In this document: in pieces, positions 1-64,000 of the stretch | Layout of the letters: the number at the start of each line of letters is the position of its first letter | How positions within the stretch are numbered: the first letter of the stretch is position 1 | Origin: Candidatus Neomarinimicrobiota bacterium | Lineage (GTDB): Bacteria; Fidelibacterota; Fidelibacteria; Fidelibacterales; Fidelibacteraceae | NCBI GenBank assembly: GCA_021157965.1 | Contig: JAGGVO010000047.1 | Location: 1 to 64,000, forward strand | Length of the DNA stretch: 64,000 bases | Direction of reading: 5' to 3' | Program-made: the position numbers and the translations under genes | Notes under the pieces: model-generated | What the model was told of the DNA's origin: nothing | What the model saw: only the letters and a program-made list of their open reading frames with translations | Databases searched by the model: none

Positions 1-771
1 CAGGTTCCCGGAACATCGGATGTGGAAGTTGACGAAAAGACCGGTGTTTTAAAGCGGGACGGCATTGATTCCAAAATGAATCCATACGATTTATATGCCA
101 TTGAGACAGCCCTGAAAATCCGGGAAACAAAGGGAGGAACCATTAAGGTCCTGAGTATGGGTCCGCCACAGGCTGCTCAAATCATCCGGGAAGCATATAT
201 GATGGGGGTAGACGAAGGGGCATTGTTAACGGACCGAAAATTTGCCGGAGCGGATGTGCTTGCCACAGCCTATACTCTTTCCCAGGGAATCCGTAAAATG
301 GGTGAATTCGATCTGCTTCTCTGCGGTAAAATGACAACGGACGGGGATACGGCTCAGGTTGGGCCGGAAATTGCCGAATTCTTACAAATCCCCCATGTAT
401 CCAATGTCAGGCAAATCCTTTCCATGGACGATAAAGCCATCACCGTCGAAATGGACATGCCCGAGACCGTTGAAATCCAGGAAGTTTTGTTTCCCTGCCT
501 CATCACGGTAGAAAAAGATATTTATACACCCCGGCTCCCATCCTTTAAATTGAAATTAAAAACCAATAAAAGGGAAATTCCCCATATCACCTTCAGGGAT
601 CTGGAAGACCAGGATATCTATCATTACGGATTGAACGGTTCCCCAACGCAGGTTCTGAAAGTCTTTCCTCCTCCCAAAAATGATGTGAGTGAAGTGTGGA
701 CCGGAAGTGGTGACGAACTGGGAAGACGGCTGGCGGAAAAACTCAAAGAACTGAAATTTGTCCGGGAGTAA
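1..771 (+). CDS. etfB: Electron transfer flavoprotein subunit beta (5'-truncated by window edge)
   Basis: Small subunit of an electron transfer flavoprotein. The reading frame is open from base 1 and the first visible residues (QVPGTSDVEVD) are the usual continuation of the EtfB N-terminus, so only about eight residues should lie outside the window; a GTG at 22 is internal. The segment TDGDTAQVGPE is the nucleotide/flavin loop characteristic of electron-bifurcating Etf proteins; plain AMP-binding Etfs differ here. The stop is two bases before the etfA start, so the genes are translationally coupled. With the following etfA and FAD dehydrogenase it should form a soluble cytoplasmic complex. 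Family is certain; the bifurcating subtype is inferred from this loop and the neighbours. Confidence 0.95.
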   Translation, partial: QVPGTSDVEVDEKTGVLKRDGIDSKMNPYDLYAIETALKIRETKGGTIKVLSMGPPQAAQIIREAYMMGVDEGALLTDRKFAGADVLATAYTLSQGIRKMGEFDLLLCGKMTTDGDTAQVGPEIAEFLQIPHVSNVRQILSMDDKAITVEMDMPETVEIQEVLFPCLITVEKDIYTPRLPSFKLKLKTNKREIPHITFRDLEDQDIYHYGLNGSPTQVLKVFPPPKNDVSEVWTGSGDELGRRLAEKLKELKFVRE

Positions 772-773
772 TC

Positions 774-1982
774 ATGGCAAAAATCATTATCCATCAGGAA
801 AACATCCGAAATCCCGAAGAACTGACAAACGTGTGTCCTTTCAATGCCATTGAATATATCAACGAGTACCTGAGCATCAATGCTGCATGCAAAATGTGCA
901 AAATCTGTGTTAAAAAGTATCCGGATGTCTTTGAATATGTGGAGGAAGAGCGGCCTCAGGTAAACAAATCGGCCTGGCGGGGCATTGCAGTCTATGCAGA
1001 TCACGTGGAGGGCAACATTCATCCCGTGACCTTTGAGCTTTTGGGCAAAGCCCGGGAAATGGCAGTTAAAATCGGTTACCCCGTATACTGCCTGATGATG
1101 GGGGACAGAATTTCCATAAAGGCAGAGGAGCTCCGGCATTACGGAGCGGATAAGATATTTGTCTATGATAAACCGGAGTTGAAAGATTTCCGGATTGAGC
1201 CCTATACAGCGGTTTTTGAAGATTTCATCAAAAAGGTGCGGCCTTCCATTGTATTGGTTGGCGGAACCACCGTGGGGCGTTCTTTGGCACCCCGGACGGC
1301 TGCCCGGTTTCGGACGGGACTCACTGCCGATTGTACCATCCTGGATGTACAGGATAACACCGATTTGGATCAGATACGGCCTGCTTTTGGCGGTAACATC
1401 ATGGCTCATATTCACACTCCGAATCACCGGCCCCAGTTTGCCACGGTCCGGTACAAAATATTCAATGCCCCGGAGCGGACTGCAAAACCTTCGGGAGAGC
1501 TTATTTTTGAGGATATTCCATCCCATCGCCTGAAAAGCCGCATCCGGGTTCTGGAAGTACGGAAAAAGGAAAAGGTTCAGTCCATCGAAGATGCCGAAGT
1601 TATCGTTGTCGCCGGCAAAGGCGTAAAGAAAGAGGCTGATTTGGCCATGATCCGCGAATTGGCAGACCGGCTGGGCGGCATGGTGGCCACAACCCGGCCC
1701 TTAATTGAAGCCGGCTGGTCAGACCCCCGAACCCAAATCGGTCTCAGCGGTCGGACGGTAAAGCCCAAACTCATGATTACATGCGGCGTATCCGGATCTG
1801 TCCAGTTTGTCGCCGGCATGAACAATTCGGAAAACATCATTGCCATCAACACAGACCCGAAAGCTTCCATCTTTGATGTTGCCCATTATGCCATTATCGG
1901 GGATCTCTATGAAGTCATTCCCGCTTTATTGAAGGAACTGCCGGCCCCGGAGGGTCAGACTCACAAAGGAGACCAAGTATGA
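774..1982 (+). CDS. etfA: Electron transfer flavoprotein subunit alpha with N-terminal ferredoxin-like domain
   Basis: The 402-residue product is longer than classical EtfA (about 320) because of an N-terminal ferredoxin-like segment. Cys21 (followed by Pro), Cys39, Cys42 and Cys45 have the spacing expected for one [4Fe-4S] cluster. The rest is a normal EtfA: an alpha/beta domain, then the C-terminal FAD domain with [12 protein letters not shown] (about 345-356) and [14 protein letters not shown]. The ATG follows GGGAG with 5-nt spacing. The stop overlaps the next start (ATGA). The same domain plan is known in LctC of the Acetobacterium woodii lactate dehydrogenase/Etf complex. The cluster would give an electron path to ferredoxin, but which carrier is used cannot be read from sequence. 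Confidence 0.95.
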
Positions 1983-3382
1983 GTTTCACATATAAACAGG
2001 TAGATGCCCGGGATATTGAATTTTTAAAATCGGTCTGTGAGCCGGAACGGGTGATGACGGGTGAAGCAATTCATGAAGATTACAGTCACGACGAGCTGGC
2101 AGGCATACACCGCTATCCGGATGTCGTAGCTGAAGTGCAAAACCGGGAAGAAGTCTCGAAAATCATGAAATATGCCTGGGAAAATAATATTCCCGTCACC
2201 CCTCGTGGACAGGGAACAGGTCTGGTTGGAGCTGCCGTACCGGTGAAGGGGGGCATCCTCATGAGCCTTGTGAGGATGAATAAAATCCTTGAGTTGGATG
2301 AAGACAATCTAACTTTAACGGTTGAACCGGGCGTATTGCTGATGGAAATTTCTAAACATGTAGAATCCCATGATCTTTTTTATCCTCCCGATCCGGGAGA
2401 GAAAAGTGCAACCATCGGGGGAAATATCAACACCAATGCCGGCGGCATGCGGGCAGTTAAATACGGTGTAACCCGGGATTTTGTCCGGGGACTTGAGGTA
2501 GTGCTTCCCAATGGCGAAATGGTTGAAATGGGTGGTAAAATTGTTAAGGACAGCTCCGGTTACAGTCTGAAGGATTTGATTATTGGTTCCGAAGGAACCC
2601 TTGGGATTGTTACAGCTGCCACCCTGAAGCTTCTGCCCCTGCCAAGGGTTGCCATCAGCCTTCTTGTCCCCTTTCCAACCCTGGAAACAGCTATCGAAAC
2701 AGTGCCTGAAATTATCAAATCCAAAAGCATCCCCACAGCCATTGAATACATGGAACGACGGGTAATTTTGAATGCTGAAGATTATCTGGGAAAAAAATTC
2801 CCGGACGCCACATCCGATGCCTACCTTCTGCTCACCTTTGATGGAAATACCCGCGAAGAAGTGGAAAAACAGTATGAAAAGGTTGCCCATATCTGCTTGG
2901 ATGCCGGTGCCATGGATGTTTTCATTTCAGACACCCAGGAAAGGCAGGAATCAATCTGGAGTGCCCGGGGAGCTTTTCTGGAAGCCATCAAGGCATCCAC
3001 AACGGAAATGGATGAGTGCGATGTAGTGGTTCCCCGAAAACACGTAGCCACTTTTATCCGTTATACCCGCCGGATTGAAAAAGAACTGGATATCCGCATT
3101 GCCAGTTTTGGTCACGCGGGGGACGGGAATCTCCATGTCTATCTGCTGAAGGATGAGATGGACAATGAAACCTACCATAAAAAGCTTACGGCTGCCTTCG
3201 ATCGCCTGTATAAAAAGGGTAAAGAACTGGGCGGACATATATCGGGTGAACATGGCATCGGGTATGCCAAACGGGAATACCTGAAAAAAAACGCCGGCGA
3301 TACCTACATGCAGCTTTTACGCAATATTAAAACAGCCTTTGATCCCAAAAACATCCTCAATCCGGAAAAAGTCTGCTTTTAA
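1979..3382 (+). CDS. lctD: FAD-linked (D-)lactate/glycolate dehydrogenase, GlcD/LctD family
   Basis: FAD-binding oxidoreductase of the vanillyl-alcohol-oxidase fold, 467 residues, the normal length for GlcD/LctD. The FAD PP-loop [14 protein letters not shown] lies around residues 72-85, and the C-terminal substrate/flavin motifs [13 protein letters not shown] and [16 protein letters not shown] are intact. A good AGGAG lies 7 nt before the ATG, which overlaps the etfA stop. As the third gene of an etfB-etfA-dehydrogenase operon it most likely oxidises lactate (or another 2-hydroxy acid) and hands electrons to the bifurcating Etf, coupling NAD+ reduction to ferredoxin oxidation. Substrate identity is inference: glycolate or 2-hydroxyglutarate dehydrogenases have the same fold. 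Confidence 0.85.
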
Positions 3383-3384
3383 TA

Positions 3385-3480
3385 AAACCTCTCAACGTCT
3401 AAACCTCTCAACGTCTAAACCTCTCAACGTCTAAACGTCTCAACGTCTAAACGTCTAAACGTCTAAACCTCTCAACGCCC
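3385..3480. repeat. Tandem 8-bp repeat array between convergent genes
   Basis: Eleven consecutive 8-bp units occupy 3385-3472, followed by a degraded twelfth. The units are aaacctct, caacgtct and aaacgtct, i.e. (A/C)AAC(C/G)TCT. The array starts two bases after the lctD stop and runs through the stop codon of the permease gene on the other strand. It contains no spacer, so it is not CRISPR. Phase is perfect over 88 bp, which suggests recent slipped-strand expansion. Confidence 0.9.
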
Positions 3481-5325
3481 TTCCTGCTTTTTCCCGAAAT
3501 CGGGACTGATAGGCAGGTACCGAATCAATATAAAGCCAGGAATAGTTGCCAGCATAACCCAGATAAAGAAATTCTGGTAACCCACAATTTCCTGAATCCA
3601 GCCACTGATCATCCCCGGAATCATCATGCCCAATGCCATAAAACCGGTACACAGGGCGTAATGGGCTGTTTTAAACTTGCCTTCGGCAACGGAAATCATA
3701 TAGAGCATATAGGCGGTAAATCCGAATCCGTATCCGAATTGTTCCAGTCCCACACATAAGGCCACGACAAAGGTATTGGACGGCAAAGCAGAGGACATGT
3801 AGATATAAACGGCATTCGGAACATTTATGGCGATAGCCATCCACCATATCCAGTATTTGAGTCCGTGTTTAGCTGCGGCAAAACCGCCCAGAATCCCTCC
3901 GAGTGTAAGCATCAGAAGGCCGATTGTTCCATAGATAAAACCGTATTCCTGAGTTGTGAGCCCTAATCCTCCGGCTTCCTGGGCATCCAGAATAAAGGGC
4001 GCCGCCAGTTTGACCAGCTGGGATTCACCCAGTCGAAAAAGCAGGAGAAAAGCAATAGAAACACCGATTTTTTCTTTTGTAAAAAAATCTTTGAAGGTTC
4101 CGAAGAAATCCTTCATGAATTCAAGAAGAGAACTTTGTTTCCGTTCTTCCTCCACATTTTTCGGCAGAACAAAGAAATGATACACGGCAAAGAACATGAA
4201 AAGGACAAACAGGACAATGAAGGTCACGGACCAACTTAGAACAATATTTCCACTGTTTGCCTCAAAGGTGGCAAATTCCCTCTGATCCAGTTTGGGATCC
4301 AATTGGATTAAAGCCATGGCGGGCTGATCCCAGTTATCACGGGTAAACACAAAGCGGGTGCCTTCCACCAGATTGATATTTTTGCTTCCTGTATTCCGGC
4401 CGAAAGTGATCACCACTTCTTCGTCATCTTTTTCCGGAGCTTTATTGAGCCGGAAAAAGATAACACCCATATTACCGACTTTTTCAAGGACCGGTTTGGG
4501 TTTATCGCCGAAACGATTCTTCAGAGTTTGTTTAAGGGGATCCGCCACATGAACGGCCCACCAGGAATGTGATTCCTTTTTCACCACTTCCTCTTCCTTG
4601 GGCTGCCCGTGGGCCAGATTCCAGGCTTTAACGGCTGCTTTGATGGAATCGGCCGTGGTTGTCATGATGGGCTCAATGTCAATCACAACTTCATCCGGCC
4701 AGCTGACAATGGATAATTCACCTGTTTCATCAATGGAAGGCATATCCTCTGCAGTAGCCATGGTATATACTTCCGGGGAGACATCGGAATAGGCTTTCAG
4801 TTCAACGGAATCCAGTCCGCTGTTACTTTCGATCAGTCCAGCCAGAATAATCAGCAGCCCCTGTCCCGTCAGCATGGCAAATCGGTAAAAAGTGCTCCGG
4901 ATTCCTACAAACCAGGCCTGTTGATGCTGGTCCAGGCCAATCATATACAAACCATCGGCCGCAATGTCATGGGTGGCGGAGCTGAAAGCCATAAGCCAGA
5001 AAATCCCAATGGTGATTTTAAAGAAATTCGGCAAGGGGATGGTGAGGGCAACACTGCCCAAAGCGGCACCAATAATAAGCTGCATGGCAAGAACCCAGAA
5101 CCGCTTTGTTTTCAACACATCCACAATGGGGCTCCAGAAGGGTTTTATCACCCAGGGTAAATAGAGCCAGCTTGTATAGAGTGCAATTTCAGCATTTGAA
5201 ACCCCCATTTTCTTGTACATCACCACCGTGATATACATTACAATCGCGTAAGGGAGTCCTTCGGCATAATAAAGTGATGGTATCCACCACCAGGGAGATC
5301 GGCTTTTTGTGCTTTTTTCCGTCAT
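3472..5325 (-). CDS. AmpG-like major facilitator permease with a large periplasmic insertion
   Basis: Twelve-helix MFS permease. The N-terminal half (WWWIPSLYYAEGLPYAIVMY, then FWSPIVDVLKTKRFWV and SATHDIAADGLYM) resembles the AmpG/PAT1 group that imports muropeptides or acetyl-CoA-type solutes. At 617 residues it is about 190 longer than usual. The excess is one hydrophilic block, roughly residues 168-358, between helices 5 and 6, on the predicted periplasmic side. I chose the ATG at 5325; the frame extends to a TTG at 5337 without better support. The stop codon lies inside the 8-bp repeat array. The gene is transcribed after the nucleoside phosphorylase but 178 bp away, so it may have its own promoter. 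Substrate unknown. Confidence 0.8.
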   Translation of the reverse strand: MTEKSTKSRSPWWWIPSLYYAEGLPYAIVMYITVVMYKKMGVSNAEIALYTSWLYLPWVIKPFWSPIVDVLKTKRFWVLAMQLIIGAALGSVALTIPLPNFFKITIGIFWLMAFSSATHDIAADGLYMIGLDQHQQAWFVGIRSTFYRFAMLTGQGLLIILAGLIESNSGLDSVELKAYSDVSPEVYTMATAEDMPSIDETGELSIVSWPDEVVIDIEPIMTTTADSIKAAVKAWNLAHGQPKEEEVVKKESHSWWAVHVADPLKQTLKNRFGDKPKPVLEKVGNMGVIFFRLNKAPEKDDEEVVITFGRNTGSKNINLVEGTRFVFTRDNWDQPAMALIQLDPKLDQREFATFEANSGNIVLSWSVTFIVLFVLFMFFAVYHFFVLPKNVEEERKQSSLLEFMKDFFGTFKDFFTKEKIGVSIAFLLLFRLGESQLVKLAAPFILDAQEAGGLGLTTQEYGFIYGTIGLLMLTLGGILGGFAAAKHGLKYWIWWMAIAINVPNAVYIYMSSALPSNTFVVALCVGLEQFGYGFGFTAYMLYMISVAEGKFKTAHYALCTGFMALGMMIPGMISGWIQEIVGYQNFFIWVMLATIPGFILIRYLPISPDFGKKQEGR

Positions 5326-5503
5326 GTCAAATCCCAATTTTAATGAGTGTATTTTTGCACGTGCAATTTACATGAAATGAAAAGGGAGAACAAGCCAAGA
5401 GCATATACTCCGGACTGAAATCCGGGGCCATCTTTTTTCCTGTTCCGGGCAAATACGGGAATCCGCTCCTATCCCTCGTATCCTCTCTTTCCGTTTCCCC
5501 CAA

Positions 5504-6769
5504 CTATCCCTCTAAAACAAACCTTTTCCCTATTTCTTTCGTCTTTTGATTCAGGGTTTTTTCATTATCTGAAAAAAGGGTAATCACAGGATCTCCGGGA
5601 GAAACTTTATCACCAATATTTACATGGACCAGCATCCCGGCTTTCGGGTCGATAGTATCGGTGTTTTTCCGTCTTCCGGCTCCCAAATCGATAGCATCCA
5701 GTCCCAAACCATACGTATCAATGGATTTTACAGTGCCATTTTCATCGGCGGTGATTTCTGCCACATAATCAGACTCAGGATAGGTATCGGGATCTTCGAG
5801 AACGGAAATATCCCCGTCCTGTGCTTTTACAATTTCCAGAAATTTATCAAAGGCCTTACCGTTATCCAGGAGAGATGCCAGTTCGGCACGAATTTCTTTC
5901 CGGTCGGCTTCCGGTTCGGCCAGAAGAATCATCTCTTCCGTCAGGCGGATGGATAAATCCCGGACATCTTTGGGACCACCGCCAAGAAGGACATCCAGGG
6001 ATTCGCGGACTTCCAGCCAATTCCCAATCGCTTTTCCAAGAGACTGATTCATATCCGTGATGACAGGCGTGACTTTCAGGCCTCCCGCCTCTCCAAAGTG
6101 TTTCAGTTTTGAGGCCAGTGTTTCAGCATCTTTTTGCGTTTGCATAAAAGCACCGTTCCCCGATTTCACATCCAGGACAAGTCCCTGAATTCCTTCTGCA
6201 ATTTTTTTACTCAATATTGAAATGCAAATAAGGGGAATGGAGCGGACGGTTGCGGTCACATCCCGGAGAGCGTACAATTCCCGGTCTGCCGGACAAATAT
6301 CGTTTGTTTGTCCGATGAGGGCGCAGCCGATGGTATCGGTCTGTTCCTGAAATTCCTTCAAAGTTAAATTGGTTCTCAGCCCGGGAATGCTTTCCAGTTT
6401 ATCCAGGGTTCCGCCTGAATGTCCCAGTGCTCTACCGGAGATCATAGGAACCCTTACTCTGCCCGATGCGGCCGCCAAAGGTGCAAGAATCAATGAGATT
6501 TTGTCTCCAACCCCACCAGTACTGTGTTTATCGGCATAAAAGACATCCTTATGCTTGAAATGTATCCTTTCCCCGCTTTTAATGACGATATCAATCAGAT
6601 TTGATACCTCCTCATCTTCCAATCCGCGAAAATATATTGCCATCAACATGGCGGACATCTGATACGCAGGGATATCTTCAGATAAATATCCGGAAATAAA
6701 AAATTCCCACTCTTTGCGGGTCAGAGATTTTCCGGCCTGTTTTTTTTCAATCAATGAATAGGGTAACAT
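5504..6769 (-). CDS. pdp: Pyrimidine-nucleoside / thymidine phosphorylase
   Basis: Cytoplasmic nucleoside salvage enzyme that phosphorolyses thymidine, deoxyuridine or uridine to the base and (deoxy)ribose-1-phosphate. The 421-residue protein carries the family signature SGRALGHSGGTLDKLESIPG near residues 113-132, the phosphate-binding KHSTGGVGDK, and the DVKSGNGAFM segment. Its length fits the Pdp/DeoA family. The ATG overlaps the upstream carbonic-anhydrase-like stop (ATGA), so it is the translationally coupled last gene of the operon starting at 11833. Sequence alone does not separate Pdp (broad pyrimidine) from DeoA (thymidine-specific). Confidence 0.93.
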   Translation of the reverse strand: MLPYSLIEKKQAGKSLTRKEWEFFISGYLSEDIPAYQMSAMLMAIYFRGLEDEEVSNLIDIVIKSGERIHFKHKDVFYADKHSTGGVGDKISLILAPLAAASGRVRVPMISGRALGHSGGTLDKLESIPGLRTNLTLKEFQEQTDTIGCALIGQTNDICPADRELYALRDVTATVRSIPLICISILSKKIAEGIQGLVLDVKSGNGAFMQTQKDAETLASKLKHFGEAGGLKVTPVITDMNQSLGKAIGNWLEVRESLDVLLGGGPKDVRDLSIRLTEEMILLAEPEADRKEIRAELASLLDNGKAFDKFLEIVKAQDGDISVLEDPDTYPESDYVAEITADENGTVKSIDTYGLGLDAIDLGAGRRKNTDTIDPKAGMLVHVNIGDKVSPGDPVITLFSDNEKTLNQKTKEIGKRFVLEG

Positions 6770-7293
6770 CAGTCTGTCTCCTGATTTGTTAAAAGATACG
6801 ATTCTGCCAATTCACGGTAGTGATGAGCCGAGCTCAGAATTTTCTCATATTCCTCATCCGTCACATCCCGGATTACTTTAGCCGGCACACCGGCAACCAA
6901 GGTTCGGGCAGGTACGGTAAAATGTTCCCGGACAACAGCACCTGCCGCCACAATAGATCCTTCTTCCACAACAGACCCGTTTAACAACGTGGCACCCATA
7001 CCAATGAGAACCCTGTCCCGGATATCTGTCCCATGAATAATGGCTCCATGACCAATAGTCACATCATCACCTACCAGTGCCGGATATTCTCCCGTACCCG
7101 TATGGACCAGAACCCCATCCTGGAGGTTAGAGTTTTCCCCGATACGAATATAGTGGATATCCCCCCGAAGGACGGAGCGAAACCATACTGAGGTATATTC
7201 TCCGATAATCACATCGCCGATCAGGGTCGTATCAGGTAACAGCATTGTTTTAGGATGAATGACAGGCTTCACGCCGTGATGGATAATAATCAT
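6769..7293 (-). CDS. Gamma-carbonic anhydrase family left-handed beta-helix protein
   Basis: Trimeric hexapeptide-repeat protein of the YrdA/PaaY/gamma-CA family, 174 residues. Repeats of the I-G-x-x-x form (VIIGEYTSVWFRSVLRGD, IGENSNLQDGVLVHTG, VTIGHGAIIHG, VLIGMGATLL) run through most of the chain. The three histidines expected for metal binding are visible: one in VLVHTG and two in IGHGAIIHG. The usual NLQDGVLVH signature is present. Overlapping ATGA junctions on both sides couple it to the LptF/G-type gene upstream and the phosphorylase downstream. Carbonic anhydrase activity is plausible, but many family members are inactive or act on acyl-CoA. Confidence 0.88.
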   Translation of the reverse strand: MIIIHHGVKPVIHPKTMLLPDTTLIGDVIIGEYTSVWFRSVLRGDIHYIRIGENSNLQDGVLVHTGTGEYPALVGDDVTIGHGAIIHGTDIRDRVLIGMGATLLNGSVVEEGSIVAAGAVVREHFTVPARTLVAGVPAKVIRDVTDEEYEKILSSAHHYRELAESYLLTNQETD

Positions 7294-8672
7294 GATTCAT
7301 CGTTCCCGTTTTTTACACGTTTTCTGAATATTTTCAGGGTGACTTGTTCCCGTATGGCATACCACACCAGAAAAATCCCCAGGAATCCAAAGAAAATGTT
7401 GGATGACCACATCGCCACCCAGGGGGAGATAATAGCCCGGTCGGCCAGGCGTTCGCCGCCCATAAGGGATGCCCAGTACACCAGGAAAAAGACAACACTC
7501 ACCCCAACGGCCACACCCATACTTCCCCGGCGGGCAATGATTCCCAAAGGTGCCCCTACCAGGACGAATATGATACAGGCAACCGGCATGGATATCTTTT
7601 TATGAATCTCCACCAAATATTTATTTTCCTGCATTTTATAAGCCTGGAGAATCCTGATATCCGTATCCAGGCGTTTCTGTCGGGCTTTCAATGTCCTGAT
7701 TTGCTGTTTATAATTCCTGGCTTTCCGAGGATTGTTTGCGATGGAATCCCTCTCGAAAGAGGTTACCAGATTGTTCAGATGGGCATCAAACCTGTTCACA
7801 TCAAAGACTGTTGTATCTGCATCCCAGCGGGCCATATCCGATTTAATCCTGTTTCGGATACTTTCCTGGCGCTCACGATAATCATGGACAATGGCCAGCA
7901 TATCCGCAATATCCATCTCCCGGTCCCCCCGGTGATTCGACTCTTTTCTCTGGAGAGACATTTCATCCACAGGAATGGTGATGCGATGCTTTTCAAAATG
8001 GAGTATCCGGTATTCCTCATCTTTTTCAGCGGGATACTCATGAATTTCACCATCCTGCAAATCCAGGATCACCCGTGTACCCCTGGTGGATAAGTTTCCG
8101 GTATGAGCCCAGACAGTAATGTGCTGCCCCTCGGGAGACGTGTGGTAAATGAGCAAATCCTTTAAGTTATTTCCTTCTTTCTGCCGGATGAAGAGGGTGT
8201 AATCGGGAATATCATACAGGAAATATCCGGCATTGATATTCAGGTCGGGATGTTTTTGATAGATAGCCCTTTTTAAAAGTCTGGCCCGGTGGTTGGCATC
8301 CGGCAGGATATAATTGTTGAAGTACAGAAGTCCCAACATCACAATAAAGGCAAAGAGAAGAGATGGCCGGATAATCGATGTAAAACTGATTCCCGAAGCC
8401 CGCATGGCCGTAATTTCGTTATCTTCTCCCAGCCGGCCGTAAGCCATGAGGGTTGAAATGAGCACCGCCATGGGAACGGCCATCGCCAAAATCCATGCCA
8501 GATTCAGTATGATATATTCTACGGCTACAAAACCCAGGTTTTTACCCAGCAACTTATCCAGACTTGTCATGAGCAGATTGGAAATAAAAAGAAAAGCAAG
8601 CACGAAAATGGCAGCAAAAAAGGGGCCCTGATGCTCTTTAAAAATGTAAACATAGAGTTTTGGAATTCTCAT
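7290..8672 (-). CDS. LptF/LptG family permease (YjgP/YjgQ), lipopolysaccharide export
   Basis: Inner-membrane component of the LptB2FG ABC transporter that extracts LPS for export, 460 residues. The N-terminus (three hydrophobic segments in about residues 12-125, with MAYGRLGEDNEITAMRASG) is the typical LptF/G cytoplasmic coupling region. A periplasmic beta-jellyroll (about 140-240) and three C-terminal helices follow. A charged, probably coiled-coil stretch (about 255-345) before the final helices is longer than in enterobacterial LptF/G. No partner lptF/G gene or lptB is in the window. It starts 29 bp after the large barrel protein gene and overlaps the next gene by 4 bp. I cannot decide between LptF and LptG. 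Confidence 0.88.
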   Translation of the reverse strand: MRIPKLYVYIFKEHQGPFFAAIFVLAFLFISNLLMTSLDKLLGKNLGFVAVEYIILNLAWILAMAVPMAVLISTLMAYGRLGEDNEITAMRASGISFTSIIRPSLLFAFIVMLGLLYFNNYILPDANHRARLLKRAIYQKHPDLNINAGYFLYDIPDYTLFIRQKEGNNLKDLLIYHTSPEGQHITVWAHTGNLSTRGTRVILDLQDGEIHEYPAEKDEEYRILHFEKHRITIPVDEMSLQRKESNHRGDREMDIADMLAIVHDYRERQESIRNRIKSDMARWDADTTVFDVNRFDAHLNNLVTSFERDSIANNPRKARNYKQQIRTLKARQKRLDTDIRILQAYKMQENKYLVEIHKKISMPVACIIFVLVGAPLGIIARRGSMGVAVGVSVVFFLVYWASLMGGERLADRAIISPWVAMWSSNIFFGFLGIFLVWYAIREQVTLKIFRKRVKNGNDES

Positions 8673-8701
8673 AAAAGCCGGTCTCCGGTATAGTCAGCCA
8701 T

Positions 8702-11700
8702 TTAGAAATCCCCTCCCAGAGAAAAGAGGTAGCGGGGTTTGGAAAAGCCATTGCCGTCGTATTCCCAGGCCATATCGACGCGCAGCAGGAAATAACCAAG
8801 GTAAATACGAATTCCCGTTCCCGTTGATGCAATGAGATCCTGAAACTTATTGTTAAAAGGCCACAAATCCGGATTCTGAATCAGGGTTAAATCATCATAC
8901 CAGGCTGTTCCCGCATCCATAAAAAGCACACCCCTGATTTGCCAGAGATTCAACGGTAAGGGAAAGCGGAATTTTGCATATTCCAGGAAGGGGAAGCGGA
9001 GTTCGGCATTGACCACCGTGAATTTGTCTCCGTATTTGGCAAAATAGGGCGTTCCCCGGACAGGAGTGACAAAACGGGAAAAGTAATAAAGGGTCATATC
9101 GTCACTGAAATTTCTTGACGATGTGCCAAAGATGGGAGCATTCGTGTTATAGCGGTAGTTGAGCCAATTATCCACACCTCCGATGAGAAATGTTTGGGGA
9201 TTTCGTCCCCAGGAGTACCCACTGGTCAGGCGGAAACCAATGTGATAATCAAAATTGAATTTCCAGTATTTCCTGAAATCCAGAGAGAGGGTGTTGAAGG
9301 CCGGTGTATCCGTATTGATATTGGGAGAAAAATCAAACTGTACCCGCCAGCGGGTCCCGTCCATGGGGGCCGTATAAGACCAGAGGACATTGTCTTTCAC
9401 ATAGGCGAGTGTGGAAACGGTGCTTCGGAAGGAGTGGTCAAAATCCTCGTAAGATTCATATATGTCCATCACTTCACGACTGATTGTTGACAAGGTCTGT
9501 GTATATTCAAGACGCCTGTAGCGGTCGAAGGGATAGGATATCCCTGCCATCAATCCGTAATTACGGTACCGGGTGAAACGGATAGCATACCCGTAGTCCG
9601 TAAGATAGTAGGTATAGTAGTGATTGGAATCATTATAATATGTGGCGGCGAAATTGAGTCTGTTTTTCAGATATGCATAACTGATGGAGTAGTCACTATT
9701 TTTCAAATCGATATATAATTCTGTCCCGATACCTATCTGATGGTCGCCCATCATATCACTGAAAAGGAATACCGTTTGTCCCTGGATTCCGTAAAAAGTG
9801 GAATATCCCACCTGGCTATCCACAAGATCCAGGGAGAATCGGGTTTTATACTCATGGACTTTGTAATCGCCCGTTTCGGTTAAGATGAGTGCTGAATCCA
9901 GAGCAACGGAATCCCCTTTTGTAAAGGCATCCTGTCTGTGGTGGGGAATAAAGATAAATTTGCTGTATTCACCCTGTCTTTCCGGTTTTTCCATATCACT
10001 GACTGTTGCCGGCATGGTCTTTTTAACGGATACCGACTGATCCGGGGCAGATTTGTAGGCCAGGGGTTCGGTGGTTTCAATGGTATAATGATGTTTTCTG
10101 AATTCAGTTATATTCAGGTCCCTGGGGAATAAAGACAGAGGCTCGTTAATCCGGTAGATATCCCATCCGCCGTTTTGAAAAGCCGTTAAAACCATGGTAC
10201 CGCCGTCCCGTGAGATATCCAGGTGAAAAACACCGCCTAAAATATTTGTCACGGCATAGGGTTCGGCGGTTTCCGGTTTAATCCACACATTAAAAATCCC
10301 GTTCTCGTCGGACGTGTAAATAATCGTTTTCCCATCAGGGGCACAAATGGCATAATCTTCATCCCAGTCTGTCTGTGTCACGGCTTCTTTGACCCCTTCG
10401 GGATAAGTAATGCGCCAGACATCATTCTGGTAGGGATGGCGGAAAGACTGAAGGGGCAGGCTGCGGCGTTTTTCGTTAATATAAAGGATGGATTTGCCAT
10501 CCGGTGCCCATATAGGATTCACGGAGCTGGTATGATCGCGGGTGAGATTCGTGAGGGTTTTGGTATCCAGATGATAGGTATAAATATCATTTTGGCAACC
10601 GTTGTTTCCGGAAAAGACAATAATATTTTCCCGGGGATGCCAATCCGTTGAATAGATTCCGTTCAGTTCTTCTATAGGATAAAAGGTTTGTTTTTTAGTT
10701 TTTACATCCACCACCACAAGAGCGTCGGAAGGACCGCTTTTTGCGGCAAAGACGATCTTTTTAGAATCGGGAGACCAGCTGATACCCGGAGAAAGCCATT
10801 TGAGTTCTTCAAGCTTTGCTTTCCGCTGACCTGAAACAATTTTCTTAACATCCTTCCCATCCTCAGCACGCATGGTAAAAATATCCGCATAGCCATTCCG
10901 GTCGCTGAGAAAGGCAATTCTGGATCCATCCGGACTCAGGGCCGGTGCGATATTCTGATAGTTCCCAAGTTCATTGTGATCGGTCAGCCGGACACTGATA
11001 TTCAAAATATCTTCGGCAAAATCAATATCCGGCCAGTAGGTTTTTTGGATATATTTATGCCATTCAGCGGTAAAATCCTCTTCGGACATATTAAAAATGC
11101 GCTTGATACTACGGGGGACGCTGTGAGTGGCTTTAAGGGAGCCGTAGAAGTCGGTCAGTTTTTCCATCCCATAGGTTTCGTGAATAAAGCGTATGATGGA
11201 CTGACCGCCCTTGTAGGCATAATACCCGTCCAGAGCCCACATGGGTGGAAACTGCCCGTTAAAGGCAAAATCGCGCATAAACATATCCGCCTGTGTATCC
11301 CAACGGAGGGATTCATATTCGGCCGTCCCCTCGGCCAGCCACAGGGGAAGATCAAGGGTTACGGCACCGGAAATGATCGATTGGATAGATCCGCCGAAAT
11401 ACATATCATTCATAACCGCATGGACCATTTCATGATGAATCACATGGCGGAAGTCCCTGTAACTTCCCTCAAAAGGCAGAACGATACGGTTTTTAAACAA
11501 CTCCGTAAAACCTCCGGTACCTTCGGAAACATCTCCTGAATAGGTATTTGTCTGTTGAAAAGCTTTGTGGCTGTTATATAAAATAATTGCATAACGCTTT
11601 TGCAGAGGCCAGTTCAACAGATTGCGTATGCTGGTATAGGCCTGTTCTGCCTCCCGGGCGGCAGACTCGGCAATCTTATAGTTATCATCATGATAATAAA

Positions 11701-11833
11701 TATCGAAGTGATTGCTTTGAATATATTTCCAGTCAAACGTATCATACTGGACCTTGTTTTTCCCGAACTGAGCCCGGAGGGGAAAAGACCAGATGATTAT
11801 AAAGGCAAGAATCATCAGACGTTTAGCGGACAT
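8702..11833 (-). CDS. Outer-membrane fusion: gluzincin peptidase domain, TolB-like propeller, Omp85-like barrel
   Basis: A 1043-residue exported protein with three recognisable parts. After a signal peptide (hydrophobic core MILAFIIIWSFPLRA) comes a peptidase-MA-type domain with HEMVH (134-138) and the downstream WLAEGTAEY that supplies the third zinc ligand. Next are several WD40/PD40-like propeller blades (about 285-600), recognisable by repeats such as APDGKSILYI, SPDGSRIAFLSD and SWSPDSKKIVFAA. The C-terminal 380 residues alternate aromatic beta strands, include VLFMDAGTAWYDD and end in phenylalanine (GGDF), as in BamA/TamA-like surface-antigen barrels. The ATG at 11833 has GGAG at 6-nt spacing; a TTG lies 12 bases upstream. 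Its place ahead of an LptF/G gene suggests envelope biogenesis or surface proteolysis. Exact role unknown. Confidence 0.8.
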   Translation of the reverse strand: MSAKRLMILAFIIIWSFPLRAQFGKNKVQYDTFDWKYIQSNHFDIYYHDDNYKIAESAAREAEQAYTSIRNLLNWPLQKRYAIILYNSHKAFQQTNTYSGDVSEGTGGFTELFKNRIVLPFEGSYRDFRHVIHHEMVHAVMNDMYFGGSIQSIISGAVTLDLPLWLAEGTAEYESLRWDTQADMFMRDFAFNGQFPPMWALDGYYAYKGGQSIIRFIHETYGMEKLTDFYGSLKATHSVPRSIKRIFNMSEEDFTAEWHKYIQKTYWPDIDFAEDILNISVRLTDHNELGNYQNIAPALSPDGSRIAFLSDRNGYADIFTMRAEDGKDVKKIVSGQRKAKLEELKWLSPGISWSPDSKKIVFAAKSGPSDALVVVDVKTKKQTFYPIEELNGIYSTDWHPRENIIVFSGNNGCQNDIYTYHLDTKTLTNLTRDHTSSVNPIWAPDGKSILYINEKRRSLPLQSFRHPYQNDVWRITYPEGVKEAVTQTDWDEDYAICAPDGKTIIYTSDENGIFNVWIKPETAEPYAVTNILGGVFHLDISRDGGTMVLTAFQNGGWDIYRINEPLSLFPRDLNITEFRKHHYTIETTEPLAYKSAPDQSVSVKKTMPATVSDMEKPERQGEYSKFIFIPHHRQDAFTKGDSVALDSALILTETGDYKVHEYKTRFSLDLVDSQVGYSTFYGIQGQTVFLFSDMMGDHQIGIGTELYIDLKNSDYSISYAYLKNRLNFAATYYNDSNHYYTYYLTDYGYAIRFTRYRNYGLMAGISYPFDRYRRLEYTQTLSTISREVMDIYESYEDFDHSFRSTVSTLAYVKDNVLWSYTAPMDGTRWRVQFDFSPNINTDTPAFNTLSLDFRKYWKFNFDYHIGFRLTSGYSWGRNPQTFLIGGVDNWLNYRYNTNAPIFGTSSRNFSDDMTLYYFSRFVTPVRGTPYFAKYGDKFTVVNAELRFPFLEYAKFRFPLPLNLWQIRGVLFMDAGTAWYDDLTLIQNPDLWPFNNKFQDLIASTGTGIRIYLGYFLLRVDMAWEYDGNGFSKPRYLFSLGGDF

Positions 11834-12020
11834 GCGCTTCTCCAAACTATTAGTTGAGAATATTGAAATTCAGTGTCTTAGTCAAGACATCTCCGTATGC
11901 AGGACACATTTCCATTACATCTGTTAACGAGGGTTGCGGCATGAGGTTTCAATCCAATCCATCCGGCAAATGGAATCCGCCTTCCGGACGATGAAACAGG
12001 CCGGTGGGTTCATCAATAAG

Positions 12021-12052
12021 AAAAAAACCCCGCCAGATGAGAGACGGGGTTT
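12021..12052 (-). terminator. Rho-independent terminator of the HU gene
   Basis: On the minus strand an 8-bp stem (AAACCCCG paired with CGGGGTTT, 12025-12032 and 12045-12052) is followed by a run of T. It lies about 25 bp after the HU stop and is oriented correctly for it. Confidence 0.88.
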
Positions 12053-12075
12053 AATTTGAAAAATGTTGAAAGAGC

Positions 12076-12354
12076 TTATTTGACAGCTTCTTTCAGAGCT
12101 TTTCCGGCTTTGAATTTTGGTGCTTTGGAAGCAGCAATATTAATCTTTTCACCGGTTGCGGGATTGACACCGATCCGGGCGCTGCGTTCAGCCACATAAA
12201 AAGTTCCAAAACCTACCAGTGTCAGTTTGTCACCGGCTTTCAATGCATCCTCGACAGCTCCGAGAAAACTGTTCAGAGCTTTTCCGGCCTGGTCTTTGGT
12301 GATACCGGCATCAGCAGCAATTTTGCTTACGAGATCAGCTTTACTTAAACTCAT
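12076..12354 (-). CDS. hup: HU family DNA-binding protein
   Basis: Nucleoid-associated protein that bends DNA as a dimer, 92 residues, the standard length. It shows the HU pattern: [20 protein letters not shown] at the N-terminus, the GFGTF turn, and a beta-arm with R-x-G-x-N-P-A-T-G ([12 protein letters not shown]) that inserts into the minor groove, then [20 protein letters not shown] stands 7 nt before the ATG. It is a single-gene unit with its own terminator, divergent from tldD across 207 bp of AT-rich sequence that should hold both promoters. Confidence 0.97.
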
Positions 12355-12561
12355 CTGGGGTCTCCTTTGTTTAGTTTGTTTGTTTTGATGTTTCCCACAT
12401 AATTTAGAATTAATATTGTGATAATTTTAATATATGTCAAGAGAAAATCCTTTATTTATGCACTTTCGGGAAAGTTTTTTCCTTTTTTACAAAAAAAATG
12501 AGCTTGGAAGCCCTTTACAGGTAAACTATATTTAACCTTATCTGTTTAAACGGGAGGATCT

Positions 12562-14097
12562 ATGAAAAAAATGACCCGTCGGGATTTTATCAAAGCCGGA
12601 ACGGCAGGCGTTATTCTTGCCGGAATGCCCCTGACGCTTACTAATTGTCTGAAGCGTCCCGGCAGTGCAGCACCAAAAAATCTGGGGGAATATTTTTCCT
12701 TTTTTGGAGTAGACGAAGAGATCATCCGCAAAATACTTGAAACAGCCCTGTCTGAGGGAGGAGATTATGCAGATCTCTTTTTTGAATACTCAACGGGGAA
12801 TTCGGTGGTGATGGAAAATGACACCGTAAACCGGGCATACATCGAGTCCTCTCTCGGGATGGGTGTCCGGGTTTTAAAAGGGGAAAAGACCGGATATTCT
12901 TTTACGGAAGAGATTACACCGGAAAAGATGCAGAGTGTGGCGCGGACTGCGGCCAAAATTGCCGGAAGTCCTGGACAAAAAGACGTCAAAATCCTGAAAG
13001 AGAGAGAACTTCCCCATTATTACCCAATCATCACCCGCTGGGAAAATGTATCTATTAAGAAGCGGATTCAGATGCTGAGATTCGTAAATAATGAAATGTT
13101 AAAAAGGGATTCCCGGATCCAGGCAACACAATTAAATTTTTCGGATAATGAACGCCTGATTCTCATTGCCACATCAGAGGGGGTCCTTGCGGGGGACTAT
13201 CAGCCCATGACCCGTTTTAATGCCTTTTGTGTGGCAGAAGAGAAAGGTCGCCGTGAAAACAACGGTTTTAACCTTTCAGCCCGGCAGGATATCAATTGGT
13301 ACACCCGAGACAAATTGATGTATCTGGCCCGTGAAGCCGTCAAACGCACTATTGCCCTTTTCGATGCCGTACCGGCACCTGCCGGAGAAATGCCCGTTGT
13401 TCTTGCCGCCGGCAGTGCAGGGATACTTCTTCACGAAGCCATCGGTCATGGTATGGAAGCTGATTTCAACCGGAAAGGGATCTCCATTTTTTCAGACCGG
13501 ATGAATAAGAAAGTTGCCGAACCCATTGTTTCCATTGTAGATGACGGAACCAACCTCAACATCCGGGGCTCCATCAATGTGGACGACGAAGGGATTCCCG
13601 GTCAAAAAACACACCTTGTGGAAAACGGGATTCTTCGTTCCTACATGCATGACAGGATCAGCGCCAAATATTACGGGCTTAAGCCCACCGGGAACGGTCG
13701 CCGGGAATCCTTTAAATTTCCGCCCCAACCCCGGATGCGCAACACCTATATGCTCAACGGTCCACACACTTTTGAAGAAATCATCCAAAACACAACCCGG
13801 GGTATTTATGCAGATCAGTTCCTGAACGGTGAGGTTCATATTGGTGCCGGAGATTTCACCTTCTATGTAAAATCCGGGTATATGATTGAAAACGGAAAAC
13901 TGACTCAGCCTGTGAAAGATATTAACATTATCGGCAACGGCCCGGATGTTCTGAGTAAAATCACCATGGTGGCCAATGATCTGAAACTGGCAGAAGGCGG
14001 CTGGACTTGCGGAAAAGGCGGCCAATCGGTCCCCGTATCCCAGGGTATCCCAACCTGCAAGGTTTCTTCCATAACCGTGGGTGGTAAAAACATTTGA
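12562..14097 (+). CDS. tldD: TldD-family metalloprotease subunit with Tat-type signal
   Basis: Large subunit of the TldD/TldE protease family, 511 residues. The zinc motif HEAIGH is at 291-296, followed by the TldD-specific GMEADFNRKGISIFSDRM and DDGTNLNIRGSINVDDEG segments. Unlike E. coli TldD, which is cytoplasmic, it starts with a twin-arginine motif (TRRDFIKAG, residues 5-13), a hydrophobic stretch and LTNC (26-29), which could be a weak lipobox. That points to export in folded form. GGGAGG sits close to the ATG. It is coupled to the tldE-like gene, which begins nine bases downstream of the stop. Family call is firm; export is inferred. Confidence 0.92.
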   Translation: MKKMTRRDFIKAGTAGVILAGMPLTLTNCLKRPGSAAPKNLGEYFSFFGVDEEIIRKILETALSEGGDYADLFFEYSTGNSVVMENDTVNRAYIESSLGMGVRVLKGEKTGYSFTEEITPEKMQSVARTAAKIAGSPGQKDVKILKERELPHYYPIITRWENVSIKKRIQMLRFVNNEMLKRDSRIQATQLNFSDNERLILIATSEGVLAGDYQPMTRFNAFCVAEEKGRRENNGFNLSARQDINWYTRDKLMYLAREAVKRTIALFDAVPAPAGEMPVVLAAGSAGILLHEAIGHGMEADFNRKGISIFSDRMNKKVAEPIVSIVDDGTNLNIRGSINVDDEGIPGQKTHLVENGILRSYMHDRISAKYYGLKPTGNGRRESFKFPPQPRMRNTYMLNGPHTFEEIIQNTTRGIYADQFLNGEVHIGAGDFTFYVKSGYMIENGKLTQPVKDINIIGNGPDVLSKITMVANDLKLAEGGWTCGKGGQSVPVSQGIPTCKVSSITVGGKNI

Positions 14098-14105
14098 GGT
14101 CTATC

Positions 14106-15434
14106 ATGCAAAAACAAAAAGATTATGAAAATGTGTTAAAATGGATAGAGCAAAAAGCTCTCAAGATCGGGGCTGATGCTATCCGTTCAGTACTCAGTAT
14201 AAATTCGGGATTCAGTATAAACCAGCGGGATAATTCCATTGAAAAAATGGAAGAATCCATCCAGTCCTCACTCCATGTGGAAATTTTCAAAGATAATCGG
14301 TACTCATACCATTCCACCAACGATCTGAATCCGGACCGTCTTGAATCTTTTCTGGACAAAGCTGTTTCCATGACCTCTTATCTTGAAAAGGATGAGGAGC
14401 GTAAACTGCCGGATCCGTCACTGTACCCAGCATCGAGGCCACAGGTGAATCTGGATTTGGTGGATCAAAATCTTTCCTTTATGTCCATTAAGCAGAAAAA
14501 GAGTATTCTGAACCGTCTTGTTCAAAGTGCCTATGCAAAAAACAAACAATTGATATCCGTAACAGGTGAATTCTGGAACGGCCATAGCCATATCTATGGA
14601 AGGGCATCCAACGGTTTCTCGGGCAAGGTGGAAAGAACCTACGTGGGCATGAGTGTGGAAGTTAGTATGGATGAACCGGGAGGGCGAAAACCGGAGGATT
14701 GGAAATCGATCAATGCCCGTCATTTTGAGGATTTGTGGGAACCGGAAACCGTCGCCGCTGAAGCGGTTAAGCGTGTAGAACAAAAACTGGGTGCCATAAA
14801 AATTGATTCCGGTAAAAAGACCATGGTTGTGGAAAATACAGCTGTCCCCCGCTTGCTGTATCCCGTAATCAGAGCTTTAACCGGAAGATCCTTGTTCCAG
14901 AAACGCTCCTTTCTCGACGGCATGATGAACCGACAGATTGGTTCAGATCTGTTTACCCTTCTGAATGATCCCTTCATTCCCCGGGCACTTGGAAGCCGCT
15001 ATTTTGATGAAGAGGGCATCCAGGCACAAAAAAGAATTATATTTGAAAAAGGGACCCTGAAAAACTATTTCATTGATTCTTATTATGGGAACAAATTGGG
15101 GATGAATTCCACATCGGGAAGCTTTTCCAATCTGATCCTCAGTCCCGGTAAATTATCCCCTGAAGAACTGATTAAAACCGTACCGGAAGGGATTTACGTA
15201 ACCCAGTTTATCGGGGGAAATTCAAACTCTAGCACCGGCGATTTCAGTTATGGTGTTATGGGACACGAAATCCGGAACGGAAAATTGGTCCGTCCTGTTA
15301 CTGAAATGAACATTTCCGGGAATTATCCGGATCTGATCAAATCACTCCATGCCGCAGGAAACGACCCGTATCTTTTCTCCAGTTTCCGGATGCCCACACT
15401 GGTGTTTGAAAATGTGGATTTTGCAGGGAAATAA
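14106..15434 (+). CDS. pmbA: TldE/PmbA-family subunit
   Basis: Non-catalytic partner of TldD, 442 residues from the chosen ATG. The N-terminal half is the shared TldD/PmbA domain (KALKIGADAIRSVLSINSGFSINQRDNSIEKMEESIQ). The C-terminal half has the conserved LFTLLNDPFIPRALGSRYFDEEGI and SYGVMGHEIRNGKL regions but no HExxxH. A TTG at 14094 extends the frame, but the ATG at 14106 has GAGGT at proper spacing just past the tldD stop. No signal peptide is visible, in contrast to its partner. Confidence 0.92.
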   Translation: MQKQKDYENVLKWIEQKALKIGADAIRSVLSINSGFSINQRDNSIEKMEESIQSSLHVEIFKDNRYSYHSTNDLNPDRLESFLDKAVSMTSYLEKDEERKLPDPSLYPASRPQVNLDLVDQNLSFMSIKQKKSILNRLVQSAYAKNKQLISVTGEFWNGHSHIYGRASNGFSGKVERTYVGMSVEVSMDEPGGRKPEDWKSINARHFEDLWEPETVAAEAVKRVEQKLGAIKIDSGKKTMVVENTAVPRLLYPVIRALTGRSLFQKRSFLDGMMNRQIGSDLFTLLNDPFIPRALGSRYFDEEGIQAQKRIIFEKGTLKNYFIDSYYGNKLGMNSTSGSFSNLILSPGKLSPEELIKTVPEGIYVTQFIGGNSNSSTGDFSYGVMGHEIRNGKLVRPVTEMNISGNYPDLIKSLHAAGNDPYLFSSFRMPTLVFENVDFAGK

Positions 15435-15437
15435 AAA

Positions 15438-15476
15438 CCGCAGGTTAAGGTTGCACCTCGATACATCCGCCTGCGG
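15438..15476. other. Possible hairpin after tldE
   Basis: CCGCAGG (15438-15444) can pair with CCTGCGG (15470-15476), enclosing a smaller AGGT-TGC-ACCT hairpin. It starts three bases after the tldE stop. There is no T-run, so terminator function is uncertain. Confidence 0.4.
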
Positions 15477-15542
15477 CGTCCTGTTCGATAACCGGGATTG
15501 AACCAGGGAAATTTATTTATCAAAATGGGGTGATATATTAAT

Positions 15543-15594
15543 TATAATATAACCTTGCTTTCGTTTCGGTGACAGCGTATTTTATCCCCGGGGG
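15543..15594 (+). repeat. Dispersed promoter-like intergenic element, copy A
   Basis: TATAATAT block (15543), TTGCTT (15555-15560) and TATTTT (15578-15583), followed directly by ATCCCCGGGGG. The same parts with identical spacing recur at 27991, 53377 and, inverted, 45949. The hexamers are 17 bp apart, as in a sigma70 promoter. Both flanking genes converge here, so no protein-coding gene lies downstream in the right orientation. About 35 bp of further similarity with the copy at 53377 (AATAGGA, then CATATAT) follows the core. Confidence 0.75.
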
Positions 15595-15695
15595 TCATTC
15601 AGAATAGGAATTTTCATATATTAAGCAAGTGATTTAATTCAACATATTTAAACAGTAAATCAACCCAAAAAAACCATACTCTGTCAGGACTTATA

Positions 15696-18110
15696 TTATC
15701 GGCTGTTCGTGAAAGTCAGTATATATTTTGCAGATTCCTTCACTTTGTTCATGGTAAAGAAATCCTTCCTGTAATCACCCTTCAGGTACATTTCAGTCTG
15801 ATTCAGATAAAAAGGACTGGCAGGATTTCCCGAGCTTCCCGTAGGGAGAATGACATAACTTTTATCCCAATCAGCAAGATTGTAAATATGGCGCTGTGAA
15901 GCACCGTGATTCACGCTATAAGGATTTGCAAGGCTGTAGGCAAAGGGACACACCGTATGAAAACTGCCCGGTACCGGATAAGACTCCCCATTCAAATGAA
16001 AAACCCTGTCCAGCATTTTCACCGATCCCAGGGGATGGCTGAGGGCCAGAGTATGTAAATCCCCCCACTCCCAGGATTGTGGATCGTTTCCCAGTTTATC
16101 TTCCAGGTCGGCCACGACATCCTGAAATGTCATCCAGATTATATCCTCCAAAGTTTCCTTCGTCCCTTTTGTTTTAATATCATCCACCCAGATTCCACCA
16201 TGATTTTCCCAAATTTTATCTGCGGCATAGCGTGAAAGGTAAGAGCTCCGTGAATATTCCGTAAACAATGAATCTCCCATTTCGTCCAGGAACAAATTCC
16301 GGACCAGGGTAACATAGAAATGATCAAAAACAGCCGGGGCTGCTTCGGAGGCTTCCATTGACCCGGACCAGGTCCGTAAAAGGTTCAGGGCACCGGTCTC
16401 TGAAGGTGTTAACTCTCCCCGGTGGGCATGGACAACCTTCAATAATCCGGGCAGGTAATCCCGTACCATAACAGATTGGTAATCTGTGTGCATACGCATA
16501 AAATCCCGGGTTGAAAGTTTATCTTTGCTGTTCAGCATCTCCCGGATTCTGTCTATCCTGTAATGAAGGGCATACCAATAACTGATATGATGGGGATATG
16601 CTTCATCTGTCGTTTTATTATTTGCTGATGAAATAGTCCCGGTTGAAGGATTAAAACTGTATGGCCGTTCTTCAAAGGGAACAATGCCTTCCCATTCATA
16701 TTCGCCGGTCCACCCCGGCACCACCATGAGTCCGTCACCCTTTTTCCGGATCGGAATGCCTGCACAGGTCTGAAGGCCAATATTTCCGTCAACGTCGGCA
16801 TAAGCAATATTCTGGCTGACGGAAACAAACCCCCTTGCCGCTTCCCGAAAATCATTCCAGTCGTCCGCCCTGTTCAAGGCATACACACCTTCCAGCTCCC
16901 GGCTTAAGTCATATCCAAGCCACTTCATGGTAATTACATCATCACCTGTCCTTTTGAAATCACTGATGACAGGCCCGTGATGTGTAAAGAGAATCGACAT
17001 TTCAATTGGTTTTTCACCTTTGACGGGAATTTTTTCCTTTTGGATTTCAAAAGCCTTCCATTCTCCCTTGAACTCATAAAACTCCGGATTTTCATCCGAG
17101 ACTTTTTCCAGATAAAAATCCATGTCATCCACCATCACATTGGTCATTCCCCAGGCAACGCGTTCATTGTGTCCGGCAATCACAAAAGGCTGTCCCGGCA
17201 GAACAACACCGCTGACATGAAGACCATCCGAAACATACTGGTGCATGGGATACCAGATACCGGGCGAGGACAGCCCCAAGTGCATGTCATTGGCAAAAAG
17301 GGGAGCACCGGTTTCACTTCTATCCGGTCCGACAACCCAATTGTTACTTCCGTGAAAAACAACCACGCCCAAGCGGTCAAGTTTTTGAGTGGCATCCTGA
17401 AGCACAGCACCTATATCCGGCAAATCAGCACCGGAAAGCTCTTCATGGACAACCGAATATTGAGCAGTGATATCCGGGATCAACTCACGGTAATAATCAT
17501 GTCCCAGTTTCCGGCCGATTTTATACAGGATAATTTCTGAGGAATAAGGCATGGTCAAATCCCAGGCCATATACCCGATGAGATTGGCGGAATGGACCGG
17601 CTCCCAGGGTTCCGGTTTATATCCCAGGATAACAAATTCCGGCGGGAGTTTATCCCGGTGGGTTTCTATATAGGCATTCACCCCGGCAGAGAAGGACTCC
17701 AGAGCTGTCAGAATATCGGGGTTTTTTGTGCTTTCAAGAATTTTCAGGCTCTTTTCTGTCATCCTGAGGGTCCGCATCAACAGATCGGTCTCTACAAAAT
17801 CCTTTCCGAATATTTCAGACAACCGTCCCTGAGTCACCCTCCGAAGCAAATCCATCTGCCATAAACGATCCGATGCCATCACATACCCAACAGCCCGGTA
17901 CAAATCGTCCTCACATTGGGCTTCCAATGTAGGAACACCCCATTCATCCCGGTATACCGTAACAGGATTCTCCAGACCCGCGAGAACTAATTCACCCTCT
18001 AAGCGGGGCAAGGCCTGTTTTTTTAGCCGGTTCAGGTAAAGAATTCCACTCACGGCCACTGCAATCACTAAAACAAAAACAATCCATACAAGCTTATGTT
18101 TCAACCGCAT
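15696..18110 (-). CDS. Penicillin acylase family (S45) Ntn-hydrolase
   Basis: Exported amide hydrolase that matures by self-cleavage, 804 residues. An N-terminal hydrophobic segment (about 9-26) anchors or exports it to the periplasm. The alpha chain contains PVTVYRDEWGVPTLEA and GYVMASDRLWQMDLLRR. The expected nucleophile is Ser255 in FHGSNNWVVGP, which would become the beta-chain N-terminus. Further family segments include GVVLPGQPFVIAGHNERVAWGMT and the late GASQRHIYNL. The ATG at 18110 has GGAGGGA at good spacing; an ATG 12 bases upstream lacks one. It stands alone on the minus strand, divergent from the sensor kinase. Likely substrates are N-acyl compounds (penicillin-like, acyl-homoserine lactones or peptides); the sequence does not tell which. 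Confidence 0.9.
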   Translation of the reverse strand: MRLKHKLVWIVFVLVIAVAVSGILYLNRLKKQALPRLEGELVLAGLENPVTVYRDEWGVPTLEAQCEDDLYRAVGYVMASDRLWQMDLLRRVTQGRLSEIFGKDFVETDLLMRTLRMTEKSLKILESTKNPDILTALESFSAGVNAYIETHRDKLPPEFVILGYKPEPWEPVHSANLIGYMAWDLTMPYSSEIILYKIGRKLGHDYYRELIPDITAQYSVVHEELSGADLPDIGAVLQDATQKLDRLGVVVFHGSNNWVVGPDRSETGAPLFANDMHLGLSSPGIWYPMHQYVSDGLHVSGVVLPGQPFVIAGHNERVAWGMTNVMVDDMDFYLEKVSDENPEFYEFKGEWKAFEIQKEKIPVKGEKPIEMSILFTHHGPVISDFKRTGDDVITMKWLGYDLSRELEGVYALNRADDWNDFREAARGFVSVSQNIAYADVDGNIGLQTCAGIPIRKKGDGLMVVPGWTGEYEWEGIVPFEERPYSFNPSTGTISSANNKTTDEAYPHHISYWYALHYRIDRIREMLNSKDKLSTRDFMRMHTDYQSVMVRDYLPGLLKVVHAHRGELTPSETGALNLLRTWSGSMEASEAAPAVFDHFYVTLVRNLFLDEMGDSLFTEYSRSSYLSRYAADKIWENHGGIWVDDIKTKGTKETLEDIIWMTFQDVVADLEDKLGNDPQSWEWGDLHTLALSHPLGSVKMLDRVFHLNGESYPVPGSFHTVCPFAYSLANPYSVNHGASQRHIYNLADWDKSYVILPTGSSGNPASPFYLNQTEMYLKGDYRKDFFTMNKVKESAKYILTFTNSR

Positions 18111-18282
18111 GATTCCCTCCATCTGCTGATTGATAATGAATAAATAAGATTAAACTTTTTTATCTCTGAAGTCAAGATTTGATAACTCTTTATTTCACGA
18201 TATCCCGGGGAAACAACATCACAATTTATTTGGTTCCGTATTTGCGCCTTTCTAAATTGCATAAAAGGAATAAGCTATATCA

Positions 18283-21200
18283 ATGACGCTTCATTCTCTG
18301 ACATCATGCAGGATCCATTGGAAGGATATCGATTTAATATCTTTATGTTCTAAATATGCCCATACGGTTAGAGCTATGACGCGGTTCAATTTTCAGAAGC
18401 ATTGGAAAGAATGCAAAATTATCCTTTTTTCTGTTGTCATCCTTTTCATTGTAGTTGGTGTTGGTATCTTTGGCACTTTATGGCAGGGGCGTATCACAGA
18501 TAATTATATACGGCAAAAACTCACACATCAGGTTCAGGGACTGGCGAATTCCTTGGATAAACAACTCATTAAAGAACTGAATTTTACATTGTCTGACAGC
18601 GCATCTTTTGCTTACCACCGTGTGGAAAACCAATTAAAACATTACGGACAATTAATTGATCACCGCGGTATTTATACACTCGCCTTAACAAACAACACAT
18701 TAAAAATGGGTCCCAACACTATTCCCGGACCCTTTTCATCCAAGGAATTATCACATTTTCTTACCGAAAAAAAACTGAACCCGAAGAATCGCATACGGCT
18801 TTACCAAGGAGAAACCGTTGTCCTTGGTCCCCTGAAGAATTCGGGAAATCAGATACTTACGGCATTGTCTCCTATTCACAATACGAAGACAGACTCCCTC
18901 ATCATGCTTATAGGGATAGATATTTTATACGATACCAATAATAGGGTTTTGATGATGTCCATCGTGATCGGTCTTATCTTTCTGGGTGGCATCATCATCA
19001 ACCTCTTCTGGCGCAAACGCCAGGAATCGCTCCTGCAGTATCTTGAAATTATCATTACGTTCGTTCTGGGCATTTTGTTAACAATGACCATCACATTTAT
19101 GTTTTATAATTATGAGTGTTCGAAACAAAACGAAATTTACAGGCAATTGAGTTCTTCCATTACAAGGGATGTAAACCGCTCATTTGAAACGATCCGAAAT
19201 CATCTGAACAGCCTTGTGAATTTCCAGGAAAACAGTAATTATGTGAACGACGAAGAATTTCGCCAGTTTGCCAAACACCTATTCAATACTTCACATGTCC
19301 GGTTTTATAGTTGGGTGGATTATATTGACCAACCCTCACTCAAATCCTATGAATATCAAATTGGGAAGGAAAAAAAGAGGCCATTCAAAGTCTGGGAGCG
19401 GACTCATGACGGATCTTCCATTCCGGTTGCTCCCCGGAATTATTATTTTCCTGTTCGACAAATAGCCCCTTTTACACCCCACGAAGCGCTGATCGGATTT
19501 GATATTTCTTCGGACCCTTTTCTTAAGGAAGTACTGGATGAGCTGCTAATTACAAAAATGATAACAGCCACAGGAGCTATTCCGAATTATAAAGAAAACA
19601 TTACTTCGGAAACACTATATATTATGAAACCGGCATTCAGACATGCCCATAAAGAATACAAAAGTCCCTTCTTCTGTGATCTCACAGGCATTGCTCTCAC
19701 AGCCCTTAACCTTTCCAGTATTTTACATCTCAGCATCCCGACCTATTCATTGGACGTTGATTCATTAATCTGCATCCATCTTGTGGATTTGGAAGATAAA
19801 GAGGGCCAACGGATTATCACATCGTATATGCCGGATAAACGGACTCCGTATCCCCCGTTTGTGAAAAAGGAAACACTTCGCGGATTTCGGCATTTCAGCA
19901 GTTACCCCCTGTTCATGTTCGGGCGTTCCCTGGCACTGGTCACTCATCCTACCCCGGCTTTTTATAGTACTTTTCCCCTGGGAACAACCCGCCTTACTTT
20001 CATTACCGGTCTGATTATCACGCTGTTTTTGACACTCTTCATCGCCTATTTGAGAAACAGGGAAAACCGCTTGGTTAAACTGGTGGATCAACGAACCCTG
20101 GAACTCCGGGAACGGGAAGAAAAGTACCGCTTGCTGACGGATAATTCCACAGATATGATTTGGTTGATGGATATGAATTACAATTTCAAATATGTGAGTC
20201 CGGCAGTTAAAAAGATGCTGGGATATGAACCAGAGGACATGACAGGCAGAAATATCCGGGAATTCTGTACTAAAGGCCATTTTGAAAAACTTGCCGAAAT
20301 CTTTCAAAAAGCTCTGGAATCCCTGCCGGAAAATGAAGGTCAAACATTCGAGACGGAATTTATTCGCAAAGATACAAAACCTCTGCCCGTGGAAATCGGC
20401 ACCACTCTGCTTTTGGATGATCAGGGAAATCCCATGGGTATTCAAGGCATTACGCGGGACATCACGGAACGTAAACAAGCCGAGGAACAGATTCGAAACA
20501 GTGATCGTATTTTCAACCATGCTTTGGATATGTTGTTCATTGCAGGATTTGACGGATATTTTAAAGTGCTGAATCCTTCCTGGACGCATGTGTTGGGTTG
20601 GAGTAAGGAAGAACTGCTATCCAGACCCTGGATTGAATTTATTCATCCCGAGGACAGAGATTCGACGGAGAAATTCCAGTCAGTGCTGATAAACGGGCAG
20701 GAAATTCGCCAATTTGAAAACCGGTATTTATGCAAAGACGGGACCATTAAATGGCTTGCCTGGAACTCATATCCCTATCCGGAAGAAAAAGTCCTGTATG
20801 GTGTGGCAAGAGATGTCACCGACAAAAAGAAAATTGAGAATAAGTTAAAGAATAGACTGAAAGAACTGGCCTGTATTTCATCGGTTCGCAAGGAAACACT
20901 GCAGAATCTCCCTGAGAAAGACTTTTGCGAGCGTGTAATCCGTCATGTAAAAACAGCCATGCAATTTCCCGGTTCGGTTTTTCCGGTCATTGAACTGGAA
21001 GGACGCATTTACCGCAACGGATCGGCCAATACAGTTGCAAATAAAAATTTACAGGCATTCATCAGGGCCCGGGATGAGGTATTGGGGCGCCTGGTTGTTT
21101 TTTACACTGAAAACAAACCCTTTATCATCCCGGAAGAACAGGATCTGATTAACAATGTAGCCAATACCATCGGTCTCTGGTATGAATGGAAGCGGGCACA

Positions 21201-22368
21201 GGCACGGGAAACACATGCTAAGAAAGTTTTGATGGGCAAACGAAATGTAAATCAGCTGATTATAAAAGAAACGGATAGAAACACACTGGTTGAAAAAGTC
21301 TGCGTGAATCTGACGGAAACTCTCGGCTATCAGTATGCCTGGATTATATTAATTGACAACGAAAATAATTTTCACATTACAAAAATTTCCGGCAAAGGCA
21401 CTTGTGGGTTTAAAGAGTCTTTTAATAACCTAAACGATAACACCCTGCCGGCCTGCATTACAGATATCATTGAATCACGTTCATTTCACATATACCATGG
21501 TTTAGAAAGCGTCTGCAACCAGTGTAAATTTTCTGATAAAGACCCGAACTATGCTGTTTATTCAGCTCCTTTGAGCTATCAGGACAAACTTTACGGCGTA
21601 ATAACAATGGGGGTGCCTTCGGCATTTGCTGAACTGGAAGAGGAACAGATCTTCTTTACTGAAGTGGCCGAAGACATCGGATTTGCCCTGTATAAAATCG
21701 AACTGGAAGAAAAACGAAGGACTTACGAACAACAAATCCTGAAAAACCTGCAGGAAAAGGAAATCCTTCTGCAGGAAATTCATCACCGGGTAAAAAACAA
21801 CCTAAATGTGATTTCAAGTCTTTTAAAACTTCAGGCACGAAAAATCAAGACAAAAGAAGATGCTATCGAAGCCTTTAAAAAGAGCAGCGACCGGGTTCTG
21901 GCCATGGCACTGGTCCATAAAAAGCTGTATGACACGAAAAATATTGAAGCAGTGAATATGAAATCCTATCTGGCCAGCCTGGCCAATCAGTTAGTCTCTA
22001 CCTATGCCCACGGACCCCAAATCAAGGTAAAAAGCGATGTGGAAAATATTGCCTTAAGCATCAACACAGCCGTCCCCTGTGGACTCATCCTCAATGAATT
22101 AATATCAAATGCCCTGAAATACGCTTTTCGGGGAAGGGATACAGGCGAAATCCATCTGAAAGTCTTCTCACCAGATACCGAAACTGTCCAGATAAAAGTA
22201 AAAGACAACGGGGTCGGTTTACCAAAAGGTTTTGATCCTCAGAAAAGTGAGTCCCTGGGTTGTCATCTGGTTCAATTATTAACAGAACAAATCAAAGGAA
22301 CCCTTCAGGTTGAATCGAAAAAATCCCGGGGGACGGTATTTACCATCACATTTCCTCAGAAAGAGTAA
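18283..22368 (+). CDS. Multi-domain sensor histidine kinase (CHASE-PAS-PAS-GAF-GAF-HisKA_2)
   Basis: Membrane sensor kinase of 1361 residues. Hydrophobic segments at about 46-68, 222-243, 253-275 and 570-592 bracket two extracytoplasmic regions. The second (about 285-565) looks like a CHASE ligand domain (YSWVDYI, FPVRQIAPFTPHEALIGFDI). Two PAS domains (about 614-735, 740-850) and two GAF-like regions (about 865-970, 985-1140) follow. The kinase core has the HisKA_2 phospho-site EIHHRVKNNL (H1167/H1168), an N-box LNELISNALKYA and DNGVGLP. No response regulator gene is adjacent. The start is uncertain: neither the ATG at 18283 nor the one at 18376 has a clear ribosome-binding site. HisKA_2 kinases often signal through separately encoded receiver proteins. 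Confidence 0.9.
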   Translation: MTLHSLTSCRIHWKDIDLISLCSKYAHTVRAMTRFNFQKHWKECKIILFSVVILFIVVGVGIFGTLWQGRITDNYIRQKLTHQVQGLANSLDKQLIKELNFTLSDSASFAYHRVENQLKHYGQLIDHRGIYTLALTNNTLKMGPNTIPGPFSSKELSHFLTEKKLNPKNRIRLYQGETVVLGPLKNSGNQILTALSPIHNTKTDSLIMLIGIDILYDTNNRVLMMSIVIGLIFLGGIIINLFWRKRQESLLQYLEIIITFVLGILLTMTITFMFYNYECSKQNEIYRQLSSSITRDVNRSFETIRNHLNSLVNFQENSNYVNDEEFRQFAKHLFNTSHVRFYSWVDYIDQPSLKSYEYQIGKEKKRPFKVWERTHDGSSIPVAPRNYYFPVRQIAPFTPHEALIGFDISSDPFLKEVLDELLITKMITATGAIPNYKENITSETLYIMKPAFRHAHKEYKSPFFCDLTGIALTALNLSSILHLSIPTYSLDVDSLICIHLVDLEDKEGQRIITSYMPDKRTPYPPFVKKETLRGFRHFSSYPLFMFGRSLALVTHPTPAFYSTFPLGTTRLTFITGLIITLFLTLFIAYLRNRENRLVKLVDQRTLELREREEKYRLLTDNSTDMIWLMDMNYNFKYVSPAVKKMLGYEPEDMTGRNIREFCTKGHFEKLAEIFQKALESLPENEGQTFETEFIRKDTKPLPVEIGTTLLLDDQGNPMGIQGITRDITERKQAEEQIRNSDRIFNHALDMLFIAGFDGYFKVLNPSWTHVLGWSKEELLSRPWIEFIHPEDRDSTEKFQSVLINGQEIRQFENRYLCKDGTIKWLAWNSYPYPEEKVLYGVARDVTDKKKIENKLKNRLKELACISSVRKETLQNLPEKDFCERVIRHVKTAMQFPGSVFPVIELEGRIYRNGSANTVANKNLQAFIRARDEVLGRLVVFYTENKPFIIPEEQDLINNVANTIGLWYEWKRAQARETHAKKVLMGKRNVNQLIIKETDRNTLVEKVCVNLTETLGYQYAWIILIDNENNFHITKISGKGTCGFKESFNNLNDNTLPACITDIIESRSFHIYHGLESVCNQCKFSDKDPNYAVYSAPLSYQDKLYGVITMGVPSAFAELEEEQIFFTEVAEDIGFALYKIELEEKRRTYEQQILKNLQEKEILLQEIHHRVKNNLNVISSLLKLQARKIKTKEDAIEAFKKSSDRVLAMALVHKKLYDTKNIEAVNMKSYLASLANQLVSTYAHGPQIKVKSDVENIALSINTAVPCGLILNELISNALKYAFRGRDTGEIHLKVFSPDTETVQIKVKDNGVGLPKGFDPQKSESLGCHLVQLLTEQIKGTLQVESKKSRGTVFTITFPQKE

Positions 22369-22390
22369 GAATCACAAAGCGGAGTCTGTC

Positions 22391-22609
22391 ATGGCAAGAA
22401 AACTTTTTCTGCTTTCTGTTCGCCTTCCCCGCTATATGCTCCGAATTATAGTCTTGTTGCTATTTATACTTTTCTGCCTTTTGCCGGATATGTTATCCGG
22501 CCGTGAAGTTCGTGTCGGCATCTATGAAAATCCACCCAAGGTTTTTCTGGATGATTCAAAGAATCCTCAGGAGATTTTTGTAAACATCATGAATGATATT
22601 GCCCGGTGA
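22391..22609 (+). pseudogene. Decayed remnant of a solute-binding-domain sensor gene
   Basis: A 72-residue frame with a signal anchor (about 15-36) followed by GREVRVGIYENPPKVFLDDSKNPQEI, which is how periplasmic SBP_bac_3-type sensor domains begin. It ends in TGA after NDIAR. Reading on in the +1 frame gives GDKGIHVTIEFPLGNT and another stop, which continues the same domain pattern. The rest of the gene is missing, so this looks like a frameshifted and deleted sensor gene directly after the intact kinase. A small functional protein is unlikely but not excluded. Confidence 0.7.
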
Positions 22610-22691
22610 TAAAGGGATTCATGTGACGATAGAATTTCCTTTGGGAAATACATAGACAGTTAAAATCACTACTCATAACTTCGGATATTTT

Positions 22692-23630
22692 TTAGATAGA
22701 ATTTTTTTCCCAGGGGAGAGTGATATTCATGGTCCGCATCTTTTCTTCAAATTCGTAGCGTTCCTGTTTTTTTTTCAGGATTCCCTGTGCATCCCGCACC
22801 AACCAGCCAAAAGATTCCGCCTTTTCAAGGGCAGCTTCCGGGAGCCCCCTGAGCAGACATGCCAGGATTTCCCGTTCAAGGCGTGAAAATTGTATGGACT
22901 TCATCACATAATCATTGAATGCTTCCCAAGTTACCGGGACCCAGCGGCTTACAATTTCATGGCCTATCGTCAGAGCATAGTCCCGGATTTCTTTTTGAGC
23001 ATTGCTCTCCATCCGGAGTTTGAGAAAATGGAGGAGATTGTGGAGGTCAATCTTCCAGTATGCCTCCGTATAGGTACAGAGGGGTAAGTCCTTTCGTGCC
23101 TGTTCACGGGCAACACCCGCCTCCAGGCGTTTTGAATAGACTTGGCGTGCTAACTGGTGTAATTCCGATTCCTGTTGGCTGAATTCCCGCCCGATCTCCG
23201 GATCAATGAGTCCGGCACTCCCCTGATGGTTTACGGCAGACTGACCGCGCCAGGCATCAGGAGCTGTTTTCTGAGCTGCATTGATAGCAATGGAATAGCG
23301 GGTGGAATATTCATTGACACTGGCCGTTCGGTGGCGTATCCACTGGCGCCAGCAATCCATGGGCACGCGAACATGAAGTTTGATTGAGCACATTTCAAAG
23401 GGACTCGTGTGCTGGTGTCGGAGCAGATACCGAATGAGTTCCCGGTCCCGGCTGACCTTTTTCGTCCCCTTTCCATATGAGACTCTGGCCGCCTGGACAA
23501 TACTGCTATCAGTACCCATATAATCCACAACCCGCACAAAGCCGTCATCCAGTACTTTAAAAGGTTTGCCCAAAATCTCATCCAGAGCTTTGCTGTTAAA
23601 CCGCACCAATTTTTCCATTATTTCTTCCAT
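22692..23630 (-). CDS. thyX: Flavin-dependent thymidylate synthase
   Basis: Makes dTMP from dUMP using methylene-tetrahydrofolate and FAD/NADPH. The ThyX signature RHRTASVNEYSTRYS is intact, followed by conserved C-terminal segments with RWVPVTWEAFNDYV. At 312 residues it is longer than the compact 220-250 residue bacterial type, with an added C-terminal helical tail. I chose the ATG at 23630, which has GAGGAG four bases upstream; a further ATG lies 12 bases earlier and one 12 bases later. It is divergent from nfo. ThyX instead of ThyA fits an anaerobic or microaerophilic lifestyle. Confidence 0.95.
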   Translation of the reverse strand: MEEIMEKLVRFNSKALDEILGKPFKVLDDGFVRVVDYMGTDSSIVQAARVSYGKGTKKVSRDRELIRYLLRHQHTSPFEMCSIKLHVRVPMDCWRQWIRHRTASVNEYSTRYSIAINAAQKTAPDAWRGQSAVNHQGSAGLIDPEIGREFSQQESELHQLARQVYSKRLEAGVAREQARKDLPLCTYTEAYWKIDLHNLLHFLKLRMESNAQKEIRDYALTIGHEIVSRWVPVTWEAFNDYVMKSIQFSRLEREILACLLRGLPEAALEKAESFGWLVRDAQGILKKKQERYEFEEKMRTMNITLPWEKNSI

Positions 23631-23749
23631 CGGTCTCCTCATCCTTTCATGTCCGGGATAAGTTAAGAAAATTCCGATGCGATGGCTTTGGAAATTCTTT
23701 TTTTAATTCCGGGGTTAGCTTTTATATTTTCCTGTAAAAGGAGAAATGC

Positions 23750-24613
23750 ATGAAACCTTATTACATCGGAGCCCACGTAAGTGCAGCAGGGGGTGTGTCA
23801 AATGCTCCCAAAAACGCGGCAGACATCGGTGCTACCGGCTTTGCCTTCTTTACGAAAAATCAGCGACAATGGCACGCCAAACCCCTTGAAAAAGATGAGA
23901 TCACCACCTTCAAGGAAACCTGTGCAGCCCTGAATTTTCCTCCTGAAAGCATTCTTCCCCATGACAGTTATCTGATTAATTTGGGTCATCCGGAAACGGA
24001 CGGACTCCAAAAAAGCCGTGAAGCTTTTCTGGATGAGATGAAACGGTGTGAACAATTGGGATTGGACCGTCTGAATTTTCATCCGGGAAGTCATTTAAGG
24101 AAAATATCAGAGAAAGCGTGCCTTGCCCGGGTTGCAGAATCTGTCAACTGGGTCCTTAACCAAACTGAAGGTGTGATGGCTGTCCTCGAAAATACAGCCG
24201 GTCAGGGAAGCAATATCGGTTATTCCTTTGAGCAATTAGCTGAAATCCTGGATCAGGTGAAAGAAAAGGACCGGGTAGGGATTTGTATCGATACCTGTCA
24301 TGCTTTTGCGGCAGGATATGATCTGAGAACAGAAGAATCCTGCCGGATGGTCTTTGAAGAATTCGACACCCTCATCGGATTTTCCAAACTAAAGGGAATG
24401 CATTTTAATGATGCCAAAACCGGATTGGGTGAAAAAAAGGACCGTCATGAATCATTGGGAAAAGGAACCCTGGGATTAACTGTCTTTAAATTTATCATGT
24501 CGGATGACCGGTTCAGGGGCATCCCCCTGATACTGGAAACCGTCAACCCGGAGATTTGGGCTGATGAAATCCAAATGCTTCTATCCTTTACAAAATCAAA
24601 CAAATCCTCCTAA
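23750..24613 (+). CDS. nfo: Deoxyribonuclease IV (AP endonuclease)
   Basis: Base-excision-repair AP endonuclease with three zinc ions in a TIM barrel, 287 residues, standard length. Visible signatures include [78 protein letters not shown] and the late ILETVNP. These hold the expected His, Glu and Asp metal ligands. AGGAG precedes the ATG. It is the first gene of a + strand run that continues with the CDF transporter after 29 bp. Confidence 0.97.
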
Positions 24614-24642
24614 ATTAGTTCACTTAACACTATGAGGTTCAT

Positions 24643-25530
24643 GTGCATTCCCATTCACATCATCATGTATCATCACGGGGTAAAATCCTGATTGTATTCC
24701 TGCTGAATGCAGCAATTACACTGGCAGAATTCATTGGCGGATTCTTATCCAACAGTCTTGCCCTCTTATCCGATGCTGTTCATAATCTGCAAGATACCCT
24801 GGCTATCGGCATCAGTTATGGCGCTCAGGCATTATCAAAAAAACCGGCAAACACACGTTTTACCTTTGGTTATCACAGGGCAGAAATCCTTTCTGCTTTT
24901 ATCAACATGTCCATACTGATCGTCATTGCCTTTTTTCTGGTCCGTGAAGCCTGGGAGCGCTTTCAAAATCCGGAAATCCCTGTCTTAAGCATTATGCTCC
25001 CCGTTGCATTTATTGGACTTGCCGGAAACGCATTGAGTATCTTTTTTTTACAAAAGGATAAAAATCACAGCCTGAATATCCGAAGTGCTTTTTTACATCT
25101 TTTTTACGACACACTGAGCTCTGTCGCTGTGATTATTGCCGCCATCGGCGCATGGCTATGGCAATGGTCATGGATTGATCCGGCTGTCACATTGATTATC
25201 GCCATCTTCATGATTTTCAGTAGCGTGAAAGTTCTCAAATCCACCATACGGATATTACTGAACGGAACCCCGGAAGATCTGCATCTGAATCAGATTGTAC
25301 AAAAGCTGGAAACCATTGATGAAATCATTAATATTCACCATGTCCATATCTGGAACATCTCAGAGTCCCATCGGGCATTTAGTTGTGAAGCCATCATTGA
25401 TGACCGGCTTTTATCAAAAACATCCCGAATCCGTGAAAAAATGTTACGCATTTTAAAAGAATACCACATTGACCACCTCACGGTACAATTTGAAACGGAG
25501 TGTGATGATGAAAGAATTATTCATACGTAA
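24643..25530 (+). CDS. Cation diffusion facilitator (zinc/metal efflux, CzcD/ZitB-like)
   Basis: Inner-membrane divalent-metal/proton antiporter, 295 residues. A histidine-rich N-terminus (HSHSHHH) precedes six hydrophobic segments. The membrane metal site is suggested by SDAVHNLQD in helix 2 and HLFYD in helix 5, and a cytoplasmic C-terminal domain contains IHHVHIWNIS. The start is GTG at 24643 with GAGG at 5-nt spacing; an ATG two bases upstream is out of frame. Zn2+ is the usual substrate of this subgroup. Confidence 0.92.
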   Translation: MHSHSHHHVSSRGKILIVFLLNAAITLAEFIGGFLSNSLALLSDAVHNLQDTLAIGISYGAQALSKKPANTRFTFGYHRAEILSAFINMSILIVIAFFLVREAWERFQNPEIPVLSIMLPVAFIGLAGNALSIFFLQKDKNHSLNIRSAFLHLFYDTLSSVAVIIAAIGAWLWQWSWIDPAVTLIIAIFMIFSSVKVLKSTIRILLNGTPEDLHLNQIVQKLETIDEIINIHHVHIWNISESHRAFSCEAIIDDRLLSKTSRIREKMLRILKEYHIDHLTVQFETECDDERIIHT

Positions 25531-25597
25531 AGAGATGTGGGAGATGGGTGATTTGATAATCAGAGATTTACAAGTTTTTCGGCAATAAGGAGTACAA

Positions 25598-26170
25598 ATG
25601 GCATACATCAAAATAATCGAGCCGGATGATGCTGAGGGGACATTAAAAGAAATCTATCAACAATTAGAGAAAACAAGGGGTAAGCTGGCAAACATTCATA
25701 AAATTCAGAGTTTGAATCCTGAAAGCATAACCAGGCACATGGATCTTTACATGACGGTTATGTTCGGTAAATCTCCGCTAACCCGTTCACAGCGTGAAAT
25801 GATAGCTGTCGTGGTATCCAAGGCCAACCGATGTAAATACTGTCAGCAACATCATCTTGAAGCGCTGAAACATTTTTGGAAAGAGGAGAAGAAGTTAAGG
25901 ACTTTTCATAAGAATTATCGAAATGCCGGATTATCATCTGTTGAGTTGTTATTATGCCAATATGCTGAAAAGCTAACATTGACTCCTGATTCAACAGAAG
26001 TTGAAAATTGTATCGTTGAAATGAAACATGCAGGGTTTGATGACCGTTCAATATTAGATGCCGCTTTGGTCATTGCATATTTTAACTTTGTAAATCGAAT
26101 AGTACTGGGTTTAGGTGTAGAACCGGAAAAAGAAGGTGTCGATGGATATATCTATGATAGTGAGGAATAA
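25598..26170 (+). CDS. AhpD-like / carboxymuconolactone decarboxylase family peroxidase-related protein
   Basis: 190-residue alpha-helical protein of the AhpD/CMD fold, peroxidase-related subgroup. The redox motif is C79-K-Y-C82 followed by QQHH (RCKYCQQHHLEAL), the expected CxxC...H arrangement of alkylhydroperoxidases. AAGGAG is placed well before the ATG. The 3' end overlaps the convergent msrC by 19 bp. A role in reducing peroxides via a thiol relay is likely. No AhpC peroxiredoxin is adjacent. Confidence 0.85.
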   Translation: MAYIKIIEPDDAEGTLKEIYQQLEKTRGKLANIHKIQSLNPESITRHMDLYMTVMFGKSPLTRSQREMIAVVVSKANRCKYCQQHHLEALKHFWKEEKKLRTFHKNYRNAGLSSVELLLCQYAEKLTLTPDSTEVENCIVEMKHAGFDDRSILDAALVIAYFNFVNRIVLGLGVEPEKEGVDGYIYDSEE

Positions 26171-26658
26171 CTTATATTTTTTTCCAGCAATCGGACAATC
26201 TTTTCAAGTCCGATCTGATCTGCCTGAGTAAAGCGGCTCATTAAAGGACTATCAATATCCAAAACGGCGATCACATCATTATTATTCAGAACAGGGATCA
26301 CGATTTCGGAATGAGATTCGGGATCACAGGCAATATGTCCGGGAAAGGTATGTACATCATCCACGCGAAGGGTTTTACGGGAAGAAAAAGCCATCCCGCA
26401 AACGCCCTGGCCGGGTGCAATCCGTACACAGGCCGGCTTCCCCTGAAAAGGGCCGAGGACCAATTCTCCTTTTTTAAAAAAATAGAACCCAACCCAATTA
26501 ATATCCGGCAAAGTATGCCAGATCAGGGATGACATATTCGCAGTCAGGGCAATAATATCCGTTTCTCCCGACATCATTGTTTCGGCATAATGATAGAGTT
26601 CCTGATAAAAATACTCCCGGTTTTCGGCTGATATTTCTGAGAATTCAAACATATTCAA
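26152..26658 (-). CDS. msrC: Free methionine-(R)-sulfoxide reductase (GAF-domain fRMsr)
   Basis: GAF-fold enzyme that reduces free methionine-R-sulfoxide, 168 residues. The three family cysteines are Cys77 (PACVRI), Cys87 (GQGVCGMA) and Cys111 (IACDPESHSEI), with the same 10- and 24-residue spacing as the catalytic cysteines of E. coli MsrC. WVGFYFF and the EIVIPV core are conserved. It converges on the AhpD-like gene and overlaps it slightly. The pairing with a peroxidase-like gene suggests an oxidative-damage locus. Confidence 0.93.
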   Translation of the reverse strand: MNMFEFSEISAENREYFYQELYHYAETMMSGETDIIALTANMSSLIWHTLPDINWVGFYFFKKGELVLGPFQGKPACVRIAPGQGVCGMAFSSRKTLRVDDVHTFPGHIACDPESHSEIVIPVLNNNDVIAVLDIDSPLMSRFTQADQIGLEKIVRLLEKNISYSSLS

Positions 26659-26715
26659 TCATCATTCCGGATTCGCTTACCACGTTACAGACATTATGCC
26701 GGACTTCTTGCTGAG

Positions 26716-26804
26716 CGGAGAGAGAGGGATTCGAACCCCCGGTCCGCCGAAGCGGACGCCACATTTCGAGTGTGGTGCATTCAACCAGGCTCTGCCATCT
26801 CTCC
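26716..26804 (-). tRNA. tRNA-Ser (anticodon CGA)
   Basis: On the minus strand the 7-bp acceptor stem GGAGAGA/TCTCTCC encloses a D arm, an anticodon stem CCACA/TGTGG with loop CTCGAAA (anticodon CGA), a long type II variable arm (GTCCGC-TTCG-GCGGAC) and a T arm with GGTTCGAATCC. Discriminator G73 fits serine. CCA is not encoded. Confidence 0.95.
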
Positions 26805-26984
26805 TTCAGGCGCGAATTTAAAAGATATCCCGGGCATTTAAAAGACGGAAAAAGGCAGCAATAAATTCTTCCTTGCAATCAACTTACATTTTCTTAAATT
26901 TCACGATGTTTCTTGACGGTAGATAAAAATATTGCGGATCAGGAAGAAAACATGTATTATCAAACCATCTGGGAAGGTGAGTAG

Positions 26985-27785
26985 ATGCTTTTACGACTCA
27001 TATTAGCTCCGCAAGTTCCGAATTATAGTATTCCAATTAATGTAAATACACAAGTCCGTCATTTGATTCGTTTAGCGACGCGGACATTTCATCGCTATTG
27101 TGATGAAAACATTATCAGGGAACGCCGCTGGCAATCCTTTGACGCATATACTTTTTCACAACTTCATATTCCCAACCGGAAAATCAATGAAAACCGTATT
27201 ATGGGGGGAGAAGAACCAACTACCCTCTTTATTTCATCCCCGGATGTCCAGTTCATCAATTGCCTGGATAAAGTCTTCAAAGAGTGGGAAGTCATTCAGA
27301 TTCAAACAACCCGCTTTACCCTTGTACGGACAGAATTTGAAGAGACAGCGGAACTGGAAGAAGTCCCCCACTTTACCTGCCTTTCTCCTGCCGCTATAAC
27401 CCGACCACAAAAATCAAAAGCCTTCATGTTTATCCTCCCCATGGATTACGACATGAATTATTATCTCACGCAGGCCATGCACAGACGGTATGAGGCCTAT
27501 TATGGTAAAACACTGGAAAAACCTTTTCTCAAGGTAGAATTTGATCCGGATTACGTACTCCGAAAAAAAAGCAAGATTACCAAATTAATCAATATTCATA
27601 AATACGAAGATCTTGGTTTTCTCAAGGTAAAAAGTTTCTTTTCACCCTTGGTTCTCAGAGGAACGCCGGAACTGGTACGTTTTGCCTATGAGGCTGGCCT
27701 GGGAGAATTTACCGATTATGGATTCGGCATGCTTCAACACGTTGTGCCTGATAAATATGCAAAAGGCCGGCGTATTACAACTTAG
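26985..27785 (+). CDS. cas6: Cas6-like CRISPR RNA endoribonuclease, solitary
   Basis: 266-residue protein with the Cas6 layout of two ferredoxin-like folds. The C-terminal glycine-rich loop GLGEFTDYGFGMLQ (about 243-256) is the hallmark of the superfamily, and the N-terminal half (INVNTQVRHLIRLATRTFHRYC...YTFSQLHIP) matches the crRNA-processing type. The normal role is cutting pre-crRNA within repeats. No other cas gene and no repeat-spacer array are visible, so its substrate must be elsewhere in the genome or the gene is an orphan. GGTGAG precedes the ATG. A dispersed promoter-like element lies about 205 bp after its stop. Confidence 0.85.
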   Translation: MLLRLILAPQVPNYSIPINVNTQVRHLIRLATRTFHRYCDENIIRERRWQSFDAYTFSQLHIPNRKINENRIMGGEEPTTLFISSPDVQFINCLDKVFKEWEVIQIQTTRFTLVRTEFEETAELEEVPHFTCLSPAAITRPQKSKAFMFILPMDYDMNYYLTQAMHRRYEAYYGKTLEKPFLKVEFDPDYVLRKKSKITKLINIHKYEDLGFLKVKSFFSPLVLRGTPELVRFAYEAGLGEFTDYGFGMLQHVVPDKYAKGRRITT

Positions 27786-27990
27786 TTGAGTTGAAAGTTA
27801 ATAGTGAAAAAAATGGGGTTGGCGTTTTAAGTTGAGAGTGTGTGAAGAGAAAAGGCAGAAATTATTATCAACTGTTTTTGGGTTAATCAGCAATGAAACC
27901 TCTTGATTTGTCATCCGTTCTTTTTTTCTCACCTGTCCCATAACCGCTTTCCGGTAAAAAGCATACTTATATAAAATATATAATATGATT

Positions 27991-28042
27991 TATAATATTA
28001 TTTTGCATTTATTGATTTTCGTCACTATTTTATCCCCGAGGG
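27991..28042 (+). repeat. Dispersed promoter-like intergenic element, copy B
   Basis: TATAATATTA at 27991, TTGCAT at 28003-28008, TATTTT at 28026-28031, then ATCCCCGAGGG. Spacing is identical to the other three copies. It lies between convergent cas6 and PPDK genes. A transcript starting just after the TATTTT would meet the terminator at 28084-28122 after about 80 nt, compatible with a small RNA. The rest of the gap (27786-27990) is AT-rich, with a degenerate TTGAGTTGAAAG-type low-complexity stretch next to the cas6 stop and no coding signal. Confidence 0.75.
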
Positions 28043-28083
28043 TGTTTTATAATTAAATAAATTTTTATTGTATAAATTCCTGA

Positions 28084-28122
28084 ATAAAAAAAGAGCCTTT
28101 GATACCAAAGGCTCTTTTTTTA
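28084..28122. terminator. Bidirectional terminator between cas6 region and PPDK
   Basis: An 11-bp perfect stem, AAAGAGCCTTT (28090-28100) with AAAGGCTCTTT (28107-28117), has A-runs on the left and T-runs on the right. It can terminate PPDK on the minus strand and any transcript from the left. Confidence 0.92.
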
Positions 28123-28145
28123 TCTATCAATCGCTGAGGATTGGT

Positions 28146-30869
28146 TTATTTGTTTTCCTCGATGGCAGCCTGCGCGGCAGCCAGCCGGGCAACTGGAACC
28201 CGAAAAGGTGAACAGCTGACATAGTTCATGCCCACTTTGTGGCAGAACTTGACAGATGAGGGTTCTCCCCCGTGTTCACCACAAATGCCAACTTTCAGTT
28301 CCGGACGTGTACTCCGTCCCTTTTGGATCCCCATTTCAACCAACTGTCCAACACCTGTCTGATCCAGCACCTGGAAAGGATCATATTCCAAGAGATTTTT
28401 CTCCAGATAGACAGGCAGGAATTTACCCACATCATCCCTTGAGTATCCAAAGGTCATCTGGGTCAGATCATTTGTCCCGAAAGAAAAGAACTCGGCAGTT
28501 TCGGCGATTTCATCAGCCGTCAACGCCGCACGGGGAATTTCAATCATGGTACCCACCATGTAATCCACTTTATCATTTCTTTCTTCGAACACCTTTTCTG
28601 CAGTGGTCCGGATGATTTCTTCCTGCATTTTCAGTTCATCCTTGGTCCCAATCAGGGGAACCATAATTTCAGGAAGGGCTTTTATGCCGCGTTTCTTACA
28701 ATTCAATGCGGCTTCAATGATAGCCCGGGCCTGCATTTCCGTAATTTCCGGATAGGTATTGCCCAGACGGCATCCCCGGTGTCCCAGCATGGGATTCACT
28801 TCATGCAGGGCTTCCACTTTATTGAATACTTCTTCAGGAGAAATACCCAGTTCTTTAGCCATTTCCGCCTGAGACTTCTCATCCTGGGGGACAAATTCAT
28901 GCAGCGGCGGATCCAGCAGGCGTACCGTAACCGGCAGTCCGTTCATGGCTTCAAAAATGCCTTCAAAATCACCCCGCTGCATGGGAAGGAGTTTCTCAAG
29001 GGCTTTCCGGCGGCCCATTTCATCTTCCGCCAGAATCATTTCACGGACAGCCTTGATCCGATCCCCTTCAAAAAACATGTGCTCGGTCCGACAAAGGCCG
29101 ATTCCGGAAGCTCCGAAATCCCGGGCAACTTTCGCATCTTTTGGGGTATCAGCATTGGTACGGACTTTCATGCTGGTATATTTATCACAAAGGTCCATGA
29201 GTTTTGCGAAATTACCGCTCATTTTCGGCTCGATGGTTTCTACCTTGCCTTCGTAAACTTCTCCTGTTGTTCCGTTCAGGGAAATCCAGTTGCCTTCCTT
29301 GTATTCTTTTCCATTAGCAACCATTTTCCGTTCTTTATAATTGACACGAATGCCGCCGGCACCGGAAACACAACATTTTCCCATGCCACGGGCAACAACT
29401 GCCGCGTGGGATGTCATACCGCCACGGGCTGTCAGAATTCCTTCTGCAGCATCCATACCGGACAAATCTTCAGGTGATGTCTCAATACGGACAAGAATGA
29501 CTTTTTCATCTTTGACCTTCCAGGCTTCCGCATCATCTGCAAAAAAGACAATCCGGCCTGTTGCAGCGCCAGGTGAAGCCGGCAATCCTTTGGTGATGAG
29601 TGTGGCTTTTTCCAGAGCCGATTTGTCAAATTCAGGGTGAAGCAGTTCATCCAGCCGGTTTGCATCGACCCGGGTTACCGCCGTTTTCTCATCAATTTTC
29701 CCCTCTTCCAGGAGTTCCATGGCAATACGAACCTCCGCTGCACTGGTCCGTTTTCCATTCCGGGTCTGCAATAACCAAAGCCGGCCTTCCTGAATGGTAA
29801 ACTCCAGATCCTGCATATCCTTATAATGTTCTTCCAGTTTTTTCTGAATTTCAAATAGCTGATTATATACTTCAGGCATCACTTCTTCCAGAGACGGATA
29901 TTTTTCTTTTCTTTCCTCTTCAGAAATATTCTGCAGTTTAGCCCATCGGCGTGACCCTTCCAACGTAATTTGCTGAGGAGTTCTGATTCCGGCAACCACA
30001 TCTTCACCCTGGGCATTCACTAAGTATTCCCCGTTAAAAATGTTTTCACCGGTAGCCGCATCGCGGGTAAAGGCAACACCTGTCGCAGAATTATCCCCCA
30101 TGTTACCATATACCATGGACTGTATATTGACGGCAGTACCCCAATGATGGGGAATACCATTCATTTTCCGGTAATAAATTGCCCGTGAATTATCCCAGCT
30201 TCCAAAAACAGCCCCGATGGCTCCCCACAGCTGTTCCCAGGGATCCGTTGGAAATTCGTTTCCGGTGACTTCTTTCACGGCTTTTTTAAAACGGGCGACC
30301 AGTTCCTGCAAATCGTCTGTTGTCAGTTCCGTATCCAGTTCGACCCCTTTTTCTTTCTTGACCTTTTCAATAATGACTTCAAAGGGATCTTCATCTTCCT
30401 TGGATTCCGGCTTCATACCCATGACGACATCACCATACATCTGAATAAAACGGCGATAAGAATCCCAGGCAAACCGACCATTTCCGGATTTCTTTGCCAG
30501 GCCGGCAACCGTATCTTCATTCAGACCTAAATTCAATACCGTATCCATCATACCGGGCATGGATACCCGGGCTCCCGAACGGACAGATACCAGTAAGGGA
30601 TTTTCACTATCTCCGAACCTGGCTCCCATAACCTCTTCAATATGAGAAATCCCTTTTTCCACCTCAGGCTTCAGTTCTTCAATGGCTTTCTCTATCCCTA
30701 ACTCATTCCAGCGGTTGCAGTAATCCGCCGTAATCGTAAAACCGGCCGGCACCGGCAATCCAATGCGATTCATCTCCGCAAGATTAGCCCCTTTGCCACC
30801 CAACAGATTCTTGTCTGTGGCACGGCCTTCCGCTTTACCTGCTCCAAAAAGATATACATTTTTCTTCAT
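28146..30869 (-). CDS. ppdK: Pyruvate, phosphate dikinase
   Basis: Interconverts pyruvate + ATP + Pi and PEP + AMP + PPi, 907 residues, full length. The N-terminal ATP-grasp domain has LLGGKGANLAEMNRIGLPVPAGF. The central swivelling domain has the phospho-histidine in GGMTSHAAVVARGMGK. The C-terminal TIM barrel has RTEHMFFE and the catalytic cysteine in GICGEHGGEP. The ATG at 30869 has GGAG at good spacing; the frame runs 66 bases further upstream without support. It may serve gluconeogenesis from lactate-derived pyruvate or PPi-linked glycolysis. Confidence 0.97.
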   Translation of the reverse strand: MKKNVYLFGAGKAEGRATDKNLLGGKGANLAEMNRIGLPVPAGFTITADYCNRWNELGIEKAIEELKPEVEKGISHIEEVMGARFGDSENPLLVSVRSGARVSMPGMMDTVLNLGLNEDTVAGLAKKSGNGRFAWDSYRRFIQMYGDVVMGMKPESKEDEDPFEVIIEKVKKEKGVELDTELTTDDLQELVARFKKAVKEVTGNEFPTDPWEQLWGAIGAVFGSWDNSRAIYYRKMNGIPHHWGTAVNIQSMVYGNMGDNSATGVAFTRDAATGENIFNGEYLVNAQGEDVVAGIRTPQQITLEGSRRWAKLQNISEEERKEKYPSLEEVMPEVYNQLFEIQKKLEEHYKDMQDLEFTIQEGRLWLLQTRNGKRTSAAEVRIAMELLEEGKIDEKTAVTRVDANRLDELLHPEFDKSALEKATLITKGLPASPGAATGRIVFFADDAEAWKVKDEKVILVRIETSPEDLSGMDAAEGILTARGGMTSHAAVVARGMGKCCVSGAGGIRVNYKERKMVANGKEYKEGNWISLNGTTGEVYEGKVETIEPKMSGNFAKLMDLCDKYTSMKVRTNADTPKDAKVARDFGASGIGLCRTEHMFFEGDRIKAVREMILAEDEMGRRKALEKLLPMQRGDFEGIFEAMNGLPVTVRLLDPPLHEFVPQDEKSQAEMAKELGISPEEVFNKVEALHEVNPMLGHRGCRLGNTYPEITEMQARAIIEAALNCKKRGIKALPEIMVPLIGTKDELKMQEEIIRTTAEKVFEERNDKVDYMVGTMIEIPRAALTADEIAETAEFFSFGTNDLTQMTFGYSRDDVGKFLPVYLEKNLLEYDPFQVLDQTGVGQLVEMGIQKGRSTRPELKVGICGEHGGEPSSVKFCHKVGMNYVSCSPFRVPVARLAAAQAAIEENK

Positions 30870-31086
30870 AGTTTCTCCATTTGTTTTCAGCTTGGAAATA
30901 TAAGTATCTTCATTTCTAAATGCAATGAAGCACAACCGATGTTACCTGATTATTCCGGAAATTAATCCGACACGATACTTTCTTACTTCAATTTTTCTCT
31001 ATTTTAATTATCATTCCGCACAAATTTTAATAGATTTTCCGGGGAAAGGTTAAGCAGAAACCAACCAGGTCAATCAGGAGTTCGGT

Positions 31087-33060
31087 ATGGGACAAAATCT
31101 TATTGAAAAGATAGTACAAAAACACGCGGCAGACACCACGGGGATGCTTCACAGCGGCGACTATGTCAGCATCCGGCCGCGTCATGTATTAACCCACGAT
31201 AATACCGGGGCTGTCATCCCGAAATTCCGGGAAATCGGCGCCTTTTCAGTAGCCGATCCACGGCAGCCGGTTTTTGCACTTGATCATAATATTCAGGATA
31301 CATCTGAAAAAAACCTGTCAAAGTACCGGACCATCGAACAATTTGCCAGGGATATGGGGGTGGATTTTTATCCTGCGGGATATGGTATCGGTCATCAGAT
31401 TATGTGTGAGCAGGGATATGCTTTTCCCGGCACTCTGGTTGTTGCATCAGACAGCCATTCCAATATGTACGGCGGCCTGGGGTGTCTGGGGACACCGGTC
31501 GTAAGGACTGACGCAGCGGCTCTCTGGGCTACTGGCAAAACCTGGTGGCAAATCCCGCCTGTTACCAAAGTATTATTGACAGGCAAACTAAATCCGGGCG
31601 TCAGTGGTAAGGATGTTATATTAACCTTATGCGGGATTTTCAATCATGACGAGGTTTTAAACCATGCTCTGGAATTCTCAGGAGAAGGTGTTCTTACTCT
31701 CCCTATTGCTGACCGTTTGGCTATTGCCAACATGACCACGGAATGGGGGGCGCTGGCAGGGCTGTTCCCCATTGACAGCAAAACGCTGGAATGGATGAAA
31801 AACCGGGAGGAGGAACTTCGGATGCAGGGGCTGCCCGGTGTTCCATCCGATATAGACGGAAATGGACAGCATCCCAGAATCAACCGGTCAACCCTGAAGG
31901 AATTATCCAAGCTTAGGCTCCGCCCCGACCCCGACGCCGTTTATGTCCAGGAAATCACCCTGGATCTACATACCGTTACACCGGTCGTCAGCGGTCCCCA
32001 TCATGTTAAAACATACCAATCCGCCACCCGGGCCGAAACACAAAAAATAAAAATCAATAAAGCTTATCTGCTTTCCTGTGTTAACAGCCGATATGAAGAT
32101 TTGGCTGAAGCGGCAAAAATCGTGAGAGGGAAGAAAGTGGCGCCGGGTGTTTCATTCTATATTGCCGCAGCGTCGGCTGAGGTCCAGAAAAAAAGCGAAG
32201 CGGCAGGTGACTGGCAAACCCTGCTGGATGCCGGAGCCATTACTTTGCCACCGGGATGCGGTCCGTGCATCGGTCTGGGCCGGGGCCTTCTTGAAGACGG
32301 TGAAGTGGGAATCTCCGCCACAAACCGAAACTTCAAGGGACGCATGGGATCAAAAGAGGCCAAGGCCTATCTGGCATCACCGGCTGTTGTGGCTCAATCC
32401 GCTATAAAGGGTTACATCAGTCATTTAAATGAGGAAAAAGTTCTCAATCCCATCGCCAAACGGATTCCTCTGGCTAAAGCCACAGAACAGGCTCCTTCCA
32501 AACTCATTGAAGGCTTTCCCAAAGTCACCCGGGGGAAGCTCCTGTTTTGTCCGGCAGACAATATGAATACAGACGGTATTTATCCCGGGAAATACACATA
32601 CAATGACGCCATGACGCCGGAACAACAGGCATCTGTGGCCATGGAAAACTATGATTCCGCTTTCCGCTCCCTGGTTCGTCCGGGAGATATTCTGGCCGGC
32701 GGATTCAATTTCGGCACAGGCAGCAGTCGTGAACAGGCAGCTACAGCCCTGAAATACCTGGGTATACAAATGGTCATTGCCGGATCCTTCAGCCAGACTT
32801 ACAAGCGAAACGCCATCAACAACGGGTTTATCGTCGTAGAATCTCCCGAATTTATTCATTATCTTTTGCGGCAATTCGGCAAGGACAAGCTGACACACCA
32901 AACGGAACTGGAAATCCTTGTGGATTGGAAATCCCGGTTCATTCATATTCGCGATAAACAGTTTGCCATGGACGGACTGGGTGTTCCTGCCCAGGAATTG
33001 ATCCTCCAGGGGGGACTGAATATGTGGGTCCGGGAACAACTCAAGAAAAAGGAAATGTGA
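31087..33060 (+). CDS. Aconitase-superfamily hydratase of the homoaconitase (Lys4) type
   Basis: 657-residue Fe-S hydratase containing both the three-domain core and the C-terminal swivel. Cluster ligands are in LSCVNSRYEDL and PPGCGPCIGLG. The swivel has NTDGIYPGKYTYNDAM and GFNFGTGSSREQAATALK. The stretches THDNTGAVIPKF, DSHSNMYGGLGCLGTP and ATGKTWWQIPP closely resemble eukaryotic mitochondrial homoaconitase Lys4, from memory. In bacteria this type can act as the TCA-cycle aconitase or in lysine/leucine-type chain elongation. No neighbouring lysine or leucine genes support a choice. AGGAG precedes the ATG, and the stop nearly touches the kinase gene. Confidence 0.85.
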   Translation: MGQNLIEKIVQKHAADTTGMLHSGDYVSIRPRHVLTHDNTGAVIPKFREIGAFSVADPRQPVFALDHNIQDTSEKNLSKYRTIEQFARDMGVDFYPAGYGIGHQIMCEQGYAFPGTLVVASDSHSNMYGGLGCLGTPVVRTDAAALWATGKTWWQIPPVTKVLLTGKLNPGVSGKDVILTLCGIFNHDEVLNHALEFSGEGVLTLPIADRLAIANMTTEWGALAGLFPIDSKTLEWMKNREEELRMQGLPGVPSDIDGNGQHPRINRSTLKELSKLRLRPDPDAVYVQEITLDLHTVTPVVSGPHHVKTYQSATRAETQKIKINKAYLLSCVNSRYEDLAEAAKIVRGKKVAPGVSFYIAAASAEVQKKSEAAGDWQTLLDAGAITLPPGCGPCIGLGRGLLEDGEVGISATNRNFKGRMGSKEAKAYLASPAVVAQSAIKGYISHLNEEKVLNPIAKRIPLAKATEQAPSKLIEGFPKVTRGKLLFCPADNMNTDGIYPGKYTYNDAMTPEQQASVAMENYDSAFRSLVRPGDILAGGFNFGTGSSREQAATALKYLGIQMVIAGSFSQTYKRNAINNGFIVVESPEFIHYLLRQFGKDKLTHQTELEILVDWKSRFIHIRDKQFAMDGLGVPAQELILQGGLNMWVREQLKKKEM

Positions 33061-33061
33061 T

Positions 33062-33973
33062 ATGGCACAAATTGTTGTGGTGGGCTCCATAGCTCTGGAC
33101 AGTGTGGAGACACCCCATGGCAGACGGAAAAGTGCCCTGGGGGGGTCCTCCACCTATTTCAGCCTTTCCTCCTCCCACTATACTAAAACCTGTCTTGTCG
33201 GTGTGGCGGGGACAGATTTTCCCAAGTCCGCACTGGATTTACTTCAAAAACACGGGATCGACCTGGAAGGGCTTGAAATAAAGGAAGGAAAGACTTTTCG
33301 CTGGGGCGGCCGGTATAAAAGCAATCTGAATAAACGGGACACGTTGTATACCGAACTGAATGTCTTTGAAAATTTTCAGCCGTCTCTTCCTCCGGCTTAC
33401 AGGAAAAGTCCCATTCTCTTTCTCGGAAACATTCACCCCGAATTGCAGCTGCAAGTATTACACCAGATGGAAAATCATCCCCTCACGGCTTTAGACACCA
33501 TGAACCTTTGGATCGACATCAGCCGGGACACACTTCTGGATGTCATTTCAAAAATGGATATTCTGTTCATCAATGAAGATGAGATCAGACAGCTGAACGG
33601 GACATCCAGCATACTCACCGCGGCACGTAAAACACTTCAATCCGGCCCCCAATTTCTCATTGTTAAACGGGGCGAAAACGGTGCCATACTATTTCACAAG
33701 GATAAATTATTCATCATGCCTGCCTATCCTATTGAGAATGTTGTAGATCCTACCGGCGCAGGAGATTCTTTCGCCGGCGGCTTTATGGGATACCTGTCTA
33801 CACGGAACACCCGACAATTATCCATGAAAGATTATAAAATCGCCATGGTTCACGGAACAGTAATGGCTTCATTTCTTGTCGAAACCTTTTCCACGGACAG
33901 GCTCGTCTCAATAACAAATGAATCTATACAACACCGGGTTCGCAATTTACTGGAAATGACCTGTGTGGATTAA
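33062..33973 (+). CDS. PfkB-family carbohydrate/nucleoside kinase
   Basis: 303-residue ribokinase-fold kinase that phosphorylates a sugar or nucleoside with ATP. The N-terminal sugar-binding region has ALGGSSTYFSL. NEDEIRQL is the usual mid-protein motif. The C-terminal signature DPTGAGDSFAGGFMGYL holds the catalytic Asp and the anion hole. It is co-transcribed with the aconitase-like gene one base upstream, an association I cannot explain. The substrate is not determinable; the family also contains adenosine kinases. Confidence 0.9.
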   Translation: MAQIVVVGSIALDSVETPHGRRKSALGGSSTYFSLSSSHYTKTCLVGVAGTDFPKSALDLLQKHGIDLEGLEIKEGKTFRWGGRYKSNLNKRDTLYTELNVFENFQPSLPPAYRKSPILFLGNIHPELQLQVLHQMENHPLTALDTMNLWIDISRDTLLDVISKMDILFINEDEIRQLNGTSSILTAARKTLQSGPQFLIVKRGENGAILFHKDKLFIMPAYPIENVVDPTGAGDSFAGGFMGYLSTRNTRQLSMKDYKIAMVHGTVMASFLVETFSTDRLVSITNESIQHRVRNLLEMTCVD

Positions 33974-34070
33974 AACGGATGACTCCGGGATTCAGGAAAA
34001 TTTGATGGACAAATTATTTGATTATGGCCGTGTATTAAATAAATTATAAGGATATTAAAAAGGAGAGATA

Positions 34071-35168
34071 ATGAAAATTACAAAAGTTCACATCTTGCTT
34101 TTTCTGGTTGCCATAGCCCTGATTATCGGGTGCTCTTCCCAGGAATTCACATCTGCAAAACTATATGTCCAGCAGAAAAATCTTCCCAAAGCAGAAGAAT
34201 TTTTCCTAAAGGCCATGGAACGGGAACCGACCAATCCGGAAGTGCCATATCTTCTGGCCAGGGATGTATACGGCCCCCAGGAAAAATATGGACTGGCCCT
34301 GGAATACCTGAATAAATCACTGGAGCGTGGACCTCAGTTCAAAGAAGATATTGAACAACTGAAGGAATATTACTGGCAAAAGTCCTACAATGAGGGCTTA
34401 AAATACTACATGGCATTACAGAACAAATCAGCCACAGATTCCGTTAATGCCGTCCAGGAAGCCACTCGCTTTCTGAAAGATGCCAAAGATCTGAAACCGG
34501 ACGACGAACGCGCTTACTATCAGTTGGCACGTATTGCAAAAATCTATGAAAACGATTCGGAAAAGAGCATGGCTTATATCAACGAAGGCCTCGAAAAATC
34601 CGAAAAAGCCCCGATTTTGAAAGAATATAAAGCAATCCAGCTGATTCAGAAGGGAGAGAAAGATGAAGCCCTGGCCTTGCTGAAAGATGTCATCCAGATG
34701 GAAACAGAAAGAAAGCAGGACGCTGCCAAACTCTATGCGCGAATCCTCCTTGAAGAAGAACGTTACGACGAGGCAGAAGCCACATTTAAACAAATCGTGG
34801 AAGAAAATCCTGATATTTCAGATAACTATTTCAATCTCGGCTACCTCTACGTAAAAATGGCCTCTGAAGCAAAAGATCGGGAAGAAACGGAACTGGCCAA
34901 TCAGTATTATGAAAAGGCTAAAAATCAGTTCGAAACCGTTCTGGCGATGAATCCTGACGATATGCTTGTCCTTGAAGCCGTCGGCGACCTATACACTGAA
35001 TTAAAAGACTATGCCACCGCTGAATATTACTATCAGCAAATGGTGGATAAAAATCCCATGAATGTAAATTACTTAAAAAAGTTGGGGCGTGTCATTTATC
35101 TTCAGGGCCGGCAGAAAGAAGGGCAGGCTATTTGGGACCAGGCAAAAGCCATTGAATCTCTGGAATAG
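34071..35168 (+). CDS. TPR-repeat lipoprotein
   Basis: 365 residues with a lipoprotein signal ending IIGC (Cys21). The rest is a run of tetratricopeptide-like helix pairs, e.g. AKLYVQQKNLPKAEEFFLKAMEREPTN, DAAKLYARILLEEERYDEAEATFKQIVEENPD and YFNLGYLYVKMA. Highly charged, mostly helical. AGGAGAG is before the ATG. It is followed by a strong terminator, so it forms its own unit. Likely an outer-membrane-anchored scaffold; partner unknown. Confidence 0.85.
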   Translation: MKITKVHILLFLVAIALIIGCSSQEFTSAKLYVQQKNLPKAEEFFLKAMEREPTNPEVPYLLARDVYGPQEKYGLALEYLNKSLERGPQFKEDIEQLKEYYWQKSYNEGLKYYMALQNKSATDSVNAVQEATRFLKDAKDLKPDDERAYYQLARIAKIYENDSEKSMAYINEGLEKSEKAPILKEYKAIQLIQKGEKDEALALLKDVIQMETERKQDAAKLYARILLEEERYDEAEATFKQIVEENPDISDNYFNLGYLYVKMASEAKDREETELANQYYEKAKNQFETVLAMNPDDMLVLEAVGDLYTELKDYATAEYYYQQMVDKNPMNVNYLKKLGRVIYLQGRQKEGQAIWDQAKAIESLE

Positions 35169-35191
35169 ATTGTCATATCAAATACACTTCT

Positions 35192-35218
35192 AAGGGGTTG
35201 ATATCAACCCCTTTTTTA
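35192..35218 (+). terminator. Rho-independent terminator after the TPR lipoprotein gene
   Basis: A perfect 20-bp palindrome (AGGGGTTGAT/ATCAACCCCT, 35193-35212) runs directly into TTTTTT, 24 bp after the stop codon. Confidence 0.92.
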
Positions 35219-35358
35219 TTTCATGTGAGCAACCACACAGGACGGAATCCCGGACATGATATTCCTTTTTAAGGGGAACAAATATCCGTAATTTAGTGTA
35301 AGATAATTAACTTATGGTCTCTTTCCGTGTCTAATATACGGGAAGAAAAGGAAGGCTT

Positions 35359-36024
35359 ATGAAACGTATACTTTTAAATCTTTCATTCCTGGCGGCACTT
35401 CTCATCTTCACGTCGGGGTGTTATACGCTGACACGTCCTCCTTTGTCCGCTATTGAGGCGGATTCATCAGCTGCAATCACTTATTATCATGAAGAATATC
35501 ATGACAACAGGGTAGAAAACTATAATTTTTACGATCCTTATGGATACTATTCTTATTCACCCTATCGCTGGCATTTACGTTACGACTGGTTTACGGGGAA
35601 TTATTATTACGATCCTTATTATTACGATTACAGATATTATAACCGGGACTGGTATTATTACAACAACCGGTATTACTGGTACCGGGACGGGTACTGGTAT
35701 TATGTTCCCTCAGCTGGAAGCGGTTCTTCAGGCGGCAATGACAGCGATAAAACCCCCGGAAGGCGAACATTATCCGTCCCCAGGGCAATTGGCCCATCCT
35801 CCCATTCTACGGGTTCTCTTCCCCCACCTTCTGAAAATATCCGCGTTTCCTCGGGAAATGCGACACCCGTCACGTCACCTCCTCCGGCTACATCCGGTGA
35901 AACCAAATCATATTCAACCCCCAAATCTTCTTCCGGTGGAAGCTCATCCTCATCCTCAGAAAAACAGAAAGAAACCAAAACGGAAAATTCAAACAATCGC
36001 CGCAGCAGTAAACCAAGACGGTAA
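35359..36024 (+). CDS. Tyrosine-rich lipoprotein with Ser/Pro-rich tail
   Basis: 221 residues, unrecognised family. A lipoprotein signal ends TSGC (Cys21). Residues about 45-115 are extraordinarily rich in Tyr, Asp, Asn, Arg and Trp (runs such as YYYDPYYYDYRYY). The C-terminal half is a low-complexity Ser/Pro/Gly/Lys region (SSSGGSSSSSSEKQKE) ending in RRSSKPRR. It resembles the YXXD-rich lipoproteins seen in some FCB bacteria. The tail suggests a flexible or peptidoglycan-contacting segment. It sits six bases before a porin-like gene, so co-expression is likely. Confidence 0.75.
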   Translation: MKRILLNLSFLAALLIFTSGCYTLTRPPLSAIEADSSAAITYYHEEYHDNRVENYNFYDPYGYYSYSPYRWHLRYDWFTGNYYYDPYYYDYRYYNRDWYYYNNRYYWYRDGYWYYVPSAGSGSSGGNDSDKTPGRRTLSVPRAIGPSSHSTGSLPPPSENIRVSSGNATPVTSPPPATSGETKSYSTPKSSSGGSSSSSSEKQKETKTENSNNRRSSKPRR

Positions 36025-36029
36025 ACATT

Positions 36030-37154
36030 ATGAGAAAGATACTTTTTATTGCTTTTTTGAGTATTCAGATTCTGTTTGCACAGTACAGTGAAGAAGATGC
36101 AATACGCCCTTTTAACGGGTTTTCAGGACATCTGCCTCAAAGTACAGCCATCGGCGGGGCCGGAGTGGCAGCCGGTCAGGTTATGCCGGAATTCTCACTC
36201 AATCCGGCCAATATCGCCATGACCAAATTCCGGATACTTCGGGGGACCTATGGATCCGGAGAATTTACCAGCGGAAGTGAAACATTGCCTCAAAACCGCA
36301 TATCTCATGTTTCCTATACACATGCCATACCCGTTTTTCGTGGACATCTGAGCTGGGCAACGGGGATTACCCAGGATCTTGAATATGCCATGAAATATGA
36401 AATTCCTTCCTATTCCCAACGAATTGAAGGAAGCAGTTATACATTTCATCTGGCCGGGGCCACAGAATTTGCCAAAGATCTCTATATCGGTACTGATTTC
36501 CAAATCCCGATGGGTGATTTTAAGCTGACAGCCAAGGATTTTAACCAGAATACACAGCTTCTGGTTGAACCTTCTTTTATCGGCGTCTCAGGAAAAATAG
36601 GGCTGATACACACCTTAACCCCATATCTGAACATCGGACTGTCAGCTCAATTGCCAAAAACCTTATGGGTAACTGAAGATAACACGGAGATTTTTGGAGA
36701 CAGCCTAATTTTGGAATATGAACCTTTCGACTATAACCTGACACGCCCTATGGAATTCCAGGTAGGAGCCGCACTCCTTCTCAAATGGTTTGATCTCTTT
36801 TATCAGGCCGATTTGATTCACTGGAACGGGTTAAAATGGGATTCTGAAGACAGTGAACTGTTTGATCAAAAGATCAATGAGGGGATAGAGGAACATTTTG
36901 ACAAGACCCTGACCCATCGGGCAGGCTTGGCAGTCCATCCTCCCTTCCTGCCCATGAATCTTTATGGAGGATATCAGTTCAGACCCAACCCGCGCAAAGG
37001 AGAAGACCCGGTTCATGTGACCAGTGTCGGATTCTCATGGCTTTTCCGGCAAAGTGTAAATATCAGCACCTCCTGGCAATCATGGACCTGGAAGTATGAG
37101 GGACAGGATGAGTCCTGGGAACAATTATTAATCGGCATGGAATTTATCTTTTAA
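36030..37154 (+). CDS. Outer-membrane beta-barrel, OmpP1/FadL/TodX-like
   Basis: 374 residues with signal peptide MRKILFIAFLSIQILFA. The mature start PFNGFSGHLPQSTAIGGAGVA and SLNPANIAMTK fit the FadL/PorV-like family, where conserved Asn-Pro-Ala segments form the plug. Alternating amphipathic strands continue to a final aromatic residue (GMEFIF). It follows the tyrosine-rich lipoprotein by five bases and is followed by a terminator. Probably takes up a hydrophobic compound or acts as a PorV-like shuttle. Confidence 0.78.
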   Translation: MRKILFIAFLSIQILFAQYSEEDAIRPFNGFSGHLPQSTAIGGAGVAAGQVMPEFSLNPANIAMTKFRILRGTYGSGEFTSGSETLPQNRISHVSYTHAIPVFRGHLSWATGITQDLEYAMKYEIPSYSQRIEGSSYTFHLAGATEFAKDLYIGTDFQIPMGDFKLTAKDFNQNTQLLVEPSFIGVSGKIGLIHTLTPYLNIGLSAQLPKTLWVTEDNTEIFGDSLILEYEPFDYNLTRPMEFQVGAALLLKWFDLFYQADLIHWNGLKWDSEDSELFDQKINEGIEEHFDKTLTHRAGLAVHPPFLPMNLYGGYQFRPNPRKGEDPVHVTSVGFSWLFRQSVNISTSWQSWTWKYEGQDESWEQLLIGMEFIF

Positions 37155-37180
37155 AAGTTATTTTACTTCCATACGCAATA

Positions 37181-37208
37181 AGGCCGTTTTCCGAACGGCC
37201 ATTTTTTA
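37181..37208 (+). terminator. Rho-independent terminator after the OmpP1-like gene
   Basis: GGCCGTT (37182-37188) pairs with AACGGCC (37194-37200) around a TTCCG loop, followed by a run of T. Confidence 0.9.
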
Positions 37209-37330
37209 TTCATGTCAAGTTATAAATGCATTGTCATCATTTAAAAAGCTTTCTATTTTTTCTACTGAACATCATAAATGATTAATGCACATAACCGTTC
37301 AACATAATCCGGATGTCTTATATAAAACGC

Positions 37331-37536
37331 ATGAATATCTTTGCTCTATTTTTATCCATATTGTACTCTGGCGGAATTTATACCTGGAGTGTTTTCAGTT
37401 GAATTTCGGAATCATCATTGCCGGTCCCCTTGCCGGAGGATGGCTTTCAGATACCTTCGGCAATTATCAGTATATGTCCTATGCAACTGCATCGATTGGC
37501 CTCACCAACGTAATCCGGGATGATATGCCTTTATAA
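37331..37536 (+). pseudogene. Relic of an MFS transporter (oxalate/formate antiporter type)
   Basis: The frame at 37331-37402 encodes MNIFALFLSILYSGGIYTWSVF followed by TGA, which is the first helix of OFA-type MFS proteins (typical IYAWSVF). In a second frame directly after it comes FGIIIAGPLAGGWLSDTFGNYQYM, a typical late loop and helix of the same family. The 350 or so residues between are missing. This is an internally deleted, frame-disrupted gene, not an active transporter. Confidence 0.7.
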
Positions 37537-37600
37537 AGGGATATGAACAGAGTGTCCGGACATGTCCGGTATAAAAATAATAAGAATGGAGGGTTTTCGG

Positions 37601-37999
37601 ATGACACCATCAAACATTCCACGATTTTTCTGGATATCCTTAAGTTTTTGTATGATTGTGGCAACCTTTGGACTTTTAACTATTGCATGGCAATCCACAT
37701 CTATTTCCATTGAAGTTGCCAATGCTAAAATCAATATGTCCAAGGCGATATCTGAAGTTCGACAGATCAAAGATGAACTGGAAAGGGAACAGGAAATCCT
37801 GACAGAGGAAAAAGAATCTCTGAAAGATCTCTTAAAGAATCTGGAAAAGGCACCGGACACATCATTTAATCCGGAAGAACTTCTGATGTCCTATTTATCG
37901 AATAAAAAGACAAACTGGTCAACAGTCCAGCAAAAACAACGGTTTAACCAATTAGAACATCGTCTTCAGAGCCTTGAAAAGACACTGGATATAGAATAA
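37601..37999 (+). CDS. Small membrane-anchored coiled-coil protein
   Basis: 132 residues from the ATG at 37601, which has GGAGG at 8-nt spacing; the frame extends 39 bases upstream. One transmembrane segment (about 10-28, FFWISLSFCMIVATFGLLTIAW) is followed by a charged, heptad-like helix (about 40-90, EVRQIKDELEREQEILTEEKESLKDLLKNLEK). No family recognised. It converges on the porin gene 11 bp away. Confidence 0.65.
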   Translation: MTPSNIPRFFWISLSFCMIVATFGLLTIAWQSTSISIEVANAKINMSKAISEVRQIKDELEREQEILTEEKESLKDLLKNLEKAPDTSFNPEELLMSYLSNKKTNWSTVQQKQRFNQLEHRLQSLEKTLDIE

Positions 38000-38010
38000 T
38001 AAATCAAAAT

Positions 38011-39006
38011 CTACCAAGTTATTTGAAGCAGGGCTGTAAGGGCTTTAGCCCCGTTATCATCTAGAGGGTGAATGTATTCGACCCGGAAAATATTCAGGGC
38101 GCTTTTATCCAGGTGGAATGTACACCCTGTCGTCATTTGGGTTGTTTTTCCAAAACCGGCTTCGTAAAGGTGCTCAAAACGAAAGGCCGGATCAAAAGAC
38201 ATTAACCAGGGTTTATTTGTCTCAATTGAAGTTTTCATAAACACGTAAAATGCGTTGGAACTCTTTTCATTCCGGTTTTGTATGACAATTTCGCTGCCGG
38301 ATTCAAATCGCTTTCCGGACCAGAGATAAGCACCATTGATGTACTGCCCCCGCTTAATTCGGGATTTGGATTTATCGGTGAATAGTGACACAGAAATCCT
38401 GTGATTATCGAAGATGGGGACTTCTCCCCGCAAACCACCGCTTAAATATTCATCAGCATTGACAGCATTAGCTCCTTCGCCGTTGAAAAGACCTGCAGAA
38501 AACTTGAATCCCCTGTCCCCCGGTGTCCACTCAGCCAGTACACCAATATCCCGGATCGGAGGAGCAATTTGACGTGTAAGGGGGCGGTATACAAAAGGCA
38601 TGGATGCCGGACTTTTTAAATTCGAATCACTGAAAGGGACTTTCATCTGTCCGAATTGAAATCTAAGTTGATCCATTACAAACATATCGATATATGCATC
38701 TAGCAGTCCTGCAGGAAAATCGACAGATACATGTGTCAGATAGCCGGTAGAATCCCTTTGAATGTCCAGTGAACCGAGAGAAGAAAACTCTGCATACAGT
38801 TTATAGCCTAAGCGGTCGGAAGCCTTCCCTTTCATACCCCAACGGGCTTGAAAAACGGAGAAGTACTGTGATTCGAGTACCGGTTCACTTACAAAAGCAA
38901 ATCTGATAAATCCGAAATGAGTTATCCGTGTTTCATCTTCCCCCGCATACAAAAACCCGTTTAGAGCAAGTATCGCTAAAAATAGATTTAATATATTTAA
39001 TTTCAT
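38011..39006 (-). CDS. Outer-membrane porin, phosphate-selective porin O/P-like
   Basis: 331 residues with signal peptide MKLNILNLFLAILALNGFLYA. The mature sequence alternates beta strands with RFQFGQMKVPFSDSNL and the periplasmic-turn PLTRQIAPPIRDIGVL, both typical of OprP/OprO-like porins. The last residue is a strand-final Trp (LLQITW). It is the third gene of the Rrf2-TauE-porin operon, seven bases after tauE, so it probably passes the sulfur-containing anion handled by TauE. Confidence 0.8.
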   Translation of the reverse strand: MKLNILNLFLAILALNGFLYAGEDETRITHFGFIRFAFVSEPVLESQYFSVFQARWGMKGKASDRLGYKLYAEFSSLGSLDIQRDSTGYLTHVSVDFPAGLLDAYIDMFVMDQLRFQFGQMKVPFSDSNLKSPASMPFVYRPLTRQIAPPIRDIGVLAEWTPGDRGFKFSAGLFNGEGANAVNADEYLSGGLRGEVPIFDNHRISVSLFTDKSKSRIKRGQYINGAYLWSGKRFESGSEIVIQNRNEKSSNAFYVFMKTSIETNKPWLMSFDPAFRFEHLYEAGFGKTTQMTTGCTFHLDKSALNIFRVEYIHPLDDNGAKALTALLQITW

Positions 39007-39013
39007 GCTCTTC

Positions 39014-39856
39014 TCAGCTTACAAGTGTATTATAAAGACTCATTATTCCAAGTATTATTGTTAACATTCCAATTGCCTTTCTAAACGTTTTAGGTTTAAT
39101 GGACTTTACTAAAAAAGCAGAAGGATAAACAGATAAAACAGCACCTATTGTCAGATAGGGTGCCAGAGACAAATCCAGATTGGTATCAGTTAACGCATAT
39201 AAAATGACACCAACAAGGCATGTAAGCCCTTCAGCAAGAGAAGTGATGGCAACCGCATTTTTACCATCCACACCGGATAAAATCTGACCGCTTGTCACTA
39301 CAGGGCCATATCCTCCTCCACTCATCCCTTTATTGAATGAAGCAATGATTCCTAATATGCTTACCTTTCTCCATGAAAAAGCATAGGTTTTATTTACTGT
39401 CGCAATAACTATAATTCCAATAATCAGAACAAGTCCTCCGATGTAAATTTTCAACCAAAATTTTGGAATATTCACTGCAATAAAGACTGCAATCACAGTG
39501 CCAATGATGCTGCAACTGGCTATGAGTAGAGCAACCTTTAAATTCATGGGAAGTCCCTTTTCCACGCTTTTTCTGAATCCCATTTCTCTGAAAGATTTAT
39601 AGATACGGGCAAGATTCATGGTTTTGGGTTTAAAATCAGCATTTCCAATGGCATGGTGTGTAAATCCTGCAAGTAATCCTGTCACCAGTTCAGATATTAA
39701 AATCGCGGGGACTACCTGTAATGGTTCAAAGCCAAGAATCAATAGGAGAGGAGTAAGGGTTGTCCCATACCCCATCCCCATAGACGAATCAATAAGTTCT
39801 GCAAAAAATGCAAGTCCCAACAAAGCAAGTCCTACTTCTAATGTCAATTGAAACAT
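39014..39856 (-). CDS. TauE/SafE family sulfite/organosulfonate exporter-like permease
   Basis: 280-residue membrane protein with about eight helices. The family signature is seen twice: FAELIDSSMGMGYGTTLTPLLLILGFEPLQVVPAIL near the N-terminus, and SFNKGMSGGGYGPVVTSGQILSGVDGKNAVAITSLAEG in the second half. Known members move sulfite, sulfoacetate or related anions. The preceding Rrf2 regulator gene and a shared 21-bp motif upstream support regulated sulfur-compound transport. Confidence 0.9.
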   Translation of the reverse strand: MFQLTLEVGLALLGLAFFAELIDSSMGMGYGTTLTPLLLILGFEPLQVVPAILISELVTGLLAGFTHHAIGNADFKPKTMNLARIYKSFREMGFRKSVEKGLPMNLKVALLIASCSIIGTVIAVFIAVNIPKFWLKIYIGGLVLIIGIIVIATVNKTYAFSWRKVSILGIIASFNKGMSGGGYGPVVTSGQILSGVDGKNAVAITSLAEGLTCLVGVILYALTDTNLDLSLAPYLTIGAVLSVYPSAFLVKSIKPKTFRKAIGMLTIILGIMSLYNTLVS

Positions 39857-39874
39857 GATCTACTCCTTCATGAT

Positions 39875-39895
39875 ATTCTCTATATGGATTATCGT
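39875..39895 (-). promoter_or_regulatory. Candidate Rrf2 operator upstream of tauE
   Basis: On the minus strand ACGATAA-N7-AGAGAAT. The same 21-bp arrangement lies upstream of the rrf2-like gene (40319-40339). It is 18 bp before the tauE ATG and overlaps a likely -10 region. Confidence 0.55.
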
Positions 39896-39915
39896 ATTTA
39901 AAATTAAAAAAATTT

Positions 39916-40317
39916 TTACACTAAATCCGAAATGTGTGTCCCTTCCATCGTTGTGGAAATATAATCCCTGATTTCACGAAAGACGTCAATCAATTTTTGA
40001 TTTTGTTCTATGGGTGTTTTTTCATAAAAATAAACACTGACTGAGTCCACTGGCGCCAATGCACCATCCATCAGACGAATGATTTCAGCCAAAGAAATCT
40101 CCGAGGGATTCTTCCCTATTCTGTATCCACCTTCTGCCCCCCGTTTACTTCGGACATAACCAGCTCTTTTTAAAATGAGAAGAATCTGTTCTAAAAACTT
40201 GCGCGGAATATTTTTCCGCCTGGCAATATCTTCAATATGATGCAAGCCCCCGGACTCTCTTTCAGCCAGATCAATCAAAGCCAGAATGGCATATTCACTT
40301 TTTGCGGATAATTTCAT
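39916..40317 (-). CDS. Rrf2 family transcriptional regulator without Fe-S cysteines
   Basis: 133-residue winged-helix regulator. The N-terminus MKLSAKSEYAILALIDLAE and the helix FLEQILLILKRAGYVRSKRGAEGGYRIG are diagnostic. There are no cysteines at all, so it cannot carry the [2Fe-2S] cluster of IscR or NsrR and is closer to CymR-type members, which respond to cysteine-synthesis status through a protein partner. It heads the operon with tauE and the porin. The repeated 21-bp motif before both genes suggests autoregulation and local control. Confidence 0.9.
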   Translation of the reverse strand: MKLSAKSEYAILALIDLAERESGGLHHIEDIARRKNIPRKFLEQILLILKRAGYVRSKRGAEGGYRIGKNPSEISLAEIIRLMDGALAPVDSVSVYFYEKTPIEQNQKLIDVFREIRDYISTTMEGTHISDLV

Positions 40318-40318
40318 A

Positions 40319-40339
40319 ATTCTCTACTATTCTTATCGT
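40319..40339 (-). promoter_or_regulatory. Candidate Rrf2 operator upstream of its own gene
   Basis: ACGATAA-N7-AGAGAAT on the minus strand, one base before the rrf2-like ATG. It matches the copy at 39875-39895 in both half-blocks and in spacing. Its position over the start region fits negative autoregulation. Confidence 0.55.
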
Positions 40340-40375
40340 TATAATACGGATTAAATGTTTTCACAGCAAGTTTTT

Positions 40376-41011
40376 TTACTTTTTTGCCGGAATCCCTGCA
40401 GTCAGACAGCAGGCATAGGAGACAAACCGCCCGTGATGACTGAACGAAAATCGTCCCGGTAAGACTTTGTGATTGATCCGGAGGACAGGAGCACCTGAAT
40501 TTTCTTTATCCCACTTTATCGTCTTATCTCCATCCTTCCTGCCGGATGCCAACAACCGGCTTGTGGTAAATTCCCTTACTGCATCGGAAGGATTTTGATC
40601 GGGGCTGATCCATGTAACACCGCTACTTATCTGATGACGTGACAGAGAAGGAGAATACACGAGACTATGAATATATGGAGTATTTCCGGACATCCCTCCT
40701 TTCCCCATATCCGTTTTAACATTCAATAGAAAATCTCCAAAACACAAAACCTGTCTCCTTTCAAGAATCACTTCAAAAGAATTCCACCAACCGGACACGT
40801 CCGGTTTATATTGTTTACATGCTTTATAAGCTGATTCTTTAATACTCCAAATCATCCAGAGTTTTTCAATATATTCAGGACTATCCGGTGGGATAAGGTT
40901 CAGATAATTTCTTTCTGAAAGTGTACAGATGCGTTGTGGAAAACGTGGATGGAAATTCAGGGTATCCGGGTGACTCAAATCCACAAGGTCATTTCCCAGG
41001 ACAAAAGGCAC
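40376..41011 (-). CDS. 4'-phosphopantetheinyl transferase (Sfp type)
   Basis: Transfers phosphopantetheine from CoA to the serine of acyl carrier proteins. The signatures are VLGNDLVDL near the N-terminus and WSIKESAYKACKQ, holding the Mg2+-binding acidic residues. I chose GTG at 41011, immediately after the acyltransferase stop, with GGAAAG six bases upstream, giving 211 residues, the usual size. A longer frame overlaps the previous gene by 100 bases. As last gene of the fatty acid cluster it probably activates the ACP encoded three genes upstream. Confidence 0.85.
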   Translation of the reverse strand: MPFVLGNDLVDLSHPDTLNFHPRFPQRICTLSERNYLNLIPPDSPEYIEKLWMIWSIKESAYKACKQYKPDVSGWWNSFEVILERRQVLCFGDFLLNVKTDMGKGGMSGNTPYIHSLVYSPSLSRHQISSGVTWISPDQNPSDAVREFTTSRLLASGRKDGDKTIKWDKENSGAPVLRINHKVLPGRFSFSHHGRFVSYACCLTAGIPAKK

Positions 41012-41012
41012 G

Positions 41013-41846
41013 TTATTCTTTCCGTTGCTCAAAATACACTTCTTCCATTTCTTTAATCTTTCGGATAATGGTCCGTGAAATGTCCCTTTCGGCCCGTCTG
41101 CCTTTCTGCACACTTTGTGGTGTAATCACTTTAAAATCAAAATAAAGGGTATCCCCTTTGGGAGGCAGGTCTGTCATTTCCTTTTGGCTTTCAGCACGCA
41201 GATAAACGCAGATGACCCGGTAGTCCGGCAGGGCATTTAAAATCGTTCCGACTCCGTAACGGACATTTTCAACATCCACCCGGCCTTTTGGACTCCTGCC
41301 GCCTTCAGGAAAAACCGTACACAGTTCACCACGGGAAAGGAGATATCGAAGTGTATCCAGGACCTCCTTGTGGTGTTCGGGTGTACCGGTCCGGACAATT
41401 GGAATACATTTCCCAAGGTAAGTCACAAGCCGGTCCAGGGGATTCGTCCAGAAATTTTCCTTGGCAGGAATATTCCAGGAAAAGAGCCTGAAATGCCGCC
41501 AATAGAAAAAAACAGACGCAAATGCATGATGAATATAAATTGAATCTACTTTCGTCAAGTGATTGGCACAAATGAGCGTTGGAATTTTGCTCTCCCCTGC
41601 AATCCGTTTGAAAAGCATCCGAATTTTCTTCAGATTCTGTATTCGGTTTTTACGGACATGTTTCAAAATGAAAATGATCAATGGCGCTAAAAAGGGAAAA
41701 AAGATCCAGTCAACCCATTTTTGTATGGTACACCGCCAACGCATTCTGAAAGGTATTGAAACCTCTTGGGAAGAGTTCCGGTTAATTTCAGAATGGACCC
41801 GGCCTTTATCAGCCGGGTCTTTTTGAACTGCATGGATAGTATTCAT
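41013..41846 (-). CDS. PlsC-like 1-acyl-glycerol-3-phosphate acyltransferase
   Basis: 277 residues from the ATG at 41846. The acyltransferase block NHLTKVDSI supplies the catalytic H-x4-D and FPEGGRSPKG the second substrate-binding motif. A hydrophobic segment (WVDWIFFPFLAPLIIFIL) precedes them and should dock the enzyme to the inner membrane. It begins 16 bp after the ACP stop and runs up to the phosphopantetheinyl transferase. The target may be lysophosphatidate or another acyl acceptor served by this cluster. Confidence 0.85.
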   Translation of the reverse strand: MNTIHAVQKDPADKGRVHSEINRNSSQEVSIPFRMRWRCTIQKWVDWIFFPFLAPLIIFILKHVRKNRIQNLKKIRMLFKRIAGESKIPTLICANHLTKVDSIYIHHAFASVFFYWRHFRLFSWNIPAKENFWTNPLDRLVTYLGKCIPIVRTGTPEHHKEVLDTLRYLLSRGELCTVFPEGGRSPKGRVDVENVRYGVGTILNALPDYRVICVYLRAESQKEMTDLPPKGDTLYFDFKVITPQSVQKGRRAERDISRTIIRKIKEMEEVYFEQRKE

Positions 41847-41862
41847 GACAGAATAGCCGTTT

Positions 41863-42108
41863 TCAGATTTTCCCGGCAATCAGAGATACGATATCACCGA
41901 TTGTCTGGACCTCATCGGCCTCATCATCGGAAACTTCAATATCAAATTCATCCTCAATGGCCAGGATAATATCCACCAGGCGGGAAGAATTTACTTTCAG
42001 ATCATTTAAAATATCCGTTTCTTCCGTTGCATTTTTTAGATCTTCCGCTTCACGAACATAGGGTTTGAGAATCTCAAGGATTTTCTCAAAGATTACTTTT
42101 TGTTCCAT
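41863..42108 (-). CDS. Acyl carrier protein with atypical attachment motif
   Basis: 81-residue four-helix acidic protein (LEILKPYVREAEDL, then LAIEDEFDIEVSDDEADEVQTIGDIVSLI). The prosthetic-group serine lies in VNSSRLVD, where most ACPs have DSLD; the serine is kept but the neighbours differ, suggesting a specialised ACP. GGAGGAAACC precedes the ATG. It sits between the ketosynthase and acyltransferase genes. Confidence 0.92.
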   Translation of the reverse strand: MEQKVIFEKILEILKPYVREAEDLKNATEETDILNDLKVNSSRLVDIILAIEDEFDIEVSDDEADEVQTIGDIVSLIAGKI

Positions 42109-42155
42109 GGTTTCCTCCTTTTTATGGTTTGATCGCTGTCACTATTGATTGTTTA

Positions 42156-43427
42156 TCATTCATATCTTTGAAAAACGACACACGAATTAACATCTCCAAA
42201 GCCAAAACTGGCCTTGATCAGGGTTTTAAAATCTTTTTCTATCGTCTGATGTACAACATGCTCCTCATACGGAAGAATTTTCTCATGCAAATCCTCGCAG
42301 TTTATAGAGCCGTGGATAAACCCTTTATGCACTTCAAGGAGAGAGGCAACGCATTCAATCCCGCCTGCGGCTCCAAGGCAGTGTCCCACCAGAGATTTTG
42401 TTGCATGGATAAAGGGAAAATCCCGGGGATTCCGTTCCAGAGCCGACGCCCAGTTGGCGATTTCCAAAGGATCGGCCATCGTTGCCGTCAGGTGGCCGTT
42501 AATGACATCTACATCTCCGGATTTGACACCTGCATTCTTCAAGGCCGTACGGATACATCGCTGTACACCTTCGCCGTTCGGGGCGGACATGCTTCCGCCG
42601 TTTCGTTGACCACCAGAATTGACAGCTCCTCCCAGAATCTCCCCGTAAATCCGGGCACCTCTCTTTTGTGCACTGTCCAGACTTTCAAGCAAGAGAATCC
42701 CGGCTCCTGCACCGGGAATGAATCCTCCGGCAGTGGCACTCATGGGACGGGATGCCTGTTCAGGAACATCGTTTTTTCCTGTATTCAGGACCCGCATAGC
42801 ATCAAATCCGGCCCATATATAGGGAGAGGATCCTTCGGCACCACCACAAAGCATTTTATCCGCCTTACCGTCGCGGATGCGTTCATATCCCATAATCACC
42901 GCTTCTGTTCCTGTTGAACAGGCGCTGGAATTGGTTGTCACCTGGTTTCCCAGAGCCAAAAGTCCGCTCAATCGTGCTGAAACCGAGCTGGACATAGTTT
43001 GTTCCACAACGGCGGATCCAAGTCTTCTTGCCCGTCCCTCATTCACTTTCGGAATGATGACTCCCAGGGTGTCCGCACCACCTATACCAGTCCCAACGAT
43101 AGCTCCCGAATCCCAGTTAACCTGATCATCATCGGGTCGGGGGACTTCCAATCCACCATCTTTCCAGGCATCAATGGCTGCAATGCCTGCATAACGCATG
43201 GATTCATTGAGAACGTAAAGAACATCCGCCGGAAAATATTCTCCAGCTGTTTGATCAAGATTATCGGGAACTCCGCCGACACGGCATCCGAACTTTAATG
43301 CTTCAAGATGGGGAAGAAACCGGATACCGCTTTTCCCCTTCCGTAAGGCTTCTTCAAAATCCAGTATGCCATGGGCATTGGGGGCTATGATTCCCAGCCC
43401 GGTAACAACAACGCGTCTTTTATTCAT
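42156..43427 (-). CDS. fabF: Beta-ketoacyl-ACP synthase (FabF/FabB-like)
   Basis: Condensing enzyme of type II fatty acid synthesis, 423 residues. The catalytic triad is Cys170 (SSACSTGTEA), His312 (NGHLTATMADPLE) and His349 (KSLVGHCLGAAGG). The His312 loop differs from the HGTST of E. coli FabF. The ATG at 43427 has GGAG at 7-nt spacing and overlaps the fabZ stop. With FabA nearby, this enzyme may play the FabB role of elongating cis-3-decenoyl-ACP; specificity is inference. Confidence 0.92.
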   Translation of the reverse strand: MNKRRVVVTGLGIIAPNAHGILDFEEALRKGKSGIRFLPHLEALKFGCRVGGVPDNLDQTAGEYFPADVLYVLNESMRYAGIAAIDAWKDGGLEVPRPDDDQVNWDSGAIVGTGIGGADTLGVIIPKVNEGRARRLGSAVVEQTMSSSVSARLSGLLALGNQVTTNSSACSTGTEAVIMGYERIRDGKADKMLCGGAEGSSPYIWAGFDAMRVLNTGKNDVPEQASRPMSATAGGFIPGAGAGILLLESLDSAQKRGARIYGEILGGAVNSGGQRNGGSMSAPNGEGVQRCIRTALKNAGVKSGDVDVINGHLTATMADPLEIANWASALERNPRDFPFIHATKSLVGHCLGAAGGIECVASLLEVHKGFIHGSINCEDLHEKILPYEEHVVHQTIEKDFKTLIKASFGFGDVNSCVVFQRYE

Positions 43428-43885
43428 ACCTCTGCTCCTATTCCGGCAAGGTTTCCCCGGGCGATCAGTGTCCCGTCTTCCAGGGTCACCCATGCTTTAC
43501 TTTTAATTTTACCCCGCCGGAAGTAAATCTTTTTCCCATGAATCAGTATTTTACTTTTCGGCGGAACCACATTAAAAAATTCTATTTCACATTCCGTAAA
43601 GAGGGTTACCTTATTCAGATCTCCCCCTGTCACCATTGTTTCATATATCCCCAGGGCTACTACCGCAACCTGGGCCATGGCTTCAATAAGAATTACCCCG
43701 GGCATGGTAGGTCTTCCGGGAAAATGACCGGGAAAGAAAAATTCATCACCAGTCACTCTGTATTCACCGCTGATTTCCTCTGTGGAAAGTTCACGAATGG
43801 CATCGACAAAACGGAAAGGGTGCTTTTGAGGCATGGTTCCCAAGACTTTCTCTCTAATATGTTCAGGTGCTGGTTTATTGTCCAT
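43424..43885 (-). CDS. fabZ: 3-hydroxyacyl-ACP dehydratase, FabZ-like
   Basis: Hot-dog-fold dehydratase, 153 residues from the ATG at 43885, which has GGAGG four bases upstream. The active-site segment FFFPGHFPGRPTMPGVILIEAMAQ is the FabZ signature, with the catalytic His and, further on, Glu in LIEAMAQ. MPQKHPFRFVDAI matches the family N-terminus. It overlaps both neighbours, fabA upstream and fabF downstream, so expression is tightly coupled. Confidence 0.92.
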   Translation of the reverse strand: MDNKPAPEHIREKVLGTMPQKHPFRFVDAIRELSTEEISGEYRVTGDEFFFPGHFPGRPTMPGVILIEAMAQVAVVALGIYETMVTGGDLNKVTLFTECEIEFFNVVPPKSKILIHGKKIYFRRGKIKSKAWVTLEDGTLIARGNLAGIGAEV

Positions 43886-44516
43886 CATTCCTCCGGAATC
43901 GTTTAAGAACTTTGTCGAGGGTTGATTCTTCGTGGGGTGGTAATCCTCCAATGGCATGATCGGAACGGATGGGATAATCTGTATATGCAATATCCTTAAA
44001 TATTCCGGCCTTGGCATTTTTCATTACATAAACCAGTTCGTCATCCACAAATACTTTCCCGTTCCCCAAGGCAATCATGGCTCCGGTTTCTCTGATCTCA
44101 CTAAAACGCCGGATTTCAATTTCATAACGGACAATTCGGTTATGGGGACGAATTTGTCCATTAAATTCCACCGCGTCACATCCCAGGGCCCGACCGGAAC
44201 CGGTCGCTCCGTTCAGTGAACAATAAAATCCGATCAATTGCCAGATGGCATCCAGTCCAAGTATACCCGGCTGAACAGGGTCGCCAAGAAAATGGCACTG
44301 AAAAAACCAGTCATCAATTCGAATATCCTTTTCAGCCGTTATGTGACCCCGCCGTCCCCGCTTATCCACCCAGGTTACACGATCCACCATAAGAAGGGGA
44401 GGAGCCGGAAGACGTCCCATTTCACCGGGAGCATCCTGAATCAAATGCCCATGGGCAAATGCAAGCAGATCCTCTTTCTCAAAAGATGTGCGTGCAAGAA
44501 ATTCCTGATATTTCAT
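43875..44516 (-). CDS. fabA: 3-hydroxydecanoyl-ACP dehydratase/isomerase-like, FabA
   Basis: 213 residues. The FabA-type active site is FFQCHFLGDPVQPGILGLDAIWQLIGFY, with His in CHF and Asp in GLDAIWQL. Pro/Gly-rich APPLLMVDRV is also family-typical. FabA can isomerise trans-2 to cis-3-decenoyl-ACP, the branch point of anaerobic unsaturated fatty acid synthesis. It starts at ATG 44516 with AGGGAG upstream, 16 bp after the reductase gene. Having FabA and FabZ in one operon is unusual. Confidence 0.9.
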   Translation of the reverse strand: MKYQEFLARTSFEKEDLLAFAHGHLIQDAPGEMGRLPAPPLLMVDRVTWVDKRGRRGHITAEKDIRIDDWFFQCHFLGDPVQPGILGLDAIWQLIGFYCSLNGATGSGRALGCDAVEFNGQIRPHNRIVRYEIEIRRFSEIRETGAMIALGNGKVFVDDELVYVMKNAKAGIFKDIAYTDYPIRSDHAIGGLPPHEESTLDKVLKRFRRNDGQ

Positions 44517-44532
44517 CTTTTTATCTCCCTTA

Positions 44533-45474
44533 TCATCCGGCAATATGTTCTCCGCCATCTACCCGGATAATGTCACCATTAATCCAGGCTGCTTCATCCG
44601 TACATAAAAGGGCGATGACATTTGCCACGTCTTCGGGGCGGGTAAGCCGTTTAAAAGGATTTCTCAGCATGGCGGATGAGACAATATGTGCGTGTCCCGG
44701 AATATGACGTAAAGCCGGCGTATCCGTCACTCCAGCCTGAATAATATTGCACCGAATCCCATAAGGTGCCATCTCTACGGCAAGGGTCCTGGAAACGGAC
44801 TCTAGAACGGCCTTCGCCGCGCTTACGGGTGCATATCCCCGCCAGGCCACACTGTTTCCTTCACTGGTTAGTCCAAACACCCGTGCATCGGAAGCAAAAA
44901 TTTTCCGGGAAAAAATATCCTGAACCCATCCCAGAAGACTGGTTCCCATGGCATAGATGGTGTTGGAAAAATCCTCTTCCGAAGCCAGCCGTTCATTGCT
45001 GTATGCCGGAGGATCGGCCAGAGGATAGAGCCGGGACACACCAACAGAAAAAAGATCCTGAATAGCTGTATCCATTTTTTCCCTGGAAATTCCAAGCTTT
45101 TCTGCCAGAAGAGTCCGGACAGATGCCTGTCTGTTACCATCCGGGAATGGTGCAACCAGTTTTAGATTGCCAAAAGCAATAGAATGGAGAAGCATCCGGA
45201 TTTTCTCTCCTTCTCCTAAATTTTTTTGCAGTGTATTCAATACTTCCTGACGGGCTTCGGGATCCAGAGCATTTGTATTCATAGAGAGAAATTTTACACC
45301 GCAAGCTTTAATGGCATCAAATTCCTCTTCAACATTCTTCATTGCACCCCGGCGATCCCTGTGAACCGCACAAATATTCATCCCTTGTGAAGCCAGCTTT
45401 TTAGCCGTGGCCAGACCAAAACCGCTGGATGCTCCTAATATCACGCCCCAGTATCGCTTGTTCTCAAATTGCAT
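44533..45474 (-). CDS. Enoyl-ACP reductase-like short-chain dehydrogenase (FabI/FabL type)
   Basis: 313-residue SDR. The Rossmann motif is LGASSGFG. The active site has Tyr-x6-Lys (RGYAPVSAAKAVLES), the spacing used by enoyl-ACP reductases FabI/FabL; classical SDRs have Tyr-x3-Lys. The C-terminus (GVTDTPALRHIPGH, then INGDIIRVDGGEHI) resembles FabL. The ATG at 45474 has GGAGG at 5 nt, so a longer upstream frame is not used. It is the first gene of the cluster. A ketoreductase function cannot be excluded. Confidence 0.85.
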   Translation of the reverse strand: MQFENKRYWGVILGASSGFGLATAKKLASQGMNICAVHRDRRGAMKNVEEEFDAIKACGVKFLSMNTNALDPEARQEVLNTLQKNLGEGEKIRMLLHSIAFGNLKLVAPFPDGNRQASVRTLLAEKLGISREKMDTAIQDLFSVGVSRLYPLADPPAYSNERLASEEDFSNTIYAMGTSLLGWVQDIFSRKIFASDARVFGLTSEGNSVAWRGYAPVSAAKAVLESVSRTLAVEMAPYGIRCNIIQAGVTDTPALRHIPGHAHIVSSAMLRNPFKRLTRPEDVANVIALLCTDEAAWINGDIIRVDGGEHIAG

Positions 45475-45897
45475 GGTACCTCCATATTTTCCGTACATAA
45501 CATCGACTTTCAGAAGAATTTCCTTTTGACAACGCATGGGGAATTTACAGTTATGCCCGTGCATTTTTTTCAGGATAATCTTCATCCCCGACCGTATTCC
45601 TGCGGGAAACAGCCTTAATATCACTTATGTCACGTTCGGTTTGGGTTCCCTCCCGTGCCCGAAGCGTGAAATAATATAAGGACAAGAGTTGATAGTGAAA
45701 AGAAAAACGTTTGAACGTTGAGAATGTGTGTGTCAGGAGATAGGTAACAGTTTTATGTCAAAAGATAGGTAACACTTTTTGGAAATATGGTAACCATAAT
45801 TCCGGTTTATGTCATACAATTATTTTATATATAGAAATTTGATTTATAGATAATGGGAGAAATCAAGTATATGGTTTCGGTGATGTGCTCGCCCCCT
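45475..45897. other. Long non-coding leader/intergenic region upstream of the fatty acid cluster
   Basis: No convincing gene on either strand. It contains a degenerate low-complexity stretch (45688-45727, GTTGATAGTGAAAAG then GTTTGAACGTTGAGAA) that resembles the sequence after cas6, and the direct repeats at 45731-45774. If the promoter-like element at 45898-45949 drives the operon, this would be a 5' leader of about 425 nt. Confidence 0.6.
45731..45774. repeat. 19-bp direct repeats resembling an insertion-sequence end
   Basis: TGTCA(GG/AA)AGATAGGTAACA occurs at 45731-45749 and 45756-45774, period 25 bp. A degraded third unit (GGAAATATGGTAACCA) follows at about 45781. Such tandem TGTCA...GGTAAC units remind me of the termini of integrase-type (IS481-like) elements. 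No transposase gene is nearby, so at most this is a relic or solo end. Confidence 0.5.
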
Positions 45898-45949
45898 ACC
45901 CCGGGGGTAAAATACACTCATTCCCAGTTTAATGCAAGTTAATATTATT
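45898..45949 (-). repeat. Dispersed promoter-like intergenic element, copy D (inverted)
   Basis: Read on the minus strand: AATAATATTA from 45949, TTGCAT, then TATTTT (45914-45909) followed by ACCCCCGGGGT. Spacing equals the other three copies. It points towards the fatty acid cluster, whose first ATG is about 425 bp downstream. An AT-rich block (45950-45990) extends the UP-like region. Confidence 0.75.
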
Positions 45950-46080
45950 AATCATATATATCACGTGTCTTATAATATGTTTCCATTCACCCATCAATCA
46001 AATGATTCAATCTGATCAATGCACCATGCCGTTTTTACTAAAAGCCTGTCCCAATAGGACTTTTGATTCTGTAAATGAAG

Positions 46081-46104
46081 AAAGGACGGTTAAAACCGCC
46101 CTTC
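46081..46104 (-). terminator. Terminator of the SurA-like lipoprotein gene
   Basis: AAGGACGGTT (46082-46091) pairs with AACCGCCCTT (46094-46103); the internal A/C on the plus strand becomes a G-U pair in minus-strand RNA. T-rich sequence follows on the minus strand. It lies about 30 bp after the stop. Confidence 0.75.
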
Positions 46105-46131
46105 CCTTAACTCAAAATTCAAACTCACAAC

Positions 46132-47151
46132 TTAAAACTCTTTAGAATAATTATATTTTTCCTTGAGCTCTTCCAATTTGGCTTCAATCGCAGCATTCCG
46201 GAGTGATGAGAGTTCATTTTCCCGAAGTGAATCGCGGACCTCTTCAAAAGGTCGTGTTTCGGATTTTCGGTCCAGAATCTTGATAATATGATATCCGAAT
46301 TGGGTCTCTACGATATCTGTAATTGATCCGACAGGTTCTGTAAAAGCAGCTTCATCAAATGCCGGGACCATCTGTCCACGGGAAAAATTCTCATAAAGTC
46401 CGCCCCTCTCCTTGGAACCGGGATCTTCTGAATACTCTTTTGCCAACTCGGAAAAATCTTCTCCGGAGCGGGCACGTTTGAGAATTCCTTCCATTTTCTT
46501 CCGGGTTTCTGCCTTCTCTTCAGAATTCTGTCCCTGTGTTGAAAGCAGTATATGGCGGACTGATGCAGATACCGGCTCTTTATAAGCTTCCCGCAGGACT
46601 TCATCCGGGACTTCTATTTCAGGGTCAATGACTTGTTCCAGATAGGCCTGGAAAATCAATCCATCACGAATGTCCTGCCGGACCATATCCATGGTAAATC
46701 CCTGGGTCTCAATGTAATTTTTGAATGCTTCCTCTGAACCGCCAAAACGGGGGTTGGACCAGATTTGTTCCAGTTCAGCCTGGATATCTTCCTCAGGAAC
46801 CTCGATCCCCTGATCAGCAGCATCTGCCATAAACATATTTTTGTCCGCCAGGGAAGCCGCTACCTGATTGATATAATTGATAATGTGCTCGAAAGGAACC
46901 TCCGTTATGTCCAACTGTCCATTGACAGCCCGATAAAGTTCCGGCATGACATCATAATTGGTGATATTTCCACAATCCATGGCGATCAGTGTGACTTTTT
47001 CATCCGGATTCAGTACCGGAACAGTATCCGCCAGTGATTTGAAAAATGTATATTCCGGGGCACTTTTCGAGTATAATACGTCCCCGGAGTCCTTGCTGCA
47101 ACCTGCAATCAGCGCAAAGATGACCATCGATACAATCAAGATTTTTTTCAT
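46132..47151 (-). CDS. SurA/PrsA-like peptidyl-prolyl isomerase lipoprotein
   Basis: 339-residue periplasmic chaperone. The lipoprotein signal ends LIAGC (Cys18). A helical SurA-N-like region (about 90-185) precedes one parvulin domain (about 195-300) with VRHILLSTQ, FSELAKEYSEDPGSKERGG and FGYHIIKILDRK. The lipid anchor suggests attachment to the outer membrane's inner leaflet, unlike soluble E. coli SurA. AGGA precedes the ATG. Separated by 96 bp from miaA. Confidence 0.9.
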   Translation of the reverse strand: MKKILIVSMVIFALIAGCSKDSGDVLYSKSAPEYTFFKSLADTVPVLNPDEKVTLIAMDCGNITNYDVMPELYRAVNGQLDITEVPFEHIINYINQVAASLADKNMFMADAADQGIEVPEEDIQAELEQIWSNPRFGGSEEAFKNYIETQGFTMDMVRQDIRDGLIFQAYLEQVIDPEIEVPDEVLREAYKEPVSASVRHILLSTQGQNSEEKAETRKKMEGILKRARSGEDFSELAKEYSEDPGSKERGGLYENFSRGQMVPAFDEAAFTEPVGSITDIVETQFGYHIIKILDRKSETRPFEEVRDSLRENELSSLRNAAIEAKLEELKEKYNYSKEF

Positions 47152-47247
47152 TGTAATTCCTTTTTGTTTACATTAGCGATGAAAAATACAATATAACGGC
47201 TCAAATAACAATTCGAGATTTGGCTGGATAAAATTAACAGCCTCATT

Positions 47248-48105
47248 CTAATACCGCTTTAACATTTTCTTGTTCCAGGTTATTTGTTTTTTTGCATATT
47301 GCCGCGTCCGGATATTGATCCAGTGCTCGGCGTCTTCCAGGCTGTACTCTCCCCGGACATGGGCGATCATCTCTTTGTAACCAACGGTATTCAGGGCATT
47401 AAGTGAGGGACTGTATCCTTTGTCCAGCAAACAACGGACTTCCCTTTCAAAGCCCTTTTCAATCATACGCCGGGTCCTGATTTCAATACGACGCCATAAC
47501 TCTTTTCGGGGAATATCCGTGACAATAAAACGGTATTTCCAGGGGAAAGACTTTTCCTGGGACGCAAAATGTTCACTTGGTGTTTTCCCCGTTTGTTCAA
47601 TGATTTCCCAAGCCCTTGATATACGGCGGATATTGTTGGAATCTGTTATTCTTCCATATTCCGGGTCAAGTTCCTGCAACTGCTGCCACAGGATATGCCA
47701 ACCTTTTGTTTCACCTCTCTGGCGGATTAACTTGCGTATTTCAGAATCTGCTTTTTGCCCTTCAGGGATAAAACCCAGCATGGCCTGGATATACAAACCA
47801 CTACCGCCACAGACGATAACAGGACGCTTTTCTTTCATAAAAGTGTCAATCAATTTCCGGGCATCTCGTCCAAATTTACCGGCACTGTAAGTCTGGGTGG
47901 GATCCAGAAAATCCATCAGATAGTGAGGAATGCCTTTCTGCTCCTCCGGGGTGGGTTTTGCTGTGCCAATATCCATGTATTTGTAAACCTGCCGGCTGTC
48001 AGCAGATATAATCACCCCCTTCATTTCCAGGGCCATACGGACAGCCAATTCAGTTTTCCCCGAAGCAGTGGGACCTGTAACAATGACGAGTTCCGGTTGA
48101 TTCAT
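47248..48105 (-). CDS. miaA: tRNA dimethylallyltransferase
   Basis: Adds dimethylallyl to A37 of tRNAs reading U-starting codons, 285 residues. P-loop GPTASGKTE at the N-terminus, then ISADSRQVYKYMDIGTAKP and HYLMDFLDP, all diagnostic. It is slightly short at the C-terminus compared with about 310 but ends cleanly with RTRQYAKKQITWNKK. The ATG overlaps the stop of the CPBP gene (ATGA). mutL-miaA proximity is common in bacteria; here a large membrane gene lies between them. Confidence 0.96.
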   Translation of the reverse strand: MNQPELVIVTGPTASGKTELAVRMALEMKGVIISADSRQVYKYMDIGTAKPTPEEQKGIPHYLMDFLDPTQTYSAGKFGRDARKLIDTFMKEKRPVIVCGGSGLYIQAMLGFIPEGQKADSEIRKLIRQRGETKGWHILWQQLQELDPEYGRITDSNNIRRISRAWEIIEQTGKTPSEHFASQEKSFPWKYRFIVTDIPRKELWRRIEIRTRRMIEKGFEREVRCLLDKGYSPSLNALNTVGYKEMIAHVRGEYSLEDAEHWINIRTRQYAKKQITWNKKMLKRY

Positions 48106-51100
48106 ATTTTGTTCTGTCTCACTCTTAAATAGAGGCTGAAAAGAAAAGCAATGATTAAAAGTCCCGCCAGGACCAGAGATTCAGCTATTAAAACATCCGG
48201 ATATCCTTCATAGCGGATTTGGGTATATGCATAGGCAGCGAAAAAGGGGAAAATGGCAAAGGGTATCGCTGAGGGCATTGCCCGGAAAACAACCCGGTAT
48301 ACCCAGGCGGACCAGAGAAAAAGCACCAATCCGGATCCGAACCAGCTTATCTGTGTATCCATGAAAAAGAGAGCTGATAGACCGAATCCGGTGACGAGAA
48401 ATGCAAGATATCCATAAGCTCGCTTGCGGACTCCACCTCCTGTCAGATGATCTACGCCACGAAAGAGTATCATGAACAATATACAGATGATGGAAAAAAC
48501 CCATATACGCATAACAAGGAGATGCATCAGGGGGATTCGGGCATTGAGTGCTGAATAATCGGCCCAGACCGGATTATAAAAGGTCAGCCTGCTTTGAACC
48601 AGTACCAATATGCCCAATCCCCACAGACCGGCCGATAAACCTACCCACCGCGATGGCCGGTCCCGCATGTGGTCCGATTTGTAATCACGTATTAAAAATA
48701 AAAACAGGGGCAGACAAAACGCCATCACCAGACTGCGGATTACACCAAAGGCAATTGTACGGAATATCTGTCCTTGCAATGGCTCAGCCGGATTCAGGTT
48801 AAATCGGGTGACCGGCCATGTATTCCACATGTGAAAGAGACCTGCCAATAAAACAATACCCCCCAGGATAACCCAAACTTTTTTAGGAAACTGATCATGA
48901 GTTTCTTCCTGATAAGCCGAAACAGCCATTATAATAAGCAGGATGAACAGTAACACTACAGACAGGATTTGAATCAGACTCAGCAGGGTCTCCCGGTTCC
49001 GTTCTTCCCTGTCCCATTGTTCCGGAATATGAATGTAGCCCGGATTGTAGCGACTCACTTCATTTCCGGAAATCGTCACATTCAGGCGGCCTTCTCCTGC
49101 ATTGAGGGGATATCGCAGTGTATCGGCCCATGTAAAGGTCCAATCTGTACGATTCGGCATCTTTTGGGGGATGACGGATATTTTCTTCAGTAAAAGGGGA
49201 TCGAGACCCAAACGGGCACGGAGGAAGGCATCCGCTTTTTTTTCAGCGTCCTTTTCGGAGAGCGAGGGGGCGGGGCGGGCTTCCGGCAGGCGGTGGATGA
49301 AACGGCGGACTTCGCCATCCCCCACAACATGAATTTTAAACTCTTCAGCCCTTTCCGGCACTTCACCGGAGAAGCGTGCATAGCGGATAACCCAGCCGGG
49401 GCCGGAAAGGAATGTCCCCATGAGTTGCCGGTACCCCGTTTCACCACCGCTCTGCCGGGCGAAGCGGCCCTCCCGTTCCTGTGGTATCACTACCCGTTCA
49501 CTCACCATCCACATACTGTCTGCCAACTCAAAACCCCGCTCAGCAAGAGCCGCTTCGGAGGCCCTCCGGGCCTCAGCCCGCCCCACTCTTAATCCGGAAT
49601 CCTCATTTTCAAAGGACGTATAATGATACCAGATCACAAGGAAAAAAAGTCCGAAAAGAAATAAAAATCCCCTGGCCATGGGTGTAATCTGCCCGGTTTT
49701 CAAAGGCAATTCAGGAGGTTTTTCTTTTTTAAGGACTTTCACGACATGTTTGCCATTCAGATATGACGCTTTGATTTCTTGTTTTCCAAGTCTCAACCGG
49801 TGAAAAAAGATAATCCCCAGGGGAAAGAGGGTCAGCAGGATGACCAGGGTCCTGTGTACTCCGCTTCCGGGGGCGGAGGTATTGAAGAGTGGCAGGGAAA
49901 TCCACACCACATCATATACAAAATGCAAAATCACTCCGGGCAGGAGGCCATAATGAAGATAAAGGAATCCGAAGGCCAGAGACGGAATAAAGAGTTCCAC
50001 AACCCGGGCAAAGGCAGGCTGATTCGCATAGGAAGCATGAGCTGCCCCAAAAATCAAGGCCTGGAGCACAAGGGCTCCACCAATCCACCATTTTTTCCGG
50101 CCAAACCTTTCCCCAAGAAGGGCTGCTCCGGCGAGAGGTATGGCCCTGAAAAGGGCTTCCTCCCAAAATCCGGCCTGGAGGGAAATTGCCAAAGGATTCA
50201 ACGAGGGAATAATATGGGCCAGAATATTGGGATCATAGAGAGGACTGGCAGGTGACCACCAATTCCAGTAGCGGGTCGCAACAATATAGAAAATTGTGGA
50301 AAAACCAAAAAATATCCCCGTGGACAATAAACCGATCCAGGTCTGTTTATGAATTTCACCTGTCGCGGCAACAGGTCCGTTCCACACTTTCCAAAGGCAT
50401 ATTTTCCGGGGAAAAGCCATGCGGGTCAGACCTTCGGCTACTGCAAAGGTCAGGGTCATCACAAAAGCCAGAACCATTCCCAAGAGAATAAAGTCAAAAA
50501 TCTGTTGGAACACAAAATTGTTCTTTGACAGGGCTGTATCGTAATTCATCCAGATCAGAGGCCATTGATTAAAAAGGGCCGCAATCTGAAGGACGGCAAT
50601 CCCTCCGCCCCAATACAGAGCAGGTTTCCATTTAACGGCATGTCGTTTTAAAAGGGTGAATAATCCTGCCAATCCGCCCACACCCAGAAAGAGGAACATG
50701 GCCACCAATCCCACATTTGAAATGGTCCGGTTTGCTGCCCGCATATTTTCGTATCGCAATCGGAAGGCTTCCGGCACTTCGACATATCTCTTTATCTGAG
50801 TGACGGTATTCCCGGTGACTGTAAAACGAATCCGATACCGACCATCCTTTCCCAGGGTAATATCCGGTCGTTCATAGACAAAAACATGATCCATCCTCCC
50901 ACCGGGTTTTATTTCCGACGAGACTTCCACTTCATTATAAGCATGAAGTGGAACATGATAACTTTTTGATAGTCCGGCGACCAAAGACCGCGCTTCTGAT
51001 TCGGAAAGGATTTCTCCGGGATTATCCTCCGGGACCTTCTCATAGAATCCATAAACCTGTCCGCCGGGAGTCAGACGGACCAGAAATTCTTCATCCTGAC

Positions 51101-51434
51101 GTTCCCGGAAAAAGCGAACAAGCCAGGTATAGGGTTCATAAAGGGTATCTGCCAGCATTTTCCCGAAAGCTTCTTTTCCGCCGGCTTCCAATTCGGTATA
51201 GTACTGCACTTCCCGGTCCAGATCAAAGCGAACGGCAGTCTGCATGCCGCTTACAGAAAATCCACGGGATTCTGCGGTTTGCTTTGCAATTCTGACAGCT
51301 TCTTCCCTATCTGTATTCACCTGAACATTCACAACGGGAAAGGCATCGGTAAACTTCAACCACGCATAAGCACTTCCTAAAACAAAGAGGGTGATAAAAA
51401 GGGACCAAAAGAGAAGCGATTTATTTTTTATCAT
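48102..51434 (-). CDS. Giant CPBP-type intramembrane metalloprotease with duplicated soluble domain
   Basis: 1110 residues with a repeating plan: helix, soluble domain (about 40-225), several helices containing the CPBP (Abi/CAAX-like) active site, a second copy of the soluble domain (about 617-805), then a second helix bundle. Active-site residues are Glu425-Glu426 (FWEEALFR), His466 (FGAAHA) and His504 (LHFVYD). Both soluble domains start with an AxxxA...ERGF helix and read like PepSY-type repeats. The second helix bundle lacks EExxxR. The ATG at 51434 has AGGGAAA upstream, 11 bp after mutL. The function is unknown; known CPBP proteases cleave prenylated or signal-like peptides. Confidence 0.82.
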   Translation of the reverse strand: MIKNKSLLFWSLFITLFVLGSAYAWLKFTDAFPVVNVQVNTDREEAVRIAKQTAESRGFSVSGMQTAVRFDLDREVQYYTELEAGGKEAFGKMLADTLYEPYTWLVRFFRERQDEEFLVRLTPGGQVYGFYEKVPEDNPGEILSESEARSLVAGLSKSYHVPLHAYNEVEVSSEIKPGGRMDHVFVYERPDITLGKDGRYRIRFTVTGNTVTQIKRYVEVPEAFRLRYENMRAANRTISNVGLVAMFLFLGVGGLAGLFTLLKRHAVKWKPALYWGGGIAVLQIAALFNQWPLIWMNYDTALSKNNFVFQQIFDFILLGMVLAFVMTLTFAVAEGLTRMAFPRKICLWKVWNGPVAATGEIHKQTWIGLLSTGIFFGFSTIFYIVATRYWNWWSPASPLYDPNILAHIIPSLNPLAISLQAGFWEEALFRAIPLAGAALLGERFGRKKWWIGGALVLQALIFGAAHASYANQPAFARVVELFIPSLAFGFLYLHYGLLPGVILHFVYDVVWISLPLFNTSAPGSGVHRTLVILLTLFPLGIIFFHRLRLGKQEIKASYLNGKHVVKVLKKEKPPELPLKTGQITPMARGFLFLFGLFFLVIWYHYTSFENEDSGLRVGRAEARRASEAALAERGFELADSMWMVSERVVIPQEREGRFARQSGGETGYRQLMGTFLSGPGWVIRYARFSGEVPERAEEFKIHVVGDGEVRRFIHRLPEARPAPSLSEKDAEKKADAFLRARLGLDPLLLKKISVIPQKMPNRTDWTFTWADTLRYPLNAGEGRLNVTISGNEVSRYNPGYIHIPEQWDREERNRETLLSLIQILSVVLLFILLIIMAVSAYQEETHDQFPKKVWVILGGIVLLAGLFHMWNTWPVTRFNLNPAEPLQGQIFRTIAFGVIRSLVMAFCLPLFLFLIRDYKSDHMRDRPSRWVGLSAGLWGLGILVLVQSRLTFYNPVWADYSALNARIPLMHLLVMRIWVFSIICILFMILFRGVDHLTGGGVRKRAYGYLAFLVTGFGLSALFFMDTQISWFGSGLVLFLWSAWVYRVVFRAMPSAIPFAIFPFFAAYAYTQIRYEGYPDVLIAESLVLAGLLIIAFLFSLYLRVRQNKI

Positions 51435-51444
51435 GGGATTTCCC

Positions 51445-53274
51445 TTAATTTCTTTCGAACCGGCGGTCCAGTTCATTCAGCGTAAACCTGATAATAACCG
51501 GTTTGCCGGAAGGGGAAAGGTAAGGATTTTCCGTTTGAAACAGTTCGTCTGTAAGTCTTTGCATTTCAGCAGGTGTCAGCTCTTCACCCCTGCGGACAGC
51601 CGCTCTTTCGGCATAGGCCAGGGCAATTTTTTCACTGACTGGATTATGCAAACGCCTTGAGTTTTTATAATCATCCAGAATCTGCAAAACAACTTTTCCT
51701 TCCTCAAGCCACTGTAAATCTACCGGGATTGCTTCAATAAGGATTGAATGCCTGCCAAATTCCCGCATGGAAAAGCCCAGCTTTTCCAGAGACGGAACAA
51801 TCTCCAGGAGGATGGAATAATCGTCAGGTGAGAGTTCCAGGGTTATGGGAAAAAGAAGCTGCTGGCTGGCAGAAGACGAAGCCTGTTCCAAAGCTTTGAT
51901 GGCCCTGTCGTAGAGAATGCGGGTGTGGGCTGCCCGCTGATCAATCACAACCACGCCGCTGGAAATTTGTGTAAAGATATACCTTCCATGGGCCTGCCAG
52001 AAATTCCGTTCGGTCAGAAGCGGGTGTGTTTCGTCCGGGACACTCTCTGTAATGCTTTTTTCAAAACGGCGAATCCGTTCATCCAGCGAGAGATTTGCAG
52101 CGGAAAATGAGGGTTTTTCAATCCCCTGAAACGGTTTATCTCTTTCAACCTTTTCGGAAAACGAAAGCTGTTCCCCTTCGAGCCTGGGAGGAGCCGTTAC
52201 ATGTACCGGACGTTCTCCTGAAAAAAAATCCCGATCATTCAATTTTCCGGATTGACTGTTTTCCATTGATTCTCCTGTCCAATCCCGGATAGCCTGTTCA
52301 CAACTCCGCCGGACAAATTGATATATCTGCCACTCACTTCTGAATTTCACCTCTGTTTTTGCAGGATGGACATTGACATCCACTTCTGCAGACGGCAGCG
52401 TAAGAAAGAGAACAAAAAAGGGAAATTCACCTTTATCCAGATGTCCACCAAAAGCTGAATAAACAGCACTGTTCATCATGCGATCGGTTACAAGGCGTCC
52501 ATTTACATAAAGATACTGTTCACCACTTTTCCGCCGGACCAGTTCCCGGGTGCCGATAAACCCTTTAAGAACCAGGGGCGGTTCTTCCTCGTAAACGGTG
52601 ATACAATTTTCCGTCAAACGTTTTGAAAAAATCCGGTTTAACCGTGAGGATAAGTCCTCCGGCGGCAGGATGTAGACATCCTTTTCATTGGCTGTCAGAT
52701 GAAAACGTATGTGGGGTCTGGCCAGGGCAAATCGCCGGACGATTTCCACAATATGGCGATATTCCGAATTTGCCGATTTAAGAAATTTTTTTCTTGCCGG
52801 TATATTAAAAAAAAGATTTCGTACAGTTATGGATGTCCCACGTTTCATGGCGGCGCCTTCCAGCCGGTCAACTTTTCCGCCATTGATCAAAAGCCTGAAT
52901 CCTTCACCCGTTTCGTTATTACAGGTTCTGGCGTCAACTCGTGATACGGAAGCTATACTGGCAAGAGCCTCTCCCCTGAACCCTAATGTTTTAATTGCAG
53001 TAAGATCTTCAATATCAAAGAGTTTACTTGTAGCATGTTGTTCAAAGGCCAGCAGGAGATCATCCCGCTCCATTCCCTCTCCATTATCGGCTACACGGAT
53101 CAGCTCACGTCCTCCATCTTCAATCTGAATTACAATTTCCGTTGCTTTTGCATCCAGACTGTTTTCAATTAACTCCTTAACGACAGAAGCAGGTCTTTGA
53201 ACCACCTCCCCGGCAGCAATGCGATTACTTAACGATTCCGGCATGATTTGAATGACAGGCACAGGATTCTCCAT
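51445..53274 (-). CDS. mutL: DNA mismatch repair protein MutL, endonuclease motifs degenerate
   Basis: 609 residues. The GHKL ATPase is intact: ENSLDAKAT, DNGEGM, GFRGEALASI, and the later VNGRLV and NVHPAKTEV. The C-terminal dimerisation domain is present, but the nuclease motif expected as DQHAxxExxxxE reads DQRAAHTRILYD (445-456), and the final C-P-H-G-R-P metal motif reads SPSGKP (587-592). The cysteine and acidic ligands are therefore lost, so this MutL probably lacks nicking activity. First gene of the operon with the CPBP protein and miaA. Confidence 0.95.
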   Translation of the reverse strand: MENPVPVIQIMPESLSNRIAAGEVVQRPASVVKELIENSLDAKATEIVIQIEDGGRELIRVADNGEGMERDDLLLAFEQHATSKLFDIEDLTAIKTLGFRGEALASIASVSRVDARTCNNETGEGFRLLINGGKVDRLEGAAMKRGTSITVRNLFFNIPARKKFLKSANSEYRHIVEIVRRFALARPHIRFHLTANEKDVYILPPEDLSSRLNRIFSKRLTENCITVYEEEPPLVLKGFIGTRELVRRKSGEQYLYVNGRLVTDRMMNSAVYSAFGGHLDKGEFPFFVLFLTLPSAEVDVNVHPAKTEVKFRSEWQIYQFVRRSCEQAIRDWTGESMENSQSGKLNDRDFFSGERPVHVTAPPRLEGEQLSFSEKVERDKPFQGIEKPSFSAANLSLDERIRRFEKSITESVPDETHPLLTERNFWQAHGRYIFTQISSGVVVIDQRAAHTRILYDRAIKALEQASSSASQQLLFPITLELSPDDYSILLEIVPSLEKLGFSMREFGRHSILIEAIPVDLQWLEEGKVVLQILDDYKNSRRLHNPVSEKIALAYAERAAVRRGEELTPAEMQRLTDELFQTENPYLSPSGKPVIIRFTLNELDRRFERN

Positions 53275-53376
53275 ACTTTTATTGCAAAAAGGAAATTACG
53301 GTTAAAGAAATGAGAATTCAAATGTGAAAGAAAATTGTCAGATACCGTTTATATCAGAATCACATAATATTTTATT

Positions 53377-53428
53377 TATAATATTAATTTGTTTTTGCTT
53401 ATTCCCCTTGTTATTTTATCCCCGGGGG
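53377..53428 (+). repeat. Dispersed promoter-like intergenic element, copy C
   Basis: TATAATATTA at 53377, TTGTTT at 53389-53394, TATTTT at 53412-53417, then ATCCCCGGGGG. It lies between divergent mutL and queH and points to queH, whose ATG is 145 bp downstream. Similarity with the copy at 15543 continues past the core (AATAGGA, CATATAT). The remainder of the 298-bp gap shows no other feature. Confidence 0.75.
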
Positions 53429-53572
53429 CTTTTGTAAATAGGATATTTCATATATATTGAAGGCTCAATTTTATGGAGACACCATTTCAAATAGTTTCAC
53501 TCCCTTTTCAAAGCCACAACCCCAATATATTCTCTCCTTGATTCATACGCCCGGAATCAATAACGTCAAGCC

Positions 53573-54118
53573 ATGAATAGCACACATCCCAAAATCCTGC
53601 TTCATACCTGCTGTGCCCCGTGTGCCACGGCTTCAACACTTCGTTTGTTAAAAGATGACTATGATGTGACCTTTTTTTTCAGTAATTCAAACATTTTTCC
53701 CCGGGAAGAGTATGAAAAGCGCCTGGAAAATGCCCGGAAACTGGCGGATATTTTGCATCTTCCACTGATTGAAGACGATTATGATCACACGTCTTGGCGG
53801 CAGTGGATTCGTGGACTTGAAAGAGAACCGGAACGTGGCAAACGCTGTGAAAAATGTTTTCAATACAGTCTTAAACGAACTTCCAATAAAGCGAAAAAAC
53901 TGAATATCCCCTTTATTACCACCACATTAACTATCAGTCCTTATAAAATTTCCCCTGTCATTTTCCGTATCGGCCGCCAATTTCCAGGTTTTGTGGAATA
54001 CAATTTTAAAAAGAAAGACGGCTATAAAGAAAGCATCCGGCTCAGCCGTAAATGGGATTTATACCGGCAAAATTATTGCGGGTGTGAATTTTCTATGAAA
54101 GTACCGGGCAAAAAGTAA
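53573..54118 (+). CDS. queH: Epoxyqueuosine reductase QueH
   Basis: 181-residue Fe-S protein of the former DUF208 family that performs the last step of queuosine synthesis in tRNA, replacing QueG. Motifs: LLHTCCAPC (Cys13, Cys14, Cys17), KRCEKCF and the C-terminal YCGC, all cluster or metal ligands. No clear Shine-Dalgarno precedes the ATG at 53573. No other que genes are here. A dispersed promoter-like element lies 145 bp upstream. Confidence 0.92.
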   Translation: MNSTHPKILLHTCCAPCATASTLRLLKDDYDVTFFFSNSNIFPREEYEKRLENARKLADILHLPLIEDDYDHTSWRQWIRGLEREPERGKRCEKCFQYSLKRTSNKAKKLNIPFITTTLTISPYKISPVIFRIGRQFPGFVEYNFKKKDGYKESIRLSRKWDLYRQNYCGCEFSMKVPGKK

Positions 54119-54185
54119 AGAGTATTAAGTTAAAGTTCTGAGTTTTGAGTCTTGTGTTTTGGATTTTGAAATTGGAATTAAAAGA

Positions 54186-54216
54186 AAAGGGGCGAACTAA
54201 GTTCGCCCCTTTGTGT
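54186..54216. terminator. Bidirectional terminator between queH and the surface operon
   Basis: A perfect 12-bp stem, AAAGGGGCGAAC (54186-54197) with GTTCGCCCCTTT (54201-54212), loop TAA, and T-rich flanks on both strands. Confidence 0.92.
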
Positions 54217-54259
54217 ATTTCCGAAAACCAAAGTCCTGAATTCATCATCCAATTCAGAA

Positions 54260-55915
54260 TTATTTCAGCAGTGTCATATTCCGAACTTTTACGACATTGC
54301 CTGCTTTCATCCGATAAATGTAAGATCCGGATGCTACTTTTCTGCCGTTCATATCGGTTCCATCCCAAACAAAGGAATGTTTTCCTGCATTCAGATGTGA
54401 ATTAACCAGTACTTTCACTTCTTTTCCGGTAATGTCATAGATAGCAAGTTTCACGTGTTCAGCTGTTGGAATATTAATGGATAACGTGGTGGACGGGTTG
54501 AAGGGGTTGGGGAAGTTTTGTTCAAGTGTATAGGCAAAAGGCAGTAAGGGATTGTTTTGATCGATACTGTTTGCAATTTGCGGATCCATGACAATAATGG
54601 GATAAGAGATATGATCGACAAAGGGCGCCACACCTTCATCATAGGGCACACTTGATGTATAGACAACTTCAAGGTATTCATCATCGTCCATATTGGCCAC
54701 ATCAATCACATCCCAAAAGCCGGCGTCACCATAGGCTGTATCGACAAATGAAAGTTCCCAATTATCGGGGGATGTAATATCTCCGCCTTTATGAGAGAGA
54801 AAGAAAATCATGGCATTGGGCGGACCGGAATATCTGGAACCGAACACAAAGTCCAGATTTCCATCTGCATCAATATCACCGTGTGAACCACCACACAGAC
54901 GTCCACCGTTAAGATAAGGTTCTGTACCTATATCAAAAAGTGCAGTCCTTTTCAATGTATCTGCTTCTTCCTGAAGAAGCCAGAGGTGACGGGTATTATC
55001 TCCGTAATAATACTCACCGGTAATGGCTTCTTTTGTCCCATCCTTATCGATATCTGCCGTTTGTACAGCCCGGAAGGAAATACCACCCGGCAAGGGAGAT
55101 AATTCGGAATATTCCCAGTCACTACCATTCCAGGTTGTCTTACTGATCACCACTTCGTCAAACGTATAGAAGGATGGTTCAATCACAGCCACATCCCATT
55201 TATTATCTCCACCGTAGGTGAAATCATGAGGTGTCGCTTCGATTTCCCAAGTTTCTGAGCCATCTCCCGCATCCGGAACATCACTGACTGTGATAACACC
55301 AAAATTGTATCCACTGTCGTTTCCTTTACGGTCGGCAAAGATGATCCGCTTGACACCATCTCCTTTGATATCTGCAATGTCCATATCAAAAATGCGGAGG
55401 TTCACATTATCCTGATCCACGATAGTCCAGGCTGCATTCGGGGCATAACCGCCTGCTCCGTCGTCAACACCGAACAGATCCGAATCACCCCCTTGATGTT
55501 CGTAAATCAGAATTCTGTATGGATTCGTTTCTGTCGAGAAATTATTGACAACTGACCAGATGAGTTCCATTTTACCATCACCATCTAAATCATCCAACAG
55601 AAGCGGTGGCCAGGTATTCTGGGCATCTACAGGAGCCACTGCACTCCAGACGACTTCCCAGTCTGTTCCATTATTTTCCAGTTTGTAAATACGTGGTACC
55701 AGCTCATCTGCTGTGTCATTCCAGTTATCATTCACGAGGTAAATTTCTCGTTTACCATCTCCATCAACATCCTCTCCGGCAACCATATCCCCTGTACCAC
55801 CATTGTTCAATGCCGAATCGGGCATTGAAATTTCCTGCACACGGGAAAAATCAATTGCGAAAAGGGAGGTTGTCACGAAAAGAGCCAGGATCACTACGCT
55901 AACAATTCGTTTCAT
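54260..55915 (-). CDS. Secreted FG-GAP/VCBS-like propeller protein with type IX-like sorting domain
   Basis: 551 residues with signal peptide MKRIVSVVILALFVTTSLFA. At least six short Ca2+-loop repeats of the D-x-D-x-D-G type are visible (DVDGDGKREI, DLDGDGKMEL, DIKGDGVKRI, DIDKDGTKEA, DIDADGNLDF, NMDDDEYLEV), typical of an FG-GAP beta-propeller. The C-terminal 85 residues start with LEQNFPNPFNPSTTLSI, contain the FlgD-like IYDITGKEVK, and end YRMKAGNVVKVRNMTLLK: the sorting domain of type IX-like secretion. Last gene of the four-gene surface operon, 48 bp after the PorV-like gene. Probably exposed on the cell surface; ligand unknown. Confidence 0.88.
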   Translation of the reverse strand: MKRIVSVVILALFVTTSLFAIDFSRVQEISMPDSALNNGGTGDMVAGEDVDGDGKREIYLVNDNWNDTADELVPRIYKLENNGTDWEVVWSAVAPVDAQNTWPPLLLDDLDGDGKMELIWSVVNNFSTETNPYRILIYEHQGGDSDLFGVDDGAGGYAPNAAWTIVDQDNVNLRIFDMDIADIKGDGVKRIIFADRKGNDSGYNFGVITVSDVPDAGDGSETWEIEATPHDFTYGGDNKWDVAVIEPSFYTFDEVVISKTTWNGSDWEYSELSPLPGGISFRAVQTADIDKDGTKEAITGEYYYGDNTRHLWLLQEEADTLKRTALFDIGTEPYLNGGRLCGGSHGDIDADGNLDFVFGSRYSGPPNAMIFFLSHKGGDITSPDNWELSFVDTAYGDAGFWDVIDVANMDDDEYLEVVYTSSVPYDEGVAPFVDHISYPIIVMDPQIANSIDQNNPLLPFAYTLEQNFPNPFNPSTTLSINIPTAEHVKLAIYDITGKEVKVLVNSHLNAGKHSFVWDGTDMNGRKVASGSYIYRMKAGNVVKVRNMTLLK

Positions 55916-55963
55916 TTGTTTCTCCTTTTCTCGTTTTCTTTTTCATCTTTAATATAACCTTTT

Positions 55964-56959
55964 TTAAAAGGATATACCCAGCGAAAACCGGTGACTGCTG
56001 GTTAGCAGTCCCAAATCAGAATATGCATAATCAATACAGAGGGTTGTCCAATCCATCAACGCCATCCGGAGTCCGGCACCCAGGGTGAGTCCGCCTTCAT
56101 CTGCAGCAAATTTATAACCGCCCCGGAGGGACACCATTTCCCGAAAAGCATATTCAAACCCCAGATTGTACTGTTCCAGGTTGTTGTTAGGATGAATCAT
56201 ATCCCCTGCAACCGTCAATCTGTGTTCTGTTTTATCCATCAGATTGGCACTTGTGCCAAAACGAAACATCACCGGAAGAGAGTATTTCTCAAATTCTTTG
56301 GGAACCTGGGGAACGGGCAGATAAGACTGCTGATCGGAATAATCGATGTAATCCCCGCTGAAACGGATTTCCGGGCCGAAGTGCATAATCGACATTCCCA
56401 ATTTCAGTCCGTGAAAACCGGTCCGGTAAATGGATCCCAAATCCAGGGACCAGGCACTGTAACCATGGTCCAGATACTCTTCACGAACCAGTTTCCCGGT
56501 TAATCCTACAGAAACGTGATCTGTGAGATAACGGGCATAGGAGAGTCCCAGCGTATAGTTGGACAATGAGAAAAATTCTCCCGTTCCGTTGGGGGCATCC
56601 AAAGAGGTGATTTCCATATCATCTGTCATCAGATAGATGGAGCTGACTGCGAACGTTCCCACATTTCCAAGGCTCATGGACAGAGCCGCTCCTCCGAAAG
56701 CCATATCCGCCGGCCATTGGGTTTGGGTAACGAAGAGTTGATTTTTTCCTCCGTCCACCAGTCCGGCAGGATTCCAGAAAACGGCTTCGGCCCCGGAAGC
56801 ACCGGTTGTATAGGCTTCACCCATACCGGCTCCCTTTGCACCCATGCCGATTTCCATAAATTGTCCCACGACAGTTCCCACAGGTGCGAAGGTTTCACCC
56901 GGAGTCACCGTTACCGTGAACAAAATCAGCAGGATAAGCATCAACGATTTATTTTGCAT
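55964..56959 (-). CDS. PorV/PorQ family outer-membrane protein
   Basis: 331-residue FadL-like barrel of the PorV/PorQ (UPF0164) family. After the signal peptide comes GQFMEIGMGAKGAGMGEAYTTGASGAEAVFWNPAGL, the hallmark N-terminal segment. The protein ends in a beta strand (SHRFSLGISF). In type IX secretion PorV shuttles substrates from the translocon to the attachment complex. Its location between two genes for sorted proteins fits that role. AGAGGA lies before the ATG. Confidence 0.9.
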   Translation of the reverse strand: MQNKSLMLILLILFTVTVTPGETFAPVGTVVGQFMEIGMGAKGAGMGEAYTTGASGAEAVFWNPAGLVDGGKNQLFVTQTQWPADMAFGGAALSMSLGNVGTFAVSSIYLMTDDMEITSLDAPNGTGEFFSLSNYTLGLSYARYLTDHVSVGLTGKLVREEYLDHGYSAWSLDLGSIYRTGFHGLKLGMSIMHFGPEIRFSGDYIDYSDQQSYLPVPQVPKEFEKYSLPVMFRFGTSANLMDKTEHRLTVAGDMIHPNNNLEQYNLGFEYAFREMVSLRGGYKFAADEGGLTLGAGLRMALMDWTTLCIDYAYSDLGLLTSSHRFSLGISF

Positions 56960-56980
56960 AATTCTATCCTCTTTTTCGCA

Positions 56981-58987
56981 TTACCGGACAACGACAAATT
57001 TACCGACTTTTGTCCCCAGGGATGGTGAATCAACTACATACATATAGATACCCGGGGCTGCTTCCTGATCATTCCGGGTTAACAGATCCCATTCGGCAAC
57101 AGAATCCCTGGCATCGGGGTACCCTTCGCCGACACGGACAGTTTCACCGGCATGAATTTCATCTACAAAATCCCCATCTATGGTAAAGATTTTAATAGTA
57201 GCATCGGCAGGCAGATTGATGAACTGCAATCGGTGTTCCCAGGGATTGGCACTACTGGGAATCCGGTTATTCCATATCGCACTGCCCACATAGGGATTGG
57301 GAACAACTTTAACATCATCCAGATTTTCCGTCGCAACCGGTGTGGCAGGCGAAACAGGATAAAAAGCATTTGGATCCCGCATGGATGTCGCCTGTACTCC
57401 AATGGGCGGATCCGTGATTTCAATACTGACCGATTGGACCGTATAGTAATAATCAAACCCGAATTTTACATCGCTGTCGAAGATTTGATACACGGATGCT
57501 TTTTTCCCCAGCGGCGGCGGCCAGTTGTCGTTTACCATAAAGGTATCAATGGTGACCCAGAGCAGGTCGCCGGTTGCCGTTTTTTCGCTGGCTTTATAGG
57601 CAATATATCCGGCAAAATTTGGATGAGATTCGGGAGAATCATCCCATATAAGATTCACACCCTGGAACCCGCCGGCTTCATCCACCACTTCCTGCACCTC
57701 CACATTGGGTGCCGGAGGAATCAATTCATCAATAGGAATATCATAATCATGATCGACCATATATTGTGCCATCTTCATGATATTGACAAATTCCACCAGG
57801 CTGTACACCCCTCCGCTATCCGGATCACTGCCCACAGCCAGGGCCGTTGTGACTTTCAACGTGTCTCCAGCTTTAAATACATCCATGGGCCCAAAGGTCA
57901 GGATACCCCGGTAATCAAGGGGATAAGGGAGATTGTTACGGGGATCAATAAGCAGGTTCTCAAAAGAAGGATCCGAAATCATTCTGTCCCATGTTTCCTG
58001 GTCAGTACCGGGATCGTTATAAATGTGACAGGTATGAAAAGAATGAGGTTTCAGCTTGGGCTCTGTTTTTAAAATTTTCAAACCCAGAACTCCGGGTGTC
58101 TGCAGCGTTCCATCCTCCGCCGGATTACCAAAGTCGTCCGGATGGCCGTCAAAGGCATCATATTCCGGATTATCCCCGTCGAACATCATGATCATGGAGC
58201 TGTCAATATCATCCATGCTTAAACCGTGATCCCGTCCCTTCATCTGGGGGAAGGCTTCGATCCAATCCCAATCCACACCATTACTTACAACATGATCATC
58301 CTGATTGGAAAAGCGGTATTCAGCACCCCAGTGGGGAAGCTTGCTCACATCTCCGTCAAAACGGATGGTAAAATAGAAGTCATCCAGATCCCTGTCTGTA
58401 TCGGGATATCCGTCTCCATCCGTATCAATCCCCACATTAATAATATCATATTCATAGATGATAAAATCGGAAGCAAAATCAGCACTCCAGGCATAAGTCC
58501 GCTCAATCACTTTCACACCAAGGGGAAAGTGGTTGCTTGCCAGGGGCGCATTGACATCATAATACTCGGTATAGGATTCCTGTTCAGCCTTTTTGGCATC
58601 TTCACCGGTATACATGGTGACAGGAGCGAGGGGAGAAAACTCCTGATCATCTCCCTGTGTGGAATGAAATTCTCCGTCAACAAAAGCAGACAACCAGATG
58701 GTGCCCCTGTACAGATAGGAATTCCCTGTTCCACCGGGATAATCACAGGATGGTGTCCTGTCGGTATAGGCATCATCACCCATATAGCTAAAGTTAGTGA
58801 TCCGGTTCCACAAGACACCGATTTTGTGCCAGTCCCAATCCGATTCCACGATGGGACTTTCAGCAGCATAGGCATTTTTCCGCATAAGAAAGTGATTTTT
58901 TTCGGCATCTGCGCCATAAAGAACCGGACTCATGAGCAATATCAGCACCAGTACCGTTGATAATATTTTATATTGTTTCATGATCAT
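56981..58987 (-). CDS. Large secreted protein with type IX-like C-terminal sorting domain
   Basis: 668 residues, unrecognised N-terminal two thirds. A signal peptide (residues 1-26) is followed by acidic, Trp/Tyr-rich sequence with several D-x-D-x-D-G-like turns (GIDTDGDGYPDTDRDLDD). A fibronectin-type-III-like stretch (about 450-545, VNLIWDDSPE...FAGYIAYKAS) and a C-terminal domain with VVPNPYVGSA and TIKIFTIDGDFVDEI, ending APGIYMYVVDSPSLGTKVGKFVVVR, form the sorting module. The ATG at 58987 has GGGAGG at six bases. It lies 28 bp after the TonB receptor, the position of SusD-type partners, but no SusD features are seen. Confidence 0.82.
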   Translation of the reverse strand: MIMKQYKILSTVLVLILLMSPVLYGADAEKNHFLMRKNAYAAESPIVESDWDWHKIGVLWNRITNFSYMGDDAYTDRTPSCDYPGGTGNSYLYRGTIWLSAFVDGEFHSTQGDDQEFSPLAPVTMYTGEDAKKAEQESYTEYYDVNAPLASNHFPLGVKVIERTYAWSADFASDFIIYEYDIINVGIDTDGDGYPDTDRDLDDFYFTIRFDGDVSKLPHWGAEYRFSNQDDHVVSNGVDWDWIEAFPQMKGRDHGLSMDDIDSSMIMMFDGDNPEYDAFDGHPDDFGNPAEDGTLQTPGVLGLKILKTEPKLKPHSFHTCHIYNDPGTDQETWDRMISDPSFENLLIDPRNNLPYPLDYRGILTFGPMDVFKAGDTLKVTTALAVGSDPDSGGVYSLVEFVNIMKMAQYMVDHDYDIPIDELIPPAPNVEVQEVVDEAGGFQGVNLIWDDSPESHPNFAGYIAYKASEKTATGDLLWVTIDTFMVNDNWPPPLGKKASVYQIFDSDVKFGFDYYYTVQSVSIEITDPPIGVQATSMRDPNAFYPVSPATPVATENLDDVKVVPNPYVGSAIWNNRIPSSANPWEHRLQFINLPADATIKIFTIDGDFVDEIHAGETVRVGEGYPDARDSVAEWDLLTRNDQEAAPGIYMYVVDSPSLGTKVGKFVVVR

Positions 58988-59015
58988 TCATGACCTCCCG
59001 TTCACTGAGGGGTTA

Positions 59016-61901
59016 TCAAAACTGGACGGACATTCCAAAACGGAATTGCCGTTCATTACTATAGACCTGCGGACTCCGGGTCATTTCGCCGGAGAGCTCA
59101 TTATACCGGATGATTGACGGATCATCATATAGCTCATAATACCTGGCGTTGCCTATCCAGTCCACATTTTGCCTGTTCATCAGGTTGAACACATCCATAA
59201 AGACCTGTAAATCGGCAAAACCGACATCGAATGTCCGGTTGATGCGCAAATCCAGGTTTGCAGTCCAGGGCATTCTGGCATCGTTGGGAACACTGGAGTT
59301 ATAGGATGTATATGGCAGACCGCTGCCGTATTTAAAGAGCAGGTTTGCCCGCCAGTTTCTGAGAAGGGCATTAAATTTTTTCGAAGACGCCAACGTCAGT
59401 GTCGCATTTACGGTGTGTGTCTGATCATACCCGAGGATATTCATTCGCTTAGCACTGTCGTACTCACCGGCACCTTCCGTATAGGATGTACTCCGTCCCT
59501 TCGCGACAGAAAAGGTGTAGTTGGCACTAAAACCCCAACCATCATTCAGTCTTTTCTGAAGAGCAAATTCAAGTCCCTTGATGTTTGCATAATCGGCATT
59601 CTGAAAAATCCGCACTTCAGTCCCCTGCAATTTCCGCAGAACGAACTTGTAATTATCAATCAGATTGGTCACGTCCTTCACATAACCGGTCACTGAGGCT
59701 TTCAAATCCGGTGTAAACAGGTGTTCAAGGCCGATATCATAAGCGACTGTTTTCTCGGGTTTCAAATTGGGATTTCCCACCCAGTTACCTGCTTTTGTCA
59801 AGCCGGTATACGTGTGATTTCTGTAGAGAAAGTAGGCGTCAGGACGCTGGAAATAGTGGCCGTATGTAAAATGCAGAACCGTCCTGTCCGTGATGGGGTG
59901 AGATATACCCAGTCTGGGACTCAGCTGATGATGGGGATCGGGAGATACGGGATCATTAAGGACGGGCGTGCCAAGTGAATCCAATGTTGAGAAAGGTTCT
60001 TCGAAATTCGAGGGATAATAAATCGGGTCACCCCATCCATTGGGATTGAAATAATCATAGCGCAGACCGATAAGGGCGATCAATCCTTCAAATTCCATCT
60101 TATCCTGGGTATAGATTCCCAGATCGATGGTATTTTCATTCCACTTATCTTTCCGGGGAAACGAGGGACCCAGGGTCCAACTGATATTTTCGACATCGGA
60201 CTCATGGAGATTGAGTTCAAATCCGGTCTTAACCAGATGGTTGCGGGTTACCTGGCTTACAAGGTCCCCTTTGAGAGTCCGGGAAACCGATTCCTGGTGT
60301 CTGTATCCCGGATCATCACCGCGAATCCACCAGTAATTATCTTCCCTTTCCCGGTAGATGGGATGAGGGCCTTCTTTACTGACATCCCATTCCAGATCCT
60401 CTTCCGTATCACCGTCTCCATCCCGGTCATCTACGTCCGGTGTGGCATAATGATATTGGGAAAAGAAATTCTGAAAACGGAGTTCATAATATGTTTTAGA
60501 ACTCAGAGTATGGGTCCATACGAGATACATGTTGTTGCTCTCTTTGGCATAATTCCACAGGTAGTCCTGCATGCCGCCCACATAGTATTCCTGAATTTTA
60601 TCATACACCCTCCCATTGACGGAATCAAGACTGACAGGCGTGATTTTCCCTTGTTCGTCGCTATAGTCGTTGGGATTGTTCACATAATTATAGATTACCA
60701 ACAGGCTGTCGTCTGCTTCAGTATATTCATACTTTTGAATAGGATAATCACCTTCCGGTCCATATTTGGAAGCAGGAAGATAGAACTGATCCCATTCTGA
60801 GGAAGAATAAAGACCGCCAATTGCCAGTTTTGTATTTTTAGTGGGTTTGAATGTGAGTTTCCCCTGAAAATTATTGCTGTAGGAATTTTGGTTTATCATA
60901 TAGCTCTGGCTTCGGTCAGTTACGTCGGCTGAGACAAAAAAGGTTGCGGGACCTTCAAATATTTTTTCCGTAAAGGGAATGGGACCACTCAGGCTGAACT
61001 GATACAGTTGTTCCAGCTTATGCTGGTATTTGGTTCCATAGAGGAGAGAATCCACATGGACCGTATCTACGCCACCACCGGTCAGTGAATCATAACGGGT
61101 ATGAACATCATAGGTTCCCAGCCATGTCTCCCGTTCACCCATCAGGGCTTCATTGACGGCCGTACCAAGACTTGTAGTCGTCACTTTAAAAAGGCCTTTG
61201 AGTTTTGAGCTCCCTTCTTTCATTGCCAGATTGAGAACACCGGACTGTACATTACCGTATTCGGCACTGAAACCACCAAGAGTTACTTCCAGTTCCTGAA
61301 TACTCTGTTCAGGGATATTCGCCGTAAAACCACCAAGATCACCGGAGTATTTACCGGCAGGATCCCGTACGGGGATTCCGTCAACCAGGACCAGCACTTC
61401 ACCGCTTCGGCCTCCCCGGAAATTGTTACCGACCACACCGGCCTGATTACGGGCAATATCACGGAAATTTTCAATGGGTTGCATGGTGATATCTTCACTG
61501 GATACCGAGTGGCGGGACGTGAATTCATCTTTCTTCAACAGGGGACGCTCCGCAACAACGATAACCTCACCTGTTCTCAGCGCTTCGGTCGTCATTTGAA
61601 AATCAATGGTTGTTGTAAGTCCCATGCTCACCTGGATATCCTGAACAGTTACAGGTGCATATCCGATCATGGACGAGCGAATTGTATAGTCGCCCGGCGG
61701 AACGTTCAGAATTACATAAAATCCGTTCTCGTCTGTTGCTGCCCCCATGGTGGTACCTTCCAGAAAGACATTCACCCCGGCCAGGGGCTGCCCCGTACCG
61801 GCATCTGTGACTGTCCCGACAATTTTTCCGGCAGTACTTGCCCATGCCATGGTTCCGGTAACACAGATTAAAACGACGATTGCCATAATAAACTTTCGCA
61901 T
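59016..61901 (-). CDS. TonB-dependent receptor with carboxypeptidase-regulatory-like N-terminal domain
   Basis: 961-residue outer-membrane receptor. After the signal peptide comes an Ig-like CarboxypepD_reg domain (about 23-110: GKIVGTVTDAGTGQPLAGVNVFLEGT), then the plug (FRDIARNQAGVVGNNFRGGRSGEVLVLVDGIPVRDP and SAEYGNVQSGVLNL). A long 22-strand-type barrel follows, ending in Phe (RFGMSVQF). The ATG at 61901 has GGAGG at six bases. First gene of the four-gene operon. The substrate could be a polymer fragment, peptide or siderophore; no Fur box is visible upstream. Confidence 0.92.
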   Translation of the reverse strand: MRKFIMAIVVLICVTGTMAWASTAGKIVGTVTDAGTGQPLAGVNVFLEGTTMGAATDENGFYVILNVPPGDYTIRSSMIGYAPVTVQDIQVSMGLTTTIDFQMTTEALRTGEVIVVAERPLLKKDEFTSRHSVSSEDITMQPIENFRDIARNQAGVVGNNFRGGRSGEVLVLVDGIPVRDPAGKYSGDLGGFTANIPEQSIQELEVTLGGFSAEYGNVQSGVLNLAMKEGSSKLKGLFKVTTTSLGTAVNEALMGERETWLGTYDVHTRYDSLTGGGVDTVHVDSLLYGTKYQHKLEQLYQFSLSGPIPFTEKIFEGPATFFVSADVTDRSQSYMINQNSYSNNFQGKLTFKPTKNTKLAIGGLYSSSEWDQFYLPASKYGPEGDYPIQKYEYTEADDSLLVIYNYVNNPNDYSDEQGKITPVSLDSVNGRVYDKIQEYYVGGMQDYLWNYAKESNNMYLVWTHTLSSKTYYELRFQNFFSQYHYATPDVDDRDGDGDTEEDLEWDVSKEGPHPIYREREDNYWWIRGDDPGYRHQESVSRTLKGDLVSQVTRNHLVKTGFELNLHESDVENISWTLGPSFPRKDKWNENTIDLGIYTQDKMEFEGLIALIGLRYDYFNPNGWGDPIYYPSNFEEPFSTLDSLGTPVLNDPVSPDPHHQLSPRLGISHPITDRTVLHFTYGHYFQRPDAYFLYRNHTYTGLTKAGNWVGNPNLKPEKTVAYDIGLEHLFTPDLKASVTGYVKDVTNLIDNYKFVLRKLQGTEVRIFQNADYANIKGLEFALQKRLNDGWGFSANYTFSVAKGRSTSYTEGAGEYDSAKRMNILGYDQTHTVNATLTLASSKKFNALLRNWRANLLFKYGSGLPYTSYNSSVPNDARMPWTANLDLRINRTFDVGFADLQVFMDVFNLMNRQNVDWIGNARYYELYDDPSIIRYNELSGEMTRSPQVYSNERQFRFGMSVQF

Positions 61902-62328
61902 TGACATCCTCCGTTTAGGATTCAATTTTATACCATCTACATGTGGCTCTCCATGTGGTTCTCCACTCTGGCACAAAACAATTGTTTATGTTTCTAAATA
62001 GTCAGGAATCATCAAATGGCAATATAGCTGATGAGATTTTAAAATTCTACAAATAAATAATTTTTTTCATTGAGATTGATGAAATAATATCGTCGTCTTA
62101 TCCTTTTAAACAATGATCAATACCCGACAATACATGCCTTATATCAGTCTTCCATCCCATAATAAATCCAAAGTTTTAACACCAACCTACTTTTATAATA
62201 TCTTAAGATATTTTCATGAAATTATGATATAAATTCAGCCTTTGGACAGACAATTCATTTTAATATCGGAGGAGTTTAATTAGATTTTCAGTAAAGATTT
62301 ATTAAAGATCAATGATTGGAGAACTGCC
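61902..62328. other. Divergent promoter region without genes
   Basis: 427 bp between the TonB receptor and the HGSNAT-like gene. A 12-bp tandem duplication (ATGTGG(C/T)TCTCC, 61941-61952 and 61953-61964) lies in the receptor leader. The rest is AT-rich, with likely promoters for both sides; TATGAT at 62223 could be a -10 for the rightward gene. No coding or structured RNA signal seen. Confidence 0.6.
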
Positions 62329-63564
62329 ATGGCAGAATTACGAAAAGACCGTATTGAAGCAATTGATGTTTTTCGTGGATTGACTATTTTTCTCATGTTC
62401 ATTGTCATCGCCATCGGGGCGGGAGGATACCGGGATCTGCCCCAAACCGGATCCTGGTTCGGAAGCCTTCCCGTTTCCACCTGGAATCATGCAGATGTTG
62501 CCTGGGAGCGTTTTGTTGAAGCCAAAACGTCTGAAAGCTTTTCGGAAGAAGAAATCAACGCCATGCCCGAAGCGGCCTTGAAAAATGTTGGACTAACTCT
62601 GACGGATTTGGTAGCTCCTTTCTTCATTTTCATAGTGGGATTATGCCTGCCCCTGAGCAGGGCAAAACACGGCCGGGAATGGTGGAATCACGTTTTGAGT
62701 CGCACGATTAAATTGATTCTGTTAGGTGTTTTATACATTAGCCTGATTCTGGGACTCTCCTGGTGGTGGGGTATCCTTCAGGCAATTGGAGTTTCTTATT
62801 TCATGGCTGCCGCAAGTCTTAAGCTGAACCGCAAAGGACGATGGATAACAGTATTTGGTGTATTGGCTTTTCACATGATGATGAGTCATTTCACGGATTG
62901 GTGGCTGAATTTCGGGAACACAAGCGAACCATTTTTCCGCATCAGTACCCTATCCGGCAATATGGCAAAACCCCTGCGGGTTCACTGCCTTCCATGGGTT
63001 TCTATTTCCTATGGTGCCTTGACCATTATCGGTGTAATGCTGGGAGAAGCTGTAGCAAGCAAAAATCCCAAACGTATTTTAGCGGATTCTTTCAGGCTGG
63101 GCGCCCTTTTTATGGCTATAGGCTATGCGATTCATAAAACAGGACTTTTAACCGGAGTCACATCCCTGAGCTTTAACAAGCCCGATGTGACAGCATCTTA
63201 TGCCCTTTTTACCGCGGGTCTGGCCTGTGTTGTTTTCGGCATCCTCTACTGGATCGTGGATATTAAAAAATATAAAGGATGGATTTTTCCCTTTAAACAG
63301 CTGGGTATAAATGCTCTTCTGGCTTATTTCATGCAGATTTTTATGAGGATTTTCTTCCGGGCCCTGCACCTGGAAGCTTTCTTTGCAGGCGAACCCAATG
63401 ATCAGCTGCAACAATGGGCCGGACTCTGGTCCTGGAGCGGATGGCAACACTTCTGGCTGGATAAAACAGGCTATAACGGCCTTTTCTGGGCCTTTCTGTG
63501 GAGTGTCTGCCTTTGGCTGTGTGTTTATGCCTTTAACAAGCGAAAAATTTACTGGAAATTGTAA
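62329..63564 (+). CDS. Heparan-alpha-glucosaminide N-acetyltransferase-like membrane acyltransferase (DUF5009)
   Basis: 411-residue multi-helix membrane protein. RIEAIDVFRGLTIFLMF at the N-terminus and TLTDLVAPFFIFIVGLCLPLS are typical of the HGSNAT/DUF5009/NagX family, and the final helices (GINALLAYFMQIFMRI) also fit. Family members use acetyl-CoA on one side of the membrane to acetylate sugars on the other. GGAG is seven bases before the ATG. No sugar-degradation genes are adjacent, so the substrate is unknown. Confidence 0.85.
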   Translation: MAELRKDRIEAIDVFRGLTIFLMFIVIAIGAGGYRDLPQTGSWFGSLPVSTWNHADVAWERFVEAKTSESFSEEEINAMPEAALKNVGLTLTDLVAPFFIFIVGLCLPLSRAKHGREWWNHVLSRTIKLILLGVLYISLILGLSWWWGILQAIGVSYFMAAASLKLNRKGRWITVFGVLAFHMMMSHFTDWWLNFGNTSEPFFRISTLSGNMAKPLRVHCLPWVSISYGALTIIGVMLGEAVASKNPKRILADSFRLGALFMAIGYAIHKTGLLTGVTSLSFNKPDVTASYALFTAGLACVVFGILYWIVDIKKYKGWIFPFKQLGINALLAYFMQIFMRIFFRALHLEAFFAGEPNDQLQQWAGLWSWSGWQHFWLDKTGYNGLFWAFLWSVCLWLCVYAFNKRKIYWKL

Positions 63565-63618
63565 ATCAGGATGTGGAAAAACATTTTTCACAATCAGGAA
63601 ATTTTACCATATTTTAGT

Positions 63619-63633
63619 TGAGAACGATTCTCA
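63619..63633. promoter_or_regulatory. Fur-type operator upstream of feoA
   Basis: TGAGAACGATTCTCA is a 7-1-7 inverted repeat with one mismatch, the arrangement of Fur boxes. It lies 37 bp before the feoA ATG, beside a likely -10 (TAAAAT, about 63641). Iron-dependent repression of feo is the usual role. Confidence 0.75.
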
Positions 63634-63670
63634 CTTTCTGTAAAATTATAGACTGACAAACAGGGAAAAC

Positions 63671-64000
63671 ATGAGAGCTTCTGAAACCATGGAAGGAACA
63701 CTTGATCTGGCCCGTTGCGGCACACTGTTGGAGATCCTGGGCATTTATGCTGAAGGGGAAATCCGGCGGCGCCTGCTGGATATGGGTCTGGTAAAAGGGG
63801 CCCGCATTCGTGTCATTCGGAAAGCGCCTTTGGGAGATCCGGTGGAAATTGATATGAACGGTTTTTTTCTGACATTGCGCCTTGAGGAAGCCAAAACCGT
63901 TAAAGTCCGCCTCCTGGAAGCCGGTCCCTTTCATCGTCATGGAGGTCCACACCACGGCCGAGGTCGCGGTATGGGTCGTGGCAGACACCGATGGTTTCAT
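63671..64000 (+). CDS. feoA: FeoA-domain ferrous iron transport protein (3'-truncated by window edge)
   Basis: 110 codons are visible and the frame is still open at the last base. The SH3-like FeoA domain spans about residues 16-83: EIRRRLLDMGLVKGARIRVIRKAPLGDPVEIDMNGFFLTLRLEEAKTVKV. It is followed by a His/Gly/Arg-rich segment (HRHGGPHHGRGRGMGRGRHR) not found in ordinary 75-80 residue FeoA. The protein may be a FeoA with a metal-binding tail or the front of a FeoA-FeoB fusion. A Fur-type operator lies just upstream. ATG at 63671; weak AGGGA before it. Confidence 0.9.
   Translation, partial: MRASETMEGTLDLARCGTLLEILGIYAEGEIRRRLLDMGLVKGARIRVIRKAPLGDPVEIDMNGFFLTLRLEEAKTVKVRLLEAGPFHRHGGPHHGRGRGMGRGRHRWFH

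Follow-up and report, generated by a model that had tools for sequence, protein, structure and literature searches.

A dispersed, rigidly spaced and promoter-shaped intergenic element in a genus of Candidatus Neomarinimicrobiota

Element copies within the window and family architecture

The stretch of DNA analyzed here (the window; 64,000 nt of the 2.3 Mb Candidatus Neomarinimicrobiota genome G000) contains four copies of an intergenic element, starting, as first delimited, at 15543, 27991 and 53377 on the forward strand and at 45949 on the reverse strand, with a TTG-initiated hexamer 12 bp and a TATTTT hexamer 35 bp past that start. The initial annotation, from which these positions, strands and distances derive, was borne out in all of them, and the gapped pattern TTGnnT-N17-TATTTTAYCCCCGRGG matched the window four times versus 0.05 times expected from shuffles, even with three mismatches allowed.

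Copy 1 lies between the convergent PmbA/TldD and penicillin amidase genes and consists, on the forward strand, of an upstream AT block ATATATTAATTATAATATAACC (15533-15554; columns -22 to -1 of the family alignment), a -35-like TTGCTT (15555-15560), a -10-like TATTTT 17 bp past the latter (15578-15583), the tract CCCCGGGG (15586-15593), the first G of which (~15590) is the predicted transcript start, and a downstream block ATAGGAATTTTCATATATTA (15604-15623) delimited by ortholog and family alignment. Copy 2, likewise on the forward strand and, just as had been noted for it and copy 1, between convergent genes (those of Cas6 and PPDK), has its AT block at 27981-28002 by family alignment and TTGCAT-N17-TATTTT-AT-CCCCGAGG at 28003-28041 by pattern match. 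The Cas6 gene (26985-27785) is directly upstream of it, and past it, still between cas6 and ppdK, the fold and terminator scan placed a forward-strand terminator-like hairpin with a T-run (28085-28121), which is also found at the corresponding locus of the sister species G004 and is not general to the element family. Copy 3, of the B type and on the reverse strand, occupies a codirectional gap (AT block at 45938-45959 by family alignment, TTGCAT-N17-TATTTT-ACCCCCGGGG at 45899-45937 by pattern match, and a downstream CATATA block at 45868-45873 recognized from sequence and family alignment), while copy 4, on the forward strand between the divergent mutL and queH, comprises an AT block (53367-53388; family alignment), TTGTTT-N17-TATTTT-AT-CCCCGGGG (53389-53427; pattern match) and a downstream block ATAGGATATTTCATATATATT (53438-53458; sequence and family alignment). 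Elsewhere in the window, at a gene end, a tandem array of AAACGTCT (8-bp unit, 11.6 copies) spans 3385-3477.

The blocks originally described all proved to be present, but the real element is longer than had been proposed, its AT block beginning 10 bp further upstream and an additional block following CCCCGGGG after some 22-26 bp. In full, about 90 bp are involved: a 22-bp AT block, TTG(C/A), 17 bp, TAT(T/C)TT, A(Y)CCCCGGGG and, 22-26 bp further on, a TATATA block. With the T of TTG taken as position 0, the family alignment gives ATATATnAAwAATAATATwATC for positions -22 to -1, TTG(C/A)wT from 0, TAT(T/C)TTA from 23 and (T/C)CCCCGGGG from 30, whereas spacer positions 7-22 are nearly unconstrained (save for a weak GG near 19-20); past CCCCGGGG, class A copies read GnnnnnnnnATArnnnTTTTCaTATATTA and class B copies TGGGGGGCGnTACCTAAnCGAAATCATATATC. 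The hexamers are separated by 17 bp in 143 of 144 copies of the non-redundant sequence and by 16 bp in the remaining one, no other length being seen, and the AT block abuts TTG at a single fixed offset in 139 copies. Element scores over the 1.6 Mb examined of the 2.8 Mb G004 genome, plus the window, are bimodal, with copies at 34 or above and nothing between 15 and 34, which, together with the fixed geometry, indicates one discrete family rather than the tail of ordinary promoters.

Spread within the genus and position relative to genes

The further genomic copies that had been anticipated do exist: 40 sites with no more than two mismatches to the gapped pattern were found in G000 (none in the reversed control), the curated alignment raising this to about 45 copies, and each of the five further species examined in the genus carries the element, in 9 to ~77 copies. 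An exact scan of ~85,000 GTDB genomes returned matches in four MAGs only, all of them Neomarinimicrobiota (46_43, DJKA126, STD1_216 and UBA6817). Family-wide scans of other genera revealed no element except for one match in each of two g2 genomes, none was detected at a permissive score in 169 kb of G006 or 111 kb of G009 from sister genera, and the remaining sampled part of the phylum had none either. A phage origin was rejected, as none of 2.9 million viral contigs matched exactly, and a literature search found no description of the element. What emerges is a discrete, genus-specific, promoter-shaped DNA element.

Convergent gaps are enriched in copies relative to intergenic length (26/59 in G004, p = 1.6e-4), divergent gaps are avoided, and most copies face the 3' end of a gene; a gene is overlapped by one weak copy only (score 34.6), the gene in question having been called by a simple home-made gene finder. 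It is highly improbable that the copies serve adjacent genes or stable RNAs as promoters, whether ordinary or under stringent control: some do sit 130-250 bp upstream of same-strand genes (e.g., smc and queH), but in codirectional gaps the element is sense in 24 cases and antisense in 26, and the inspected tRNA and rRNA upstream regions hold no copy and have a different discriminator. The orientation counts, the enrichment in convergent and avoidance of divergent gaps, and the ordinary, mutually unrelated neighbouring genes, among which no functional theme was found, exclude a promoter role for neighbouring protein genes as a class. A polar chromosome motif was rejected as well, the element strands being mixed on both replichores, and a role as a substitute for terminators at convergent ends did not reach significance (5/52 vs. 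15/66, p = 0.08).

Promoter resemblance and the search for an RNA product

The sigma70-like layout initially read into the element agrees with the promoters of the genus itself. In gene upstream regions, with the element excluded, TTG[AC]nn-N17-TAnnTT occurs 48 times in sense versus 18 times in antisense orientation, with a peak at exactly 17 bp, and the -35 boxes of the tRNA and rRNA genes are TTGC or TTGAC, so the hexamers of the element match the organism's own syntax; the hexamer variants that the family allows (TTGACA, TATCTT and TATATT) are promoter-like too. The near-invariant spacer and the highly specific AT block are, however, unusual for ordinary promoters (the tRNA promoters of the genus mostly having spacers of 16-18 bp).

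Stringently controlled rRNA and tRNA promoters with an UP element, to which the initial annotation had likened the copies, share with them an AT-rich upstream block, a TTGC/TTGAC -35 box and a GC-rich start region, but this kinship gained no support. Most tRNA/rRNA promoters of the genus (as seen in G004, including the 16S promoter in L205) share a conserved GGCTTTTTGA just past the -10 box, where the element carries CCCCGGGG, and their spacers vary, those of the tRNA promoters mostly fitting 16-18 bp; the CCCCGGGG region, fixed spacer and flanking blocks are therefore peculiar to the element family. As the sequence downstream of the element yielded no stable RNA and the discriminator differs, its identification as a stable-RNA promoter was rejected.

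The copies might instead drive a family of small RNAs, as had also been suggested, for which the promoter layout and a conserved stretch reaching about 50-55 nt past the predicted start (in both the ortholog and the family alignments) would speak. Alignment of the downstream regions, however, revealed no common or conserved RNA sequence beyond ~55 nt, terminators follow 9% of the copies versus 12% of controls, and there is no Rfam match at the element sites. Neither the DNA nor the RNA of the element folds better than shuffles; the sole exception is the RNA of copy 2, and its hairpin corresponds to the terminator of the cas6-ppdK pair further downstream. With neither fold nor terminator, the conserved object is the DNA, and the small-RNA explanation, which we consider quite unlikely, was rejected.

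Conservation, proposed function and comparison with known repeats

Both flanks could be placed within the examined part of G004 for 31 of the G000 copies, and at 23 of these 31 sites G004 has a copy as well (4/4 for those of the window); several positions are common even to G001, the most divergent species of the genus compared. Across 14 orthologous G000-G004 pairs, identity amounts to 83% in the AT block, 100% in TTG, 98% in the -10 hexamer and 90% in the discriminator, versus 55% in the spacer and 36% in the upstream flank. Spacers of non-orthologous copies are only 31% alike, which marks the pairs as true orthologs and not as products of recopying. Blocks that are kept while their neighbours have drifted are the mark of purifying selection on separate sites, unlike what a neutral fossil repeat would display, and of the two causes proposed earlier for the preserved spacing, selection or a shared mechanism, selection is thereby upheld: judging from these alignments, copies are kept in place by purifying selection at orthologous positions.

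As for what is being selected, we would give somewhat less than an even chance to the reading that best accommodates the sequence data, namely that this is a genus-specific dispersed family of rigid sigma70-type promoter modules, spread by DNA duplication, in which initiation itself, or the docking of RNA polymerase or another protein, is the selected trait. The 22-bp AT block would be either UP-like or bound by a putative dedicated protein, and the TATATA block would lie at about +25 to +30 past the predicted start at CCCCGGGG. The housekeeping RNA polymerase may bind the element and initiate short non-coding RNAs that carry a G-run at the 5' end and in many cases head for a gene whose 3' end faces the element; alternatively, polymerase could be held at the site by a putative protein on the two flanking AT blocks. 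Selection would then keep the act of initiation or docking and not the RNA product, with the insulation of gene ends or the organization of the chromosome as the leading ideas of its benefit, new copies coming about via DNA duplication. The absence of a functional theme among the neighbouring genes counts against this explanation, as do the spacer and AT block, which are atypical of ordinary promoters.

A somewhat unlikely alternative is that the element is a non-transcribed binding site of a nucleoid-associated, partition, topoisomerase or other architectural protein contacting rigidly spaced blocks, its promoter resemblance being incidental. The rigid geometry over ~90 bp, the extra blocks on either side, the convergent-gap enrichment and the lack of orientation bias relative to genes would all suit such a site, whereas the coincidence of hexamers and 17-bp spacing with the promoter consensus of the genus, and the promoter-like hexamer variants, argue against it.

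Dispersed bacterial repeats are usually taken to be selfish or to serve as hairpin sites; in this case, every copy of the family is a promoter-shaped module, kept by selection across species and indifferent to gene direction. Should transcription start at the element, the family would clearly exemplify bacterial non-coding initiation sites under selection; should it not, the element would point to an undescribed sequence-specific chromosomal protein. It is conceivable, albeit doubtful, that the family represents a new kind of chromosomal element, i.e., a dispersed, host-maintained site of initiation or RNA polymerase docking that ignores gene direction and whose function (gene-end insulation or chromosome organization) depends not on an RNA or protein product but on the act of initiating transcription or capturing polymerase.

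New copies arose by DNA duplication, given that species-specific subfamilies share even the otherwise free spacer (e.g., TTGCATTGTGTCGCATTTCGGTG, found many times in G004), and some subfamilies have recently grown in copy number within species. Copies of the B type are often located within long intergenic stretches built from short word-like repeats, and they also often form inverted pairs on either side of 7-12 kb. In G004, intergenic regions L189:5682-7483, L194, L155 and L165 are mosaics of 7-8-bp word-like repeats (GAAGTTG, CTGTCGA, GGTTCAAG) and palindromic 21-mers, and the mosaics include a 233-bp tandem array with a unit that starts from the element -10 and has neither -35 nor AT block. 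At G004:C1 1684163-1693022, 1752798-1764497 and 2285312-2297912, inverted repeats of 300-770 bp with B-type elements flank 7-12-kb gene blocks and could mediate inversions.

Correia-type and other MITE repeats can carry promoter-like sequences, and the mobile promoter-bearing repeat envisaged at the outset finds part of its expectations here, in the lineage-specific subfamilies with a shared spacer, the embedding of B copies in larger repeats and inverted pairs, and the avoidance of gene 5' ends. That the element is nonetheless a non-autonomous, MITE-like repeat carrying its promoter by chance, with copies persisting from insertion and inheritance, seems unlikely, as orthologous copies hold their blocks while spacer and flanks drift. 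Its ends share only a short, self-complementary TATATA motif and no convincing terminal inverted repeats, target-site duplication or linked transposase were found, nor was a clean-boundary empty site, the copies missing in G004 being located within larger indels that are rich in other repeats. Correia-type and other MITEs (reviewed in PMC10969869, PMC2229807) resemble the element in being ~100 bp long, intergenic, present in tens of copies and expanded lineage-wise in subfamilies, but differ from it in that its promoter geometry is the entire element and its blocks are under selection.

REP/BIME sequences are, like the element, dispersed, extragenic and conserved, with a preference for the 3' ends of genes and for convergent gaps, but the element lacks their palindromic hairpin. 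A REP/RAYT link was rejected, Y1 (RAYT-type) transposases occurring in each of the three genera that make up the family, the sister genera without the element included. Although it lacks the defining features of REP elements and shares only part of the MITE ones (near-identical dispersed copies within a lineage being present), this family has its closest known kinds in REP elements and small intergenic repeats of the MITE/Correia sort.

What the first reader, a model, noticed from the sequence alone, without database searches (positions are those of the whole stretch)
54260..61901. Self-contained surface operon: TonB receptor, two sorted proteins and PorV
Both secreted proteins end in type IX-like sorting domains, and the operon carries its own PorV shuttle. 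The order receptor then large secreted protein imitates SusC/SusD, but the second protein has no SusD features and has a fibronectin-like and Ca-loop-rich design. This may be a SusD-independent uptake system.
Basis: partly seen in the sequence, partly recalled or inferred. Interest (0 to 1): 0.55.

Follow-up and report, generated by a model that had tools for sequence, protein, structure and literature searches.

The report
TonB receptor with barrel-tethered surface partner
In a little-studied bacterial phylum, genes for an energised outer-membrane importer are repeatedly packaged with a secreted surface protein and a dedicated barrel protein that probably holds it at the cell surface, which looks like another way of building the capped nutrient importers known from gut Bacteroides.

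Summary
The operon is real: TonB receptor, 668-aa secreted protein X, PorV/PorQ-family barrel, FG-GAP protein with type A sorting tail, in a Neomarinimicrobiota MAG. Receptors and barrels of this cassette each form one clade. The cassette recurs: 56 of 67 PorV-family genes in six genomes have a receptor upstream, and 36 of 46 strong matches of X's CTD subtype in four genomes end within 300 bp of a barrel gene. The CTD models closest to PorZ's; X's body models as the super-beta-sandwich of GH94/GH116 enzymes without their catalytic domain. SprA and PorU are present, PorL/PorM undetected, SusD undetected here. Best reading: a T9SS-exported, barrel-tethered capture protein serving a TonB importer; it works like SusCD or BtuBG but is no member. 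Physical complex, uptake and substrate are unproven.

The parts
59016..61901 (-). TonB-dependent receptor (CarboxypepD_reg domain, plug, barrel), first gene of the operon; start ATG read at 61901 with GGAGGA before it
   Evidence: PF00593, PF07715, PF13715 over cut-off; TIGR04056 SusC/RagA only 80.7 of 368 bits; start read from sequence
56981..58987 (-). X668: secreted partner; hydrophobic N-terminal signal without Cys, super-beta-sandwich domain (about 46-417), FN3-like domain (about 425-545), PorZ-like C-terminal domain (about 554-668)
   Evidence: no Pfam family over cut-off; AlphaFold model pLDDT 77; VIA-align Z 16.9; alignment of 20 orthologues
56984..57328 (-). C-terminal domain (CTD) of X668, subtype shared by cassette partners
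   Evidence: model pLDDT 79; PorZ residues 687-776, Z 10.8, rmsd 2.8, 86 aligned, 26% identity; 36 of 46 strong matches in 4 genomes end within 300 bp before a PorV-family gene
55964..56959 (-). dedicated PorV/PorQ-family outer-membrane barrel (331 aa)
   Evidence: NF033709 205 bits (cut-off 90); PorQ 72, PorV 53 bits, both below equivalog cut-offs; tree
54260..55915 (-). FG-GAP-repeat secreted protein with type A T9SS sorting tail
   Evidence: PF13517, PF01839, TIGR04183 31.8 bits; a gene with such a tail follows the barrel in 28 of 32 loci
54186..54212 (.). terminator-like hairpin readable on both strands, after the operon
   Evidence: 12-bp stem; such sites are no more common here than in shuffles (7 found, 8.4 expected), so only its position speaks for it

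Best explanation
A self-contained outer-membrane uptake cassette. X is exported by Sec and then the T9SS translocon SprA (encoded elsewhere); the cassette's own PorV/PorQ-family barrel takes it from the translocon by its CTD and keeps holding it at the surface, as PorQ holds PorZ; the super-beta-sandwich of X captures a ligand, probably a glycan or glycoconjugate, over the neighbouring TonB receptor, which imports it with TonB energy. The FG-GAP protein is a second surface factor using the ordinary type A route. Shown here: gene order, inheritance as a unit, a CTD subtype tied to barrel genes, folds by prediction, SprA, PorU and TonB in the genome, no SusD match. Inferred: export of X, tethering without cleavage, contact with the receptor, uptake, ligand class.
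For: X directly follows TonB in 46 of 48 and precedes the barrel in 42 of 44 testable loci (one more barrel by tblastn). Receptors (40 rows of 75) and barrels (38 rows of 72) of this cassette are each one side of a branch. 56 of 67 PorV-family genes in six genomes have a plug domain <12 kb upstream on the same strand; random placement in the single-contig genome G004 gives 0.6 of 13 against 12 observed. CTD subtype: 36 of 46 strong matches within 300 bp of a PorV-family gene, 1 of 25 weaker ones. The CTD models closest to that of PorZ, which PorU does not cleave (PMC8545088) and whose protein PorQ appears to anchor (PMC5562754); 8 of 9 cassette barrels tested score higher for PorQ than for PorV, the lone barrel the reverse. 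Super-beta-sandwich Z 16.9. Receptor and barrel distances correlate over 12 cassettes (rho 0.71), CTD and barrel 0.40. TonB_C twice in the genome; no SusD match.
Against: No physical contact was tested. PorU is present, so X could be cleaved and linked to LPS. PorL and PorM were not found, so how this T9SS is powered is unclear. A shared fold does not show glycan binding, and Foldseek's own TM-scores for the body are low (0.27 at best rank). In four sister cassettes (C41, C42, C16, C23) the partner shares only the CTD with X, so the bodies differ. The CTD profile was seeded from cassette members, which favours cassette-linked CTDs. In G028 three further PorV-family genes besides the lone one have no receptor upstream.
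Confidence: 0.5

Rival explanations
1. The cassette barrel is only a cargo-specific shuttle. It pulls X out of SprA and delivers it to PorU, which cuts the CTD; X ends LPS-linked or released, and works near the receptor as an ordinary surface or secreted binding protein or enzyme.
For: PorU over cut-off, 694 bits. PorV is a shuttle for type A CTDs (PMC5562754 passages) and PorP/SprF-like barrels are dedicated shuttles of type B CTDs (PMC12618676 introduction and discussion). A near-C-terminal Lys that contacts PorV in solved complexes (PMC10994853 passages) has a likely counterpart in K663, invariant in 20 of 20 orthologues; the match of position is my inference.
Against: The CTD is nearest to that of PorZ, reported as not cleaved; barrels nearer PorQ.
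Confidence: 0.25
2. Operon of convenience: receptor, X and barrel are co-regulated surface proteins that do not form one machine; X could be an adhesin or coat protein.
For: No interaction data; FN3 and FG-GAP domains are common in adhesins (recalled). Correlated divergence follows from duplication of the operon as a block as well as from contact.
Against: Inheritance as a unit across three phyla and reuse of the same order with unrelated partner bodies are more than co-regulation usually gives.
Confidence: 0.17
3. The TonB receptor is part of export rather than import: TonB energy helps drive or release X in a T9SS without the PorL/PorM motor.
For: PorL and PorM models found nothing in a 96% complete genome while SprA and PorU are present; a receptor accompanies most dedicated barrels.
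Against: Those models may miss distant motors; CTD matches on contigs C9, C10, C14, C20, C24, C33, C34, C52, C55 and C59 lie on contigs with no plug match, so much CTD cargo has no receptor beside it; the receptor family is known for import.
Confidence: 0.05

Closest known systems
SusC/SusD (RagA/RagB) importers of Bacteroidota
   Same: TonB-dependent barrel gene followed by a gene for a surface partner; several paralogous sets per genome
   Different: partner is not SusD and not a lipoprotein; a dedicated PorV/PorQ-family barrel and a T9SS-type CTD stand where the lipid anchor would be; receptor is far below the SusC model's cut-off
BtuB-BtuG vitamin B12 importer of Bacteroides (PMC10404256, passages read)
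   Same: TonB receptor with a surface lid that is not SusD
   Different: BtuG is lipid-anchored; X has a predicted super-beta-sandwich body and a T9SS-type CTD; contact of X with its receptor is not shown
PorQ-PorZ and PorV-PorU pairs of P. gingivalis (PMC5562754, PMC8545088, passages read)
   Same: PorV/PorQ-family barrel with a surface protein; PorZ's uncleaved CTD is the best structural match of X's CTD
   Different: there the pairs serve the T9SS attachment complex; here such pairs recur in TonB receptor operons with other surface domains
Type B CTD / PorP-SprF dedicated shuttle pairs of F. johnsoniae (PMC12618676, PMC9143113)
   Same: barrel gene directly downstream of its cargo gene, many cognate pairs per genome, barrel linked to final location
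   Different: here the barrel is of the PorV/PorQ family and the CTD is PorZ-like, not type B; a TonB receptor is part of the operon

Membership tests
SusCD importer | SusD/RagB partner (PF07980) | tested here: not met
   no PF07980 match in the own genome at E<=0.01 and no SusD family for X at E<=1; PF14322, PF12741, PF12771 not searched genome-wide
SusCD importer | SusC/RagA-type receptor (TIGR04056) | tested here: not met
   80.7 bits, cut-off 368
SusCD importer | partner is a surface lipoprotein | tested here: not met
   window X has no Cys in its first 45 residues, nor have 17 of the 19 other rows of A1; the other two (L069, L073) have a Cys there, at residues 18 and 17
TonB-dependent receptor | plug and barrel domains | tested here: met
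   PF07715 and PF00593 over cut-off; two TonB_C matches in the genome
PorV/PorQ family | NF033709 over cut-off | tested here: met
   205 bits, cut-off 90
PorV orthologue (T9SS shuttle) | NF033710 equivalog over cut-off | tested here: not met
   53 bits, cut-off 250
PorQ orthologue | NF033711 equivalog over cut-off | tested here: not met
   72 bits, cut-off 220
T9SS type A cargo (551-aa protein) | TIGR04183 over cut-off | tested here: met
   31.8 bits, cut-off 23; PF18962 just under cut-off, 26.5 of 27
T9SS type A cargo (668-aa protein) | TIGR04183 over cut-off | tested here: not met
   not listed for window X at E<=1; 10 of 20 rows of A1 match at E<=1, best 0.00056
T9SS CTD fold (668-aa protein) | seven-stranded beta-sandwich CTD | tested here: met
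   predicted model with seven strands; PorZ C-terminal domain Z 10.8, NucA CTD 6.8, RemZ CTD 6.5, PorU C-terminus 6.4; only the PorZ match stands above the Ig-like background
Type B CTD with PorP/SprF barrel | type B tail model and PorP/SprF-family barrel | tested here: not met
   neither appears among the hits at E<=1 of X and barrel
T9SS-bearing genome | translocon SprA/Sov and sortase PorU | tested here: met
   SprA 784.6 bits over its pieces, PorU 693.9 bits
T9SS-bearing genome | motor PorL/PorM | tested here: inconclusive
   no match to TIGR03517 at E<=0.1 or TIGR03513 at E<=1; no control genome passed either cut-off, so sensitivity is unknown; PorK and PorN not tested
GH94/GH116-type super-beta-sandwich | same fold | tested here: met
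   Z 16.9, rmsd 3.6, 265 aligned, on a predicted model
GH94/GH116 enzymes | helical (alpha/alpha)6 catalytic domain after the sandwich | tested here: not met
   after residue 422 the model shows strands with one short helix, no helical barrel; that these enzymes have such a domain is recalled

The most novel reading that the evidence does not exclude
In Fidelibacterota, KSB1 and Calditrichota a third kind of capped TonB importer exists: its extracellular capture protein is exported by the T9SS and tethered by a dedicated PorQ-like barrel instead of a lipid, and diversification of receptor-partner-barrel cassettes takes the place of SusCD diversification in lineages without SusD. The PorV/PorQ family would then have expanded here as membrane anchors for importers, not only as a secretion shuttle.
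Probability: 0.4. Interest if true: 0.8.

Novelty: new variant of a known kind. Interest (0 to 1): 0.6.

Why it matters
One recent paper calls the T9SS exclusive to Bacteroidota (PMC12618676, introduction), though another abstract gives it to the Fibrobacteres-Bacteroidetes-Chlorobi superphylum (PMC11205867, listing); lipoprotein-capped TonB transporters are said to seem exclusive to Bacteroidetes (PMC10404256). Recurrent receptor-partner-barrel cassettes in uncultured phyla would give the T9SS a direct role in building nutrient importers, explain why these genomes hold 5 to 13 PorV-family genes, name a CTD subtype that Pfam and NCBIfam miss at their cut-offs, and give cassette-by-cassette predictions testable by complex prediction and pull-down.

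Tried and rejected
A SusD hidden among small neighbours of TonB receptors: Pfam scan of 10 such proteins of the own genome (six from barrel cassettes, four beside other receptors) gave PPIC/SurA-like isomerases, propeller or NHL repeats, an Ig domain, domains of unknown function or nothing, no SusD. A named family for the partner bodies: of nine sister partners in the own genome, eight had no Pfam match better than E 0.1, one had P-domain and weak CBM_4_9 matches. A solved sequence relative of X: one chance-level match at E 1. Substrate clues from neighbours: the acyltransferase and FeoA-like gene are beside the operon only in the same-genus loci, so not used. PorZ as fold of the whole of X: Foldseek rank 9, TM 0.13, rejected. 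Fidelibacter muropeptide scavenging as the substrate: 0 occurrences of TonB in that paper, left as speculation.

Results against the reading: L145 has neither TonB nor barrel adjacent (remote Fermentibacteria match); L144 has at least two genes between TonB and X; L106's barrel was missed by my ORF caller and found by tblastn. Four of 32 loci (L111, L117, L143, L144) have no same-strand CTD gene right after the barrel. In one search I entered PorV-family rows of 90 bits or more on their own; rows below that, including two that pass only with neighbouring matches, were dropped. The own-genome C16 receptor is cut by the contig end and counts as a miss there. One barrel (L082:7107) scores higher for PorV than PorQ, and the C4 barrel was not scored. 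The tree took rows over 120 bits and 280-480 aa, without duplicates; 'lone' rows were defined by length over 395 aa; one row (L090) was left out and L114 relabelled by hand because its X was hidden by an antisense ORF. In one search receptors over 780 aa were used, with L106 and L114 relabelled; FastTree warned of long branches. One search mixed orthologous cassettes; one search repeats it with 12 of one lineage. PF07980 matched 11 of 61 genomes of the phylum, so the phylum is not SusD-free. The weak CTDs are only those at E<=1e-6. The RgpB and Kgp matches lie at residues 581-681, which I recall as the Ig-like domain before the CTD, so they do not support a CTD.

Literature: nine searches. None of the listed titles and abstract starts describes a TonB-CTD-PorV operon; several lists were cut (for example 20 of 905, 15 of 59). 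'Marinimicrobia' with 'PorV' gave zero papers. The library is open-access PMC only. Seen: PMC12618676 abstract, introduction, discussion; PMC9143113 abstract, discussion; passages of PMC5562754, PMC10994853, PMC8545088, PMC10404256, PMC12578637, PMC5317091; others in listings only.

Full report
What is there. The window lies in contig C47 of a 2.3 Mb, 96% complete genome. Its nearest named relatives in the collection are Candidatus Marinimicrobia/Neomarinimicrobiota MAGs (81-94% identity of X), so I place it in that phylum (Fidelibacterota). Four genes run on the - strand with gaps of 28, 21 and 48 nt: TonB receptor 59016-61901, X668 56981-58987, PorV/PorQ-family barrel 55964-56959, FG-GAP protein 54260-55915, with a hairpin after them at 54186-54212. 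Families are as. X668 passes no Pfam or NCBIfam model.

Conservation. Of 61 genomes searched with X668, 24 including its own gave a match with E below 1e-100. I fetched 20 of the other 23: TonB lay just upstream in all 20, and the barrel just downstream in the 18 whose contig went on. In the named collection 49 loci were found: Neomarinimicrobiota/Marinimicrobia, five KSB1, three Calditrichota or Caldithrix, one titled Caldisericaceae, some titled only 'bacterium', and three remote ones in Eisenbacteria and Fermentibacteria. By script: TonB directly upstream 46 of 48, barrel directly downstream 42 of 44, a type A CTD gene next after the barrel 28 of 32; one missed barrel (L106) was found by tblastn. 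Leaving out the three remote loci, these figures are 45 of 45 and 40 of 41. Many of these loci are the same genomes as, so the two counts are not independent.

A unit of inheritance. In a tree of 72 PorV-family proteins the 38 barrels of this cassette, from the three phyla, are one side of a branch (SH-aLRT 97), and six long lone barrels (407-460 aa) another (99). In a tree of 75 receptors the 40 of this cassette are one side of a branch (100, FastTree, with long-branch warnings). So receptor and barrel stay with X rather than being swapped among the paralogues of a genome.

A recurring cassette. In the own genome TonB-partner-barrel order is seen in nine operons (window, C41, C16 with its receptor cut by the contig end, C42, two in C57, C23, C4, C36), some with a lipoprotein before the barrel, plus a variant in C61 with TonB next to the barrel and the partner further upstream (C4 barrel). 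In six genomes 56 of 67 PorV-family genes of 90 bits or more have a TonB plug domain less than 12 kb upstream on the same strand, mostly at 4.3-6.8 kb, the length of a receptor plus a partner; random placement in the single-contig genome G004 gives a mean of 0.6 of 13, maximum 4 in 5000, against 12 observed. In each of the six genomes one long lone gene is among the exceptions; G028 has three more. The lone gene of the own genome (451 aa) comes closest to the PorV equivalog (210 of 250 bits), and in G004 lies beside a protein related to a T9SS-dependent M6-type family (256 bits, below its cut-off of 600). I read it as the housekeeping PorV.

The sorting domain. Profile comparison of A1 with sister partners: C57a, C61 and G004_2101 match over nearly all of X, C57b from about column 150, C36, C4 and G004_1642 over the second half, while C41, C42, both C16 partners and C23 share only the C-terminal domain. 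A profile of that domain (A2) gave 71 matches at E<=1e-6 in four genomes, 46 of 62 bits or more and 25 of 42 or less. Of the 46, 36 end within 300 bp before a PorV-family gene, 39 within 2 kb and 44 within 10 kb; of the 25, 1, 1 and 3. The profile was seeded from cassette members, so the link is partly selected for; the gap in scores and the link in cassettes of other families are not. Known models do not pass: Pfam CHU_C best E 0.0016 and Por_Secre_tail 0.037 over 20 members; NCBIfam PorZ weakly in 19 of 20 rows of A1, best 5.6e-5. The predicted fold (pLDDT 79, seven strands) matches the C-terminal domain of PorZ best, Z 10.8; the next matches, Z 7.3 and below, include Ig-like domains of many kinds, among them the NucA CTD bound to SprA-PorV (6.8) and the RemZ CTD (6.5).

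The partner body. In the X668 model (pLDDT 77, pTM 0.70, loops at 72-89, 217-227 and 565-582 poor) residues 46-417 match the super-beta-sandwich of GH94, GH116, cyclic glucan synthase, GH15- and GH65-type and related enzymes; the 50 listed rows have Z 13.2-16.9, rmsd 3.3-4.5 and 220-275 residues aligned, above the 7-8 that the tool gives as typical best Z without a clear match. Foldseek's own TM-scores are low (0.27 at rank 1). The helical catalytic domain of those enzymes is missing; an FN3-like domain and the CTD follow. A glycan ligand is a guess from fold.

The machinery. SprA 784.6 bits, PorU 693.9 bits, TonB_C twice. PorM and PorL models find nothing; weak evidence, since no control genome passed their cut-offs. 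SusD (PF07980) has no match in this genome or in the other 19 genomes of its order that were searched, some of them incomplete, and matches in 11 of 61 over the phylum.

Mechanism. In P. gingivalis PorU and PorZ appear to be held at the surface by PorV and PorQ (PMC5562754), and the PorZ CTD is not cleaved by PorU (PMC8545088). In F. johnsoniae barrels encoded directly downstream of type B cargo genes act as cognate shuttles that also set the final location (PMC12618676). Here a PorZ-like CTD is encoded just upstream of a barrel that is nearer PorQ than PorV in 8 of 9 cassettes tested. The most economical reading is that each cassette barrel collects and keeps its own partner beside its own receptor. 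Receptor and barrel distances correlate over 12 cassettes of one lineage (Spearman 0.71, permutation p 0.0003), CTD and barrel 0.40 (p 0.004), CTD and receptor 0.30 (p 0.019); duplication as a block explains this as well as contact does.

Membership. It works like SusCD or BtuBG but is not a member of SusCD: partner, anchor and receptor subfamily fail the tests (membership table). It joins a PorV/PorQ-family barrel, a T9SS-type CTD partner and a TonB receptor, a combination described in none of the titles and abstract starts that my searches listed.

Noticed in passing
L077:6596-7990 and L079:9045-10406 (own genome, sister cassettes): Lipoprotein-like genes with SurA-like (below cut-off) or PPIC isomerase domains lie between partner and barrel or just after the barrel; a PPI is part of the known SprA-PorV translocon (title of 8gl8).
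   Followed up: partly
own genome G000: No match to the T9SS motor models GldL and GldM in a genome with SprA, PorU and some 35 further matches to the PorU model, most of them to its CTD end: diverged motor or another power source.
   Followed up: partly
window 62329-63564 and 63671-64000: A divergent HGSNAT/NagX-like membrane acyltransferase and a FeoA-like gene (recalled likeness) flank the operon and are kept beside it in four same-genus loci (L057, L058, L059, L068); I did not see them by eye beside the other loci.
   Followed up: partly
window 48102-51476: 1124-aa membrane protein with a CPBP-like EExxxR stretch and seemingly two similar halves (by eye), no Pfam match at 1e-5, beside MutL; a likely counterpart lies beside MutL in L057 and L059.
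   Followed up: no
L144 and L143: Remote X relatives (23-28% identity) in Eisenbacteria (L143) and Fermentibacteria (L144) MAGs also lie in TonB...X-barrel order, in L144 with at least two genes between TonB and X.
   Followed up: partly
L060:10452-13157, L064:6188-8869, L067:165-2510, L074:1727-3433: The gene after the barrel varies: FG-GAP alone, FG-GAP plus Sortilin/BNR-type repeats, or the latter alone; all four have type A-like tail matches, two of them just under the Pfam cut-off of the best tail model.
   Followed up: no
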